Origin: Archivesica marissinica | Taxonomy: Eukaryota; Mollusca; Bivalvia; Venerida; Vesicomyidae | Direction: 5' to 3' | DNA length: 64,000 bases | NCBI GenBank assembly: GCA_014843695.1 | Contig: CM026394.1 | Location: 38,084,374-38,148,373 of the forward strand | Part shown: positions 1 to 64,000 of the stretch, in pieces | Numbering within the stretch: position 1 is the first letter of the stretch | Layout: each line of letters starts with the position of its first letter | Position numbers and translations under genes: made by a program | The notes under the pieces: generated by a model | Database searches by the model: none | What the model saw: only the letters and a program-made list of their open reading frames with translations | Told to the model about the DNA's origin: nothing

Positions 1-30
1 ACCCGAAATATAACATAACTTTATTTATGT
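1..30 (+). repeat. SINE A, 3' tail cut by the window edge
   Basis: The first bases match the end of SINE A copies seen at 369-636 and 11848-12120 (the 'acccgaaatata' tail). The rest of the copy lies outside the window. Confidence 0.6.
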
Positions 31-356
31 CCTTGTCTGCAACGCTTGGAGGTGCTATATTCACTTTATCTGGTTGGTCTCGGTTAGTTTTGACGGAGAT
101 ATGGCCCTATGAATATGTTATGTTGTTTGTCCGGACTAGTTCTCATTTCCTGTCCAGATTTGCCTAGGAAAATGTGTACCACCAATTCCACAATACACTT
201 GATATGTCATTTAGGGTCTACCTTGCAATTATCCTATCTTTGTTTTAACAACTTTCTACAACTAACAATTCCGGGTCAGTTAACTTCACAACAGTTGCAT
301 ACATATCATTGCAATGTTCATATTATATGCAATATATGGGGTACTTTGGTTTTTAT
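31..356. other. GPCR intron, nothing recognised
   Basis: AT-rich sequence with no exon-like stretch, RNA gene or repeat that I recognise. By position it is intron of the GPCR gene whose next exon begins at 848. Confidence 0.5.
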
Positions 357-368
357 TAATAACGAACT

Positions 369-636
369 GTCCGCCTCCGTGGTCGAGTGGTTAAGGTAGC
401 TGACTTGTATACCACTGTAACCTATCATCACTGATGGTCACGGGTTCGAGCCCCGCTCAGTCCGTGTCTCATTTATATGAAAAAGTTGGCGGTTTCTTAC
501 GGAGGTTGATGCACCCCCAAGTACTGGTTAACCGCTGGAGCCTGCCCAGGAACGGTGTTGTTAGGTAAACTGCCCGCCGGTGATATAGCCCAAAATGGTG
601 CTGATGCAGGCGTAAAACCCGAAATATATATATATA
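369..636 (+). repeat. SINE A, full length, 12-bp TSD
   Basis: A tRNA-like head has an A-box (tggtcgagtgg) and a B-box (gggttcgagcc) with a long variable-arm-like insert between them. A body containing 'gcctgcccaggaa' and a short AT tail follow. The 12-bp target-site duplication taataacgaact lies at 357-368 and 637-648, so this is an intact retroposon in a GPCR intron. Confidence 0.9.
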
Positions 637-847
637 TAATAACGAACTATAATTAAGTTGTTTGGTTTTATATGCACTAGTATAGTGTATGGATGACTGC
701 TAGAGCCACAGTTCTGTCATGTATAGGTTTTTTAGTTACGCATTTTACGTTTGAATCTGTTCTGACAACGTTGTATATAGCAGTTAGTATTAGGTCATAA
801 TACGTTCTATATTTACATGTGATCTATTATATGGTGTCTTTCTACAG

Positions 848-1377
848 GTACATATTCATGGATGAATACTGGCGCAACAGTTTGTGGTGTACGTTTGCTG
901 GTATTCTGTCAACGGTGTCGTCAGAGGCAAGCGTCATGTTCCTGTGCCTCATAACACTTGACAGACTTCTCGTCATCAAATATCCTTTCGGCCAAGTCCG
1001 ATTCCACACCAAAAACGCATTGATTTGTTCAATGATTGCGTGGGTGTTGTGCTTTTTAATTGCATTATTTCCACTTATGTATAAAAGCTATTTTCAGAAT
1101 TCATTTTATAGCAAATCTGGTGTCTGCATAGCATTACCTTTGACACGAGACCGACCACCAGGTTGGCTGTATTCTATCTTGATATTTGTTGGGTTCAATT
1201 TCATCACATTCCTTCTGATAGCTGTTGGCCAGTGGTCTATCTATATGGATATGCGAAAATCGGGGAGGAAACTGGTGTCAAATCAGGCGTCAAGAAAAAA
1301 GGACTTAATTGTTGCGAGGAATCTGCTGCTGGTCGTAGCGACTGATTTTCTGTGCTGGTTCCCGATTGGCTGTACAG
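848..1377 (+). CDS. GRL101/relaxin-receptor-like GPCR, exon for TM3-TM6
   Basis: This internal exon has acceptor tttctacag|g and donor acag|gtaagg. It encodes about 176 residues of a class A receptor of the leucine-rich-repeat type (relaxin receptors, Lymnaea GRL101). TM3 runs into LDRLLVIKYPF, which replaces the usual DRY box and resembles the relaxin-receptor form. TM4 follows, then an extracellular loop with Cys and the segment GVCIALPLTRDRPPGW, then TM5. TM6 carries the conserved CWFP. The exon enters in phase 2 and leaves in phase 1, matching the exon at 3249. TM1-2 and the ectodomain lie upstream of the window. By family the protein sits in the plasma membrane and couples to G proteins; its ligand is unknown. 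The frame is open throughout. Confidence 0.9.
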
Positions 1378-1789
1378 GTAAGGACAACAAATGCAATTTC
1401 AAAGTTTGAAATGTCGCCACTTTTACAAACATGATCAAAAAAATCTACATATAGAAGATGCTATAATCAATGTAATTAATCAATTTCCACTATCGTTATT
1501 GGTAGGTGGGTGGGGTAAAGCCATACAATGTTTGTAATTAATTTATTGCTCGAATTTCAAATGAATGTGATATTAAGTCCAACAATATCCATATCAATTG
1601 TCGGTACTGATTCTGTTGCCCAGTATAATAAAGAATTAGAATTAATTAAGTAATGGTTTGTGGTTTGTAAAGCATTCCTACCTCCTTGTTGTAATGAATG
1701 TGGTCGATGTGGTGTTCGCCTCGTATTCGAGATGTTGTGAGTTCGAGCACCACCGAGCCACGGTGGTTGTATCCCAAGCCAATACATTT
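1378..1789. other. GPCR intron, nothing recognised
   Basis: Intron after the TM3-TM6 exon. AT-rich, with no exon or complete repeat that I can identify. Confidence 0.4.
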
Positions 1790-1900
1790 ATATCTATATA
1801 CCTCCTCTCTCCCTCATGGCGATATATTCTATCAGGAATGATGTCTCGAGAGCGATAAAGCTACATGCTATAATAACTTGTTTCACAATGGAGCTAATGA
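1790..1900 (+). repeat. SINE C, 3' part only
   Basis: It shares the SINE C body (ctctctccctc, then a diverged ggaatga.gtctcgaga stretch, then cttgtttc). The tRNA-like head is missing and the copy is diverged. Confidence 0.6.
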
Positions 1901-2184
1901 AATGTATGTAAATTCCTCGAATATGCCTAATTTTGTTTGGAATAGTGTTGGCCATTGACTAGCATAATATAATAATTGTATTCTAATTATAAAAGAATAT
2001 ATAATTTAAATGCATTCCGACAGGAAGTAAAATGAAGAATTGAACTTGTCTGTTCTTCGTGAACCCCTATATGCAAAATGGTGCGTCCCAGCATAAAATG
2101 TGTTTATTTCTGAATTTGTATTGCAATTTGATTATAGCTATAACATATTTAACAAATTACATTTATTTAATTGCCGAAGAGTTA

Positions 2185-2332
2185 GTTTATACAAATTTAT
2201 TTTAGCTCCATTGCGAAACAAGTTCTACTAACTTATATTAATCACTCTCGAGACCTCATTCCTGATGGAATCCATCGCCACGAGGGAGAGAAGAGTTATA
2301 TGGAATGTAAAGGCACAATCGTAGCGGCTCCA
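2185..2332 (-). repeat. SINE C, 5'-truncated, 11-bp TSD
   Basis: The SINE C tail and body are present, but the tRNA head is missing just after the 'ggctc' stretch. The target-site duplication ccgaagagtta at 2174-2184 and 2333-2343 shows that it inserted already truncated, as in aborted reverse transcription. Confidence 0.85.
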
Positions 2333-2465
2333 CCGAAGAGTTAAGACACGTCTAGTATGGCCTACAAAGTATATATCGATTAAGAGTGATTACTTAGTAA
2401 ATACATACTTACTTATCTTCGCCAGAATATTTATAGTCTTATATCAGTTATGAATATAAATTGCG

Positions 2466-2740
2466 GTCCGCTTCCGTGGTCGAGTGTTTAAGGTCGCTGA
2501 CTTGTATACCACTGTAACCTATCATCTCTGATGGTCACGGGTTCGAGCCCCGCTCAGGCCGTGTCTCATTTATATGAAAAAGTTGGCAGTTTCTTACGGA
2601 GGTTGGTGCACCAAGTACTGGTTAACCACTGTGTTAACCACTGGAGCCTGCCCAGGAATGGTGTTGTTAGGTAAACTGCCCGTCGCTCAAATGGGAAACC
2701 GGTAGCGACGTTAAATAAACTTAAATAAAATTTAAAAAAA
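2466..2740 (+). repeat. Chimeric SINE: A head and body with a B tail, 13-bp TSD
   Basis: It starts as SINE A (A-box, B-box, 'gcctgcccagga'). At the 'aactgcccg' position it switches to the SINE B 3' end ('accggtagcgacg', then 'aaataaac'). The target-site duplication aatataaattgcg lies at 2453-2465 and 2741-2753, so the fused element was inserted as one unit. Confidence 0.85.
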
Positions 2741-2753
2741 AATATAAATTGCG

Positions 2754-3089
2754 ACAATGTCACAGAATTTCGAAAACATTTATTTGCTAAAGAGATTGTA
2801 ACAGCTGAAATATCTATTGGAAATAAAGTAAATATGCATTTATACACTTTATATTTTATATGTAACATGTATAGAATTCAATGAAACTGTAATTACAATG
2901 TTAGGGTACTCTCCCGCATTGCTTATTGTTCTCTGAAATGAGCCTCATGTGTATTTCATATGTTGTTGTAACCTCATGTTGTCATGAACTGAGTGGAATA
3001 AATTATTGTACCAGAATGCTTCAATTAGCCCATTAAGCAGGTCTGTTGTTTTTAAAGTTATTTTTTAACAACGATTATGAAAATAGCTG
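2754..3089. other. GPCR intron, nothing recognised
   Basis: AT-rich intron sequence with no feature I can support. Confidence 0.4.
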
Positions 3090-3215
3090 TAACAACTTAT
3101 ATTAATCACTCTCGTTGGCGCGGATGAAAGCGTAAATGTGGCCATTCGTGTGGGGGGAAACCGGAGTACCCGGATAAACCCCACCTGTCCGATCTGCCAC
3201 CACCATACCAGTGTG
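3090..3215 (-). repeat. SINE D fragment
   Basis: It matches the SINE D body in reverse ('aatcactctcgttggc', 'ggatgaaagcgtaaatg', 'cacctgtccgatctg'). The tRNA-like head is missing. Confidence 0.75.
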
Positions 3216-3248
3216 GTTTTTATAATATCAGTTTATATTATTTTCTAG

Positions 3249-3376
3249 GTATCATGGCTATGTCTGGTCGCGTGATATCCGGTGATGCTTACGCATGGGC
3301 AGCTGTGTTCATTCTGCCAGTGAACTCCGCCTTGAATCCAATACTTTATACATTGACAGCCATTCTTGGCAAGAAG
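3249..3376 (+). CDS. GRL101/relaxin-receptor-like GPCR, TM6 end and TM7 exon
   Basis: Acceptor ttttctag|gt and donor aagaag|gtaata bound 128 bases. Joined in phase to the exon ending at 1377, it completes TM6 after CWFPIG and then encodes TM7 with SALNPILY, the NPxxY activation motif, ending in ...LGKK. This is the usual start of the cytoplasmic tail. The exon leaves in phase 0. The family assignment is strong, while the exact orthologue is not known. Confidence 0.9.
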
Positions 3377-3764
3377 GTAATACAGAAAAAGTATCTGTGC
3401 ATAGTATGTTACGCTTGAAATAAAATAATGATTTAACGGTGCAAAACATGTATCCAGATATAATTAGATGACATTCCTTGAACCTTTCAACGGTCGTGAA
3501 ATGCGACATACAAGTGCAACGTAAATTAACTTAGGCCATATGACGACTATCCACCTAATGTTTGGAAGAACTGCACAGTTTCCCCTTCTAGCAGTATTTT
3601 AGGCAACGGTGGGTACGCGGTTCAAACCCAACCGACCTTCCACAAGCCAGCTGGATAGAATTCTCATATAAAATAATGGAACACCCCCATGCACTGGGTG
3701 TTGGGTATAATTACAAATACCACATAAGTGAGCATATAAAAGTGAGCATATAAAAAATTGCATC
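3377..3764. other. GPCR intron, nothing recognised
   Basis: No exon or complete repeat seen. Small open frames here carry no recognisable motif. Confidence 0.4.
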
Positions 3765-4065
3765 CATCGCTGATGGGTTCGACCCCCACTCAAGCCGTGT
3801 CTCTTTATAATGAAAACGTTGGCAGTTTCTTACGGAGGTTTGTGCTGTGCACCAATACAAAAATATACAATAACAATATGTTCAAGATAATTGAACTGTC
3901 TGAAGGATTAAAGCAGCATCCAGAATCACAGTATCTAACGGAGGTTGGTACTTGTTGACCGCTTCAGTCTGCCCAGGAAATGTGTTGTTAGATAATCTGC
4001 CTGCCGGCGATATAGATAGAACAAACTGGTGCTGATGACGTAAACTCCGAACAAACAAACAAATA
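3765..4065 (+). repeat. SINE A fragment with internal duplication
   Basis: The B-box region (gatgggttcgac) and the SINE A body are recognisable. The segment 'cttacggaggtt' recurs as 'ctaacggaggttgg' about 115 bases later, so the copy carries unrelated or duplicated sequence inside. It abuts the next SINE B. Confidence 0.65.
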
Positions 4066-4357
4066 TACGGTTCTGTAGTCCAGTGGTTAACACGTTGGAC
4101 TGGTAATCCAGGGATCGCAGGTTTGATCCCCCGTCTGACAATAACAAAATTAACAGCCTTTCAGATGGGACTTTAAACCGAGGTGTCGTGTCGGTTATGT
4201 ACACCGTACACGTAAAAGAACCAGAGGAGACTCTGGAATAAGTCTCTGTCTGTATCATTGCACTATCCTCCAAAAATCTAAAATGACTAATCTCTTCGGG
4301 AGGCGTCGCATATGGGCAACCGGTAGCGTCGATAAATAAACGTAAGACACAAACAAA
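4066..4357 (+). repeat. SINE B, near full length
   Basis: Its tRNA-like head contains 'gtccagtggttaacacg', an anticodon-stem-like hairpin and the B-box ggtttgatccc. The body contains 'gagactctggaat' and the tail is 'gataaataaacg'. It is the reference arrangement for the B copies in this window. Confidence 0.85.
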
Positions 4358-4539
4358 CAGGAAAATGTCTTATCTTGAAATTAAAGGGTATCATCAACAC
4401 GGCCAGCTTTTTTAAAAAATAAATCACAATAATAAAAATTACAAATTTATGACATAATGTGCTAATTATGCTCATCCTTCGAAGTGCTTATTTTATCTTC
4501 GGTAACGGTGAGCCACATTAGCGAAACCTCGTGTAGAGA

Positions 4540-4700
4540 TGATAGAGGATATTTGTGTTTTAAGATATGATTTTATTTCATCGAGTGATCACCAATATTT
4601 GTATTTAATTTATACAAGTGTCTTGAGCCACATATTTCGGTGATCAAGAGATGAAATAAAATACTCTTCTACACAAATCTCCTTTATGATTTCTTAATGA
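4540..4700. repeat. Imperfect inverted repeat (possible MITE)
   Basis: Two arms of roughly 55 bases, with 'ttttatttcat' and 'gtgatcacc' on one side and their complements on the other, flank a short spacer. No clear target-site duplication was found, so its identity as a MITE is tentative. Confidence 0.45.
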
Positions 4701-4834
4701 TTTAGGTCGCCACGGACTATTCCGGTATACGTGCTAGTTCATCGAAATAAAACGAATTGTAATATTTCAAGTTCAATGTCATTTAGTATGGCGGGGACTT
4801 ACTGTGCGTGTTCATAATTAATCAGCATGTATTA

Positions 4835-5063
4835 GTTTATACAAATTTATTTTAGCTCGATTGAGAAACAAGTTATTTCAACTTATATAAAACTCTCGAG
4901 ACCTCATTCCTGATGGAATCCATCGCCACGAGGAAGAGAGAAGAGGCAACGTGGAATTTAAATGCCTTGCCTAAGGGCACATGCGTAACGGCTCCAGCGG
5001 GGCTCGAACTCCGGACCTTTCGCACCTGAAGCGAATGCGCATCCACTGCGCTATCACGACTTT
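4835..5063 (-). repeat. SINE C, full length, 12-bp TSD
   Basis: Read on the minus strand, it has a tRNA-like head (gtcgtgatagcgcagtgg, B-box gagttcgagcc, anticodon loop resembling tRNA-Leu CAG). The body includes 'cccttaggcaaggc' and 'ggattccatcagg', and the tail is 'aaataaatttg'. The duplication cagcatgtatta lies at 4823-4834 and 5064-5075. Confidence 0.9.
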
Positions 5064-5279
5064 CAGCATGTATTATAAGCTTCTAATCAATACATGTGTG
5101 ACGATTTTTGAGAAATGATAATATTTTAGTTTCTTGCGCATATAAATGATATTAATTAATCAGTTTTCTTTCATTCATTGGAAAGCATTAAAAAAATTAT
5201 ATAAACGAAATATATAGATAGTGCTATGATACAGTCGTGACATGGCTCAACTCCATTGGCGGAATGATCGTTGTCTGCA

Positions 5280-5415
5280 AATAACTTGACCCTCACCGCT
5301 GTAGTTTCGAAGGCCTTGAGTTCGAGTCACGCTGGAGCCGTTACGATAGTGCCCTTAGGCAATGCATTTAAATTCCACGTTGCCTCTTCTCTCTCCGTCG
5401 TGGCGATGGACTGAA
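5280..5415 (+). repeat. SINE C fragment
   Basis: The B-box and mid-body of SINE C (gagttcgagtc, 'cgttgcctcttctctc') are present. The A-box end and the 3' tail are not. Confidence 0.7.
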
Positions 5416-5922
5416 TATAACCACTGAACTACTGGTCCACTACTCTTAAACTTTCGAAATGGAAACCAATATGGCTAATAAATACTTTCTGCAATTGTAG
5501 AGTTTTACACCTAGAATCGACGAGCAGTCACAAGTGAAAGTCCGTACCGGTACGTAGCAGTATGATTCGTGAGGTGGAATTTTGTTCCCCAATCTAATCC
5601 TTTGAGTCATTTTTATATTCATTCTAGTTGACATACTCTTTTCAGTATAGAATCTCCGTTACTTAGCTTAATCAAACGTTAGCTTGGCCTTCTGGTGCGC
5701 GCCGTTGTCTTATGTTGCTAAAACATGTAGCACAAAACATGTGCATTTTCATGCTATGTATTGTATCGTTTTGTGTATAGCATATTTACTATTGATTTGC
5801 AATAAAATATTATAAAACTAGCAGTATGAATGCATTTTAATTAAGAAATATTATTCTGCGATATACCACAGTTGATACTTATTATGTTCGATTCTAACAC
5901 GACTTACTTCTAATAATTTTAG
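5416..5922. other. GPCR intron, nothing recognised
   Basis: AT-rich, with no repeat family member or RNA gene seen. Confidence 0.4.
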
Positions 5923-5992
5923 ACGAGAATCAAAGGAGTATTTTCTTCAAACGCTGTGCATTTGGCTTTCGAAATTTCCTCCCGCGTAAGGG
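5923..5992 (+). CDS. Possible GPCR cytoplasmic-tail exon
   Basis: A good acceptor (taataattttag|acg) opens a frame in phase 0, as required by the exon ending at 3376. It reads TRIKGVFSSNAVHLAFEISSR. The strongest donor (cgc|gtaagg) ends in phase 0 and would put a stop in the next exon. A weaker donor seven bases on (g|gtgatg) ends in phase 1 and joins the 6527 exon in frame. Either the weak donor is used or another exon was missed. No domain is recognised. Confidence 0.45.
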
Positions 5993-6526
5993 GTGATGAC
6001 GTTATTTTTTATGGAAAATATCAATCTAGTGCATAAATGAACAAAAGTTGTAACTGATCAATAATTTTATTTATTTTGTCAAATAAAACTGTACAGAATA
6101 GTAACTGAAACGTTACTTACCAGAAAAACAAGACGGACAAGAGATTATCTGATTCTAAAAATAGCTCACTTCCGCGAATTCCCACGGTTATTACAAACAT
6201 CACGTGACTTTCATTCATAAAACTTTACACGCATTGTATAAATGGAATAGCCAAAACACGGTGCGCGCGCAGCATAGTTCAAGGTAGGTATATCGCAGAA
6301 TAACCCGAGGTAGATTTTACTCTAGAAGTATGTATGTTATTAGCTGGGTCGTGTTAGAATGTGTATTATCATTATACATGTATTCAGATGAATGTTCATC
6401 AATGTAATCTAATACAGATGTCCATGAAGTAGTTCATGGTACAGCATCTTACTCAAGATATTCGATTAATATAATGCAATGTACTAATTATATAAATATC
6501 CACTAAATGTTTGAAGTGATTTCCAG
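5993..6526. other. GPCR intron, nothing recognised
   Basis: No exon or repeat that I can support. Confidence 0.35.
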
Positions 6527-6774
6527 ACTTAGGAAAGAGATTCCTGATGAATAAATACGTGATTAACCGGAGATTCTATATGCCTGATGCGGCATCTGAG
6601 GATTCCTACATGAGCCTTAATAACGCCCTCAAGCTGTCACGATTTGGCCAATTTGAAGTTGTGTTGAAGATCGCCTACCAACTGACGGAAACGCTTCACT
6701 TTTTACATGGCAGATCATTAGTGCTTGGCAAGATTGACCAACACTCGATATTTGTAGCGGTTACCGGTAACAGG
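6527..6774 (+). CDS. Kinase-like exon, probably the GPCR C-terminal domain
   Basis: Acceptor tttccag|ac and donor agg|gtaagt bound 248 bases, leaving in phase 0. The product resembles the middle of a protein-kinase fold. A helix (EVVLKIAYQLTETLHFLHGR) corresponds to the alphaE region, and LVLGKIDQHSIFV sits where an active kinase has its HRD...N catalytic loop. The HRD aspartate is not present in its usual form, which suggests a pseudokinase. It lies downstream of the GPCR on the same strand, so I infer a C-terminal extension of the receptor. The link depends on the uncertain exon at 5923. The rest of the fold must lie further downstream and was not found. Confidence 0.6.
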
Positions 6775-6849
6775 GTAAGTACTTCAAGCATGTAGGCGTT
6801 TTACAAATCAGTAATATGTCATCATTCCATCAAAATTAGTCATCAATGA

Positions 6850-6945
6850 TTGGCTGTCTGATTAGTGCAGTGGTTAGCGCGCTCGCTTCTCACCAATGCA
6901 AACCGGATTCGATCCTCGGGGATCGGGAAGTATGTGAGATGAAAA
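6850..6945 (+). repeat. SINE D head fragment
   Basis: It carries the D-type tRNA-like head ('gcagtggttagcgcgctcg', 'ttctcaccaatgcaa', B-box-like gattcgatcct) and ends soon after. Confidence 0.75.
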
Positions 6946-7069
6946 TGAATCTCTGTGACAAAGGAGGAAAATACGATAATATCGAATAGATCTTCTCTTG
7001 AAATCGTTGTTCAAGCACTTGTAGTGATTAATGAAACAGTGAAAGATGGCATTTTCTCTGTCATTGCTT

Positions 7070-7722
7070 GAGTTTCGTTGTTATTCGCGGTTAGATGTAC
7101 TTTTGTATTTTAGCGATTTTCTGACCAATCATGAACAGTTAATTATAAAGTAATATATTCTAATAAATTTGTTTTGTCTGAAGTTCACACTAACAGAAAT
7201 GGTTGTGTGGATGTGTAATGGAGTGCAATGAGGCTCCCGACAGCTTGAGTTTCGTTGTTATTCGCGGTGTGTGTGTTTACGTTTATTTATCGTCGCTACC
7301 GGTTGCCCATATGAGCGACGCCTCCTGAAGAGATTAGTTATTTTAGATTTTGGAGGATAGTGCAATGATACAGACAGAGACCCATTCCAGAATCTCCTCT
7401 GGTTCTTTTACGTGCACGGTGTAAAGCACCGACACGAGACCTCGGTTTAACGTCCCATCTGAAAGACTGTTAATTTTATTAGGGTCAGACGGGGGATCGA
7501 ACCTGCGATCCCTGGATTACCAGTCCAGCGTGTTACCACTGGACTACATATCCGTCTGTTTATTCGCGGTTGGATGTACTTTTGTATTTTAGCGATTTTC
7601 TGACCAATCATGAACATTTAATTATAAAGTAATATATTCCAATAAATTGGTTTTGTCTGAAGTTCACACTAATATAAATGGTTGTGTGGTTGTGTAATGG
7701 AGTGCAATGAGGCGCCCGACAG
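7070..7722 (+). repeat. Tandem duplication of about 170 bp, split by SINE B
   Basis: Segment 7070-7247 is repeated at 7248-7268 plus 7560-7722 with few differences (shared 'cttttgtattttagcg', 'ggagtgcaatgaggc'). The second copy is interrupted by a SINE B. The duplication therefore came first and the retroposon later. Confidence 0.85.
7269..7559 (-). repeat. SINE B, 11-bp TSD
   Basis: A complete minus-strand SINE B. The target-site duplication ttattcgcggt lies at 7258-7268 and 7560-7570. The uninterrupted first copy of the surrounding duplication shows the empty site. Confidence 0.9.
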
Positions 7723-8072
7723 GGGCAGTTAAAATGAATAAAATTCGAAAACAAATATTATATATTGTGTCAGATTCTTGGCGACATACAGATTCGACAT
7801 GAACCGAAAATCTGCAAGAAGCAGGCGGACACGTGCCACGACATGTATGAAGTCGGTCTGCTTCTGAGGTCTCTACTACAGGAATATTCCGGAAAAGAGA
7901 AAAGCAACCCGAAGACAGTTCGACCATGAACAATGCAGTCGTCTTCGATAGACACAGAGTTATCTTGGTATATTTGTTATTTGTTTGACAATACGGCCAC
8001 ATGTTTGTTTTGTTTTTATAACTTATTTTGTTCTTTCATAACCTACAAACATAATTTCCACATGTTAGCATA
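7723..8072. other. No recognised feature
   Basis: Several short overlapping open frames on both strands, none with a recognisable domain or splice context. Confidence 0.35.
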
Positions 8073-8254
8073 TACAGTCTACATCCGTGATGTCGAATTC
8101 CGTCGGACCGAACCGAACAAAATACTTCGACTTAACGAAATTATATATAAACGTTGCCAGTTATATGTAAAGTCTGAAATGGGACTTTGGTCCGACTTCG
8201 AGATAACCGGATAATTCGACATAACCGAATTTGACATAACGGATGTAGACTGTA
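8073..8254. mobile_element. MITE I, TA-flanked, mariner-like
   Basis: Terminal inverted repeats begin tacagtctacatccgt and end cggatgtagactgta. The interior also pairs (ttcgacataac against its complement). A second copy is at 41644-41956. There is no coding capacity. The TA flanks point to Tc1/mariner mobilisation. Confidence 0.85.
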
Positions 8255-8724
8255 CTTGTATATAGCACTAAATGAATATGTTGTATATCAAACATTTATT
8301 TCAGATTTCAAATGCATGTATGTATATTATAAAATATATAATTTTGTTTTGTGACCCTCTGTAGCTTGATGGGTGCATTTGTAGTAATATATAGGTTAAT
8401 GAAAAAACACTTTAAACTTCGGGGGGGGGGAATAACTAATTAAAAAAGAAATGCATATAGAAAAAACTATTTCTAATGATAATATGTCCCCAATTGAGCA
8501 CATTAATTGCAAGCTTGTGTATGTAATTGTATATGTAAGATGGGTAGATAATGATAATATATTAAGGAATAACTATTTTGCTTATTATAATTTACTTTAT
8601 CATGGGTAATTGCAGTTTCATTTTTTTTCAAGAGAAATCTCATTTTCATGTAATTTAAAAACTGTACAGACAAATGTTGCCGAATACATACATAGATACA
8701 TAATAAAGATTAAAACCTAGATAT

Positions 8725-9072
8725 GTTATTCCACCTGTGGTATTATATACGCATAGTTATTGTTATTGGTACAAAATGTTGCAAAATTATTCTGTCTCTT
8801 AAATTCTTCAATATAATTCCATCTGTGGCATTATATACGCATATAGTTATTGGTACAAAATGTTGTAAAATTATTCTTTCTCTTAAATTCTTCAATATGA
8901 TTCCATCTGTGGCATTATATACGCATATAGTTATTGGTACAAAATGTTGTAAAATTATTCTTTCTCTTAAATTCTTCAATATAATTCCACCTGTGGTATT
9001 ATATACGCATACAGTTATTGGTACAAAATGTTGTAAAATAATTCTGTCTCTTAAATTCATCAATATAATTCC
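8725..9072. repeat. Tandem array, 84 bp, about 4 copies
   Basis: Units starting at 'attcca' fall at 8816, 8900, 8984 and 9068, plus one earlier diverged unit. Because 84 is divisible by 3, open frames run through on both strands. These look like artefacts. Confidence 0.9.
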
Positions 9073-10338
9073 ATTATATTGTTTAAGAGTAATCTATGAA
9101 AACAGTTTAAAAGGGTCTCATATTTACGTGTAGATGAATAGGTTAAGAAATTGGGCCGACCTAGATTACGGACAAGTCTGGCAGGTGAACTTACAGTAAT
9201 GCATGGATTTTACTGTTATATTACCTGTCAAGTTAGCGATAATCAATTAATTGTTTAGATCAATATTGTATAAATAAATAAATCTATCTATCGGGGCCTC
9301 AAAATATACACTACAAATATTATAGCCAGTTAGAACAGTTACAAGTGAGTTTATCATGTAGCATGAGGAAAGCAATCATAAGTAGTATTTTTGTGAATGT
9401 TGTTCTCATAGAAATAGTAAGAGTGGTGGAACCTATGCTCGGCGTATTCCTATGCTCGGCGTATTTTTTCCATTTACATCCGTAAATAAAATATTTAAAT
9501 AGTTTTAACCTATTTTCGCTGACAGAGGTGAAGCATGGTTCACTAACATTCCGTTGTGCGTACCGGTAGCCTAATGCAACTGTCACCTGACTGGTTCAGT
9601 AGCCGAATAACTTGTTGGGAATTTTTTCCCCACCGAAATGTGCGGTTTATGAGCATTTCAGGTGGCTATCCGGAATGGGGGGAAAATGTACAAATAACCA
9701 GAAAAAAGTTTCTTATGAGTTGTAATATTGTTAGTTATTGATGTTACTAAGTCAAAATAATATATTCAACATTTACCAATGCATAAATAAAAAAATGCAT
9801 GTACGCTGTGCATAGGTGCCCTAAAGTATCTAGTTCCCCATGGAAACAGGTGCCGTTGCGATAACTGTATTTAGGCACATGGTCACGTAATGAAGCTAAC
9901 ATTTTCAACAACAATTTTATGAAAGTTGTGTTCACGACTTCCACCACTCTATGTTAACAAGCATCGCATGCTCTGGAAAGCATACGCCCTCCCCCATGGA
10001 GTCGGTTAGTACCCGTTTTAATTAATTAGAAATAGCTATGTTGTTATTATCTTGTTCACATACTGGACCATATAGAACAGTGTACCTCATATAAATTTTG
10101 AAATCAATAAATAAATGTGTTGTAAATATTTGTTTATGATTTTAAAATACCGATTAAATATGCATGATTCAGATGTAGTAAAAACATTTTTGGCTGCTTA
10201 AATGCACACCGATACTTCATGTCATATGACGGCTCTGAAACTGTTATTGGTGCATGGGCGAAGACCCCTGATGACACCCAATACCCAAGTACGGGCCAGG
10301 CACCCGGGTAAAACAGCCCGAGTTTGCGCAATGTGCGT
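9073..10338. other. No recognised feature
   Basis: No repeat family or exon was recognised in about 1.3 kb. Short open frames lack motifs. Missing 3' exons of the GPCR gene could lie here, but I could not support any. Confidence 0.35.
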
Positions 10339-10432
10339 ATGCCAATCCACACACCCGGTAGGATTAATAGGCCAATCTACACACCCTGTAGGATTAATAG
10401 GCCAATCCACACACCCTGTAGGATTAATAGGC
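10339..10432. repeat. Tandem array, 30 bp, 3 copies
   Basis: Unit contains 'caatccacacaccc' and 'ggattaatagg'. The last two copies are nearly identical. Confidence 0.9.
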
Positions 10433-10481
10433 AACTGATCTTGAAGTATAAATATATGACCTTCCACGAGTGGTGATTTCA

Positions 10482-11212
10482 TACGATATTTTATTAAACT
10501 CCTCGTTTTCGAATTTTGCTATTAAACTCGCCTGATCATATTTTATTAAACTCCTCATTTTGGAAGTTTGCTATTAATCTCGCCTGATCATATTTTTTAT
10601 TAAACTCCTCGTTTTGGAAGTTTGCTATTAAACTCGTCTGCTCATATTTTATTAAACTCCTCGTTTTGGAAGTTTGCTATTAAACTCGTCTGCTCATATT
10701 TTATTAAACTCCTCATTTTGGAAGTTTGCTATTAAACTCGCCTGATCATATTTTTATTAAACTCCTCATTTTGGAAGTTTGCTATTAAACTTGTCTGCTC
10801 ATATTTTATTAAACTCCTCGTTTTGGAAGTTTGCTATTAAACTCGCCTGATCATATTTTATTAAACTCCTCATTTTGGAAGTTTGCTATTAATCTCGCCT
10901 GATCATATTTTTTATTAAACTCCTCGTTTTGGAAGTTTGCTATTAAACTCGTCTGCTCATATTTTATACTCCTCGTTTTGGAAGTTTGCTATTAAACTCG
11001 TCTGCTCATATTTTATTAAACTCCTCATTTTGGAAGTTTGCTATTAAACTCGCCTGATCATATTTTTATTAAACTCCTCATTTTGGAAGTTTGCTATTAA
11101 ACTCGTCTGCTCATATTTTATTAAACTCCTCATTTTGGAATTTTGCTATTAAACTCGCCTGATCATATTTTATTAAACTCCTCGTTTTGGAATTATGCTA
11201 TTAAAGCAGCAT
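10482..11212. repeat. Tandem array, 52 bp, about 14 copies
   Basis: Unit contains 'attaaactcctc' and 'gaagtttgctattaaa'. Copies alternate between 'cgcctgatcat' and 'cgtctgctcat' endings, suggesting that blocks of units were copied together. Confidence 0.95.
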
Positions 11213-11847
11213 TACATCGTATGAAATAAAAGATATTTGAAAAATTCAATTTTTACGTATGAGTAGCAATGCTGCTACACATTCTAACATTATACTTTGT
11301 ATGCTTATGTTCATTTGGTAAACAGTTTTTTTTGCGATAAAACAAACTCGAAACCGAAAGTAGGACTTTCCGAGTCGATCGGTCACTCACTTGTTTACAA
11401 CTGGAACGCATCGTCCGCACTTGTTTACAATCGGAATGCATCGTCCCCATTTGTCCCACGTTGTCTCTTTTAATTAAATTACTTGATATGTTGATTCATA
11501 CCTCTGTTAGCTAAGTCTTTTAGGGACATTTCTACATCACCGCGAGGGGTTCGACATTAGAGGAATATAGATAGATACTCTTTCATGTTCAAAATATATA
11601 CGTTGTTTTCTACATCCTCTGTTGTTTCACGCATGCGCGCTGTGCGTGTTTACATTTCGTGTGTTGATAAACACGGTTTAAATTTATTGGAATTTTATCG
11701 TTTCTGAGCCACTATTTCGATTTTTGTAAACACACACGTTAGTATTTATATTTTACCCAAAACATCCTTTATTACGATGTAATGCTGCTCTCCTTATCTT
11801 ATTTTATGAAACATGTTTTGGAATTTTACATGTATGCCACAGGGGTA
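11213..11847. other. Mostly unassigned; short 30-bp duplication
   Basis: 'cacttgtttacaa.t.ggaa.gcatcgtcc' occurs twice near 11390-11450. The stretch 11505-11560 ('accgcgaggggttcgacat') resembles the SINE E body. Nothing else recognised. Confidence 0.4.
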
Positions 11848-12120
11848 GTCCGCCTCCATGGTCGAGTGGTTAAGGTCGCTGACTTGTATAACACTGTAAC
11901 CTATCATCACTGATGGTCACGGGTTCGAGCCCCGCTCAGGCCGTGTCTCATTTATATGAAAAAGTTGGCAGTTTCTTACGGAGGTTGGTGCACCCAAGTA
12001 CTGGTTAACCGCTTGAGCCTGCCCAGGAAAGGTGTTGTTAGGTAAACTGCCCGCCGGCGATATAGCCCGAAATGGTGCTGATGCAGGCGTAAAACCCGAA
12101 ATATAAAAATATATATAACG
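11848..12120 (+). repeat. SINE A, near full length
   Basis: A- and B-boxes, body and AT tail are all present. No clean flanking duplication was identified. Confidence 0.85.
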
Positions 12121-12199
12121 TATGCCATGGCAATTAGATACGTCTTTCGCAGCACGCACACTAATTTATTTATATTTAAGCCATAAAGAGTGTTTTCTA

Positions 12200-12271
12200 A
12201 GAAGTTAAGCACCGTCGAGCCAGGTTAGTACTTAGTGATGTGTGAGCGCCTGGGAATATCGGGTGCTGCAG
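12200..12271 (+). pseudogene. 5S rRNA-derived fragment (3' two thirds)
   Basis: The run aagttaagcaccgtcgagc, then ggttagtacttag and gcgcctgggaatatcgggtg, follows the internal promoter and 3' half of eukaryotic 5S rRNA closely (A-box, intermediate element, C-box). The 5' third is missing and there are several substitutions, so it is not a functional gene. It could be a 5S pseudogene or the remnant of a 5S-headed SINE. It lies shortly after a SINE A. Confidence 0.8.
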
Positions 12272-14835
12272 AATTGTGTAACATTTTAGTGATGGCCCTT
12301 AATAATTGTCCACATCTTGTCCGATAACTGAGGATATGTGAAGAATGCTAAGTGATGTGTGTACACATAGTGCAAGTAAGTGCGAAAATAATTCATGGTT
12401 CGTGAGACACACACATGGAGATGAACGAAACTGTTATTTCTTGTCACATTCAAACAAAGAACGGGAAAAACAGATAAAATAATTATATTAACAAACTAAG
12501 CAATGTACAAAGGGACGAGTGTCGCGTTAGAAACGTGGTTCTACCGACGGATCAATCGAAGTATTCCCGACGACAGAGATCAAGGTGTTTTGGTCTTGTT
12601 GAAAAACGATAATTCAATCCACTATTCTACGGTTTGCCTCGTATTTCACAACACAGTTTAGTATAATTATATAAAGCCTACTTTTGCGAAATATTAAAAT
12701 TAATGAACATGTACTATTTTAGATCAGAACATTATTCCGAACAATGCGTTAATTTCTAAATATAGATGCCAGTAGATCAGAACATTATTCCGAACATATT
12801 TCAATCAATGCGTTCATTTCTAAAAATAGATCCCAGTTGTTAAATTTATATACTCTAATTACATTGTGCAATGTCGAGGTGAGCCGTAGCATGGTGGGTA
12901 AACCTACTCTTTCATCTGAGCCTAAAGAAGCATGGATTCTTACGGTTGATCCGTCGGGAGAATCACTGTGCTAACTCGACACTCACTTTTTTGAAAAAAA
13001 TCGTTTTAAGCATTTCGTTATTTTCTGAGGTAACATGTGTATATTTATGAATCAAATGATCATATCGTTATCTAGTCATAGGTTCGAATCAATATGCTTC
13101 AACAATTTTATTTTAATTTTCGACTTTTTCAGTCACATACCCTATTACTGTCAATATGAACAACCCTCCTGAAAACAAGTATTTGGCTACTATTGTCCAA
13201 GTGGTTTGGGTGAAGAAGAAATTTGAAATCTATAATAAAACAACGATCTTTTGACCTTTCGGTGGCGTGGCCATCTTGGATGACAAAATCATCTTATCGT
13301 GACAACAATTGCACCAAAGCAATCGCCTCGTCAATATCTTCGATGTGATATATGATATGACAATATTCGCTAAAAAATAAAAATTGACCTCCCGGGTCAC
13401 ACACATTTTTTATCATCTTTGAAAGACCATGATTGTACATCGATCATAATCCGGCTGGCTGTTAGAAGAACATATCTCATAACGGTTTGACCTTTCCACG
13501 GCGATCTTGGATGACGTAATCATCCGATTTTGTTGAGAATTGCACTAGAGCGATCGCTTAGTGGATCCCTTCAATTTGATATATGACATAATTCGCTCAC
13601 AAATAAAATATCTCGCCTACTTGACTACTATTTTTTGTTCACCATTTTAACAACTTTGAAAGAGTGTACATTGATCATTTCTAACAGGATCCATCAAGCT
13701 GTAAACGGAAGTCATTTGAAAACAAAAAAATATGAGTAAAACCAATAAAAAAGTGATGTGATTCTTTTAAAAACGCAATGATGTATTTAAAATCGACTGT
13801 GTCGAAAAGCTCCTTCAATGTCGTAACTGTATAATGTTGTTGACGAATGAGTGCTAAATCTACAGTTAATCAGGATCTGTTAGAGGAATGACACGGTATT
13901 ACCATAGTGGATCGATCCACCCGTTCAGTAGACATGAATGTGTTAACCGGATACGACCCAGTCTCTCAGTGGCGATATTACTGTTACTTTAACTGCAGTA
14001 TTTTGAATTTATGTAAGCAAGAATCGTTTGTCTAGCATCAGTGTATGGTATTTTTAGAAGTTATACGGTCTAGTTGAAGTGCGTCGTTTGCACTTTCATC
14101 AGTCATTTCATTGCCACGAATTGCTTAATAAGTAGATATTTAATGTTCATGTCTATTGATTGCAGTAAATATAAATAGTCTGAAATGATAACAAAATTCG
14201 AAACTAAATCAAGAGCCTCTGCTTCTGCTGAAAATATAGAAGTGATCAGGTAGTCGTAATTTAGAATTATGAAAGTTACTGACGGCAGCACACCCATCTG
14301 TGTATATTGGTGTATAACCTGAAAAGATGGTTTTGATTTCAGTTAAACAGTTCTGTAAACTCTTGATTCAAACCTAAGCAGATCAAGTCAATAGTAGCTA
14401 TATTTAACAACAGTTAACAGAGAGTTTAACTTTATTGTTTTGAACAACAGGCCCAATATCCCATACGTTTTTTAAATACAGAAATAAGAATGATGTATTA
14501 CACAGGAATACTCAACATGCCCAATAAACATGTATCAACATAATATCAAAAACAGGACTATGTGGTATTTTTTTATATTTATAGTGATCAACATTTATTC
14601 AGTAAATATACAGGAAAATCAACAAAACAAATTAATGTAACTTACTCATATTTCATGATAATTGTATGCATAGTATTATTGTACATGTACATAACTTGTA
14701 TTATCAGGGATGCCAATTAAGATTGTCTATTTAAATTAATGATTAATCTAATAGATGAAGTTTGTTTCTATTAGTCAATCTAGATTCGTGGATAATAACT
14801 GTGCGAGCTCCTCAGAATGTGGAAAAACTGAGATA
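12272..14835. other. Non-coding region with diverged duplications
   Basis: 'gatcagaacattattccgaaca' with its flanks occurs twice (about 12722-12835). A diverged duplication of about 230 bp covers 13250-13480 and 13490-13690 (shared 'ttgacctttc', 'atcttggatgac', 'tttgaaag'). A frame open for about 120 bases after a possible acceptor at 13131 has no recognisable domain. Nothing else was supported. Confidence 0.4.
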
Positions 14836-15268
14836 ATGCACATTACAGGGCGACCTGAAACTAGGTTCTATAGAGAATAGGCAACAAATGCACATTACAG
14901 GGCGACCTGAAACTAGGTTCTATAGAGAATAGGCAACAAATGTACATTACAGGGCGACCTGAAACAAGGTTCTATAGAGAATAGGCAACAAATGTACATT
15001 ACAGGGCGACCTGAAACTAGGTTCTATAGAGAATAGGCAACACATATGTACATTACAGGGCGACCTGAAACCCTGAAACACGGTTCTATAGAGAATAGGC
15101 AACAAATGCACATTACAGGGCGACCTGAAACTAGGTTCTATAGAGAATAGGCAACAAATGCACATTACAGGGCGACCTGAAACAAGGTTCTATAGAGAAT
15201 AGGCAACAAATGCACATTACAGGGCGACCTGAAACAAGGTTCTATAGAGAATAGGCAACAAATGCACA
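14836..15268. repeat. Tandem array, 52 bp, about 8 copies
   Basis: Unit contains 'cacattacagggcgacctg' and 'agagaataggcaac'. One unit has a small internal duplication ('gaaaccctgaaac'). Confidence 0.95.
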
Positions 15269-15463
15269 TTTCTCTGTACCCGGGAACTGAGTAAAGATTC
15301 TACAACAAAAGTCATCAAAAGTGTTGTGCTCTTTATCGGAGGAAATGAGAAGACGTTTCGATGTAACCATGTTCCATAGCGGTAGTTGACACAACGTTCA
15401 ACTTTGAGTATGCACCAAATGCACATTGCTTCCTACCCTGGAATTGACATAAAGTTATACAAG

Positions 15464-16680
15464 AATGGTACCCTACCAGATTGCGGGATGATCTGGTACC
15501 CTACCAGATTGCGGGATGATCCGGAACCCTACCGGCGTGTGGGATGATCCGGTACCCTACCATATTGCGGGATGATCTGGTACCCTACCGGCGTGTGGGA
15601 TGATCCGGTACCCTACCGGCGTGTGGGATGATCCGGTACCCTACCAGATTTCGGGATGATCTGGAACCCTACCGGCGTGTGGGATGACCTGGTACCCTAC
15701 CGGCGTGTGGGATGATCCGGTACCCTACCATATTGCGGGATGATCTGGAACCCTACCGGCGTGTGGGATGATCCGGTACCCTACCATATTGCGGGATGAT
15801 CTGGAACCCTACCGGCGTGTGGGATGATCCGGAACCCTACCAGATTGCGGGATGATCCGGAACCCTACCGGCGTGTGGGATGATCTGGAACCCTACCGGC
15901 GTGTGGGATGATCCGGAACCCTACCGGCGTGTGGGATGATCCGGAACCCTACCAGATTGCGGGATGATCCGGAAGCCTACCGGCGTGTGGGATGATCCGG
16001 AACCCTACCGGCGTGTGGGATGATCCGGAACCCTACCAGATTGCGGGATGATCCGGAAGCCTACCGGCGTGTGGGATGATCCGGAACCCTACCGGCGTGT
16101 GGGATGATCCGGAACCCTACCGGCGTGTGGGATGATCCGGAACCCTACCAGATTGCGGGATGATCCGGAACCCTACCGGCGTGTGGGATGATCCGGAACC
16201 CTACCGGCGTGTGGGATGATCCGGAACCCTACCGGCGTGTGGGATTATCCTGAACTCTACCGGCGTGTGGGATGATCCGGAACCCTACCGGCGTGTGGGA
16301 TGATCCAGAACCCTACCAGTGTGCGGGATGATCTGGTACCCTACCGGCGTGTGGGATGATCCGGTACCCTACCGGCGTGTGGGATGATCCGAAACCCTAC
16401 CGGCGTGTGGGATGATCCAGAACCCTACCAGTGTGCGGGATGATCTGGTACACTACCGGCGTGTCGGATGATCTGGAACCGTACCGGCGTGTGGGATGAT
16501 CCGGAACCGTACCGGCGTGTGGGATGATCCGGAACCCTATCGGCGTGTGGGATGATCCGGTACACTACCGGCGTGTGGGATGATCTGGAACCCTATCGGC
16601 GTGTGGGATGATCCGGTACACTACCGGCGTGTGGGATGATCCGGTACCCTACCGGCGTGTGGGATGATCTGGAACCCTAC
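15464..16680. repeat. Tandem array, 28 bp, about 43 copies, two unit types
   Basis: Units read 'ccctaccggcgtgtggga' or 'ccctaccagattgcggga', each followed by tgatcc. The two types are interspersed in runs, indicating repeated block duplication. Confidence 0.95.
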
Positions 16681-16980
16681 CTAAATTGTGATGGTTTTTG
16701 TGACTGATCTGTAGTGCTTGGTATACTTTCTGGAACCACTCGTCCACCAGACAAACAATATGTATACAATAACACTAAATATTTGTTAATTCTTGATTTT
16801 CATCAACAATTCGTCAGATAAAAATATTTATTTTGAAAAAATTAAGGGCTAAAAAATTTTGTTTGTTTAATACACGTTCAGAGAACATAAATATCCTAAA
16901 ACGGACTATATTTATCAAGTAATTAAACATTTGGATGTAAAATTTTTAAAGAGAATTATTTAGATATTTTTACATATCTT
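16681..16980. other. AT-rich spacer
   Basis: No feature recognised. Confidence 0.4.
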
Positions 16981-16988
16981 GGCAATGT

Positions 16989-17280
16989 TGATTGGACGTT
17001 TATTTATCGTCGCTATCGGTTGCCCATATGAGCGGCGCCTCCTGAAGAGATTAGTCATTTTAGATTTTTGGAGAATAGTGCAATGATACAGACAGAGACC
17101 CATTCCAGAGTCTCCTCTGGTTCTTTTACGTGCACAGTGTAAAGCATCGACACGAGACCTCGTTTTAACGTCCCATCTGAAAGACTGTTAATTTTATTAG
17201 GGTCAGACGGGGGATCGAACCTGCGATCCCTGGATTACCAGTCCAGCGTGTTACCACTGGACTACAGACCCATCTGTGTA
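16989..17280 (-). repeat. SINE B, 8-bp TSD
   Basis: A complete minus-strand copy. The duplication ggcaatgt lies at 16981-16988 and 17281-17288. Confidence 0.85.
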
Positions 17281-17309
17281 GGCAATGTATAATAGATTCC
17301 TGGACCTAT

Positions 17310-18363
17310 ATAAAAAACCTAATGAGACCACACCTGGGTTATGGAAACCTAATGAGACCACACCTGGGTTATGGAAACCTAATGAGACCACACCTGGGTT
17401 ATGGAAACCTAATGAGACCACACCTGGGTTATGGAAACCTAATGATACCACACCTGGGTTATGGAAACCTAATGATACCACACCTGGGTTATGGAAACCT
17501 AATGAGACCACACCTGGGTTATGGAAACCTAATGATACCACACCTGGGTTATGGAAACCTAATGAGACCACACCTGGGTTATGGAAACGTAATGAGACCA
17601 CACCTGGGTTATGGAAACCTAATGATACCACACCTGGGTTATGGAAACTAATGAGACCACTGGGTTATGGACTAATGAACCACACTGGGTATGAAACCTA
17701 ATGAGACCACACCTGGGTTATGGAAACCTAATGAGACCACACCTGGGTTATGGAAACCTAATGAGACCACACCTGGGTTATGGAAACCTAATGAGACCAC
17801 ACCTGGGTTATGGAAACCTAATGAGACCACACCTGGGTTATGGAAACCTAATGAGACCACACCTGGGTTATGGAAACGTAATGAGACCACACCTGGGTTA
17901 TGGAAACGTAATGAGACCACACCTGGGTTATGGAAACGTAATGAGACCACACCTGGGTTATGGAAACGTAATGAGACCACACCTGGGTTATGGAAACGTA
18001 ATGAGACCACACCTGGGTTATGGAAACCTAATGAGACCACACCTGGGTTATGGAAACCTAATGAGACCACACCTGGGTTATGGAAACCTAATGAGACCAC
18101 ACCTGGGTTATGGAAACGTAATGAGACCACACCTGGGTTATGGAAACGTAATGAGACCACACCTGGGTTATGGAAACGTAATGAGACCACACCTGGGTTA
18201 TGGAAACGTAATGAGACCACACCTGGGTTATGGAAACGTAATGAGACCACACCTGGGTTATGGAAACCTAATGAGACCACACCTGGGTTATGGAAACCTA
18301 ATGAGACCACACCTGGGTTATGGAAACGTAATGAGACCACACCTGGGTTATGGAAACGTAATT
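17310..18363. repeat. Tandem array, 30 bp, about 34 copies
   Basis: Unit contains 'aatgagaccacacctgggtt'. A collapsed stretch with deletions (17650-17696) separates two blocks. Within blocks, 'aaacct' and 'aaacgt' variants occur in runs. Open frames across the array on both strands follow from the period of 30. Confidence 0.95.
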
Positions 18364-18710
18364 TGGTATCCTACATTGAAAAAATGCAAGGTTGGAAATG
18401 TTCAGCAACTAAAAGGTCTTTAGTACCAAGATCGCTTGAAAGCAAGATTTACCTACGTTACAGTACAGAATAGCGAGATGAGATCAAATACAGTTGCTAA
18501 AAATACTCGAGACTATCTAGAGATCATTATTTACCATGTGTACCAATACCCAGTTCAGAGGTCATATCTTGAAATTGCTGAAACCAAGAGCGAACAAAAA
18601 ATCGAAAATCTAAATTCCTTCACCCACCAGTTGTGAATTATTAGAATTCATTTCCAGACTATCTAGTAATAAATACTAAAAATGTAAATCATTTCAAAAC
18701 TGAACTACAG
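18364..18710. other. No recognised feature
   Basis: A 66-codon open frame here has no domain or splice context. Confidence 0.35.
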
Positions 18711-18889
18711 TCAAACCTGTATTAGTGGTCACCTCTATTAGGCAGCCAACCTGTATTAAGCAGTCAGTTTCTAGATTCCCAATATGTTGTTTTATTATAC
18801 ATTTGACCTCTATTAAGCAGCCACCTGTACTAAGCAGCCACTTTCTGTGATTCCCTTGACTGGCTGCTTAAGACAGGTTTGACTGTAGA
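18711..18889. mobile_element. MITE H, Tc1/mariner-like
   Basis: It begins cagtcaaacctgt and ends acaggtttgactg, with an interior that largely pairs with itself (repeated 'attaagcagcca' motifs). No coding capacity. Confidence 0.85.
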
Positions 18890-19032
18890 CATATACTGGA
18901 GAAAGCAACGATTTGATACTTCATAAATGTATTAATTAAGTATGTACAGTTACTGCACCACCGGAGGCATCAATTTGAAGTGAACATGAGGACGACAAAC
19001 CTTTGGGGCTTAACTATTTCACCTATCATCAC

Positions 19033-19212
19033 AATACAGTCAAACCTGTCTTAGGCAGCCAGTCAAGGGAATCTCAGAAAGTGGCTACTTAGCACAGGTG
19101 ATTGCTTAATAGAAGTCAAATGTATAATAAAACAGCATATTGGGAATCTGGAAACTGGCTGCTTAATACATGTTGGCTGCTTAATAGAGGTGACCACTAA
19201 CACAGGTGTATA
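19033..19212. mobile_element. MITE H, second copy in reverse
   Basis: The same element as 18711-18889 in the opposite orientation, about 145 bp away, with a degraded right end. The pair could form a long hairpin. Confidence 0.8.
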
Positions 19213-19887
19213 TCACAAGGTACATGTATAATACGAATAATTTTATATTAAACTCCTTCATATCTTTAAACAGGATACGAACATTGGATATAATTTCACA
19301 ACAATAAAAAATGTCATGTAAATGGAATGTTCATATGGACGGATATTGGTAAAATTAACAAGCAGTAATCCACATTGGACATTGTTTTCAGCTTTCAGCA
19401 ATACCAGTGTTGTGAGTTTCTTAACACCTTCATAGCCACGACATATAGTAACTCATATCGATCGTATCACACTTCTCTAATATAGCCACTGACCGAACGA
19501 TTGTGCTTCTACGCAAGTTCTGTAAACATCTGGACTTGGTGACAAATCCTGTGATGGTGTTTCTTTCGAAGATTTCAACCGTAACCGCGTAACCACTCAA
19601 CCGCATAACCACTCGACCATAACCATGTGTTTTGTAAATTATTAGGAATAAATATGCTTACACCAAATAGCCACTGTACTGTAACTTCTGACTTACGACA
19701 TCTCTTGGGTCATGAAAGTGTTGTGAAACTGGCCACTGGTTAATAACAAATATCGGTAATTCCAAACCTAATGTAATATATGACATCATAATAATGTAAA
19801 TAAACAACTACACAACACCATAATCTGAATACATTTATGGTCATATAACAGGAATACCAAGATCGCACAGGATTGCTAACCCTGTGC
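19213..19887. other. No recognised feature
   Basis: A small local repeat ('gcgtaaccactc', 'gcataaccactcg') near 19590. Nothing else. Confidence 0.35.
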
Positions 19888-20100
19888 TTGACCATCACCC
19901 AAATCAATGTCCTTCACCCAAATCAATGTCCTTCATCCAAATCCATGTCCTTCACTCAAATCAATGTCCTTCACCCAAATCCATGTCCTTCACCCAAATC
20001 CATGTCCTTCATCCAAATCCATGTCCTTCACCCACATCCATGTCCTTCACCCAAATCCATGTCCTTCACCCCTGTCCATGACCATCACCCATGTCTTTAC
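19888..20100. repeat. Tandem array, 19 bp, about 11 copies
   Basis: Unit 'ccatgtccttcacccaaat' with variants. Open frames are side effects. Confidence 0.9.
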
Positions 20101-20392
20101 CCCATGTCCATAATCTTCACCCGAGTCCCTAACTTTCAGATGAGTCCAAGACCTTCCACGTTATACAATATTGTTGATAGTACAACACTCGACATCATTT
20201 CTGGGAATGTTTAATGGATAGTGTGACTGTCATCATTTCAAAACACACACTAGAAGCTAAGTAAAATATTGGTGTGATGTGTTCATTATCAAACCTGCAT
20301 AACTTGATTGTTGTTCATTATCAAACCTGCATAACTTGATTGTTGGTTTCATTAAAGGATGATATATCGCAAACAAATAGTCCAGGGATCAG

Positions 20393-20893
20393 TTTAGAGG
20401 GCGATGTGGGTGAAATAGTCGCCCTAGGGGCCCTTACTTCACCTCTGGGGTCCTAGAGGGTGATGTGGGTGAAATAGGGGCCCTTACATCACCTCTGGGG
20501 TCCTAGAGGACGATGTGGGTGAAATAGTCGCCCTAGGGGCCCTTACTTCACCTCTGGGGTCCTAGAGGACGATGTGGGTGAAATAGTCGCCCTAGGGACC
20601 CTTACTTCACCTCTGGGGTCCTAGAAGGCGATGTGGGTGAAATAGACGCCCTAGGGGCCCTTACTTCACCTCTGGGGTCCTAGAGGGCGAAATAGTCGCC
20701 CTAGGGGCCCTGACATCGCCTTTAGGGTCCCACTTCTCCCTAAAAAAATGTATTTATTTAAAAAATCTTTTTTTACAATTTTCATATAAAATTTTAACCA
20801 TATTTTGTTGAAATTGATTAAATAACACCATTTAAGGACGGGATCATGTGCTTTCTCACTTCTCCCAAATATTCTGGCCTAGAATGAACGCTG
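20393..20893 (+). mobile_element. MITE F (hAT-like) with an internal array of about 57-60 bp
   Basis: Ends cagggatcagtttag and cctagaatgaacgctg match MITE F copies at 47526 and 54710. Flanks aaatagtc and aaatacct agree at 6 of 8 positions, consistent with an 8-bp hAT duplication. Between 20396 and 20720 the segment 'gatgtgggtgaaatag...cccttacttcacc' is present about 5-6 times, but only once in the other copies. Confidence 0.8.
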
Positions 20894-20989
20894 AAATACC
20901 TGGTATAAATAGGTCGAATTCAGCATGTTTTGCTCAATCAGGGGCTATTTACTCTGGTGTGAATAGGTCAATCCGACTACTTGTCCAGC

Positions 20990-21268
20990 ATACAGACGGA
21001 TCTGTAGTCCAGTGGTAACACGCTGGACTGGTAATCCAGGGATCGCAGGTTCGATCACCTGTCTGACCCTAATAAAATTAACAGATGGGACCTTAAACAG
21101 AGGTCTCGTGTTGGTGCTTTACACTGTGCACGTAAACGAACCAGGAGACTCTGGAATGGGTCTCTGTCTGTATCATTGCACTATCCTCTAAAATGACTAA
21201 TCTCTTCAGGAGGTGTCGCTCATATGGGCAACCGGTAGCGACGATAAATAAACATAAAACACACATTA
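20990..21268 (+). repeat. SINE B
   Basis: Complete head, body and tail on the + strand. Confidence 0.85.
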
Positions 21269-21389
21269 TTAAAATATTGCTTTTCTGTTAAATTATGGGA
21301 TTAGTAAAACGATATTAGGTTGATCTTACCCGTATATAAATATGAAGCGTCAATCCTACCAATCTGTAATTCAGGGGCCATAACACTCT

Positions 21390-21495
21390 CCCTCGTGGCG
21401 ATGGATTCCATCAGGAATGAGGTCTCGAGAGTGATTTATATAAGTTGAAATAACTTTTTCGCAATCGAGCTAAAATAAATTTGTATGTATAACAC
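21390..21495 (+). repeat. SINE C, 3' half
   Basis: Body and tail only ('ctccctcgtggcgatgg' to 'aaaataaatttgt'). Confidence 0.8.
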
Positions 21496-21579
21496 TGGGG
21501 CTAAAAGCCATTCTAGCCCATTATCGAACTTGTGTGAGGAATTATCTATACAGAGTTATAGACACATTTTTAAGTTTAT

Positions 21580-21806
21580 TTATTTTACAATGATTGCGAA
21601 GCAAGTTCTAACAACTTATACGCTTTCATCCACGCCAACAAGAATGATTAATATATGTGGTCATTCGTGTGGGAGGAGTACCCGGAGAAAACCCACCTGT
21701 CCGATCTGGCGACCACCGTACTACATCTCGCATACTTCCCGGTCCGAGGATCGAACCCGGGTTGCATTGGTGAGTAGCAAGCGCGCTAATCGGACAGCCA
21801 TTATCG
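21580..21806 (-). repeat. SINE D, near full length
   Basis: Tail, body and tRNA-like head on the minus strand, ending in 'aatcggacagcc'. Confidence 0.85.
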
Positions 21807-21856
21807 AGATTTCAGAAATCTTTTATACTGAATCCATGTATTGTATCGAAATCTAA

Positions 21857-22700
21857 ACCTGGATTTACAAGACAAGTTCTTAAAGACTCTTTAAGCATTT
21901 TTCTTCCAAATGATAAAACAATGAACATTTACATTAAAATCATATGCAACTTCATCCAAATGGAAAGTTTAAAAAACTGCCATTCACAAAACTTCTGCTG
22001 ATTATGCATGAAAGATGTAATTTAACAAAATAGAGAGATTTACGAGACTAGCATTTACAATCAATTCTTAAAGTTAGTCTCTTTAAACAGTTTTCTTCCA
22101 AGTGATAAAACATTAAAATTTTCATTAACTCTTTCAGCGCCGATTAAATTCAGGAGTATGTGCAAACAACATAGATCCAGATCAGCCGCGGCATAATGCC
22201 GCGTCTGATCAGGATCTATGTTGTTTGCTATTCGGAGAGGTGCTTCAGCTCCACTGTCTAAAGAGAAATCAGCATATAGCCTGATCAGACGGCATGTTCT
22301 GTTCTGTCCGATCGGGTTCTCTACTTTTTTACAAAGTCGCTTTTATGCGACATTGGCGGTGAAAGAGTTAAAATGTAAAATTCATAATTATGCAACTTCA
22401 TCCAAATGAAAAGATTAAGAAACTGCCATTCACAAAATTATTGCTGATTATGTGGATAAATATTCATGAAGGGAGTAATTTGACTAATTTCAACAACAAC
22501 AAATCCTGGATTTACAAGACTAGCATTTAGAGTTCAGTTCTTAAAGTTAGTCTCTTTAAACATTTTTCTTCCAAATGATAAAACGATAAAAATTAAATTA
22601 AAATGTAAATATTCATATGCAACTTAATCCAAATAGAAATTTTAAGAAACTGCCATTCACAAAATTATTATGAAGGCTGAATTTAACAAAATAGAGTAAT
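21857..22700. repeat. Three tandem copies of about 200 bp, the middle one split by a MITE
   Basis: The run 'ggatttacaagac...cttcatccaaat...aactgccattcacaaaa' occurs three times. The middle copy is interrupted at 22129-22367. The region lies just past the 3' end of the CERKL gene. Confidence 0.85.
22129..22367. mobile_element. TTAA-flanked MITE (relative of MITE E)
   Basis: It is flanked by TTAA at 22125-22128 and 22368-22371. The ends ctctttcagcgcc and ggcggtgaaagag are inverted, and a central palindrome is built around 'gatccagatcagccgcgg'. The neighbouring repeat copies show the empty site with a single TTAA. A TTAA target is typical of piggyBac-mobilised elements. Confidence 0.85.
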
Positions 22701-22746
22701 GTCAACAGCAAAAAATCATTTCCAATTTCACATACATTCTCAATAA

Positions 22747-22752
22747 TTTATT
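22747..22752 (-). promoter_or_regulatory. Candidate poly(A) signal of the CERKL gene
   Basis: AATAAA on the minus strand about 180 bases after the stop codon. AT-rich context makes chance occurrence possible. Confidence 0.4.
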
Positions 22753-22934
22753 ATTGAAAAATGCAAATATATGACGGGGTCATATACCCGGATGTGCTTG
22801 TGAATTCCAGATTCAAATTATGGCACCAAAATTGGAGATGTTTTCCACTGACTCGTATCTTCACTCTTCAGATGTGTTCTGCTGAAATAAGTCTTCACAT
22901 GTCCTCTGGTCAATGACGTATGTTATGATTCAGT

Positions 22935-23028
22935 CTATGTTCGTGGTATACACAATAGCGATGGTTCAGACACAACCGTATCTGGAGAAATCCCCTGGCC
23001 ATAGATTTTCAATAAACCATGATGCACT
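22935..23028 (-). CDS. CERKL: CERKL-like exon 13 (last)
   Basis: Acceptor ttgactttcag|a. The exon reads VHHGLLKIYGQG, matching the conserved C-terminal R-x-H-x-x-L-x-x-x-Y-G of CERKL, and ends after ...CIPRT with TAG. It joins exon 12 in phase 2. A 52-bp tandem array begins about 20 bases upstream of the acceptor. Confidence 0.9.
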
Positions 23029-26000
23029 CTGAAAGTCAAGTAGAAACTGATAAGAAACCCACACACAATCAACAGTTAGTGATGACATAGGTCATGAATG
23101 CCCTTAAGAAACACACACAATCAACAGTTAGTGATGACATAGCTCATGAATGCCCTTAGGAAACCCACACAATCAACAGTTAGTGATGACATAGGTCATG
23201 AATGCCCTTAAGAAACCCACACAATCAACAGTTAGTGATGACATAGGTCAAGAATGCCCTTAGGAAACCCACACAATCAACAGTTAGTGATGACATAGGT
23301 CAAGAATGCCCTTGCCCGAGTCCCTCACATTAAAGGTTTTTCATAATTTAATCTAGCTACATGCGTACATAGGTTTTCTGATATATGCTTCAAATCGAGT
23401 TTGATCCAGTTTCTGACAATAGATTCAGCGGAGTTGCTTGAAGCCTAACCTGGATTAACCGAATTTGGACAAAAATGATAATGGTCAATGAATGGATGCT
23501 TCAGGTATTTGATCAAATTCAAAACTTTAATATCAGAGAAGCTACTTTTGGCCTATGTTTTACCTTATGTTATATTTATGTTATATTTCGGGTTTTACGC
23601 CTGCATCAGCACCATTTTGGGCTATATCGCCGGCGGGCAGTTTTACCTAACAACACCTTTCCTGGGCAGGCTCCAGCGGTTAACCAGTACTTGGGTGCAC
23701 CAACCTCTGTAAGAAACTGCCAACTTTTTCATATAAATGAGTCACAGTCTGAGCGGGGGCTCGAACCCGTGACCATCAGTGATGATAGGTTACAGTGGTA
23801 TACAAGTCAGCGACCTTAACCACTCGACCACAGAGGCGGACACCTATGTTTTACCTAGAACATGATTTGTTTCTTTATTTACAACAAACGGAACATCTTT
23901 CCCTGTGAGCATTCAAAATAGCAATCATCTTAGTACCTGAAACTTGATACATTCCCGGACTTGACTACAGTCTGGCATATAGACAATGAGGTCGTCTTAC
24001 CTAAAATTTAATACGTCTTCAGTCTTGGTATTCTCACCTAACACTTAATAAGTCTTCGGTCTTGATCTCGTTGTCTATATTCCAGATAGATTTCAACTTA
24101 CCTAAAACTTAATACATCCTTGACCTCAGTGTCTATATTCCAGGTAGCTTTCAGCTTACCTAAAACTTAATACATCCTTGACCTCAGTGTCTATATTCCA
24201 GACTGATTTCAGCTTACCTAACACTTAATACATTCTCCATCTTGACCTCAGTGTCTATATTCCAGATAGCTTTCAGCTTACCTAAAACTTAATACATCCT
24301 TGACCTCAGTGTCTATATTCCAGATAGCTTTCAGCTTACCTACAACTTAATACATCCTTGACCTCAGTGTCTATATTCCAGGTAGCTTTCAGCTTACCTA
24401 AAACTTAATACATCCTCCATCTTGACCTCAGTGTCTATATTCCAGACTGATTTCAACTTACCTAAAACTTAATACATCCTCCATCTTGACCTCAGTGTCT
24501 ATATTCCAGACTGATTTCAACTTACCTAACACTTAATACATCCTCCATCTTGACCTCAGTGTCTATATTCCAGATAGCTTTCAGCTTACCTAAAACTTAA
24601 TACATCCTTGACCTCAGTGTCTATATTCCAGGTAGCTTTCAGCTTACCTAAAACTTAATACATCCTTGACCTCAGTGTCTATATTCCAGGTAGCTTTCAG
24701 CTTACCTACAACTTAATACATCCTTGACCTCAGTGTCTATATTCCAGATAGCTTTCAGCTTACCTACAACTTAATACATCCTTGACCTCAGTGTCTATAT
24801 TCCAGGTAGCTTTCAGCTTACCTAAAACTTAATACATCCTCCATCTTGACCTCAGTGTCTATATTCCAGACTGATTTCAACTTACCTAAAACTTAATACA
24901 TCCTTGACCTCAGTGTCTATATTCCAGACTGATTTCAACTTACCTAAAACTTAATACATCCTTGACCTCAGTGTCTATATTCCAGGTAGCTTTCAGCTTA
25001 CCTAAAACTTAATACATCCTTGACCTCAGTGTCTATATTACAGACTGATTTCAACTTACCTAAAACTTAATGCATCCTCCATCTTGACCTCAGTGTCTAT
25101 ATTCCAGATAGATTTCAACTTACCTAAAACTTAATACATCCTCCATCTTGACCTCAGTGTCTATATTCCAGATAGATTTCAACTTACCTAAAACTTAATA
25201 CATCCTTGACCTCAGTGTCTATATTCCAGACTGCAGTCAGCTTACCTAAAACTTAATACATCCTTGACGTCGTTGTCTATATTCCAGATAGATTTCATCT
25301 TACCTAAAACTTAATACATCCTCCATCTTGACCTCAGTGTCTATATTCCAGATAGCTTTCAGCTTACCTAAAACTTAATACATCCTTGACCTCAGTGTCT
25401 ATATTCCAGATAGCTTTCAGCTTACCTTAAAACTTAATACATCCTCCATCTTGACCTCAGTGTCTATATTCCAGATAGCTTTCAGCTTACCTAAAACTTA
25501 ATACATCCTTGACCTCAGTATCTATATTCCAGACTGATTTCATCTTACCTAAACTTAATACATCCTTGACCTCAGTGTCTATATTCCAGTCTGCAGTCAG
25601 CTTACCTAAAACTTAATATATCCTCCATTTTGATCTCGTTGTCTATATTCCAGACTGATTTCATCTTCATTTCTTCCTTTGCTTTCTTCTTCTCCTCCTT
25701 TTTCTTTGCATGTTTTCTGCGTTTTGCTCGGTCAATCTCGGCATATGTTGGTCGGTAAGCTGGACCGCACAGCCGTTGGTTTGCAGCTGATGCGGAACAC
25801 ACTGTGCGCACACCAACAGCATTTATAGACTGAAAGCAAAACCGAGGATCTGTGGAACGTGGTGCAAGCATAGTCTAATGTTGCTATAATGTGTATCTCA
25901 AACCATTTATGTTTTCATTCTGTCCCTATTTTATGTACAACAAATTTGAATGAATTAGAATAAGATAGATTAGCGTTGCTCAGATCGACACAATTTCTAG

Positions 26001-29000
26001 AAATTTTCCTGTAGTGTGAGCCCCGAAAATATTTGGCACAGGACAACAAGAAATTGGTAAAGCTAATCATTGACAGGTCATGTGTTCAGTTTATGTTGAA
26101 ATAAATATCTATCTTTTAACCGAATATTTCCGGTAACAGCGATAAGATCTCATAAAAGAATTTTAATGATTAGTATTAACTTACAACAATATCGCCTGAA
26201 TCTTCACTGTCGCTATTGACATCATCATCATCATCTTCGTCATCCTCTGAATCATCCAAGTTTGGCACTTCAATTGATGTATCTGTGTTTGTTCTTTTTA
26301 AAGATTTTGATGCAAACTGTTGAACACTTTGAGATTTTTTAAATGGCGGTTTAACTTTTGTTGTACATGTAGTTGGTGTTGATTGCACACTATTGTTCTT
26401 CTGATTAGAGGAAGCATCATCAACATCATCATCCGAATCACCTAAATCATTTATTTCTAACACCTCTATAGACCTTGATGTTGCATTGAGATTTTTTTGA
26501 CGACTGATTTCATAGTCGATTTCATTATAGTTTGAATCATTGTATTTAAAGCCTGTTGGTAGGCGGAGTCTAAATCTAACTTCCTTTACTCGTAATACTT
26601 CCACAAACGGAAAATCAAGCTGAAATAAAATGAAACGTTATAAACATTATCAACTTATATCTAATTTCAAGTGATCATATCTATTAAATTATGCAAATTA
26701 TATACATAAATTATATGCATAAATTATGCAAATTAACCTCACAATTTATTTTAATTATGCAAATTATATGCATGATAATGCATAATGCATAATATTATGA
26801 TACTAAGACAAGTGAGCAGGGGTTATATCCACGGCTATAGAATGTCTACACAAAGTTTCAAAACAATATGATACATATAACAACAAAGAAATAATCATTA
26901 TAGGGTATTTTACAACGCATTACGTTTTTATTATGAAAACCAAAAATATACATGTATTGACTAAAATTCCAGCTTACGCTCACTTTTGATGGGGTCGTTT
27001 TGGAGTAGTGGACTGTGTGCAAGAGATCAATGCATTATATTTCATGGTTTAGTTTATACAAATTTATTATAGCTCGATTGCGAAACAAGTTCTTTCAACT
27101 TATATTAATCACTCTCGAGACCTCATTCCTGATGGAATCCATCGCCATGAAGGAGAGAGAAGAGGCAATGTGGAATTTAAATGCCTTGCCTAAGGGCACA
27201 ATCGTAACGGCTCCAGCGGGGCTCGAACTCCGGACTTTTCGCACCTGAAGCGAACGCGCATCCACTGCGCTATTACGACTTCAATTTCATGGTTTCATAT
27301 ATGTATTTTGTATTGTATGCAATACTTGGGTGTGGCACAGCAGTCGCCATCACAGAAATAATCACGAAAGTGGGCAAGACAAAACTCACAATAAATTAAA
27401 CCTGACATACCTGGTTTTTTGAATTTGCTAATCTTTTCAACATTCTTACAAACTCCTTCCTCTCAGCATCTTTAACCAGTATGAGATCAATGACCCCATC
27501 ATTCAGATGGGTATATTTACTTGTTCCCCTAGGGGCCAGCTCAGACCTGCCTGGCAAGGTGAACAAGCCAATGTTGAGGAAATCCAATTTCCTAGATCGC
27601 CATGGAGTATCCTCGTGTTCAGCAAGATCTGGTAATATATAACGGTTTTCAGTTGTATTAACTTTTTAAATATAACAACCCTCAATTGTTCATTGCAACT
27701 TGAAGCAGTAGTATACGACACAGAGATTATTAGATGCCACGGTTCCCGCTGTCAGTCGCCAATGGCGCCAATTGCGACAAAAACAAATACTGGTGCTGTG
27801 AGTTTTGTGAATTGGCGCATGAAACGTTTTTCTCTTATTCATTTTTGGCACAACATGTTTTGTCAAATACATGGCTTCAAATATTTATTTGTGAACTATA
27901 TGGTTCTTAGTTGGCTCCAGGTTTTTCAAATTGGCTCCATTTTTTTTAATTGGCGACAGAAGTGGTGCGGACAAAACTTCAGACAGAGCTAACCCAGGAT
28001 GCATAAATACTGGAATGCTACAGAGATTGACTACACATAAAGATTGACTACACATAAAGATTGACTACATATAAAGATTGACTACACATAAAGATTGACT
28101 ACACATAAAGATTGACTACACATACAGATTGACTACACATAAAGATTGACTACACATAAAGTTTGACTACACATAAAGTTTGACTACACATAAAGATTGA
28201 CTACACATAAAGATTGACTACACATAAAGATTGACTACACATAAAGATTGACTACACATAAAGATTGACTACACATAACGATTGACTACACATAAAGATT
28301 GACTACACATAAAGATTGACTACACATAAAGTTTGACTACACATAAAGATTGACTACACATAAAGATTGACTACACATAAAGTTTGACTACACATAAAGA
28401 TTGACTACACATAAAGATTGACTGACTACACATAAAGATTGACTACACATAAAGATTGACTGACTACACATAAAGATTGACTACACATACAGATTGACTG
28501 ACTACACATAAAGATTGACTACACATAAAGATTGACTGACTACACATAAAGATTGACTACACATAAAGATTGACTACACATAAAGATTGACTCTACACAT
28601 AAAGATTGACTACACATAAAGATTGACTACACATAAAGATTGACTACACATAAAGATTGACTACACATAAAGATTGGTTAACACAGAAGTTAGAAGCAGA
28701 GTAGGGGAATATAGAATTGGCATCCGTTCGTAACATTTCAAGTTAGATCCCTTGAAGGATTTTCACGACACTTGGTTCATATGTGCGAAACCCATAATCC
28801 ACTTGAGTCAGTTCAAGTATAGATTGTTAGATGCATAAATACTTGAAGTCTCGGAGGGATTGACTACACAAAAGATTGGTTAGCATTTGAAGCAGAGTAG
28901 GGGAATATCAGGGTTAGCTTTCTACCGGGGAAAAAAGTATGTCTTCCCTTCTGTTAGAAGAAACATGGGAAAAAAAACTCAAAAAAGGGAAGCAACTCCT

Positions 29001-32000
29001 TTCTTCCCAGAAGAAACTGGGAATAAAGATGTGTTATACGTTGTTGCATCACTGTCAGCAACTTTACAGTATAACATTTACAGAAGTAAGAGAATAATAT
29101 TTACATTAAAATCAGCACAACGGTCTCACAATTATTAATCATTATATGTACATTTTATGTATATTTTGTACATTTTATGTATATTTAATGTATATTTATG
29201 TATATTTATGTACATTTTATGTATATTTATGTACATTTTGTACATTTTATGTATATTTATGTACATTTATGTACATTTTATGTATATTTATGAACATTTT
29301 ATGTATATTTATGAACATTTTATGTATATTTATGAACATTTTATGTATATTTATGTACATTTTATGTATATTTTGTACATTTTATGTATATTTATGTACA
29401 TTTTATGTATATTTTGTACATTTTATGTATATTTATGTACATTTTATGTATATTTATGTACATTTTATGTATATTTTGTACATTTTATGTATATTTATGT
29501 ACATTTTATGTATATTTTGTACATTTTATGTATATTTATGTACATTTTATGTATATTTATGTACATTTTATGTATATTTATGTACATTTTATGTACATTT
29601 TATGTATATTTTGTACATTTTATGTATATTTATGTACATTTTATGTACATTTTATGTATATTTTGTACATTTTATGTATATTTTATGTATATATATATAT
29701 ATATTCCTAAATAATTTGACAAAAAGCAGGTTTCTTCCATTTCCGTATTGGAAATAACCGGGAAAAATTCTACCAACCCTGAGGAATATAGAATTGGCCT
29801 CCGTCCTGACTCCATAACATTTCAAGTTAGATTCATATCTCCTAAACCGCTTGATGGATTTTCACGACACTTTGTTCATATGTTCACCGCATCAAGATGA
29901 AGTACTCAATCCGAGTCTGTTCAAGGTTGAAGTAGCATTCCCGGTCAAACAGCAATTGTTCGCAACAGCGAGACGACATACATAACCCAGAAATCACAGT
30001 TCAAACAATGGTGGTTCAAAGTCAAGTCACGCTTGCAGTTCAAAGTCATCTCGATTTCATGTCCTGGGGCATCCGAGTATCACGACATAGCCGAGTTCCA
30101 AGGCAAGTTAGAATGCAGGTTAATCATTTCGTGTATGGAAGCTGATAATGTTAATTTGTAATCTGCTACTTACTGACTAATGTATCGCTGTTGTTTGACA
30201 CATCTAATGGATCAAATGCCTGCACGAGATCTTGTGTGACGCCGTTATCATCAACAACTTCTTCATTCCAGCAGATATCACACCTGTAACAGACGGAGAC
30301 TTGCAATATCTATACCAGTGATGGTCACCGCCGCATCCCCCCACCTTAGACATGGAACCAATCCCCCATTCCAGCAGATATCACACCTGTAACAGACGGA
30401 GACTTGCAATATCTATACCAGTGATGGTCACCGCCTCATCCCCCCCACCTTAGACATGGAACCAATCCCCCATTCCAGCAGATATCACACCTGTAACAGA
30501 CGGAGACTTGCAATATCTATACCAGTGATGGTCACCGCCTCATCCCCCCCACCTTAGACATGGAACCAATCCCCCATTCCAGCAGATATCACACCTGTAA
30601 CAGACGGAGACTTGCAATATCTATACCAGTGATGGTCACCGCTGCATCCCCCCCCCTTAGACAGAACCAATCCCCCATTCCAGCAGATATCACACCTGTA
30701 ACAGACGGAGACTTGCAATATCTATACCAGTGATGGTCACCGCCGCTCCCCCCCCCCCACCTTAGACATGGAACCAATCCCCCGTTGAATTGGAAATACA
30801 TATTCACAATTTGTAAACTCAGATATTCACATAATAGAATCATCAGGCACAGTTCCTCTACAAAATTTAGGCTGTTTGATTAGCGCAGTGATTAGCGGCG
30901 CAGTGATTAGCGGCGCAGTGATTAGCGGCGCAGTGATTAGCGGCGCAGTGATTAGCGGCGCAGTGATTAGCGGCGCAGTTATTAGCGGCGCAGTGATTAG
31001 CGGCGCAGTGATTAGCAGCGCAGTGATTAGCGCAGTGATTAGCGGCACAGTGATTAGCGGCACAGTGATTAGTGGTGCAGTGATTAGCGGCGCAGTGATT
31101 AGCACACTCGCTTCTCACCAAAGGGTCGCCAACTAGTATATTCTGGATCATTCCATAAGTCGAGGGTACTTTGTGGACTTTTGATATTCGTTTCGACATG
31201 GAATATTTTCTCTCACTTTTGAATGAAACTTGGCTCAATTTTTTATATCTGGTTGGCTGTTTGATTAGCGCAGTGGTTAGCACGCTCGCTTCTCACCAAT
31301 GCAACCCGGGTTCGATGCTCGGACCGGTAAGTATGTGAGATGGTACGGTGGTCGCCAGATCGGACAGGTGGGTTTTCTCTGGGTACTCCGGTTTCATCCC
31401 ATACGAATGACCACATTTACACTTTCATCTGCGCCAACGAGAGTGATTAATACAAGTTGTTAAAGCTTGCTTCGCAATCGTTGTAAAATAAATAAAGTTT
31501 AAAAAGAATAATATATAAAGAGAATAGTATCTCCAAAGGGAGACCACAGTTCACTAAAGACTAAATATATGGATGTAAAACCATCACAGTGTTTGAATCA
31601 TACGTACCCTCTAAAACATGGTAGGAATTTGTTGTGGTTCGGCAAGCTGTCTGCAGGGATGTATTCCACATCACACTTGTATGGCCTGAAGTCAATTACA
31701 TACCGATACGTTATCTAGTTTATACAAACTTATTTCAGCCCAATTGAGACTGACCTCTTCAGACTAATCACCCTCATTCCTGATGGAATCCATTGTCATG
31801 AATGAGAGAGAAGAGGCAATGCGAATTAAGATTTTAAAAATTGTGTTATTTCTATATTTTTCGACAGTCTATAATGATCTAATTTTAAAATTTCTTGGTT
31901 TGTTTGTTCGGGTTTCATGCCTGTATCAGCACCATTTTGGGCTATATCGCCGGCGGGCAGTTTACCTAACAACACCTTTCTTGAGCAGGCTCCAGCAGTT

Positions 32001-35000
32001 AACCAGTACTTGGTGCAACAATGCCTGTAAGAAACTGCCAACTTTTTCATGAGACACAGCTTGAGCGGGGCTCGATTTCATATATATGATTAAAATGAGA
32101 CATGGTTTGAGCAGAGCTTGAACCCGTTGAGCATCAGTGATGATAGGTTACCAGTGGTATAGTCAGCGACTTTAACCACTCGACCACAGAGACGGACTAA
32201 CATTAAAGAAATTAATTATCCATACAAAAGTACAAATGTATTTTTGTTCCATTGTGAAATAAGTTCTTACAACATTAGTTAGTTATTCCTACGGCCTCAT
32301 TCCTGATGGAATCCACCAATATGAAAGAGAGAGAAGTGACATTCCTACATTCCTGATGGAATCCATCAATATGAAGGAGAGAACATTGTAGGCTTATTTG
32401 TTTTGACTAATGACAATGCCGCCATGGTTGCGGCAGGACTTAAATTCTAACCTCCATCGCATACGTCAAGTATAATACAATGTAAAATGTGGGTATGTGA
32501 TGCTGTTTCCTAAAATTATGACCCGGCAAAACAATTCCATTACCGTCTAAAAGATGAGTTGTTTAGGAAGTTTGTCATACCATTAACGTTATGTACTAAT
32601 TCAAATAGAAATATGCATACTTTAAAGATTAATTTACAAATTATAAGGAATATTCTCTCAATGAATCAGAATCCTTCCATGAGTTAAAAACGTGTGTACA
32701 TATATGAAATTACGAGATGACTGAATACTGAATACAAGCAAAATTATGTGATAAATTCTCTTATAAAGTAATATGTACCACAATATAACAATCTTACCGT
32801 AGCTTTGCCTTAGTCAGGGCTTTGAGGAATGCCGGTTCCAAGCCCCGCTTACCGAGAGATTTGTAACGTTTTCTGAATGTCAGCACATTGCCAGCAAACC
32901 CGTACTGGCAGTTAAAACACCATTGCATAAATTTGTCCTCCCTGTATGCGGAACACACATCTACAGGTATCTTCACTCCCAGGATTATATAGAGGCAAGC
33001 ACTTGTAACATCATCTGTGCCCATCACAGAACGAGCCGTGTCATTCGTAGACCCTGTTGAAAGAGACAACATTAACGTTACATTGTCGGTACCCAGCACA
33101 GAACGAGCCGTGTCATTCGTAGACCTTGTTAAGAGAGAAACAACATTAACTTTACATTATCGGTACCCAGCACAGAACGAGCCGTGTCATTCATAGAGCC
33201 TGTTCAGAGAGAAACAACATTAACTTTACATTATCGGTACCCAGCACAGAACGAGCCGTGTCATTCGTAGAGCCTGTTCAGAGAGACAACATTAACTTTA
33301 CATTATCGGTACCCAGCACAGAACGAGCTGTGTCATTCGTAGAGCCTGTTCAGAGAGAAACAACATTAACGTTACATTATCGGTACCCAGCACAGAACGA
33401 GCTGTGTCATTCGTAGACCCTGTTCAGAGAGAAACAACATTACCGTTACATTATCGGTACCCAGCACAGAACGAGCCGTGTCATTAGACCCTATCCACAT
33501 TAGTAACATCGATCATCCGCTGCGCCATACTAAATTGACCAATAACGCGCAGTCTTTCTTATGAGATTTAAACCAAGGTCTCGTGTCCAATGCCGTACAT
33601 CGTGTACCTAAAGTAACAAGAGACTCTGGAATGGGACTGTCTTTACCGTCACACTATCGTCCAAAATCTAAAATGACTAATCTCTTCAGGATGGATCACT
33701 CATGTGGGCAACCGGAAGTGACGATAAATTAGGGGTTTTTTCTGGAGCAGAATGGCCCCGCCCTCCCGCCCATTTTTTTTGGTAACACTCAACAATTTCA
33801 CCAATATGTATTGCCTTACTGCCTCTTGATCAATCACCATAAGCTAGCAAAGTTGTCTAGGGGCTAACCCCACAATACCCCCTCCCACATCTCATTGTGG
33901 CTCAAAATGCACCCTGCCCCTTTTCTGACCAACCCTGCCCATTTTCTCACCCACCTTGCCCCTTTTCCACTCTAGAATAAACCCTAATAAATATTTAAAA
34001 TGCAAAATACATTATCATTATCCCGGCTGTAATGCAACTACATATGTGTATTTATGTTTGTACGACAGTTAACAAGAATCTATAACATACCAATAGGAAT
34101 GATACCCAGTGTCAGGGCAGCTGTGGTGGGTGTGAACCCGGCTTTCTGTTCAATATCCTTGTACTTCTGTGAAGCCATTAACAATCCATCCGTAACCTTA
34201 CTCACAGTCCCATCACCACCCATTGCAACAACACTGCAGTATATAATTATATGCACACTGTATACATGTTTATTGTCATGTATACATTAGATGGTTAAAT
34301 AATATTTATTTGGCTGTCCGATTAGCGCGCTCGCTTCTCACCAATGCAACCTGAGGTTGATCCTCGAACCGGGAAGTATGTGAGATGGTCGCCAGATCGG
34401 ACAGGTGGGTTTTCTCCGGGTACTCCAGTTTCTTCCCACACGAATGAACACATTTACGCTTTCATCCACGCCGTCAACGAGAGTGATTAATATAAGTTGT
34501 TAAAACTTGCTTTGCAATAAATAAAGTTTAAATTTATGTCATTTTATTCATACATCACTATTACATTTCCTTCGATAAACGTATGTACCCTGATTGTATA
34601 CATTTTCGTATGAGGGTTCCCAACTAATGATATGCAGCCAACATGCGCACTCGAAGTTACAGGCATTCGCAGTGTTAGGCAGCGTTCGTCGCGAGAAAAG
34701 GCGTGTCTTACAGTTTACGCTGTTCCAAGGATGATCTATTTACCTGCTGTGGCACGCGGTAAGTTGCAACTCATTGAAAATAATACAGTAATTAATGTAA
34801 TATAAGTAATGAATTGCGGGTTAATAGTTTCCATCTGGGTATGAACTACATTGGGCGTGTTTAAAGTGTGTGGAGGCCGAAGATGAAGTAACCGAGAAAT
34901 AAAATACTGACCAGTCAAAGTCCTCGAGATTGAGGTGTACCATCACCTGTTTGATGTGTTCATTGTGCTGTACCTCTGTAAACAAAACAATATGCTGTAG

Positions 35001-38000
35001 AAATTTGATTTGGCCGAAATGTCCTATCCTGAAAAAAGGGCCGGCCGAAACATCCTAGTCCGGAACATCCTAGGCCGAAACATCCTAGTCCGAAAGATCC
35101 AAGTCCGAAACGTCCGCCCACCACACAGCATACATATTAACATGTAACCTACTATGCACAACTAAATTTACTGTGTGTTTTACGTTTATTATTATTTACA
35201 GCATATTTAACAAATTACATTTCGGGAAGAGCCGTAATTAATGTTGCTAGAACTTGTGGCCTGACCCGTTTGCATTTATTTAATTTGTCATGTTTTGTAT
35301 TCACATGTATATGTAAAACGAATTGAGCAGTAAAATATGATTAAACTAAATTACATTTATTTAACTGCCGAAGAGTATGACATACAAAGCATATATGCAG
35401 TTAGAGTAGTTACTTATCTTATGTTTGTGTGTTTTACGTTTATTTATCGCCGCTATCGGTTGCTCATATGAGCGACGTCTCCTGAAGAGATTAGTCATTT
35501 TAGATTTTTGGAGGATAGTGCAATGATACAGACAGAGACCCAGTCCAGAGTCTCTTCTGGTTACAAGGGAATCACAAGAAGTGGCTGCTTAGCACAGGTG
35601 GCTGCTTAATAGAGGTCAAATGCATAATAAAACAACTTATTGGGAATCTGGCTGCTTAATACAGGTTGGCTGCTTAATGGAGGTGACCACTAACACAGGT
35701 TTGACTGTATATGCTTTCATCCTCGCCGACAAGATTTAATGTAACTTGTTATGGCTCGTTGCGCAACACATGTAGTTGTAAAATAAATATAGTTTTTACT
35801 TTTTAGATTTGTAAATGCTTCAGTGCCTGGCACTGTAATAATGAGTATTTATATCCCTGTTCAGTGAGTGAGAACGGTGCTCTAGCTAACACCAGAAGAT
35901 TTTCCTACGGAACAAGCAGATATTCTAGTAAATCTACTCGATATTCTACCCATATACATCGCTGCACAGAACCTACTATAAAACATGATGTATTATTAAC
36001 TCTTTCAACACCAAGTAACTGACATGGACTGGTCCATGATATTCTTAGACCAATAAATGAATAAGAAAATTACATTCGGACCAGTTCATTTATCAAGATG
36101 GGTAATTTTGTCTAAAATTAGTAATACTACTTGCAAAAAGTGCAGATCCTGATGAGACGGCTCGTTACGAGCCGGCTCATCTGGATCTACACTTTTTGTA
36201 AGCCTATATAGAGGTCTGTGGTGTTGAAAGGGTTAATGATCTAGCTAACAACAGAAGATTTCCCTATTGAACAAGCAGATATTCTAGTAATCTACCCATA
36301 TACATCGCTGCACAGAACCTACTATAAAACATGATGTATTATTAATGCTCTAGCTAACAACAGAAGATTTTCCTACTGAACAAGCAGATATTCTAGTAAT
36401 CTACCCATATACATCGCTGCACAGAACCTACTATAAAACATGATGTATTATTAATGCTCTAGCTAACAACAGAAGATTTTCCTACTGAACAAGCAGATAT
36501 TCTAGTAATCTACCGATATACATCGCTACACAGAACCTACTATAAAACATGATGTATTATTAATGCTCTAGCTAACAACAGAAGATTTTCCTACTGAACA
36601 AGCAGATATTCTAGTAATCTACCCATATACATCGCTGCACAGAACCTACTATAAAACATGATGTATTATTAATGCTCTAGCTAACAACAGAAGATTTTCC
36701 TACTGAACAAGCAGATATTCTAGTAATCTACCCATATACATCGCTGCATGGAACCTACTATAAAACATGATGTATTATCTACCGATATACATCGCTGCAC
36801 AGAAGATTTTCCTACTAAACAAGCAGATATTCTAGTAATCTACCGATATACATCGCTGCACAGAAGATGTTCCTACTGAACAAGCAGATATTCTAGTAAT
36901 CTACCGATATACATCGCTGCACAGAACCTACTATAAAACACGATGTATTATTAATGCTCTAGCTAACAACAGAAGATGTTCCTACTGAACAAGCAGATAT
37001 TCTAGTAATCTACCGATATACATCGCTACACAGAACCTACTATAAAACACGATGTATTATTAATGCTCTAGCTAACAACAGAAGATTTTCCTATGGAAGA
37101 AGCAGATCAGGCACGTAGCCACACTGAGGCTAAAATTTCCAAAGCAAAAAATCAATAAAAATGAAATAAATAAAATGCAAAAAATATCCCTTTGCTCTAT
37201 AAAATGTTGACTGCTAGAGAGCTGAAAGGTAAGACATATTTATACATCTAAACGCAGGAAATCGCTTCTATACCCCAACAATTTTAAAAGGGGAACATGC
37301 CTCTGCACCCCATAGATTGCCTCGGTTGAAATTTGCCTCTGGCTACGGTACTGCAGATATTCTAGTAATCTACCTGATAGTCTACCCATACACGTCGCTG
37401 CACAGAACCTACCGGTATTATAAAACATAATGTATTATTAAAGCGATACTACATCGATCAAAACGCAGAAACTAATTTGCTATATGTTATAATTTTCCCC
37501 CCAAATATTTGCCTCAAAAACGTATTATTTCAACAAATAAACAAACATCGTATACACGGTTTGTTGACATAACAAAATAATGTAAATAGGATCGACATTC
37601 ATGCGTGATACAAGTACATAGCGTTTATCCTCAATAACACGAGGTATGCTACATATTTATGGTGATATCTCACATGTGTGCCTATGCATATTTATTTGTA
37701 GTCTAAACTTAGTTAAATTATCTCTAAACGAAAGTATCGCATTGTTTAGTATTGACTTCAAGGACAACAAACGTCAAATCAGGATTCGTGGATGATCCTA
37801 CTTTCACTTTTGAAAGTTGGTATACCAAAAAAACATTTATTGATTCAATGATAGTGTTCAAATGTATTTAGAAGAATGTGTAGTAGCTATGCATGTGAAA
37901 AAAATGCATTTTATTTGCTTTTTGTAATGTAATGTCGCTTTAACGTGTACTAGTTCTTTGTTAGCACAGGGGTACAGTGGTACAGGGGCACATGAGCACA

Positions 38001-41000
38001 GGGGTACAGGAGCACAGGGTTACAGGAGCACAGTGGTACAGGGTCACAGGGGTATTAAATAATGTAAATTGTGAGGATATCACCCACATTCCACCACATC
38101 GTTGCACAAAAACCTGACAGAAAACATGCATTCTAATGTTACAAGCACAGCCCTAACACTCACTGACACAGTCTCCTAACACACACCGACACAGTCTCCC
38201 AACACACACCGACACAGTCTCCCAACACTCACCGACACAGTCTCCTAACACACACCGACACAGTCTCCCAACACTCACCGACACAGTCTCCTAACACTCA
38301 CCGACACAGTCTCCTAACACTCACCGACACAGTCTCCTAACACTTACCGACACAGTCTCCTAACACTCACCGACACAGTCTCCTAACACTCACCGACACA
38401 GTCTCCTAACACTCACCGACACAGTCTCCTAACACACACCGACAGTCTCCTAACACTTACCGACACAGTCTATGTGTACACCAGCGGCTTGAAACAATGG
38501 CACGACTTTGTTCTTGTACGTCGAGTTACCATTTTTAACACCAGCATGGGTCTGTAGAAATAATTTGACTGACTTCGGACGACCATTTATCTCTGTGGAA
38601 AATAATAACATTTTATTTGACTCCATCATATGTATACACTGTATTGATGTTTAACCCATTCAACCCCAAGTAACTGACATGGACTGGTGCATTCAACCCC
38701 AAGTAACTCACATGGACTGGTGCATTCAACCCCAAGTAACTCACATGGACTGGTACATTCAACCCCAAGTAACTGACATGGACTGGTGCATTCAACCCCA
38801 AGTAACTGACATGGACTGGTGCATTCAACCCCAAGTAACTGACATGGACTTGTGCATTCAACCCCAAGTAACTGACATGGACTGGTGCATTCAACCCCAA
38901 GTAACTGACATGGACTGGTGCATTCAACCCCAAGTAACTGACATGGACTGGTGCATTCAACCCCAAGTAACTGACATGGACTGGTGCATTCAACCCCAAG
39001 TAACTGACATGGACTGGTGCATTCAACCCCAAGTAACTGACATGGACTGGTGCATTCAACCCCAAGTAACTGACATGGACTGGTGCATTCAACCCCAAGT
39101 AACTGACATGGACTGGTGCATTCAACCCCAAGTAACTGACATGGACTGGTGCATTCAACCCCAAGTAACTGACATGGACTGGTGCATTCAACCCCAAGTA
39201 ACTGACATGGACTGGTGCATTCAACCCCAAGTAACTGACATGGACTGGTGCATTCAACCCCAAGTAACTGACATGGACTGGTGCATTCAACCCCAAGTAA
39301 CTGACATGGACTGGTGCATTCAACCCCAAGTAACTGACATGGACTGGTGCATTCAACCCCAAGTAACTGACATGGACTGGTGCATTCAACCCCAAGTAAC
39401 TGACATGGACTGGTGCATTCAACCCCAAGTAACTGACATGGACTGGTGCATTCAACCCCAAGTAACTGACATGGACTGGTGCATTCAACCCCAAGTAACT
39501 GACATGGACTGGTGCATTCAACCCCAAGTAACTGACATGGACTGGTGCATTCAACCCCAAGTAACTGACATGGACTGGTGCATTCAACCCCAAGTAACTG
39601 ACATGGACTGGTGCATTCAACCCCAAGTAACTGACATGGACTGGTGCATTCAACCCCAAGTAACTGACATGGACTGGTGCATTCAACCCCAAGTAACTGA
39701 CATGGACTGGTGCATTCAACCCCAAGTAACTGACATGGACTGGTGCATTCAACCCCAAGTAACTGACATGGACTGGTGCATTCAACCCCAAGTAACTGAC
39801 ATGGACTGGTGCATTCAACCCCAAGTAACTGACATGGACTGGTGCATTCAACCCCAAGTAACTGACATGGACTGGTGCATTCAACCCCAAGTAACTGACA
39901 TGGACTGGTGCATTCAACCCCAAGTAACTGACATGGACTTGTGCATTCAACCCCAAGTAACTGACATGGACTTGTGCATTCAACCCCAAGTAACTGACAT
40001 GGACTGGTGCATTCAACCCCAAGTAACTGACATGGACTGGTGCATTCAACCCCAAGTAACTGACATGGACTGGTGCATTCAACCCCAAGTAACTGACATG
40101 GACTGGTGCATTCAACCCCAAGTAACTGACATGGACTGGTGCATTCAACCCCAAGTAACTGACATGGACTGGTGCATTCAACCCCAAGTAACTGACATGG
40201 ACTGGTGCATTCAACCCCAAGTAACTGACATGGACTGGTGCATTCAACCCCAAGTAACTGACATGGACTGGTGCATTCAACCCCAAGTAACTGACATGGA
40301 CTGGTGCATTCAACCCCAAGTAACTGACATGGACTGGTGCATTCAACCCCAAGTAACTGACATGGACTGGTGCATTCAACCCCAAGTAACTGACATGGAC
40401 TGGTGCATTCAACCCCAAGTAACTGACATGGACTGGTGCATTCAACCCCAAGTAACTGACATGGACTGGTGCATTCAACCCCAAGTAACTGACATGGACT
40501 GGTGCATTCAACCCCAAGTAACTGACATGGACTGGTGCATTCAACCCCAAGTAACTGACATGGACTGGTGCAATTCAACCCCAAGTAACTGACATGGACT
40601 GGTGCATTCAACCCCAAGTAACTGACATGGACTGGTGCATTCAACCCCAAGTAACTGACATGGACTGGTGCATTCAACCCCAAGTAACTGACATGGACTT
40701 GTGCATTCAACCCCAAGTAACTGACATGGACTTGTGCATTCAACCCCAAGTAACTGACATGGACTTGTGCATTCAACCCCAAGTAACTGACATGGACTGG
40801 TGCGTGATATTTTCAGACCAATAAATTAATAAGAAAATTACCTTTAGACCAGTTCATTTATCAAAATGGGTAATTTTATCTAAAAATAGTAATAATTAGT
40901 ACTGGCAAAAAAGTGCAGATCCTGATGAGACGGCTCATCACGAGCCGGCTCATCTGGATCTACACTTTTCATAAGCCTATTTAGAGGCCTGTGGGGTTGA

Positions 41001-44000
41001 AAGGGTTAATGTATCTGCGATTTAGCATGGAAATACTATATAAAAGACATTAATTTATGTTAGTACATTGTATTGTTAACATAATTATTATATTGATTTT
41101 GTATTTATGTATGTTGATAGAGAAATAAAAAAATTGAATTAAAAAAAAAAAATTTATTCCATAAATATAAAGACTTTCTTATACAGTCAAGCCAAGGTAG
41201 TGATGCAAATTGGCTGCTTAGCAGAGCTGGTTGCTTAGTTGAGGCTGTATGTTGAATCAATTGCCACATTGGGAATCTGGTTACGAACTGCTAATACAAG
41301 TTGACTTATAATTACATTTTGTAATATTAGTTTATACAAATTTATTTTATCTCGATTGCGAAACAATTTCTTACAATTTATATTAATCACTATCGAGACC
41401 TCATTCCTGATCCATCGCCACTAGGAAGAGAGAAGAGCCAATGTGGAATTTAAATGCCTTGCCTAAGGGCACAATCGTAACAGCTCCAGCTGGGCTCGAA
41501 CTCCGGGCCTTTCGCACCTGAAGCGAATGCGCTATCACGACTACTACAAGTTGACTGCTTGATAGAGGTGGCCAGCAATACAGGTTTGACTATACATTGC
41601 ACAGAGTGCAGAATTCCCTAGAGGGGATGGAAATATCAACAGGTACAGTCTACATCCGTTATGTCAAAGTCTGTTATGTCGAATTCTCCGGTTATCTCAA
41701 AGTCGGATCTAAATAAGCTACTAGCTTCCGATTTAATCCATTTGTTCTTGTATATTAATGTTACAACATGATGTAAATATTGATAAAATAAAATATGTTT
41801 AAACTAAACTAAATTCGGATCAAAGTTCCGTTTGAGAGACTATCATTTTACTGGCCCCATTTATATAGAATTTCGTTAAGTCAAACTTCGGTAACTGGAT
41901 ATGTCTAAGTATTTTGTTCGGTCCAACGGAATTCGACATAACGGATGTAGACTGTATATTACATATTACAGTTGTCACAATTTGTAACAGTCTACTCATG
42001 TTTATATATAAATGTGTGCACGATTGTAGGGCTTGAGGTAAACATATTCTTGATCCAGCTGTTTGTTTGGATGTACATTTACTTGAATGAAATTCTATGT
42101 ATTGCATATCATATAAAATTCGAGCGTCCATGTTGTCAGCCTCGTCAGTTAAGGGTTGTCCTCCATGGTGTCAGCCTTGTCAGTTAGGGGTAGTCCTCCA
42201 TGGTGTCAGCCTTGTCAGCTAAGGGTTGTCCTCGATGGTGTCAGCCTTGTCAGTTAAGGGTTGTCCTCCATGGTGTCAGCCTCATCAGTTAGGGATTGTC
42301 CTCCATGGTGTCAGCCTCATCAGTTAGGGATTGTCCTCCATGGTGTCAGCCTCGTCAGTTAGATGTTGTCCTCCATGGTGTCAGCCTCGTCAGTTAGATG
42401 TTGTCCTCCATGGTGTCAGCCTCGTCAGTTAAGGGTTGTCCTCCATGGTGTCAGCCTTGTCAGTTAGGGGTTGCCCTCGATGGTGTCAGCCTTGTCAGTT
42501 AAGGGTTGTCATCCATGATGTCAGCCTTGTCAGCTAAGGGTTGTCATCCATGGTGTCAGCCTTGTCAGTTAAGGGTTGTCAGCCTTGTCAGTTAGGGGTT
42601 GTCCTCAATGGTGTCAGCCTTGTCAGTTAAGGGTTGTCATCCATGATGTCAGCCTTGTCAGCTAAGGGTTGTCATCCATGGTGTCAGCCTTGTCAGTTAA
42701 GGGTTGTCAGCCTTGTCAGCTAAGGGTTGTCATCCATGGTGTCAGCCTTGTCAGTTAAGGGTTGTCATCCATGATGTCAGCCTTGTCAGTTAAGGGTTGT
42801 CATCCATGGTGTCAGCCTTGTCAGTTAAGGGTTGTCATCCATGGTGTCAGCCTTGTCAGTTAAGGGTTGTCAGCCTTGTCAGTTAAGGGTTGTCATCCAT
42901 GGTGTCAGCCTTGTCAGTTAAGGGTTGTCATCCATGATGTCAGCCTTGTCAGCTAAGGGTTGTCATCCATGGTGTCAGCCTTGTCAGTTAAGGGTTGTCA
43001 TCCATGGTGTCAGCCTTGTCAGTTAAGGGTTGTCAGCCTTGTCAGTTAAGGGTTGTCATCCATGATGTCAGCCTTGTCAGTTAAGGGTTGTCATCCATGG
43101 TGTCAGCCTTGTCAGTTAAGGGCTGTCCTCCATGGTGTCAGCCTTGTCAGTTAAGGGTTGTCATCCATGATGTCAGCCTTGTCAGTTAAGGGTTGTCATC
43201 CATGGTGTCAGCCTTGTCAGTTAAGGGTTGTCATCCATGGTGTCAGCCTTGTCAGTTAAGGGTTGTCAGCCTTGTCAGTTAAGGGTTGTCCTCTGTGATG
43301 GCAGCCTTGTCAGTTAGATGTTGTCCTCCATGGTGTCAGCCTTGTCAGTTAGGGGTTGTCCTCAATGATATCAGCCTTGTCAGTTAAGGGTTGTCAGCCT
43401 TGTCAGTTAAGGGTTGTCATCCATGATGTCAGCCTTGTCAGCTAAGGGTTGTCATCCATGGTGTCAGCCTTGTCAGTTAAGGGTTGTCAGCCTTGTCAGT
43501 TAAGGGTTGTCATCCATGATGTCAGCCTTGTCAGTTAAGGGTTGTCAGCCTTGTCAGTTAAGGGTTGTCATCCATGATGTCAGCCTTGTCAGTTAAGGGT
43601 TGTCATCCATGGTGTCAGCCGTGTCAGTTAAGGGCTGTCCTCCATGGTGTCAGCCTTGTCAGTTAGGGGTTGTCCTCCATGATGTCAGCCTTGTCAGTTA
43701 GGGGTTGTCCTCTGTGATGGCAGCCTTGTCAGTTAGATGTTGTCCTCCATGGTGTCAGCCTTGTCAGTTAGGGGTTGTCCTCCATGATGTCAGCCTTGTC
43801 AGTTAAGGGTTGTCCTCTGTGATGGCAGCCTTGTCAGTTAGATGTTGTCCTCCATGGTGTCAGCCTTGTCAGTTAGGGGTTGTCCTCAATGATATCAGCC
43901 TTGTCAGTTAAGGGTTGTCAGCCTTGTCAGTTAAGGGTTGTCATCCATGGTGTCAGCCTTGTCAGTTAAGGGTTGTCATCCATGATGTCAGCCTTGTCAG

Positions 44001-47000
44001 TTAAGGGTTGTCATCCATGGTGTCAGCCTTGTCAGTTAAGGGTTGTCATCCATGGTGTCAGCCTTGTCAGTTAAGGGTTGTCAGCCTTGTCAGTTAAGGG
44101 TTGTCATCCATGGTGTCAGCCTTGTCAGTTAAGGGTTGTCAGCCTTGTCAGTTAAGGGTTGTCATCCATGGTGTCAGCCGTGTCAGTTAAGGGCTGTCCT
44201 CCATGGTGTCAGCCTTGTCAGTTAGGGGTTGTCCTCCATGATGTCAGCCTTGTCAGTTAAGGGTTGTCCTCTGTGATGGCAGCCTTGTCAGTTAGATGTT
44301 GTCCTCCATGGTGTCAGCCTTGTCAGTTAGGGGTTGTCCTCAATGATATCAGCCTTGTCAGTTAAGGGTTGTCCTCCATGGTGTCAGCCTTGTCAGTTAG
44401 GGGTTGTCCTCCATGGTGTCAGCCTTGTCAGCTAAGGGTTGTCCTCCATGATGTCAGCCTTGTCAGTTAAGGGTTGTCATCCATGGTGTCAGCCTTGTCA
44501 GTTATATGTTGTCCTCCATGGTGTCAGCCTCGTCAGTTAAGGGTTGTCCTCGATGGTGTCAGCCTTGTCAGTTATATGTTGTCCTCCATGGTGTCAGCCT
44601 TGTCAGCTAAGGGTTGTCATCCATGGTGTCAGCCTAGTCAGTTAAGGGTTGCCATCCATGGTGTCAGCCTTGTCAGTTAGGGGTTGTCCTCAATGGTGTC
44701 AGCCTTGTCAGTTAAGGGTTGTCATCCATGGTGTCAGCCTTGTCAGTTAGGGGTTGTCCTCAATGGTGTCAGCCTTGTCAGTTAAGGGTTGTCATCCATG
44801 GTGTCAGCCTTGTCAGTTAGGGGTTGTCCTCAATGGTGTCAGCCTTGTCAGTTAGGGGTTGTCATCCATGGTGTCAGCCTTGTCAGTTAGGGGTTGTCCT
44901 CCATGATGTCAGCCTTGTCAGCAAAGGGTTGTCCTCCATGGTGTCAGCCTTGTCAGTTAGATGTTGTCCTCCATGATGTCAGCCTTGTCAGATAGGGGTT
45001 GTCCTCCATGATGTCAGCCTTGTCAGTTAGGGGTTGTCCTCCATGATGTCAGCCTTGTCAGTTAAGGGTTGTCATCCATGGTGTCAGCCTTGTCAGTTAA
45101 GGGTTGTCATCCATGGTGTCAGCCTTGTCAGTTAGGGGTTGTCCTCAATGGTGTCAGCCTTGTCAGTTAAGGGTTGTCATCCATGGTGTCAGCCTTGTCA
45201 GTTAGGGGTTGTCCTCAATGGTGTCAGCCTTGTCAGTTAGGGGTTGTCATCCATGGTTTCAGCCTTGTCAGTTAGGGGTTGTCCTCAATGGTGTCAGCCT
45301 TGTCAGTTAAGGGTTGTCATCCATGGTGTCAGCCTTGTTAGTTAGGGGTTGTCCTCCATGATGTCAGCCTTGTCAGTTAGGGGTTGTCCTCCATGATATC
45401 AGCCTTGTCAGCTAAGGGTTGTCATCCATGGTGTCAGCCTTGTCAGTTAAGGGTTGTCCTCCATGGTGTCAGCCTTGTCAGTTAAGGGTTGTCATCCATG
45501 GTGTCAGCCTTGTCAGTTAAGGGTTGTCCTCCATGGTGTCAGCCTTGTCAGCTAAGGGTTGTCATCCATGGTGTCAGCCTTGTCAGTTAGGGGTTGTCCT
45601 CAATGGTGTCAGCCTTGTCAGTTAAGGGTTGTCATCCATTGTGTCAGCCTTGTCAGTTAGGGGTTGTCCTCAATGGTGTCAGCCTTGTCAGTTAGGGGTT
45701 GTCATCCATGGTGTCAGCCTTGTCAGTTAGGGGTTGTCCTCCATGATGTCAGCCTTGTCAGCAAAGGGTTGTCCTCCATGGTGTCAGCCTTGTCAGTTAG
45801 ATGTTGTCCTCCATGATGTCAGCCTTGTCAGATAGGGGTTGTCCTCCATGATGTCAGCCTTGTCAGTTAGGGGTTGTCCTCCATGATGTCAGCCTTGTCA
45901 GTTAAGGGTTGTCATCCATGGTGTCAGCCTTGTCAGTTAAGGGTTGTCATCCATGGTGTCAGCCTTGTCAGTTAGGGGTTGTCCTCAATGGTGTCAGCCT
46001 TGTCAGTTAAGGGTTGTCATCCATGGTGTCAGCCTTGTCAGTTAAGGGTTGTCATCCATGGTGTCAGCCTTGTCAGTTAGGGGTTGTCCTCAATGGTGTC
46101 AGCCTTGTCAGTTAGGGGTTGTCATCCATGGTGTCAGCCTTGTCAGTTAAGGGTTGTCATCCATGGTGTCAGCCTTGTTAGTTAGGGGTTGTCCTCCATG
46201 ATGTCAGCCTTGTCAGTTAGGGGTTGTCCTCCATGATATCAGCCTTGTCAGTTAAGGGTTGTCATCCATGGTGTCAGCCTTGTCAGTTAAGGGTTGTCAT
46301 CCATGGTGTCAGCCTTGTCAGTTAAGGGTTGTCATCCATGGTGTCAGCCTTGTCAGTTAAGGGTTGTCCGCCATGGTGTCAGCCTTGTCAGCTATGGGTT
46401 GTCATCCATGGTGTCAGCCTTGTCAGTTAGGGGTTGTCCTCAATGGTGTCAGCCTTGTCAGTTAGATATTGTCATCCATGGTGTCAGCCTTGTCAGTTAG
46501 GGGTTGTCCTCAATGGTGTCAGCCTTGTCAGTTAGATGTTGTCATCCATGGTGTCAGCCTTGTCAGTTAGGGGTTGTCCTCCATGATGTCAGTTAGGGGT
46601 TGTCCTCGATGGTGTCAGCCTCGTAAGCAATGGGTTTTCCTCCATGGTGTAAGCGAGGGTGGTCAGTTTGAACTATGGTGATGTTATCGTTAGGCAAGAA
46701 ACACAAATTCACATTGTCTCTTCTCGCTCACTCATGGCGATGGATTCCATCCGTATTGAAGTCTCGAGAGTGAGTAATATAAGTTCTTTCGTAATCGAGC
46801 TCAAATCCGGATCATGTTTCACAATCAAGCTAAAATAAATTTGTACCCACTATCAAATTCCTAGCACTTGTTTGGGGACCAGCTTTGGTACTGAGCGACT
46901 CAATGTTTATACCTTCCAAGTAGATTTGTATTTTCCTCATATACATGGAGCAGAGAGCTTCACTTGGGTGCTCAAACAAGATCAATCTTTCCGACAAAGC

Positions 47001-50000
47001 ATTTGGACCAAACGCGTCAACCACGTGAAGAGAAAACCCTGAAAAATAGAACAAGGTTCAGTCAAACTTGTCTTAACATCCCAATTGAGATTCAAATGTA
47101 AGGCGGCAACTTATATTCAACAGAAAATAGTTTTATCAATTCCTGTTAACCCTTTCAACACCACAGACCTCTAAATAGGCTTACAAAAAGTGTAGATCCA
47201 GATGAGCCGGCTCGTGACGAGCCGTCTCATCAGGATCTGCACTTTTTGCCAGTGATATGACTATTTTTAGACATAATTACCCATTTTGATAAATGAACTT
47301 GTCCAAATGTGATTTTCTGATTCATTTATTGGTTTATGAATATCATGGACCAGTCCATGTGAGTTACTTGGTGTTGAATGGGTTAATTAGTATAAAATAG
47401 ATCAATTTTATAACGATTGCGAAACAAGCTTTCACAACTTATATTAATCACTTTCGTTGGCACGGATGAAAGCGTAAATGATGTCATTTGAGTGTGAGGA
47501 AACTGGAGTACCCGGAGACAACCACCAGGGTTCATTCTAGGTCAGAATTTTTGGGAGAAGTGAGAGTGCGTAATCGCATCCTTAAATGGTATTATTTAAT
47601 AAATTTCAACAAAATATGCTTAAAATTCACACACAGTATGACCAGTAAATACAACATTTAATAGGGGTGCTCTATAATGTGTATCTTACTTAAAAAAAAT
47701 TCAAAATAATTATTTTTTTAGGGAGAAGTGGGCTCCCAGAGGGCGAAGTCAGTGTCCCTAGGGCGACTATTTCGCCTACATTGCCCTCTAAAATGATCCC
47801 TGAAACCGCCTGTACGATTTGGCGACCACATTACTATTTTGCATACTTCCTGGTCCATGGATCAAACGCGGGTTGCATTAGTGGGAAGAGAGAGTGCTAA
47901 CCACTGCACTAGTTGGACAGCCATTCCTGTTAATTATCCCTTTCCTTCTTGGAGATTTAGGTTAATATATATATTTATATCTCCATACAAACAAATCAAT
48001 TGCAAACCCCGCTCTCGACATGTTATTACCGACAGGTATCACGAGAAACAATTGCCGAATCAAAGCTCCCGTTGCGTTTCATTGGTTTCATTTCCACTAA
48101 TCAAATTAGTCTTATTCACACTTTTAAGTGTCAATTTATTAACCCTTTCCTTCATAGAGATTTAGATTTAAACGACAGAGATTTAGATTTAAACGACAGC
48201 CATTTAGCTATCATGCAGTGGATAAGTAGTCGCCATATCTATTCCACCTACATAGATATTACTGGGACTACATGAGATTCTGGCCTTTATTATGAACATT
48301 GGTTTGGCTACTACATTGTCAATGTACGTTGTATTGGTAATGGCGTCAAGAGGTGCTTCTATGAGGGAAAGGGTTTATGAACATTGGTTTGGCTACTACA
48401 TTGTCAATGAATGTCGTATTGGTAATGGCGTCAAGAGGTGCTTCTATGAGGGAAAGGGTTTATGAACATTGGTTTGGCTACTACATTGTCAATGTACGTT
48501 GTATTGGTAATGGCGTCAAGAGGTGCTTCTATGAGGGAAAGAGTTATGATCATTGGCTTGGCTACTACATTGTCATTGTATGTTGTATTGGTAATGGCGT
48601 CAAGAGGTGCTTCTATGAGGGAAAGGGTTTATGAACATTGGCTTGGCTACTGCATTGTCAATGTACGTTGTATTGGTAATGACGTCAAGAGGTGCTTCTA
48701 TGAGGTAAAGGGTTATGAACATTGGTTTGGCTACTACATTGTCAATGTACGTTGTATTGGTAATGGCGTCAAGAGGTGCTTCTATGAGGGAAAGGGTTAT
48801 GCAGCAAGCCAACGGAATCATAGGAAGTAACTGCTTAAAAGAGGGCACAATTAATGTATAATAAAACAACATATTGGGACTCTGGAAAGTGGCAGCTTAA
48901 TACAGGTTGGCTGACTTGACTGTTCAATTTATTTAAAGTCGCCACCGCGTGTACCTTACCTACATACATGCTGGTTATACCCATGACCTGGTAATGCACA
49001 ATACCAGCATGTACCTTACCTACACACAAGCCTTCCTCTTCAGAACCATGCGCAGATTTCTTCCGTTTAGTTTTAACTGCAAACACATCCTTTAACATCA
49101 CCGTATTTCTATCTTCACCCTTACTCTTCCCTTTAAACAAACGCTTCTTTTTGCCTGAAATAAAGTAAGGCGAGAAAGTATTAAACACTTACCCCTTCCA
49201 ACACAACAGACTTCTAAATAGCTTACAATGTGTATATCCAGCTAGTGACGAGCCGTCTCATCAGGATCTGCACTTTTTGCCAGTAATATTATTATTTTTA
49301 GATTAAATTAACCATGTGGCTTCCGTCATAGAATATCGGATTTGGAATCTGGGGTTCGATAGCCACAGCATCTATAAGCAAGGTACATCACACACATTGC
49401 AGAGTACTGGTTAGTCGCTTACGTCAGCTAAACTGGCACAGAAAGATTTATCAATAGGTCACCGCAAGGGGTTTGACATGAGAAATGGAACATACATAGG
49501 CTTGGCAGTGCTCACGGAAAATATTTTTAACAGACAGGCACAGGGCTTGTCCCCTTTGATAATGGACAGGCCCCATATGCATGTTATATCAATATGGGTG
49601 ACTTTCTAGAATACAGTCCTGGTCTGTGAACTTATATCATCTTCCTGATGAAAGTACTGAGTGGCACAAGCTTTGTGTGAGCTGCTTGCCTGGTGTGTCC
49701 TATTGGATCTAACCGGAACTGATCCATACCTGTAGTAAACACATTCTTGTCTGCCAGAATAGGAAATCGCTCACAGGAGATGCAAAAAAACGTTAACGAT
49801 AGAGGCAGTAACGAAATATAATACAATTAGCAGGAATCTTGGGACAATTGGCAGTAATCTTGACATTATACTTAGGGTTAAATTTGATCTTCAATTGAAG
49901 AGTATTCTTTTCAGCTCTAGTTTACTTGTTTGTTTTTATACGTTTATTTATCGTCGCTACCGGTTGCCCATATGAGCGATGCCTCCTGAAGAGATTAGTT

Positions 50001-52051
50001 ATTTTAGATTTTTGGAGGATAGTGCAATGATACAGAGAGACCCATTCCAGAATCTCCTCTGGTTCTTTTACGTGCACGGTGTAAAGCACCGACACGAGAC
50101 CTCGGTTTAACGTCCCATCTGAAAGACTGTTAATTTTATTATGGTCAGACGGGGGATCGAACCTGCGATCCCTGGATTACCAGTCCAGTTTACCACTCTA
50201 GTTTACTGCCACCTGTTTTGTGGGATTACTGCCTACTGAAGGTATATCCCCGATACAGCCAATCAGCAAGTTGTATGCTAATGTATCGGGGGTTTCTCAG
50301 CATGAGCAATTAGTGAAGTCATTATTTATTTAATCGCTTTATTGGGGGCTATAATTTAGGTGTTGCAGTAGCTAATGTGCTGTAAATAGATGACAAAAGA
50401 GGCATAATTGATTGATTTAGTCACCAGGCCCGAGAATGTTTACGATTGTTGTCTCCGAGATCGGAAATCACGCGTCATTAAATTTTCTACGCCCCCCGAG
50501 ATTTATTTTAGACACAGGCCCGCATGCATGTCAGATTTAAAGAGAGACAGGCCCGACTTGGATTTTGAAGGGCCCCGGGCATCGGGCTGTGGGCCCCGGG
50601 CTGTGTTACTGCTAGGCTGTCCGATTAATGCAGTGGTTAGAATGCTCGATTCTCACATATGCAACCCGGATCTGATCCTCGGACCGGGAAGTATGCGAGG
50701 TGGTCTACTCCGGGTACTGTACTCTGATTTCCTCCCACACCAAAAACCACATTAGACGCATGTACATATATTAGTTTATACAGATTTATTTTAGCTTGAT
50801 CTTACAACTTATTTTAATCACTCTCGAGACCTCATTCCTGATGGAATCCATCGCCACGAGGGAAAGAGGAGACAATGTGGAACTTAAATGCCTTGTCTAA
50901 GGGCACAATCGTAACTGCTCCAACTCCGGACCTTTCGCAATGTGAAGCGAACGCGCATCCACTGCGCTACCACGACTTTCACTGTACATGTATACACTTT
51001 CATCCACTTGTTTTACAATCATTGCAAAATAAATAAAGATTATACTTTTTACATACTATAGATACCAAATAAGCCATGGATTTCAGATACTGTCATGTGG
51101 CGTCCGTGGTAGAACGTAGGATTTGGAATCGAACAGTCCCGGGTTCGATACTCGGTATATAGTGCCATTGAAGAAGGCACCTCACACATTGCTTAGTACT
51201 GTTCAACTATTTAGGCTGGCTAAGCCTGTCCAGGAATACATGTCTACGTCCCCGCAATGGGTTTTACATTAATGCCGTGGCGGATTAATGGGAGGGCTGA
51301 AGCCTGGGGACCCCCGATATTTAGGGGCCCCCAAATTAGTATTTTAAATCTGTAATTAACTGAATAAAATTTAACGAACATTTTTAAAATGACTACATAA
51401 ATAGATATAACTTAGAAGGTAGTGAGCTTTCCAACGATGTACAACTGTAATATTTTGTGCTTAGTAGATTGCAGCAATAACGTATAGACTTTTTTAAGTG
51501 CACAGTTCCCTCAAGTCTAATAGTGACGCAATATGCGTGGACAGGTGAAATTACTTCTTACCAACCAATGCGATAGTTGAGCCGTAATTTAGGCCAAGCG
51601 GGTGTAATGCGAGAAAGGTGTATACAATAGAATTTTCTTGTTTGTTTACATTAGTATTTATCTTGATGAAAGGGCCCCTGTTTGAGCTACAGCCAAGGGG
51701 CCCCATGCAATCATAATCCACCCCTGCATTAATGGAACATACATACACGACACACCATCATCATCAATTTAGTGATTGCCTAACTCTGGGAGTCTGTCAC
51801 GTGCACACTGGTGACACTCGTAATGTATTACAATATCCTTAAGAATTATATTTACCTGAAGGGTTCACATTTGTCCACGTGATGAGACCCCTTGCCAAGG
51901 ACAACGTGACATCGTAGCCGTCTCCCTTGGTGTGGAATATGTCCTTGCAGTCTTCCTCGTCGGCAAATAAACGTTCCTCCTCAACAAAATTAGGGCACTG
52001 GAGGGTAGGGTTCCCATCTTCGTCAAAAATATATTCATCCAGATCGTTCAT
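22935..52051 (-). CDS. CERKL: Ceramide kinase-like protein (CERKL type), complete 13-exon gene
   Basis: Thirteen exons (listed separately) give a 736-residue protein. All junctions are GT-AG and in phase. The ATG is preceded by an in-frame TGA. Residues about 40-145 form the N-terminal PH-like region of this family. The diacylglycerol-kinase-type catalytic core follows, with GGDGT at 223-227 and IPIGSTND about 50 residues later. The loop that reads GGKG in true ceramide kinases is HAGVKNG here, as in CERKL proteins. The C-terminal half carries APRG, a KNQ..FPFVEV segment, and the closing RVHHGLLKIYG. The protein is longer than vertebrate CERKL (about 530-560) because of an acidic Ser/Asn-rich insert (487-631) and a Lys/Glu-rich stretch (exon 12). 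CERKL proteins have no proven ceramide kinase activity, so the substrate is open. Five splice junctions have been copied into tandem arrays. Confidence 0.9.
23048..23325. repeat. Tandem array, 52 bp, about 5 copies, in intron 12
   Basis: Unit contains 'acaatcaacagttagtgatg' and 'gaatgccctta'. It stops just short of the exon 13 acceptor, so the acceptor itself is not copied. Confidence 0.95.
23566..23842 (-). repeat. SINE A, 14-bp TSD, in intron 12
   Basis: Complete minus-strand copy with an AT tail. The duplication cctatgttttacct lies at 23552-23565 and 23843-23856. Confidence 0.9.
23930..25605 (-). repeat. Tandem array of the exon 12 end plus donor, about 27 copies
   Basis: Units of 64 bp, or 58 bp with a 6-base deletion, read on the minus strand as the last 60 or so bases of exon 12 (coding SVWNIDxEVKMEDVLSF) followed by the donor ag|gtaag. 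I count 27 copies of the motif agGTAAG, the real donor included. The unit length equals the exon end from 'aagatgaaatcag' to 'tttaggt'. Each donor contains an in-frame TAA. Confidence 0.95.
25606..25829 (-). CDS. CERKL: CERKL-like exon 12
   Basis: Acceptor ttttgctttcag|tct in phase 0, donor tttag|gtaagc in phase 2. It encodes SINAVGVRTVCSAS..., a Lys/Glu-rich segment (RAKRRKHAKKKEEKKKAKEE) and the conserved WNID..IKMED. Its last 60 or so bases are the source of the array at 23930-25605. Past the donor the frame stops at once (LSFR, TAA). Confidence 0.9.
26185..26619 (-). CDS. CERKL: CERKL-like exon 11, with acidic insert
   Basis: Acceptor tttatttcag|ctt and donor att gtt|gtaagt, phase 0 at both ends (145 codons). 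It starts LDFPFVEVLRVKEVRFRL, which matches the conserved FPFVE..xVEEV segment. It continues with a low-complexity Ser/Asn/Asp-rich region (DSDDDVDD, SEDDEDDDDDVNSDSEDS) absent from vertebrate CERKL. That region is probably disordered. Confidence 0.9.
26620..27048. other. AT-rich part of CERKL intron 10
   Basis: A simple AT-rich stretch with recurring 'atgcaaattatatgcat' runs near 26690-26790. No exon. Confidence 0.5.
27061..27283 (-). repeat. SINE C, full length, 12-bp TSD, in intron 10
   Basis: Complete copy on the minus strand. The duplication atttcatggttt lies at 27049-27060 and 27284-27295. Confidence 0.9.
27411..27628 (-). CDS. CERKL: CERKL-like exon 10
   Basis: Acceptor tatattaccag|at and donor aaccag|gtatgt. 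It enters in phase 1 and leaves in phase 0. Encodes PWRSRKLDFLNIGLFTLP, then SELAPRGTSKYTHLNDG and the KEFVRMLKRLANSKNQ helix. These parallel the APRGLAP..LNNG and L.RYASVKNQ stretches of vertebrate CERKL. Confidence 0.92.
27629..28019. other. CERKL intron 9, nothing recognised
   Basis: No repeat or exon that I can support. Confidence 0.4.
28020..28680. repeat. Tandem array, 17 bp, about 38 copies, in intron 9
   Basis: Unit 'acataaagattgactac'. Occasional units carry an extra 'tgac'. Confidence 0.95.
28681..29139. other. CERKL intron 9, nothing recognised
   Basis: A stray 'attgactacac' unit near 28860 echoes the neighbouring array. An 83-codon open frame has no motif. Confidence 0.35.
29140..29705. 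repeat. AT-rich tandem array (tgtacat/tgtatat units), in intron 9
   Basis: Units such as 'atgtacattttatgtatatt' of varying length fill about 560 bases. They give spurious frames rich in Tyr, Phe, Cys and Ile. Confidence 0.9.
29706..30173. other. CERKL intron 9, nothing recognised
   Basis: Segments near 29790 repeat part of 28700-28790 ('atagaattggc', 'catttcaagttagat'), so the two arrays lie within a larger diverged duplication. Confidence 0.45.
30174..30283 (-). CDS. CERKL: CERKL-like exon 9
   Basis: Acceptor ctgttacag|g and donor gtca|gtaagt, phases 2 and 1. It encodes CDICWNEEVVDDNGVTQDLV and then DPLDVSN, a variable linker. Its acceptor and first 20 or so bases are copied in the array at 30284-30785. 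Confidence 0.85.
30284..30785 (-). repeat. Tandem array of the exon 9 acceptor, about 105 bp, 4 extra copies
   Basis: On the minus strand each unit contains ctccgtctgttacag|gtgtgatatctgctgg, the real acceptor with the first bases of exon 9. About 80 bases of intron including a C/G-rich run follow. Four copies lie upstream of the real site. Confidence 0.93.
30869..31127 (+). repeat. SINE D head with 15-bp minisatellite in its A-box
   Basis: It starts as SINE D (ggctgtttgattagcgcagtg) and ends in the D sequence that normally follows (cactcgcttctcaccaa). In between, the A-box part 'gcagtgattagcggc' is repeated about 14 times. An intact D copy 120 bases away (31250) carries it once. Confidence 0.9.
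31250..31503 (+). repeat. SINE D, full length
   Basis: Head 'ggctgtttgattagcgcagtg', B-box gggttcgatgc, body and 'aaataaagttt' tail. Lies in CERKL intron 8. Confidence 0.88.
31608..31685 (-). CDS. CERKL: CERKL-like exon 8
   Basis: Acceptor ttgacttcag|g and donor agagg|gtacgt, phase 2 at both ends. It encodes PYKCDVEYIPADSLPNHNKF, matching the C.I.FLP strand that follows the catalytic region. Confidence 0.88.
31715..31832 (-). repeat. SINE C fragment
   Basis: Tail and part of the body on the minus strand. The head is missing. Confidence 0.75.
31905..32197 (-). repeat. SINE A with internal duplication
   Basis: Minus-strand copy. The B-box neighbourhood is present twice ('gagacacagcttgagcgggg' and 'gagacatggtttgagcagag'). 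Confidence 0.82.
32235..32390 (-). repeat. SINE C, diverged, with duplicated body segment
   Basis: 'cattcctgatggaatccac' occurs twice about 60 bases apart. The head is missing. Confidence 0.6.
32391..32797. other. CERKL intron 7, nothing recognised
   Basis: AT-rich, no feature. Confidence 0.4.
32798..33053 (-). CDS. CERKL: CERKL-like exon 7
   Basis: Acceptor tctctttcaacag|gg and donor ctacg|gtaaga, phases 1 and 2. It encodes STNDTARSVMGTDDVTSA, the nucleotide/substrate-binding loop after IPIG. It continues with ILGVKIPVDVCSAYRED, CQYGFAGNVL and PAFLKALTKAKLR. All parallel vertebrate CERKL (STN, DVCTFS, FGFGG, VKALAKLKA). The acceptor and the first 45 or so bases are copied at 33054-33490. 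Confidence 0.93.
33054..33490 (-). repeat. Tandem array of the exon 7 acceptor, about 72 bp, 5-6 extra copies
   Basis: On the minus strand each unit has a pyrimidine tract (gtttctctctgaacag), the AG, and a copy of the exon start coding STNDTARSVLGTDN. The copies lie upstream of the real acceptor. The farthest (about 33480) is degraded and the nearest reads aacaag instead of aacag. Confidence 0.94.
33555..33729 (+). repeat. SINE B, 5'-truncated
   Basis: Body and tail only. The 3' tail is interrupted by MITE G. Confidence 0.75.
33730..33988 (+). mobile_element. MITE G
   Basis: Left end taggggttttttctgga and right end tctagaataaaccctaa are inverted. It sits in the 'gataaat' tail of a SINE B. 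A second copy is at 61409-61682. Confidence 0.7.
34091..34233 (-). CDS. CERKL: CERKL-like exon 6 (GGDGT motif)
   Basis: Acceptor tatactgcag|t and donor attg|gtatgt, phases 2 and 1. It encodes VVAMGGDGTVSKVTDGLLMA, then QKAGFTPTTAALTLGIIPI. GGDGT is the ATP-binding hallmark of diacylglycerol, sphingosine and ceramide kinases; vertebrate CERKL has GGDGS. A functional nucleotide site is therefore plausible. Confidence 0.94.
34310..34535 (+). repeat. SINE D, full length
   Basis: Head 'ggctgtccgattagcgcgctcg' (slightly shortened A-box), body and tail. Lies in intron 5. Confidence 0.85.
34912..34975 (-). CDS. CERKL: CERKL-like exon 5
   Basis: Acceptor tttgtttacag|ag and donor gactg|gtcagt, phases 1 and 2. 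The 64-base exon encodes EVQHNEHIKQVMVHLNLEDF, the short helix before the catalytic strand. Confidence 0.88.
34990..35115. repeat. Tandem array, 14-15 bp, about 7 copies
   Basis: 'ccgaaacatcctagt' units, starting about 35 bases upstream of the exon 5 acceptor in transcription terms. Confidence 0.85.
35417..35711 (-). repeat. SINE B fragment fused to MITE H fragment
   Basis: Minus-strand SINE B (35417-35562) breaks off after 'agtctcttctggtta' and continues directly as a truncated MITE H ('gaatcacaagaagtggctgc' to 'aggtttgactgta'). Neither broken end shows a duplication. Confidence 0.75.
35715..35800 (+). repeat. SINE D, 3' tail
   Basis: 'gctttcatcctcgccga' to the 'aaataaatatag' tail. Confidence 0.65.
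35860..37110. repeat. Tandem array, 109 bp, about 9 copies, interrupted by MITE E
   Basis: Unit contains 'gctctagctaacaacagaag', 'gcagatattctagtaatcta' and 'aaacatgatgtattattaa'. Central units have internal deletions. A further partial unit is at 37345-37440. Confidence 0.93.
36000..36232 (+). mobile_element. MITE E, TTAA-flanked, inside the 109-bp array
   Basis: TTAA at 35996-35999 and 36233-36236. The ends ctctttcaacacca and ggtgttgaaaggg are inverted, with a central palindrome around 'gatgagacggctcg'. Neighbouring array units show the empty site (tattattaatgctc). Confidence 0.88.
37111..38149. other. CERKL intron 4: partial 109-bp unit and a short repeat
   Basis: A partial unit of the 109-bp array at 37345-37440, and short 'acaggggtacaggagc' repeats at 37965-38060. 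The rest is unassigned. Confidence 0.5.
38150..38460 (-). repeat. Tandem array of the exon 4 donor, about 23 bp, 13 extra copies
   Basis: On the minus strand each unit reads gactgtgtcg|gtgagtg ttagga: the last ten bases of exon 4, a donor (gtgagt, gtaagt or weaker gtgtgt) and a few intron bases. The copies lie downstream of the real donor. An in-frame TAG follows each donor. Confidence 0.95.
38461..38592 (-). CDS. CERKL: CERKL-like exon 4
   Basis: Acceptor attttccacag|ag and donor gtgtcg|gtaagt, phase 1 at both ends. It encodes EINGRPKSVKLFLQTHAGVK, then NGNSTYKNKVVPLFQAAGVH. It parallels FPNRPKSLKILLNPQSHK..., the first strand and loop of the lipid-kinase fold in CERKL. Confidence 0.92.
38655..41005 (+). 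mobile_element. MITE E with a 33-bp minisatellite of about 65 copies grown inside
   Basis: TTAA at 38651-38654 and 41006-41009. The ends cccattcaacccc and ggggttgaaaggg match MITE E. The segment 'ttcaaccccaagtaactgac...tggtgca', single in the copy at 61684, is repeated from about 38660 to 40805, and the normal MITE interior follows. Long frames here (up to 718 codons on three frames) result from the 33-bp period. Confidence 0.95.
41184..41594. mobile_element. MITE H interrupted by a SINE C
   Basis: Left end tacagtcaagcc and right end caggtttgactata. The interior is split by the SINE C at 41307-41544. Confidence 0.8.
41307..41544 (-). repeat. SINE C nested in MITE H, 12-bp TSD
   Basis: The duplication tacaagttgact lies at 41295-41306 and 41545-41556, both within MITE H sequence. 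Confidence 0.88.
41644..41956. mobile_element. MITE I, longer copy
   Basis: Ends as at 8073-8254. The interior holds about 120 extra bases ('agctactagcttcc' to 'taaactaaact') absent from the first copy. Confidence 0.85.
42125..46670. repeat. Tandem array, 35 bp, about 130 copies, with higher-order structure
   Basis: Unit 'gtcagccttgtcagttaagg' plus 'gttgtcatccatggt', with 23-bp short units interspersed. The rare variant 'gcaaagggttgtcctccatg' recurs at 44931 and 45771, exactly 840 bp (24 units) apart, and neighbouring units correspond. It fills most of CERKL intron 3. Confidence 0.95.
46710..46845 (+). repeat. SINE C, 3' half
   Basis: Body and tail on the + strand, with a short tail duplication ('aatcgagctcaaat' and 'aatcaagctaaaat'). 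Confidence 0.75.
46913..47038 (-). CDS. CERKL: CERKL-like exon 3
   Basis: Acceptor ctatttttcag|gg and donor gaag|gtataa, phase 1 at both ends. It encodes FSLHVVDAFGPNALSERLIL, then EALCSMYMRKIQIYLE. This is the second half of the PH-like region, with the amphipathic closing helix. Confidence 0.9.
47150..47382 (-). mobile_element. MITE E, TTAA-flanked
   Basis: TTAA at 47146-47149 and 47383-47386. A 233-bp copy in reverse orientation, in intron 2, without internal amplification. Confidence 0.88.
47405..47930 (-). repeat. SINE D interrupted by MITE F
   Basis: Tail and body (47405-47525) and head (47803-47930) are separated by MITE F at the 'aaacccac' position of the D consensus. Confidence 0.85.
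47526..47802 (-). mobile_element. MITE F (hAT-like) nested in SINE D
   Basis: Ends cagggttcattctagg and taaaatgatccctg. Flanks acaaccac and aaaccgcc both derive from the SINE D bases aaacccac, so an aged 8-bp duplication is likely. Confidence 0.8.
47931..48292. other. CERKL intron 2, nothing recognised
   Basis: A short duplication 'agatttagatttaaacgac' near 48160-48195. No exon. Confidence 0.4.
48293..48805. repeat. Tandem array, 84-85 bp, about 6 copies
   Basis: Unit contains 'gaacattggtttggctac' and 'ggcgtcaagaggtgcttc'. Lies in CERKL intron 2. Confidence 0.93.
48812..48925. mobile_element. MITE H fragment
   Basis: 'aacaacatattgggactctg' to 'gactgt' matches one end of MITE H. The other end is missing. 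Confidence 0.65.
48950..49019 (-). repeat. Duplicated donor of exon 2 (one extra copy, 60 bp away)
   Basis: The motif gtag|gtaaggtac of the exon 2 donor recurs exactly 60 bases downstream, with several flanking bases on each side alike ('tgtatgtaggtaaggtac'). It looks like a first-step tandem duplication. Confidence 0.75.
49020..49154 (-). CDS. CERKL: CERKL-like exon 2
   Basis: Acceptor actttatttcag|gc and donor tgtgtag|gtaagg, phase 1 at both ends. It encodes KKKRLFKGKSKGEDRNTVML, then KDVFAVKTKRKKSAHGSEEE. It matches LKDIFSVKLKRR of vertebrate CERKL, the start of the PH-like region. Confidence 0.9.
49188..49312 (-). mobile_element. MITE E fragment
   Basis: Part of one end and the central palindrome ('gacgagccgtctcatcagga'). 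The rest is missing. Lies just upstream of the exon 2 acceptor in transcription terms. Confidence 0.65.
49313..49500 (+). repeat. SINE E
   Basis: tRNA-like head ('gtggcttccgtcatagaa', 'ggatttggaatc', B-box-like ggggttcgatag) and a body with 'caccgcaaggggtttgacat'. The same family is at 51095. Confidence 0.7.
49501..49914. other. CERKL intron 1, nothing recognised
   Basis: No exon or repeat that I can support. Confidence 0.4.
49927..50195 (-). repeat. SINE B, slightly truncated head, 12-bp TSD
   Basis: The duplication ctctagtttact lies at 49915-49926 and 50196-50207. The last bases of the head (A-box side) are missing. Confidence 0.88.
50208..50614. other. CERKL intron 1, nothing recognised
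   Basis: A GC-rich stretch (50490-50600, 'ggccccgggcatcgggctgt') stands out from the AT-rich surroundings. No element identified. Confidence 0.4.
50615..50760 (+). repeat. SINE D, 3'-truncated
   Basis: Head and first part of the body only. Confidence 0.75.
50770..50990 (-). repeat. SINE C
   Basis: Near full-length minus-strand copy with a small deletion in the B-box region. Confidence 0.82.
51095..51745 (+). repeat. SINE E interrupted by a hAT-type MITE
   Basis: Head 'gtggcgtccgtggtagaacg', B-box gggttcgatac, body 'ccccgcaatgggttttacat'. It continues after the insertion as 'gaacatacat'. Confidence 0.8.
51275..51726. mobile_element. hAT-type MITE, 8-bp TSD
   Basis: The duplication cattaatg lies at 51267-51274 and 51727-51734. 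The ends ccgtggcggatta and taatccacccctg are inverted and resemble the CAGGGGCGGAT ends of hAT elements. 452 bp with no transposase. Confidence 0.9.
51856..52051 (-). CDS. CERKL: CERKL-like exon 1 (start codon)
   Basis: The start is ATG at 52051-52049 (MNDLDEYIFDEDGNP). An in-frame TGA 18 bases upstream rules out an extension. It includes DIFHTKGDGYDVTLSLARGL, then ITWTNVNPSG, matching the GIFEIGKKSCDVVLTERALR-W region of vertebrate CERKL. Donor cttcag|gtaaat, phase 1. Acidic N-terminus, no signal peptide. Confidence 0.9.
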
Positions 52052-52440
52052 TCTCAAAATAACTTTTCATCAAATAACGTAATCGGAAAAATATATATTG
52101 CTAACCGCTAATTTATCGTTTTTTGCGGGCTTGAATGAAAATGTTAAAATGTATACAAGTTTTTGACCCGGAAATACAAGTTAATTGACGTTAGCAGGTG
52201 CTTGATTGGTTATCGTTTCATTCGGATGAATTCGAAGGCGTAGTTTCATAGCAACTATGTAAACATTCAGCGTTCACAAACTGTGATTCATACAATGCAA
52301 TGCACTATGTTTGTTAAGATGTGGTAAACAAACCTTGATGAGTAAACACACATCACTTTCATGTCTGATGGATTAATCAAGAACATGTATACGTCTAAAC
52401 ATATACAGGTCCATTACATTTGTACATAACCTTGAGTGTA
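52052..52440. other. 5' flank of the CERKL gene
   Basis: It should hold the 5' UTR and promoter on the minus strand. An AT-rich 'atatatatt' at about 52090 is a weak TATA candidate only. No clear promoter element can be asserted. Confidence 0.35.
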
Positions 52441-53940
52441 TAACTCCAGTATTATCACCGTTGCTATTTCTATTCTTTATCAACGATATGTACCAGTCAA
52501 TTTACGATAATACAATAGACACCGTTAGTATTGATGAACTTCGTATGTTGTTATTATTATTTGCTGATGATACTGTTCTAATGTCTTATTCTAAAGAAGG
52601 TTTACAACGTTTGTTAAATAATCTAAATATGTATTGCAACAATTGGGACATTAGTGTAAATATTGATAAAACTGTTGTTATGGTGTTAATGGTAAAAAGG
52701 GCAACAGACCTGAACATATTGTAGTGTCATATAATAATTACAAGTTAAATATTGTTACAAAATTCACATACCTAGGTGTAACATTATCTGCTAATGGTAG
52801 TTTTTACCAAACACAAAAAGCGCTTTCACAGCAAGCAATGAGAGATTTGTTTTCTCTTAATTCCTTGTTTGATGTTTTATCTTTTGAATTGTCGGAAAAA
52901 GTTAAGTTATTTGACTCCATGATCGCCTCAATTCTAAACTATGGATGTGAAGTATGGGGTTTCCATAAAGCTCCTGACGTCGAACGTTTGCATTTAAAAT
53001 TTCTTAAACAAATATTACAAGTGCGACAGCAGACAACAAATGCAACAGTATATGGCGAGTTTGGACGTGTTCCATTATCTGTAATTCGTAAGGTTAGAAT
53101 AGTTAGATATTGGTATAAAATATCTAAATGTCCAAATTGTCTTGTGTATAAATTGTATAATATGCGTGATATGAATGGTAATTATATAAATAAATGGTCA
53201 AACGATGTTAAAACACTCTTAGACAACCTAGGGTTTTCCTATTTATGGAATAGTGCAGTTGTAACAAATGTACACATACAGAGTGTAATAAAGTGTATAC
53301 ATGATCAATATCTACAGCAGTGGTTCTCAGACCTTAGAAATCTACCTAAACTTGAAACCTATTGCATGTTTAAAACATATTTCCAACCAGAAAAGTATTT
53401 ATCCTGTGTTAAAAATGTTAGTTATAGAATTAACTTGTCTAGATTTCGATGTTCTGCTCATAATTTACTCATAGAAGAAGGTCGTCATAGAAATATTGAT
53501 AGAAACCAGAGAATTTGTACGAAATGCAATATGAATTGTATTGAAACTGAATATCACTTTTTATTAGTATGTCCATTCTATACAGAAGTAAGAAACAACT
53601 GTTTACCACATTATTATTGTCATTGGCCTAACTTGAATAAGTTTAAGTCATTGTTACAATGTTCACAAAGTAGTAGTATAAAAAAATTATCAAAATATAT
53701 TTACCAAGCATCTGTTATTAGAGGGTAGTTGTCAATGAACACATTTACGTATGTATATTTATTATATATTTTCAAACTACGATACCCATTAATTTTAATT
53801 TTGTTTTCATGCTTTTCTCATGTATTATATTGTAATTGTATATTATGTACTGTCCATCGTACATGTTGTATAGGCGACGAACAATTGTGTTTAATGCCAA
53901 TAAACTCTGAAACTGAGTATAATTATAATGACGTATAATG
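52440..53940 (+). pseudogene. 5'-truncated non-LTR retrotransposon (LINE) with reverse transcriptase C-terminus
   Basis: The frame opens at VLSPLLFLFFINDM, in the middle of a reverse transcriptase, and includes the catalytic FADD box (LFADDTVLMS). It then reads KLNIVTKFTYLGVTLS and about 300 further residues, ending in a Cys/His-rich tail (ICTKCNMNCIETEYHF, LVCPFYTE) usual for this class. The frame changes near 52690: a stop at 52722-52724 closes the first part and the rest continues one frame over. An AT-rich 3' UTR follows. It is dead because of 5' truncation plus a frameshift. Lack of the N-terminal half prevents clade assignment. Confidence 0.85.
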
Positions 53941-54017
53941 ACGTAATCAAGTGTAGCCTGTCAATCAATTATAATTAAGAAGAGAAACTATATATTAGCT
54001 TTGTTTCTGTTTGGATC

Positions 54018-54160
54018 ATTTCCCGTCTGACCCTAATAAAATTAAGTCTTTCAGATGGGACGTTAAACCGAGGTCTCGTGTCGGTGCTTTACACTGTGCA
54101 CGTAAAATAACCAGAGGAGACTCTGGAATGGGTCTCTGTCTGTATCATTGTACTATCCTC
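54018..54160 (+). repeat. SINE B fragment
   Basis: Body only; the next SINE B begins directly after it. Confidence 0.8.
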
Positions 54161-54167
54161 CAGCATA

Positions 54168-54450
54168 CGGATCTGTAGTCTAGTGGTAACACGCTGGACT
54201 GGTAAACTAGGGATCGCAGGTTAGATCACCCGTCTGACCCTTATAAAACTAAGTCTTTCGGATGGGACTTTAAACCAAGGTGGTCTCTTGTCGGTGCTTT
54301 ACACTGTGCATGTGAAAGAACCAGAGGAGACTGGAATGGGTCTATGTATCATTGCACTATCCTCCAAAAATCTAAAATGGCTGATCTCTTCAAAAGGCAT
54401 ACCATATGGGCAACCGGTAGCGACGATAAATAAACATAAAACACACATGA
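54168..54450 (+). repeat. SINE B, full length
   Basis: Head to tail in tandem with the fragment before it. The pair could reflect insertion into a SINE tail. Confidence 0.85.
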
Positions 54451-54709
54451 TCCTTTCCTATATACTTATTTCTTTGCTTTTGTGTACATGTATATATATA
54501 CTGGAATAAATATGTTTAAAACAACTAGATTTCTATTTTTAATTTTCAAATGCTTTTTATATTTTCCCCACGTTTGCCCACACGGTCGGTCCACTGGCGG
54601 GTAAATACGCTTAATCATAGTTGATATTTTCCCGTGAAATCGGATTGGGATACAAGCATAGCTGGGTGGCAACAATTATTGAGGGGTACACTTGTAAATA
54701 TCAGTGAAT

Positions 54710-55022
54710 CAGGATCATTCTAGAGGGCGATGTGGGCGAAATTGTTGTCCTAGGGACCCTGACTTCGCCCTCTGATGGCCCCACTTCTCCCTAAAAAAAA
54801 TTTAATAATGTTTTTTGGTTTTTACGATTTTCAAACAAAATTTTGTCTAGTAAGATACACTTGGCCCATTATAAAGCACTCCTTCTATTCAAATGTTGTA
54901 TTTAATGGTTGTACTGTGCATTTTAACCCTATTTTGCAGAAGTATGTTAAAGAACACCATTTAAGGAAGCGATCATGCGCTTTCTCACTTCTCCCAAAAA
55001 TTCTGACCTAGAATGAACCCTG
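54710..55022 (+). mobile_element. MITE F, unamplified copy
   Basis: Ends caggatcattctagag and cctagaatgaaccctg. The interior carries the 'gatgtgggcgaaatt' segment once and serves as the reference for the array at 20396. Confidence 0.8.
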
Positions 55023-55192
55023 AATTCGACTGTGTAACCTAATACAAGACATACTTTTAAGTCAGACAAGTTATTTGCCTGTATGCTGAGACCAACACCA
55101 AATTCTGCACATTCCATTTAATACTATGGGCCTTCTTACTAGTTTCTATAAATTAGTACACTAGAAGGCCCATAGAAATTATGCTTTTTTTT

Positions 55193-55985
55193 AAATTAAA
55201 CTTGATTTATTTTATAACGATTGCGAAGCAAGTTTTAACTACTTTTATGTTATGCTAATTGATGAAATACAGTGTTCTATCAGTGAGATATACACATGTA
55301 ATCCATATCACTCACTGTATTTTGCCGGACTACTTTTTTTATTATCTCCCTTCCCAATACACCAACTTGCACCGTGTCACACGTGTCATTTAATTTTCAC
55401 CATTTACCTGGCTTCAATGACACTATGTATCTGTATTATTGTTTTTGTTATGAAACAAATCAAAAGTGAAATACAACTGACAATGTCTCGAATTGTCACT
55501 GCAAATTGTAACAATAAATCCAATAAATGTTTTCATGTATTTTTCCTCGATTTAACTTTAAATTCAAGATTTGTGTATCGACTCACAACGTATAGTCGTC
55601 AATGTATTCATCCGCGCAAAAACACGGCGGCCAACTATTTTAATTTCTTCATTTTGGGTTTGTTTTTCACCAATTAACATAAAATCAAAAGAACATTTGT
55701 TTGTTTTTACGCGCGAGTGAAAATATGAAAATGTTCTCACTTCGAGGTGAGATATATTCCATATTCACTCAAAACAAACAAATATCCTCTATATATTAAT
55801 CACTCTCGTTGGCTCGGATGAAAGCGTATATATGGTCATTCATGTGGGAGGAAAGCGGAGTACCCAGAGTAAACCACTTGTCCGATCTGGCGACCATCTC
55901 ACATACTTCCCAGTCCGAGGATCGAACCCGGGACGCATTGGTGAGAAGTGAGCGCACTAACCACTGTGCTAATCAGACAGCCAAT
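55193..55985 (-). repeat. SINE D interrupted by about 550 bp
   Basis: Tail (55193-55245) and body plus head (55794-55985) of one SINE D flank an insertion at 'acttatattaatc'. Confidence 0.8.
55246..55793. mobile_element. Unclassified insertion in SINE D
   Basis: About 550 bp with no match to the other families here. It contains a 141-codon frame without domains and short inverted segments ('gaaatacagtg' / 'cactgtattt'). Boundaries are inferred from the broken SINE. An AT-rich 2-4 bp duplication is possible but unclear. Confidence 0.5.
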
Positions 55986-56366
55986 TATGAGATAGAAATT
56001 ATGTGTTGTGTATAGTACTGCGATCTTAAGGCAACCCAAGGGAAATAAACTTGTACGATTGTTGTTTGTATACTGAGCCAAAAAAGAAAGTATCCACTCT
56101 ATGTCTCTATCGATATATAGAAAAGGAGTACACATCCGAATTTCTAATTTGCATTGAAATAAAGAAGAAACCTTTTTTGATATTCTGTAAAATTTTGAAG
56201 CAGTTGCTATACGCATTTCATCGAAAAAACTTGATCGATATTACATAGGGGTCGATTTCCGAAATAACCGTTTCGATAAATCTGCATTAGCTATCAGGAA
56301 AGTTAAAAATTCCATTTAATGGGATTTTTCTCCAGTGAAAGTGTGATGTTGGTTGCAGTGAAAGAG

Positions 56367-57662
56367 CTAATATCTCATGTGTCCGCCGTATTGCCCAATG
56401 CACGTCAATATCTGCCGTCGCATGCTGTCGACGTAACGTTGTATGTAATGTGCCGGTAGGTTGTTCCATTCAGCCTGCAATGCTGCTGAAAGGTTATGTA
56501 CCGTGTTGATTACATAATGTGTTCTAACACGACGTCCTAACTCGTCCCAAATATGCTCGATGGGATTTAAGTCGGGACTAATTGCCGGCCAGTCTAAAAC
56601 GTTCACGTTATTATTCGCCAAAGAGCATCGAGTAAGTGCTGCTGTATGGGGTCGGGCGTTGTCCTGCATACGTGTGACGTTAGTAAGTGCTGCTGCATGG
56701 GGCCGGGCATTGTCATGCATACGTGTGACGTTAGTAAGTGCTGCTGTATGGGGTCGGGCGTTGTCCTGCATAAGTGTGATGTTATGTCCATTACGCTGAA
56801 TAAACGGAAGCACTTCTGCTTGAAGAACATTATTGACGTAGGTCTGGGCATTAATGTTTCCGTGAATAACGATTAGACGAGTCTTTTGATCATTCATTAT
56901 TCCGCCCCAGACTAAAACTGAACCTCCCCCAAAACGGTCTCTTTCAATGACGCACGCATCAGCGTAACGCTCTCCCCGACGGCGATAAACTCGTTCACGT
57001 CCGTCGGCATGGCTCAAATTAAATCGCGATTCATCCGAAAATAACACTGATCTCCATTCAGCACGTCGGAAACGCCGGTGACGTCGGCACCAATCACGTC
57101 TCGCAGCCCTACGACGCCTTGTTAAAATTTGGCCAAAGTAGGGTCTGTACGGACGAATCGGGTCATTATTTTGCCGAAGTCGGTTCCGAACTGCCTGTGC
57201 ACTGATTCCGTGCCGTCGTGCTGTTGCTGATGCTGACAGACGACGGTTACGTAAATGTTGAACCGTAATGTACCGATCATCCACCGCAGTCGTTACACGT
57301 GGCCGACCTCCTCGGGGACGGTCACGAACATTTCCCATGGTCTGGAAACGTGTACGCAAGCGGTTAATTGTTGCCCTTGTGCAGTCGAACAGCCGGGATA
57401 TATCGGCTACTGATGCGCCAGCATTCAACATCCCGATCGCCTGATTTCGTTGGTCGTTATTTAGTCGTGGCAGTATGCTTCGATTGAATCTGATGTGAAC
57501 TTTTTGTATTGTTCGTAACTGCTGGTCAATCAGTGCAGTCAGATACCAATTCCAGATATCAACTATCGCTGCACGAGATGCACGTGTAAAACAAGATAAT
57601 CGCTCCTTGCGGTTTAGCGCTTGGCTGATTTTTGATAAAACTACGGTTAACAGGTACTCCAA
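56367..57662 (-). pseudogene. Tc1/mariner (DD34E) transposase, damaged
   Basis: The frame is open for 431 codons. A helix-turn-helix region (PRLNNDQRNQAIGMLNAGAS) and a second one with GRPR lie in the N-terminal half. The catalytic triad is Asp in LFSDESRFNL, Asp in DNARPHTA, and Glu in SPDLNPIEHIW. The segment with the second Asp is triplicated (17 residues per copy). Only the last copy keeps 34 residues to the Glu; the first gives 68. No ATG lies before the helix-turn-helix, and the first Met is at frame codon 78. Activity is therefore unlikely. It is read on the minus strand. Confidence 0.88.
56640..56790 (-). repeat. In-frame 51-bp triplication in the transposase
   Basis: Three copies of a 51-base unit coding M(Q/H)DNARPH(T/A)AALTNVTR. 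The copies differ by only a few bases, so the event is recent. Confidence 0.93.
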
Positions 57663-57765
57663 ATAAATGCATATACATTATGTATTGCTTATTTTGGAGA
57701 ATTATTAATATTAATGAAATTATTCAAAAATTAAAAGTGGATACTTTCTTTTTTGGCTCAGTATA

Positions 57766-57988
57766 TGTTCGGGTTTTGGGCTATATTGCCGACGGGCAGT
57801 TTACCCAACACCTTTCCTGGGCAGGCCCCAGCAGTTAACCAGTACTTGGGTGCCCCAACCTCCATAAGAAACTGCCAATGTTTTCATACAAATAGACACA
57901 GACTAAGCTGTGCTCTAACCCGTGACCATCAGTGATGAAAGGTTACAGTAGTATATAAGTCGGCGACCGTAACCACTCGACCACGAAT
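57766..57988 (-). repeat. SINE A
   Basis: Minus-strand copy directly abutting the Tc1 element, with some small deletions. Confidence 0.8.
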
Positions 57989-58339
57989 AAGATGAAGACA
58001 GCTTACCGGATGTTTTCAAGCAGTTTTAATGTTTCGTAATAATGGAAAGTTGATGACGGATTTATGACACAAGAACATATTATCGTAACTGTAACCACTG
58101 GGAAAAAATACGTTGTATATACATATTTACACTGATTTTACAAGCTGGATATTTACAATCCTTGCAGATTAGTACATACACATACTATATTTACAATCCT
58201 TGCAGATTAGTACATACACATACTATATTTACATATATAAGGATGTGATCCAAGCTCTTGAGATATATTTATCTGTAGCAAATTTACTGATGTTTAAACT
58301 TATCCTATTATTGTGTATCGCCACACACGTTACCGCACT
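57989..58339. other. Spacer with a small tandem duplication
   Basis: 'tttacaatccttgcagatta' plus 'gtacatacacatacta' occurs twice at 58152-58228. Nothing else. Confidence 0.5.
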
Positions 58340-60355
58340 TCTTACATATAAGTCATGCACTATCACACTTAACAAGTCATGTACTATCAGTCTATCACAC
58401 TCCTCGTCATGCACTATCACACTCCTTCAGTCATGCACTATCACACTCCTCTAGTCATGCACTATCACACTCCTTCAGTCATGCACTATCACACTCCTCG
58501 TCATGCACTATCACACTCCTTCAGTCATGCACTATCACACTCCTCTAGTCATGCACTATCACACTCCTCTAGTCATGCACTATCACACCCCTCCAGTCAT
58601 GTACTATCACACTCCTCCAGTCATGCACTATCACACTCCTCCAGTCATGTACTATCACACTCCTCCAGTCATGCACTATCACACTCCTCCAGTCATGTAC
58701 TATCACACTCCTCCAGTCATGCACTATCACACTCCTCCAGTCATGCACTATCACACTCCTCCAGTCATACACTATCACACTCCTCCAGTCATGTATTATC
58801 ACACCCCTCCAGTCATGCACTATCACACTCCTCCAGTCATGCACTATCACACTCCTCCAGTCATGCACTATCACACTCCTCTAGTCATGCACTATCACAC
58901 TCCTTCAGTCATGCACTATCACACTCCTTCAGTCATGCACTACCACACTCCTCCAGTCATGCACTATCACACTCCTCCAGTCATGCACTATCACACTCCT
59001 CCAGTCATGCACTATCACACTCCTCCAGTCATGCACTATCACACTCCTCCAGTCATGTACTATCACACTCCTCCAGTCATGCACTATCACACTCCTCCAG
59101 TCATGCACTATCACACTCCTCCAGTCATGTACTATCACACTCCTCCAGTCATGCACTATCACACTCCTCCAGTCATACACTATCACACTCCTCCAGTCAT
59201 GTACTATCACACTCCTCCAGTCATGCACTATCACACTCCTCCAGTCATACACTATCACACTCCTCCAGTCATGTACTATCACACTCCTCCAGTCATGCAC
59301 TATCACACTCCTCCAGTCATGTATTATCACACTCCTCAAGTCATGCACTATCACACTCTCACAATCCTCAAGTCATGCACTATCACACTCCTCCAGTCAT
59401 GCACTATCACACCCCTCCAGTCATGCACTATCACACCCCTCCAGTCATGCACTATCACACTCCTCCAGTCATGCACTATCACACTCCTCCAGTCATGCAC
59501 TATCACACTCCTACAGCCATGCACTATCACACTCCTCCAGTCATGCACTATCACACTCCTCCAGTCATGCACTATCACACTCCTCCAGTCATGCACTATC
59601 ACACTCCTCCAGTCATGCACTATCACACGCCTCCAGTCATGCACTATCACACTCCTCCAGTCATGCACTATCACACCCCTCCAGTCATGCACTATCACAC
59701 CCCTCCAGTCATGCACTATCACACTCCTCCAGTCATGCACTATCACACTCCTCCAGTCATGCACTATCACACTCCTCCAGTCATGCACTATCACACTCCT
59801 GCAGTCATGCACTATCACACTCCTCCAGTCATGCACTATCACACCCCATGTCATACAATACATCCTGCAGTCATGCACTATCACACTCCTCCAGTCATGC
59901 ACTATCACACCCCATGTCATACAATACATCCTGCAGGCATGCACTATCACACCCCATGTCATACAATACATCCTGCAGTCATGCACTATCACACCCCATG
60001 TCATACAATACATCCTGCAGTCATGCACTATCACACTCCTCCAGTCATGCACTATCACACTCCTCCAGTCATGCACTATCACACCCCAGTCATACAATAC
60101 ATCCTGCAGTCATGCACTATCACACCCCATGTCATACAATACATCCTCCAGTCATGCACTATCACACTCCTCCAGTCATGCACTATCACACCCCATGTCA
60201 TACAATACATCCTGCAGTCATGCACTATCACACCCCATGTCATACAATACATCCTCCAGTCATGCACTATCACACTCCTCCAGTCATGCACTATCACACT
60301 CCTCCAGTCATGCACTATCACACCCCATGTCATACAATACATCCTGCAGTCATGC
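58340..60355. repeat. Tandem array, 24 bp, about 80 copies
   Basis: Unit 'tcatgcactatcacactcct' plus 'ccag'. From 59840 on, a second unit type ('catacaatacatcctgcag') alternates with the first, giving a compound repeat. Because 24 is divisible by 3, open frames of more than 600 codons appear; they are not genes. Confidence 0.95.
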
Positions 60356-60401
60356 ACATATCAATCTTTTAATTAATGTAATACGACAATCAAACCCTGG
60401 T

Positions 60402-60690
60402 TTGCGGATCAGTGGCCCAGTGGTTAACATGCTGGACTTGTAATCAAGGGACTGCGGGTTCGAGATCCCGCTATGCCATTCTAAAATGACTTGCATCATA
60501 GTCTTGCAGACGAAACTTTAAACTGAAGTCTCGTGTCAGAGCATTACACCTTGCACACAAAAGACTCTAGAATGGGTCTCTGTCTGTATCATTACACTAT
60601 CCTCGGAAACCTCAAATGGCTAATCCATTCATGAGGCGTCTGTCGCTCATATGGGCAACATGCAGCGACCATAAATAAAGGTAAAACACA
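60402..60690 (+). repeat. SINE B, diverged
   Basis: Head 'ggcccagtggttaacatg' with B-box gggttcgagat, then the B body and tail. The most diverged full copy here. Confidence 0.8.
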
Positions 60691-60705
60691 CAATTACTAT
60701 CATAC

Positions 60706-60995
60706 AGACAGATCGGTAGTCCAGTGGTAACACGCTAGATTGGTAATCCAGGGATCGCAGGTTCGATCCCCCGTCTGACCCTAATAAAATTAACAGTCTT
60801 ACAGATGGGACTTTAAACCGAGGTCTTGTGTCGGTGCTGTACACCGTGAACGTAAAAGAACTAGAGGAGACTCTGGAATGGGTCTCTGTCTGTATCATTG
60901 CACTATCCTCCAAAAATCTAAAATAACTAATCTCTTCAGGAGGTGTCGCTCATATGGGCAACCGGTAGCGACGATAAATAAATGTAAAACACACA
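60706..60995 (+). repeat. SINE B, full length
   Basis: Direct tandem neighbour of the preceding copy, close to consensus. Confidence 0.88.
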
Positions 60996-61119
60996 ACGGG
61001 CTTGCTCCAATTACATCTACTACATGTATATCTTAATAACACTGGGCGTATTCTCCCCAAACACCTTCCCAATAAATTTATGAGTAGTAGTCGTTTTAGA
61101 GCAGTACTAGCATGTTAGT

Positions 61120-61290
61120 TTCAGGAGCGAATGGGCCAGAGCCCTGCTGGAGCAGTTACAATTGTGCCCTTAGGTAAGGCATTTAAATTCCACATTGCCT
61201 CTTTTCTCTTCCACGTGGTGATGGATTCCATCAAAATGAGGTCTCGAGAGTGATAAATATACATTGTAAGAACTTGTTTCGTAATCGAGT
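61120..61290 (+). repeat. SINE C, 5' partial
   Basis: It starts inside the head ('gccctgctggagcagtta') and runs through body and tail. Confidence 0.78.
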
Positions 61291-61408
61291 AGTCACCCAA
61301 ATTAGTCGGTTTCGAGGATATATAAGCTCAAACATTGGCCACTACTTCTAATTTCATTAATATATCAAAATTAAATTAAAACAAACACACATTCTTGAAG
61401 TACAAACA

Positions 61409-61682
61409 TAGTGTTTATTCTACAGTGGAAAAAATGGAAGGGTTGGTCAGAAAATTTTGAGTTGCGATGAGAGGCGAGAGGCGTATTTTCGGGTTAGCCC
61501 CTAGAAAATTTGCTAAATTATGGTGATTGATCAGAGTATGAGTCAGGTAAGGCAGTACATATTTGTGAACTTTTTTATTATTCTATAATAATAAAAAAAA
61601 TTAAAATAATTTTTTTTTTTTAAAAAGGCAAAGAAGGCAGGGCTAATGCGCAAAAGTGCTTCTACTCTAGAAAATACCCTTA
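61409..61682 (-). mobile_element. MITE G, second copy
   Basis: 'gtgtttattctacagtgg' and 'tctagaaaatacccttaa' correspond to the ends at 33730-33988 in reverse. It directly abuts MITE E. Confidence 0.7.
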
Positions 61683-61683
61683 A

Positions 61684-61921
61684 CCCATTCAACCCCAAGT
61701 AACTGACATGGATTGGTGCATGCCATTTTTAGACCAATAAATTAATAAGAAAATTACCTTTGGACCAGTTCATTTATCAAAATGGGTAATTTTATCTAAA
61801 AATAGTAATAATTATTACTGGCAAAAAAGTGCAGATCCTGATGAGACGGCTCGTTATGAGCCAGCTCATCTGGATCTACACTTTTCATAAGCCTATTTAG
61901 AGGCCTGTGGGGTTGAAAGGG
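61684..61921 (+). mobile_element. MITE E, unamplified reference copy
   Basis: TTAA at 61680-61683 and 61922-61925. The copy has a single 'ttcaaccccaagtaactgac' segment and the same interior that follows the big array at 40805. Confidence 0.9.
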
Positions 61922-61925
61922 TTAA

Positions 61926-62224
61926 ACAGTATAGGTGTAATTGTACAACATAATCCTGTTATCTCTTCAGATTGTCATATATTTACATTTCATAATGTAT
62001 GTACATGTAATCGTGACACAAGATTCTACAGGTGTACTCGTCTAAAGGCACAGTCAAGAGGGACCAATGGTCGCTCCACCAGTCAGCTTCACTTGTGCCA
62101 ACTCATAGCAGATATATTAAACACCATCAATAGTTCACTCTCTCAAACTGCATGTAGTCCCCGTTACCTACTTCCACAGTTTTCAAAAACTCTCACTTCA
62201 TATACATACATGTGGATAATTCGG
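61926..62224. other. No recognised feature
   Basis: A 123-codon open frame starts in MITE E and has no domain. Confidence 0.35.
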
Positions 62225-62915
62225 TATATTACCGGGAACCTGTTTTCAACAACTCTCCCATCATATGTGGATAAATAATTCCGTACATTACTGGGAACCA
62301 GTTTTCAACAACTCTCCCTTCATATGTGGATAATTCGGTATATTACCGGGAACCTGTTTTCAACAACTCTCCCATCATATGTGGATAAATAATTCCGTAC
62401 ATTACTGGGAACCAGTTTTCAACAACTCTCCCATCATATGTGGATAAATAATTCCGTACATTACTGGGAACCAATTTTCAACAACTCTCCCATCATATGT
62501 GGATAAATAATTCCGTACATTACTGGGAACCAGTTTTCAACAACTCTCCCATCATATGTGAATAATTCTCTACATTACTGGTTCCCAGTTTTCAAAAACG
62601 CTCCCTTCGCATGTGGATAAATAATTCTGTACATTACTGGGAACCAGTTTTCAAAAAATCTCCCATCATATGTGAATAATTCTGTATATTACTGGTTCCC
62701 AGTTTTCAAAAACGCTCCCTTCGCATGTGGATAAATAATTCTGTACATTACTGGGAACCAGTTTTCAAAAAATCTCCCTTCACATATGGATAAATAATTC
62801 CGTACATTACTGGGAACCAGTTTTCAAAAAATCTCCCTTCGCATGTGGATAAATAATTCCGTACATTACTGGGAACCTGTTTTCAACAACTCTCCCTTCA
62901 TATGTGGATAATGTG
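62225..62915. repeat. Tandem array, about 58 bp, about 12 copies
   Basis: Unit contains 'tacattactgggaaccag' and 'atatgtggataaataattc'. Some units have a reversed 'ggttccc' core. Confidence 0.93.
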
Positions 62916-63094
62916 GAACCATGCACTCTTTCTATGCAAGGCATTTGTTCTCTACAACCGCGATGATTCTCCATCTGTTAGGCCATTGTTACCGTTTTTC
63001 TCCCTCCAAGTGGTAGGCAATTATATGTACCACATTTCCTCCAGCAGGTGACCATCATGTCACCCTTCATCACCAACCATGTCACCCTTTCTGT

Positions 63095-64000
63095 TCTTTC
63101 AAAGGTTAGGTCATCATAAACCTCGCTGTCCTTCCCAATGTTAGGTCAGTGTAAACCTTGTTGTCCTTCCCAATGTTAGGTCAGTGTAAACCTTGTTGTC
63201 CTTCCCAATGTTAGGTCAGTGTAAACCTTGTTGTCCTTTCAAATGTTAGGTCAGTGTAAACGTTTCTGTCCTTCCCAATGTTAGGTCAGTGTAAACGTTT
63301 CTGTCCTTCCCAATGTTAGGTCAGTGTAAACATTTCTGTCCTTCTCAATGTTAGGTCAGTGTAAACGTTTCTGTCCTTCCCAATGTTAGGTCAGTGTAAA
63401 CATTTCTGTCCTTCTCAATGTTAGGTCAGTGTAAACGTTTCTGTCCTTCCCAATGTTAGGTCAGTGTAAACCTTGTTGTCCTTTCAAATGTTAGGCCAGT
63501 GCAAACCTTGCTGTCCTTCCAAATGTTAGGTCAGTGTAAACGTTTCTGTCCTTCCCAATGTTAGGTCAGTGTAAACGTTTCTGTCCTTCCAAATGTTAGG
63601 TCAGTGTAAACGTTTCTGTCCTTCCCAATGTTAGGTCAGTGTAAACGTTTCTGTCCTTCCCAATGTTAGGTCAGTGTAAACATTTCTGTCCTTCCCAATG
63701 TTAGGTCAGTGTAAACATTTCTGTCCTTCCCAATGTTAGGTCAGTGTAAACGTTTCTGTCCTTCCAAATGTTAGGTCAGTGTAAACCATGTTGTCCTTTC
63801 AAACCATCATGTCACCCTTTCTGTCCTTCCCAATGTTAGGTCAGTGTAAACCTTGTTGTCCTTTCAAATGTTAGGTCATCGTATAACCTTGTTGTCCTTT
63901 CAAATGTTAGGCCAGTGTACACCTTGCTGTCCTTTCAAATGTTAGGCCAGTGCAAACCTTGCTGTCCTTCCAAATGTTAGACCAGTGTACAATCATCGCT
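63095..64000. repeat. Tandem array, 35 bp, about 26 copies, cut by the window end
   Basis: Unit 'atgttaggtcagtgtaaacg' plus 'tttctgtccttccca', with 'ccttgttgtcctttcaa' variants in runs. Confidence 0.93.

Follow-up and report, generated by a model that had tools for sequence, protein, structure and literature searches.

Splice-site-spanning minisatellites in a CERKL-like gene of a vesicomyid clam and elsewhere in its genome

Tandem repetition of exon-intron borders has been described in amphioxus under the name of mirages, in the genes for Adh3 and troponin C and in the globins BflGb6 and BflGb9 (PMC3087553; the troponin C and Adh cases are cited in PMC3902484). According to the excerpted account, mirages are minisatellite-like tandem copies of either boundary of an intron, with units of 10-160 bp, in which many copies, though not all, carry the AG or GT dinucleotide and the boundary copies stand outside the homogenisation of the others (PMC3087553). 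In the lancelet gene PGBD5, exons 3 and 4 are overlapped, splice sites included, by two distinct imperfect arrays, of 60 and 108 bp, with 2-7 copies, as excerpts of PMC3902484 describe. Tandem dual-specific splice sites are also found in the polyubiquitin gene UBC, whose repeat units each contain an AGGT splice site (PMC10809524, in excerpt). Here we describe a CERKL-like gene of the clam Archivesica marissinica with arrays that are, in all likelihood, splice-site-spanning minisatellites of the amphioxus kind. Compared with the two exons concerned in PGBD5, it has four arrays and one dispersed copy. Unlike the amphioxus cases, this mollusc gene has a row with as many as 28 copies of a donor and near copies of five of its junctions, and the rate of such structures was estimated elsewhere in its genome; the amphioxus cases, in contrast, come with RT-PCR and haplotype data and with somatic instability reported for Adh3 (in excerpt). 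An earlier note on this DNA knew of no described case of one gene with so many amplified splice sites, which was wrong in kind, given the Adh, troponin C, globin and PGBD5 mirages in the excerpts of PMC3087553 and PMC3902484. A single gene with five such junctions does not appear in those excerpted amphioxus accounts, and no mollusc precedent for splice-site mirages was seen among the open-licence papers listed by our literature searches.

The window, that is, the whole stretch of 64,000 nucleotides analysed, belongs to an assembly of 1.54 Gb. The CERKL-like gene occupies positions 22934..52051 of its minus strand and encodes DAGK_cat and CERK_C domains in an intact open frame of 736 aa. Its 13 coding exons, placed by homology and splice signals, are exon 1 (52051-51856), exon 2 (49154-49020), exon 3 (47038-46913), exon 4 (38592-38461), exon 5 (34975-34912), exon 6 (34233-34091), exon 7 (33053-32798), exon 8 (31685-31608), exon 9 (30283-30174), exon 10 (27628-27411), exon 11 (26619-26185), exon 12 (25829-25606) and exon 13 (23028-22934), all on the minus strand. 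The nearest named relative of the protein is that of Ruditapes philippinarum, at 75% identity with a query that lacked exon 5 and contained two wrong joins. Relatives numbered 39, and in the 13 aligned the five junctions discussed below (the donors of exons 2, 4 and 12 and the acceptors of exons 7 and 9) are free of gaps, so the exon borders appear well placed. The window also contains, on the plus strand at 801-1406, a partial rhodopsin-type GPCR gene (7tm_1) surrounded by DNA with almost no arrays and, on the minus strand at 56370-57677, an open frame of 436 aa for a DDE transposase (DDE_3, HTH_23) with an in-frame 51-bp repeat in three copies.

For every one of the gene's 24 junctions, a 24-nt segment placed on the junction was compared with the junction's own intron. 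Near copies were found at exactly five of them, with scores out of 24 of 21 for the exon 2 donor, 23 for the exon 4 donor, 22 for the exon 7 acceptor, and 24 for both the exon 9 acceptor and the exon 12 donor. The other 19 junctions had no near copy in their own introns (top score 16/24), and the best of 242 comparisons between junction segments and other introns reached 18/24. The affected introns are 1.0 to 3.5 kb long.

The five junctions had been proposed to be the edge units of tandem repeats, and this holds for exons 4, 7, 9 and 12. The exon 2 donor (feature at 48948..49031, minus strand; GT at 49019) is matched, 60 nt downstream (GT at 48959), by a single diverged and dispersed copy some 24 nt long, with unrelated DNA in between; it forms no array and is missing from the Tandem Repeats Finder (TRF) list. 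The remaining features also lie on the minus strand. The exon 4 donor array (38146..38471) has a 23-bp unit with 11 exonic and 12 intronic nt and presents 14 donors. The exon 7 acceptor array (33005..33485) has a 74-bp unit with up to 49 exonic and 25 intronic nt, and contains the real acceptor at 33053, five decoys and a partial unit. The exon 9 acceptor array (30264..30786) consists of a 104-bp unit with 20 exonic nt, with four decoys and the real acceptor at 30283. The exon 12 donor array (24061..25667) has a 58/64-bp unit and 26 aligned donors, the first being the real one (GT at 25605), followed by a decayed tail (23945..24060) with two more donors (GT at 24037 and 24000). The copy numbers given beforehand thus stand for exon 4 (14) and exon 9 (five), and for exon 7 as six plus the partial unit, whereas the 27 proposed for exon 12 became 26 plus the two in the tail. 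The unit alignments bear out the earlier note in that the repeat of each of the four arrays joins some exon sequence to some intron sequence across the splice site. The arrays affect both junction types (two donors, two acceptors), and in each the genuine site occupies the edge unit, the only copy that the intact coding sequence needs, as the gap-free alignment with the 13 relatives indicates.

When the five units were searched against the window at E<=1e-3, all 53 hits fell inside the unit's own array. Since no similarity was detectable between one unit and another, or between the units and the rest of the window, the five duplications appear to be independent events, as previously suggested. 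The edge copies of the exon 12 and exon 7 arrays are 0.84 identical to their decoys, while the decoys are 0.94-0.95 identical among themselves, which is expected if the coding copy escapes homogenisation; the same comparison revealed no diverged edge copy in the exon 4 and exon 9 arrays. The exon 12 array unit reads WNIDTEVKMEDVLSFR, and the exon itself reads WNIDNEIKMEDILSFR. The array may preserve an older form of the exon, because its V is the residue of the relatives P0001, P0002 and P0004. Two other arrays of the gene end just short of a junction: one at 23051-23313 ends 22 nt before exon 13, and one at 38657-40803, with 65 copies of 33 bp and 99% matches, ends 64 nt before exon 4.

Tandem duplication of AGGT-containing segments has been published as a route to new introns for such repeats (PMC3087553, in excerpt), and the arrays could be remnants of that process, as had been raised for this gene. 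Both ends of the intron should then lie in the array, but each junction array touches one intron end only: at the opposite ends of introns 4, 6, 8 and 12, the nearest TRF array is 69, 123, 504 and 22 nt away, respectively, and the one close to the far end of intron 12 consists of an unrelated repeat. UBC-type repeats and duplication-born introns differ from the clam arrays in this very respect, since there both intron ends are in the repeat. In UBC the unit is coding, a multiple of three in length, and introns run from repeat to repeat (PMC10809524, in excerpt), neither of which applies in the clam, where the exon 4 and exon 7 units lack AG|GT and the arrays do not reach the other end of the intron. 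Intron creation is therefore the least credible of the explanations considered here. A mis-stacking of repeats at exon edges during assembly is also extremely unlikely: arrays are hard to assemble and the copy numbers may be wrong, but units within one array differ from each other, and the same type of structure occurs on many contigs.

Tandem arrays occupy 13,114 of the 29,118 bp of the CERKL-like gene (45%). We defined a junction-spanning array as a TRF array that lies over a junction and takes in 8 or more exonic nt, and calculated expectations under a simple seed model in which each array descends from a single founding unit placed at random among the positions that leave the protein unharmed. 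Four of the 22 TRF arrays span a junction, compared with 0.98 expected under random seeds (P=0.013); when arrays are placed without being reduced to a single unit, the expectation falls to 0.54 (P=0.0016). These P values are optimistic because the gene was chosen for looking unusual. Since it had been picked for the feature itself, other genes of the genome were sampled.

The controls comprise 104 exons and 197 junctions from lipid kinases, myosins and chaperonins of the same genome, a set of few families and conserved genes whose junctions were placed by homology and GT/AG. Junction-spanning arrays numbered three in the lipid kinases (24 exons, 45 junctions; 1.99 expected, P=0.32), two in a first set of myosins (24 exons, 45 junctions; 1.46 expected, P=0.43), eight in a second set (36 exons, 68 junctions; 6.11 expected, P=0.23) and two in the chaperonins (20 exons, 39 junctions; 2.43 expected, P=0.79). 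All sets but one were above expectation, none of them significantly, and the pooled count was 15 arrays for 197 junctions (7.6%), with 11.98 expected (P=0.23). The sampled genes thus often have splice-site-spanning arrays, in roughly the number that their repeat content predicts. Arrays make up 48% of 100 kb around the lipid-kinase genes, and 21% and 34% of shorter stretches around myosin exons and 18% around chaperonin exons. Two donors of one DGK gene border arrays with some 36 and 54 copies, and an acceptor of a sphingosine-kinase-like gene borders an array with some 94 copies (TRF copy numbers in each case).

Several features of the sampling define these figures. The DAGK_cat search returned seven exon matches, two of them already with junction arrays; all seven were used, and the 20-kb stretches around five were taken after arrays had been seen at two. 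For the myosins, 65 of 265 candidates were scored, 73 matches were listed and 60 exons were used; the matches omitted were identical exons (L029, L030, L032, L035 and L036), L046, which duplicates L047, three matches located in L048 and L049, and another four. For the chaperonins, 20 of 43 matches were used. Flanking DNA amounted to at least 1500 nt in the lipid-kinase set as in the first set of myosins, to 700 nt in the second set of myosins and to 350 nt in the chaperonins. The 197 junctions exclude 11 exon edges that could not be placed (three lipid-kinase, seven myosin including that of L081, and one chaperonin); the L081 array is counted among the 15 with its donor outside the 197, and including that donor would make the ratio 15/198. 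The arrays L059 and L076, both among the 15, have only 8 exonic nt, which equals the threshold, and three control junctions are one base off (two in lipid kinases, one in the second myosin set).

One candidate, tandem myosin exon fragments in L048 (G000:C5:100288800-100290300), was rejected as an array. It consists of two adjacent similar exons of a myosin heavy chain gene, each with its own splice sites, which are probably mutually exclusive. An identical myosin exon occurs in L046, on the small contig C763, and L047, on C18, possibly as a second haplotype, which would permit a comparison of array lengths. Around 40.0-40.2 Mb of G000:C5, several myosin gene copies share identical exons. At the exon at position 15585 of L012+L013, two copies of a 29-bp unit repeat the acceptor and include next to no exon sequence.

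The earlier note had proposed that splice-site sequence is itself prone to duplication, in which case AGGT and its flanks would gather arrays at exon borders. The CERKL-like gene, with four arrays for the 0.98 expected (P=0.013), agrees with this, as does the slight surplus in the controls, but that surplus is not significant. The motif itself also fits poorly: AG|GT is present at only three of the five sites (the exon 2 donor, the exon 12 donor and the exon 9 acceptor), the exon 4 donor being TCG|GT and the exon 7 acceptor AG|GG. Arrays lie at acceptors as well as donors, in two of the four arrays of the CERKL-like gene and five of the 15 control arrays, the other 10 being at donors. The control rate, the two junction types and the motif speak together against the proposal, and we regard a duplication-prone splice-site sequence as unlikely. 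The CERKL-like gene nevertheless exceeds the control rate, with near copies at 5/24 junctions compared with 14/197 in the controls (Fisher P=0.04) and arrays at 4/24 compared with 15/197 (P=0.13), which counts against purely random duplication. The gene sits in the upper tail, as a heavily affected example.

The consequences of using a decoy were predicted for 50 copies (27 at exon 12, 13 at exon 4, five at exon 7, four at exon 9 and one at exon 2), and 49 of them would lead to an early stop. The exon 2 copy is the only decoy that keeps the frame, and its use is predicted to add 20 aa. By 5' splice-site weights, 25 of 26 decoy donors of exon 12 score at least as high as the real donor, compared with one of 13 in exon 4, and in 10 donor arrays pooled, 138 of 182 decoys score at or above the real site. 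AG or GT is retained in 301 of 336 decoys over 17 arrays. The test of constraint on these 17 arrays left out L091 and L104, which were found last. It detected no constraint on the decoy dinucleotides, which had a mean rank of 0.48 among the unit's other dinucleotides (Wilcoxon P=0.71). Intact decoys amount to 26/26 in the exon 12 array, 1/7 in L081, 0/1 in L059, 1/3 in L026, 3/6 in L051 and 6/13 in L077. The donor core of the exon 12 array has no changes in 25 decoys, but changes overall are too few for a comparison with the rest of the unit to be informative. In the donor array of L081, GT has been lost in six of seven copies, and the unit's other dinucleotides are kept at 0.80 on average. 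Taken together, the decoys look neutral, and selection in a single array remains compatible with these data.

These results bear on whether rows of decoys are tolerated or are useful for tuning splicing, the two options left by the earlier note. Useful rows would tune splicing or send transcripts to decay, with array length acting as a dial. The high scores of most of the pooled donor decoys suit such a role, and the early stops predicted for nearly all decoys checked mean that leakage would reduce output. Early stops are, however, the expected outcome of most random intron read-through, and the decoy dinucleotides change like the others of their units. The rows are, moreover, largely broken in L081, L059, L026, L051 and L077, the exon 4 decoys rarely match their real donor, and unrelated genes carry the structures with roughly the frequency that chance predicts. 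A tuning function is accordingly very unlikely, and the alternative of tolerance gains support.

The most satisfactory explanation, which we consider highly probable, is random tandem duplication in a minisatellite-rich genome, with tolerance of those copies that spare the exon-edge site. A short tandem duplication arising at random would at times straddle an exon border, and the exon-edge copy would still yield the same mRNA, which would make such an event nearly neutral. A duplication wholly inside an exon would alter the protein, so that arrays would survive in introns and at intron edges. Extra copies would expand and homogenise inside the intron, and in exons 12 and 7 the coding edge copy would have been left behind. 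With minisatellites forming a fifth to half of the sampled gene DNA, borders in other genes would likewise be straddled with a frequency close to that of chance. The decoys are probably neutral, and the spliceosome probably chooses the exon-edge site by exon definition, pairing the nearest sites across the exon. Nearest sites across the exon are favoured when introns are large (PMC9225289, in excerpt), and RT-PCR suggests that regular splicing is undisturbed by the amphioxus mirages (PMC3087553, in excerpt); use of the edge site in the clam would agree with both.

With random duplication as their cause, mirages would pass from a curiosity of a few amphioxus genes to a structure common in the sampled mollusc genes, with a plain origin. 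They carry a warning for annotation, as gene finders may set exon ends in the wrong copy. We tentatively propose that in this clam about one junction in 13, or about one per gene with an ordinary number of introns, lies at the edge of a minisatellite that repeats its splice site, often in tens of copies and often at equal strength. Should this hold and the mRNAs be normal, the spliceosome must select by position, taking the site nearest the exon, and not by strength. The genome also offers a natural test of site choice among dozens of equal sites, at many junctions and with 2 to 90 copies. Unstable array lengths would provide thousands of natural alleles with which exon definition could be measured and, perhaps, a leakage into decay that depends on repeat number.
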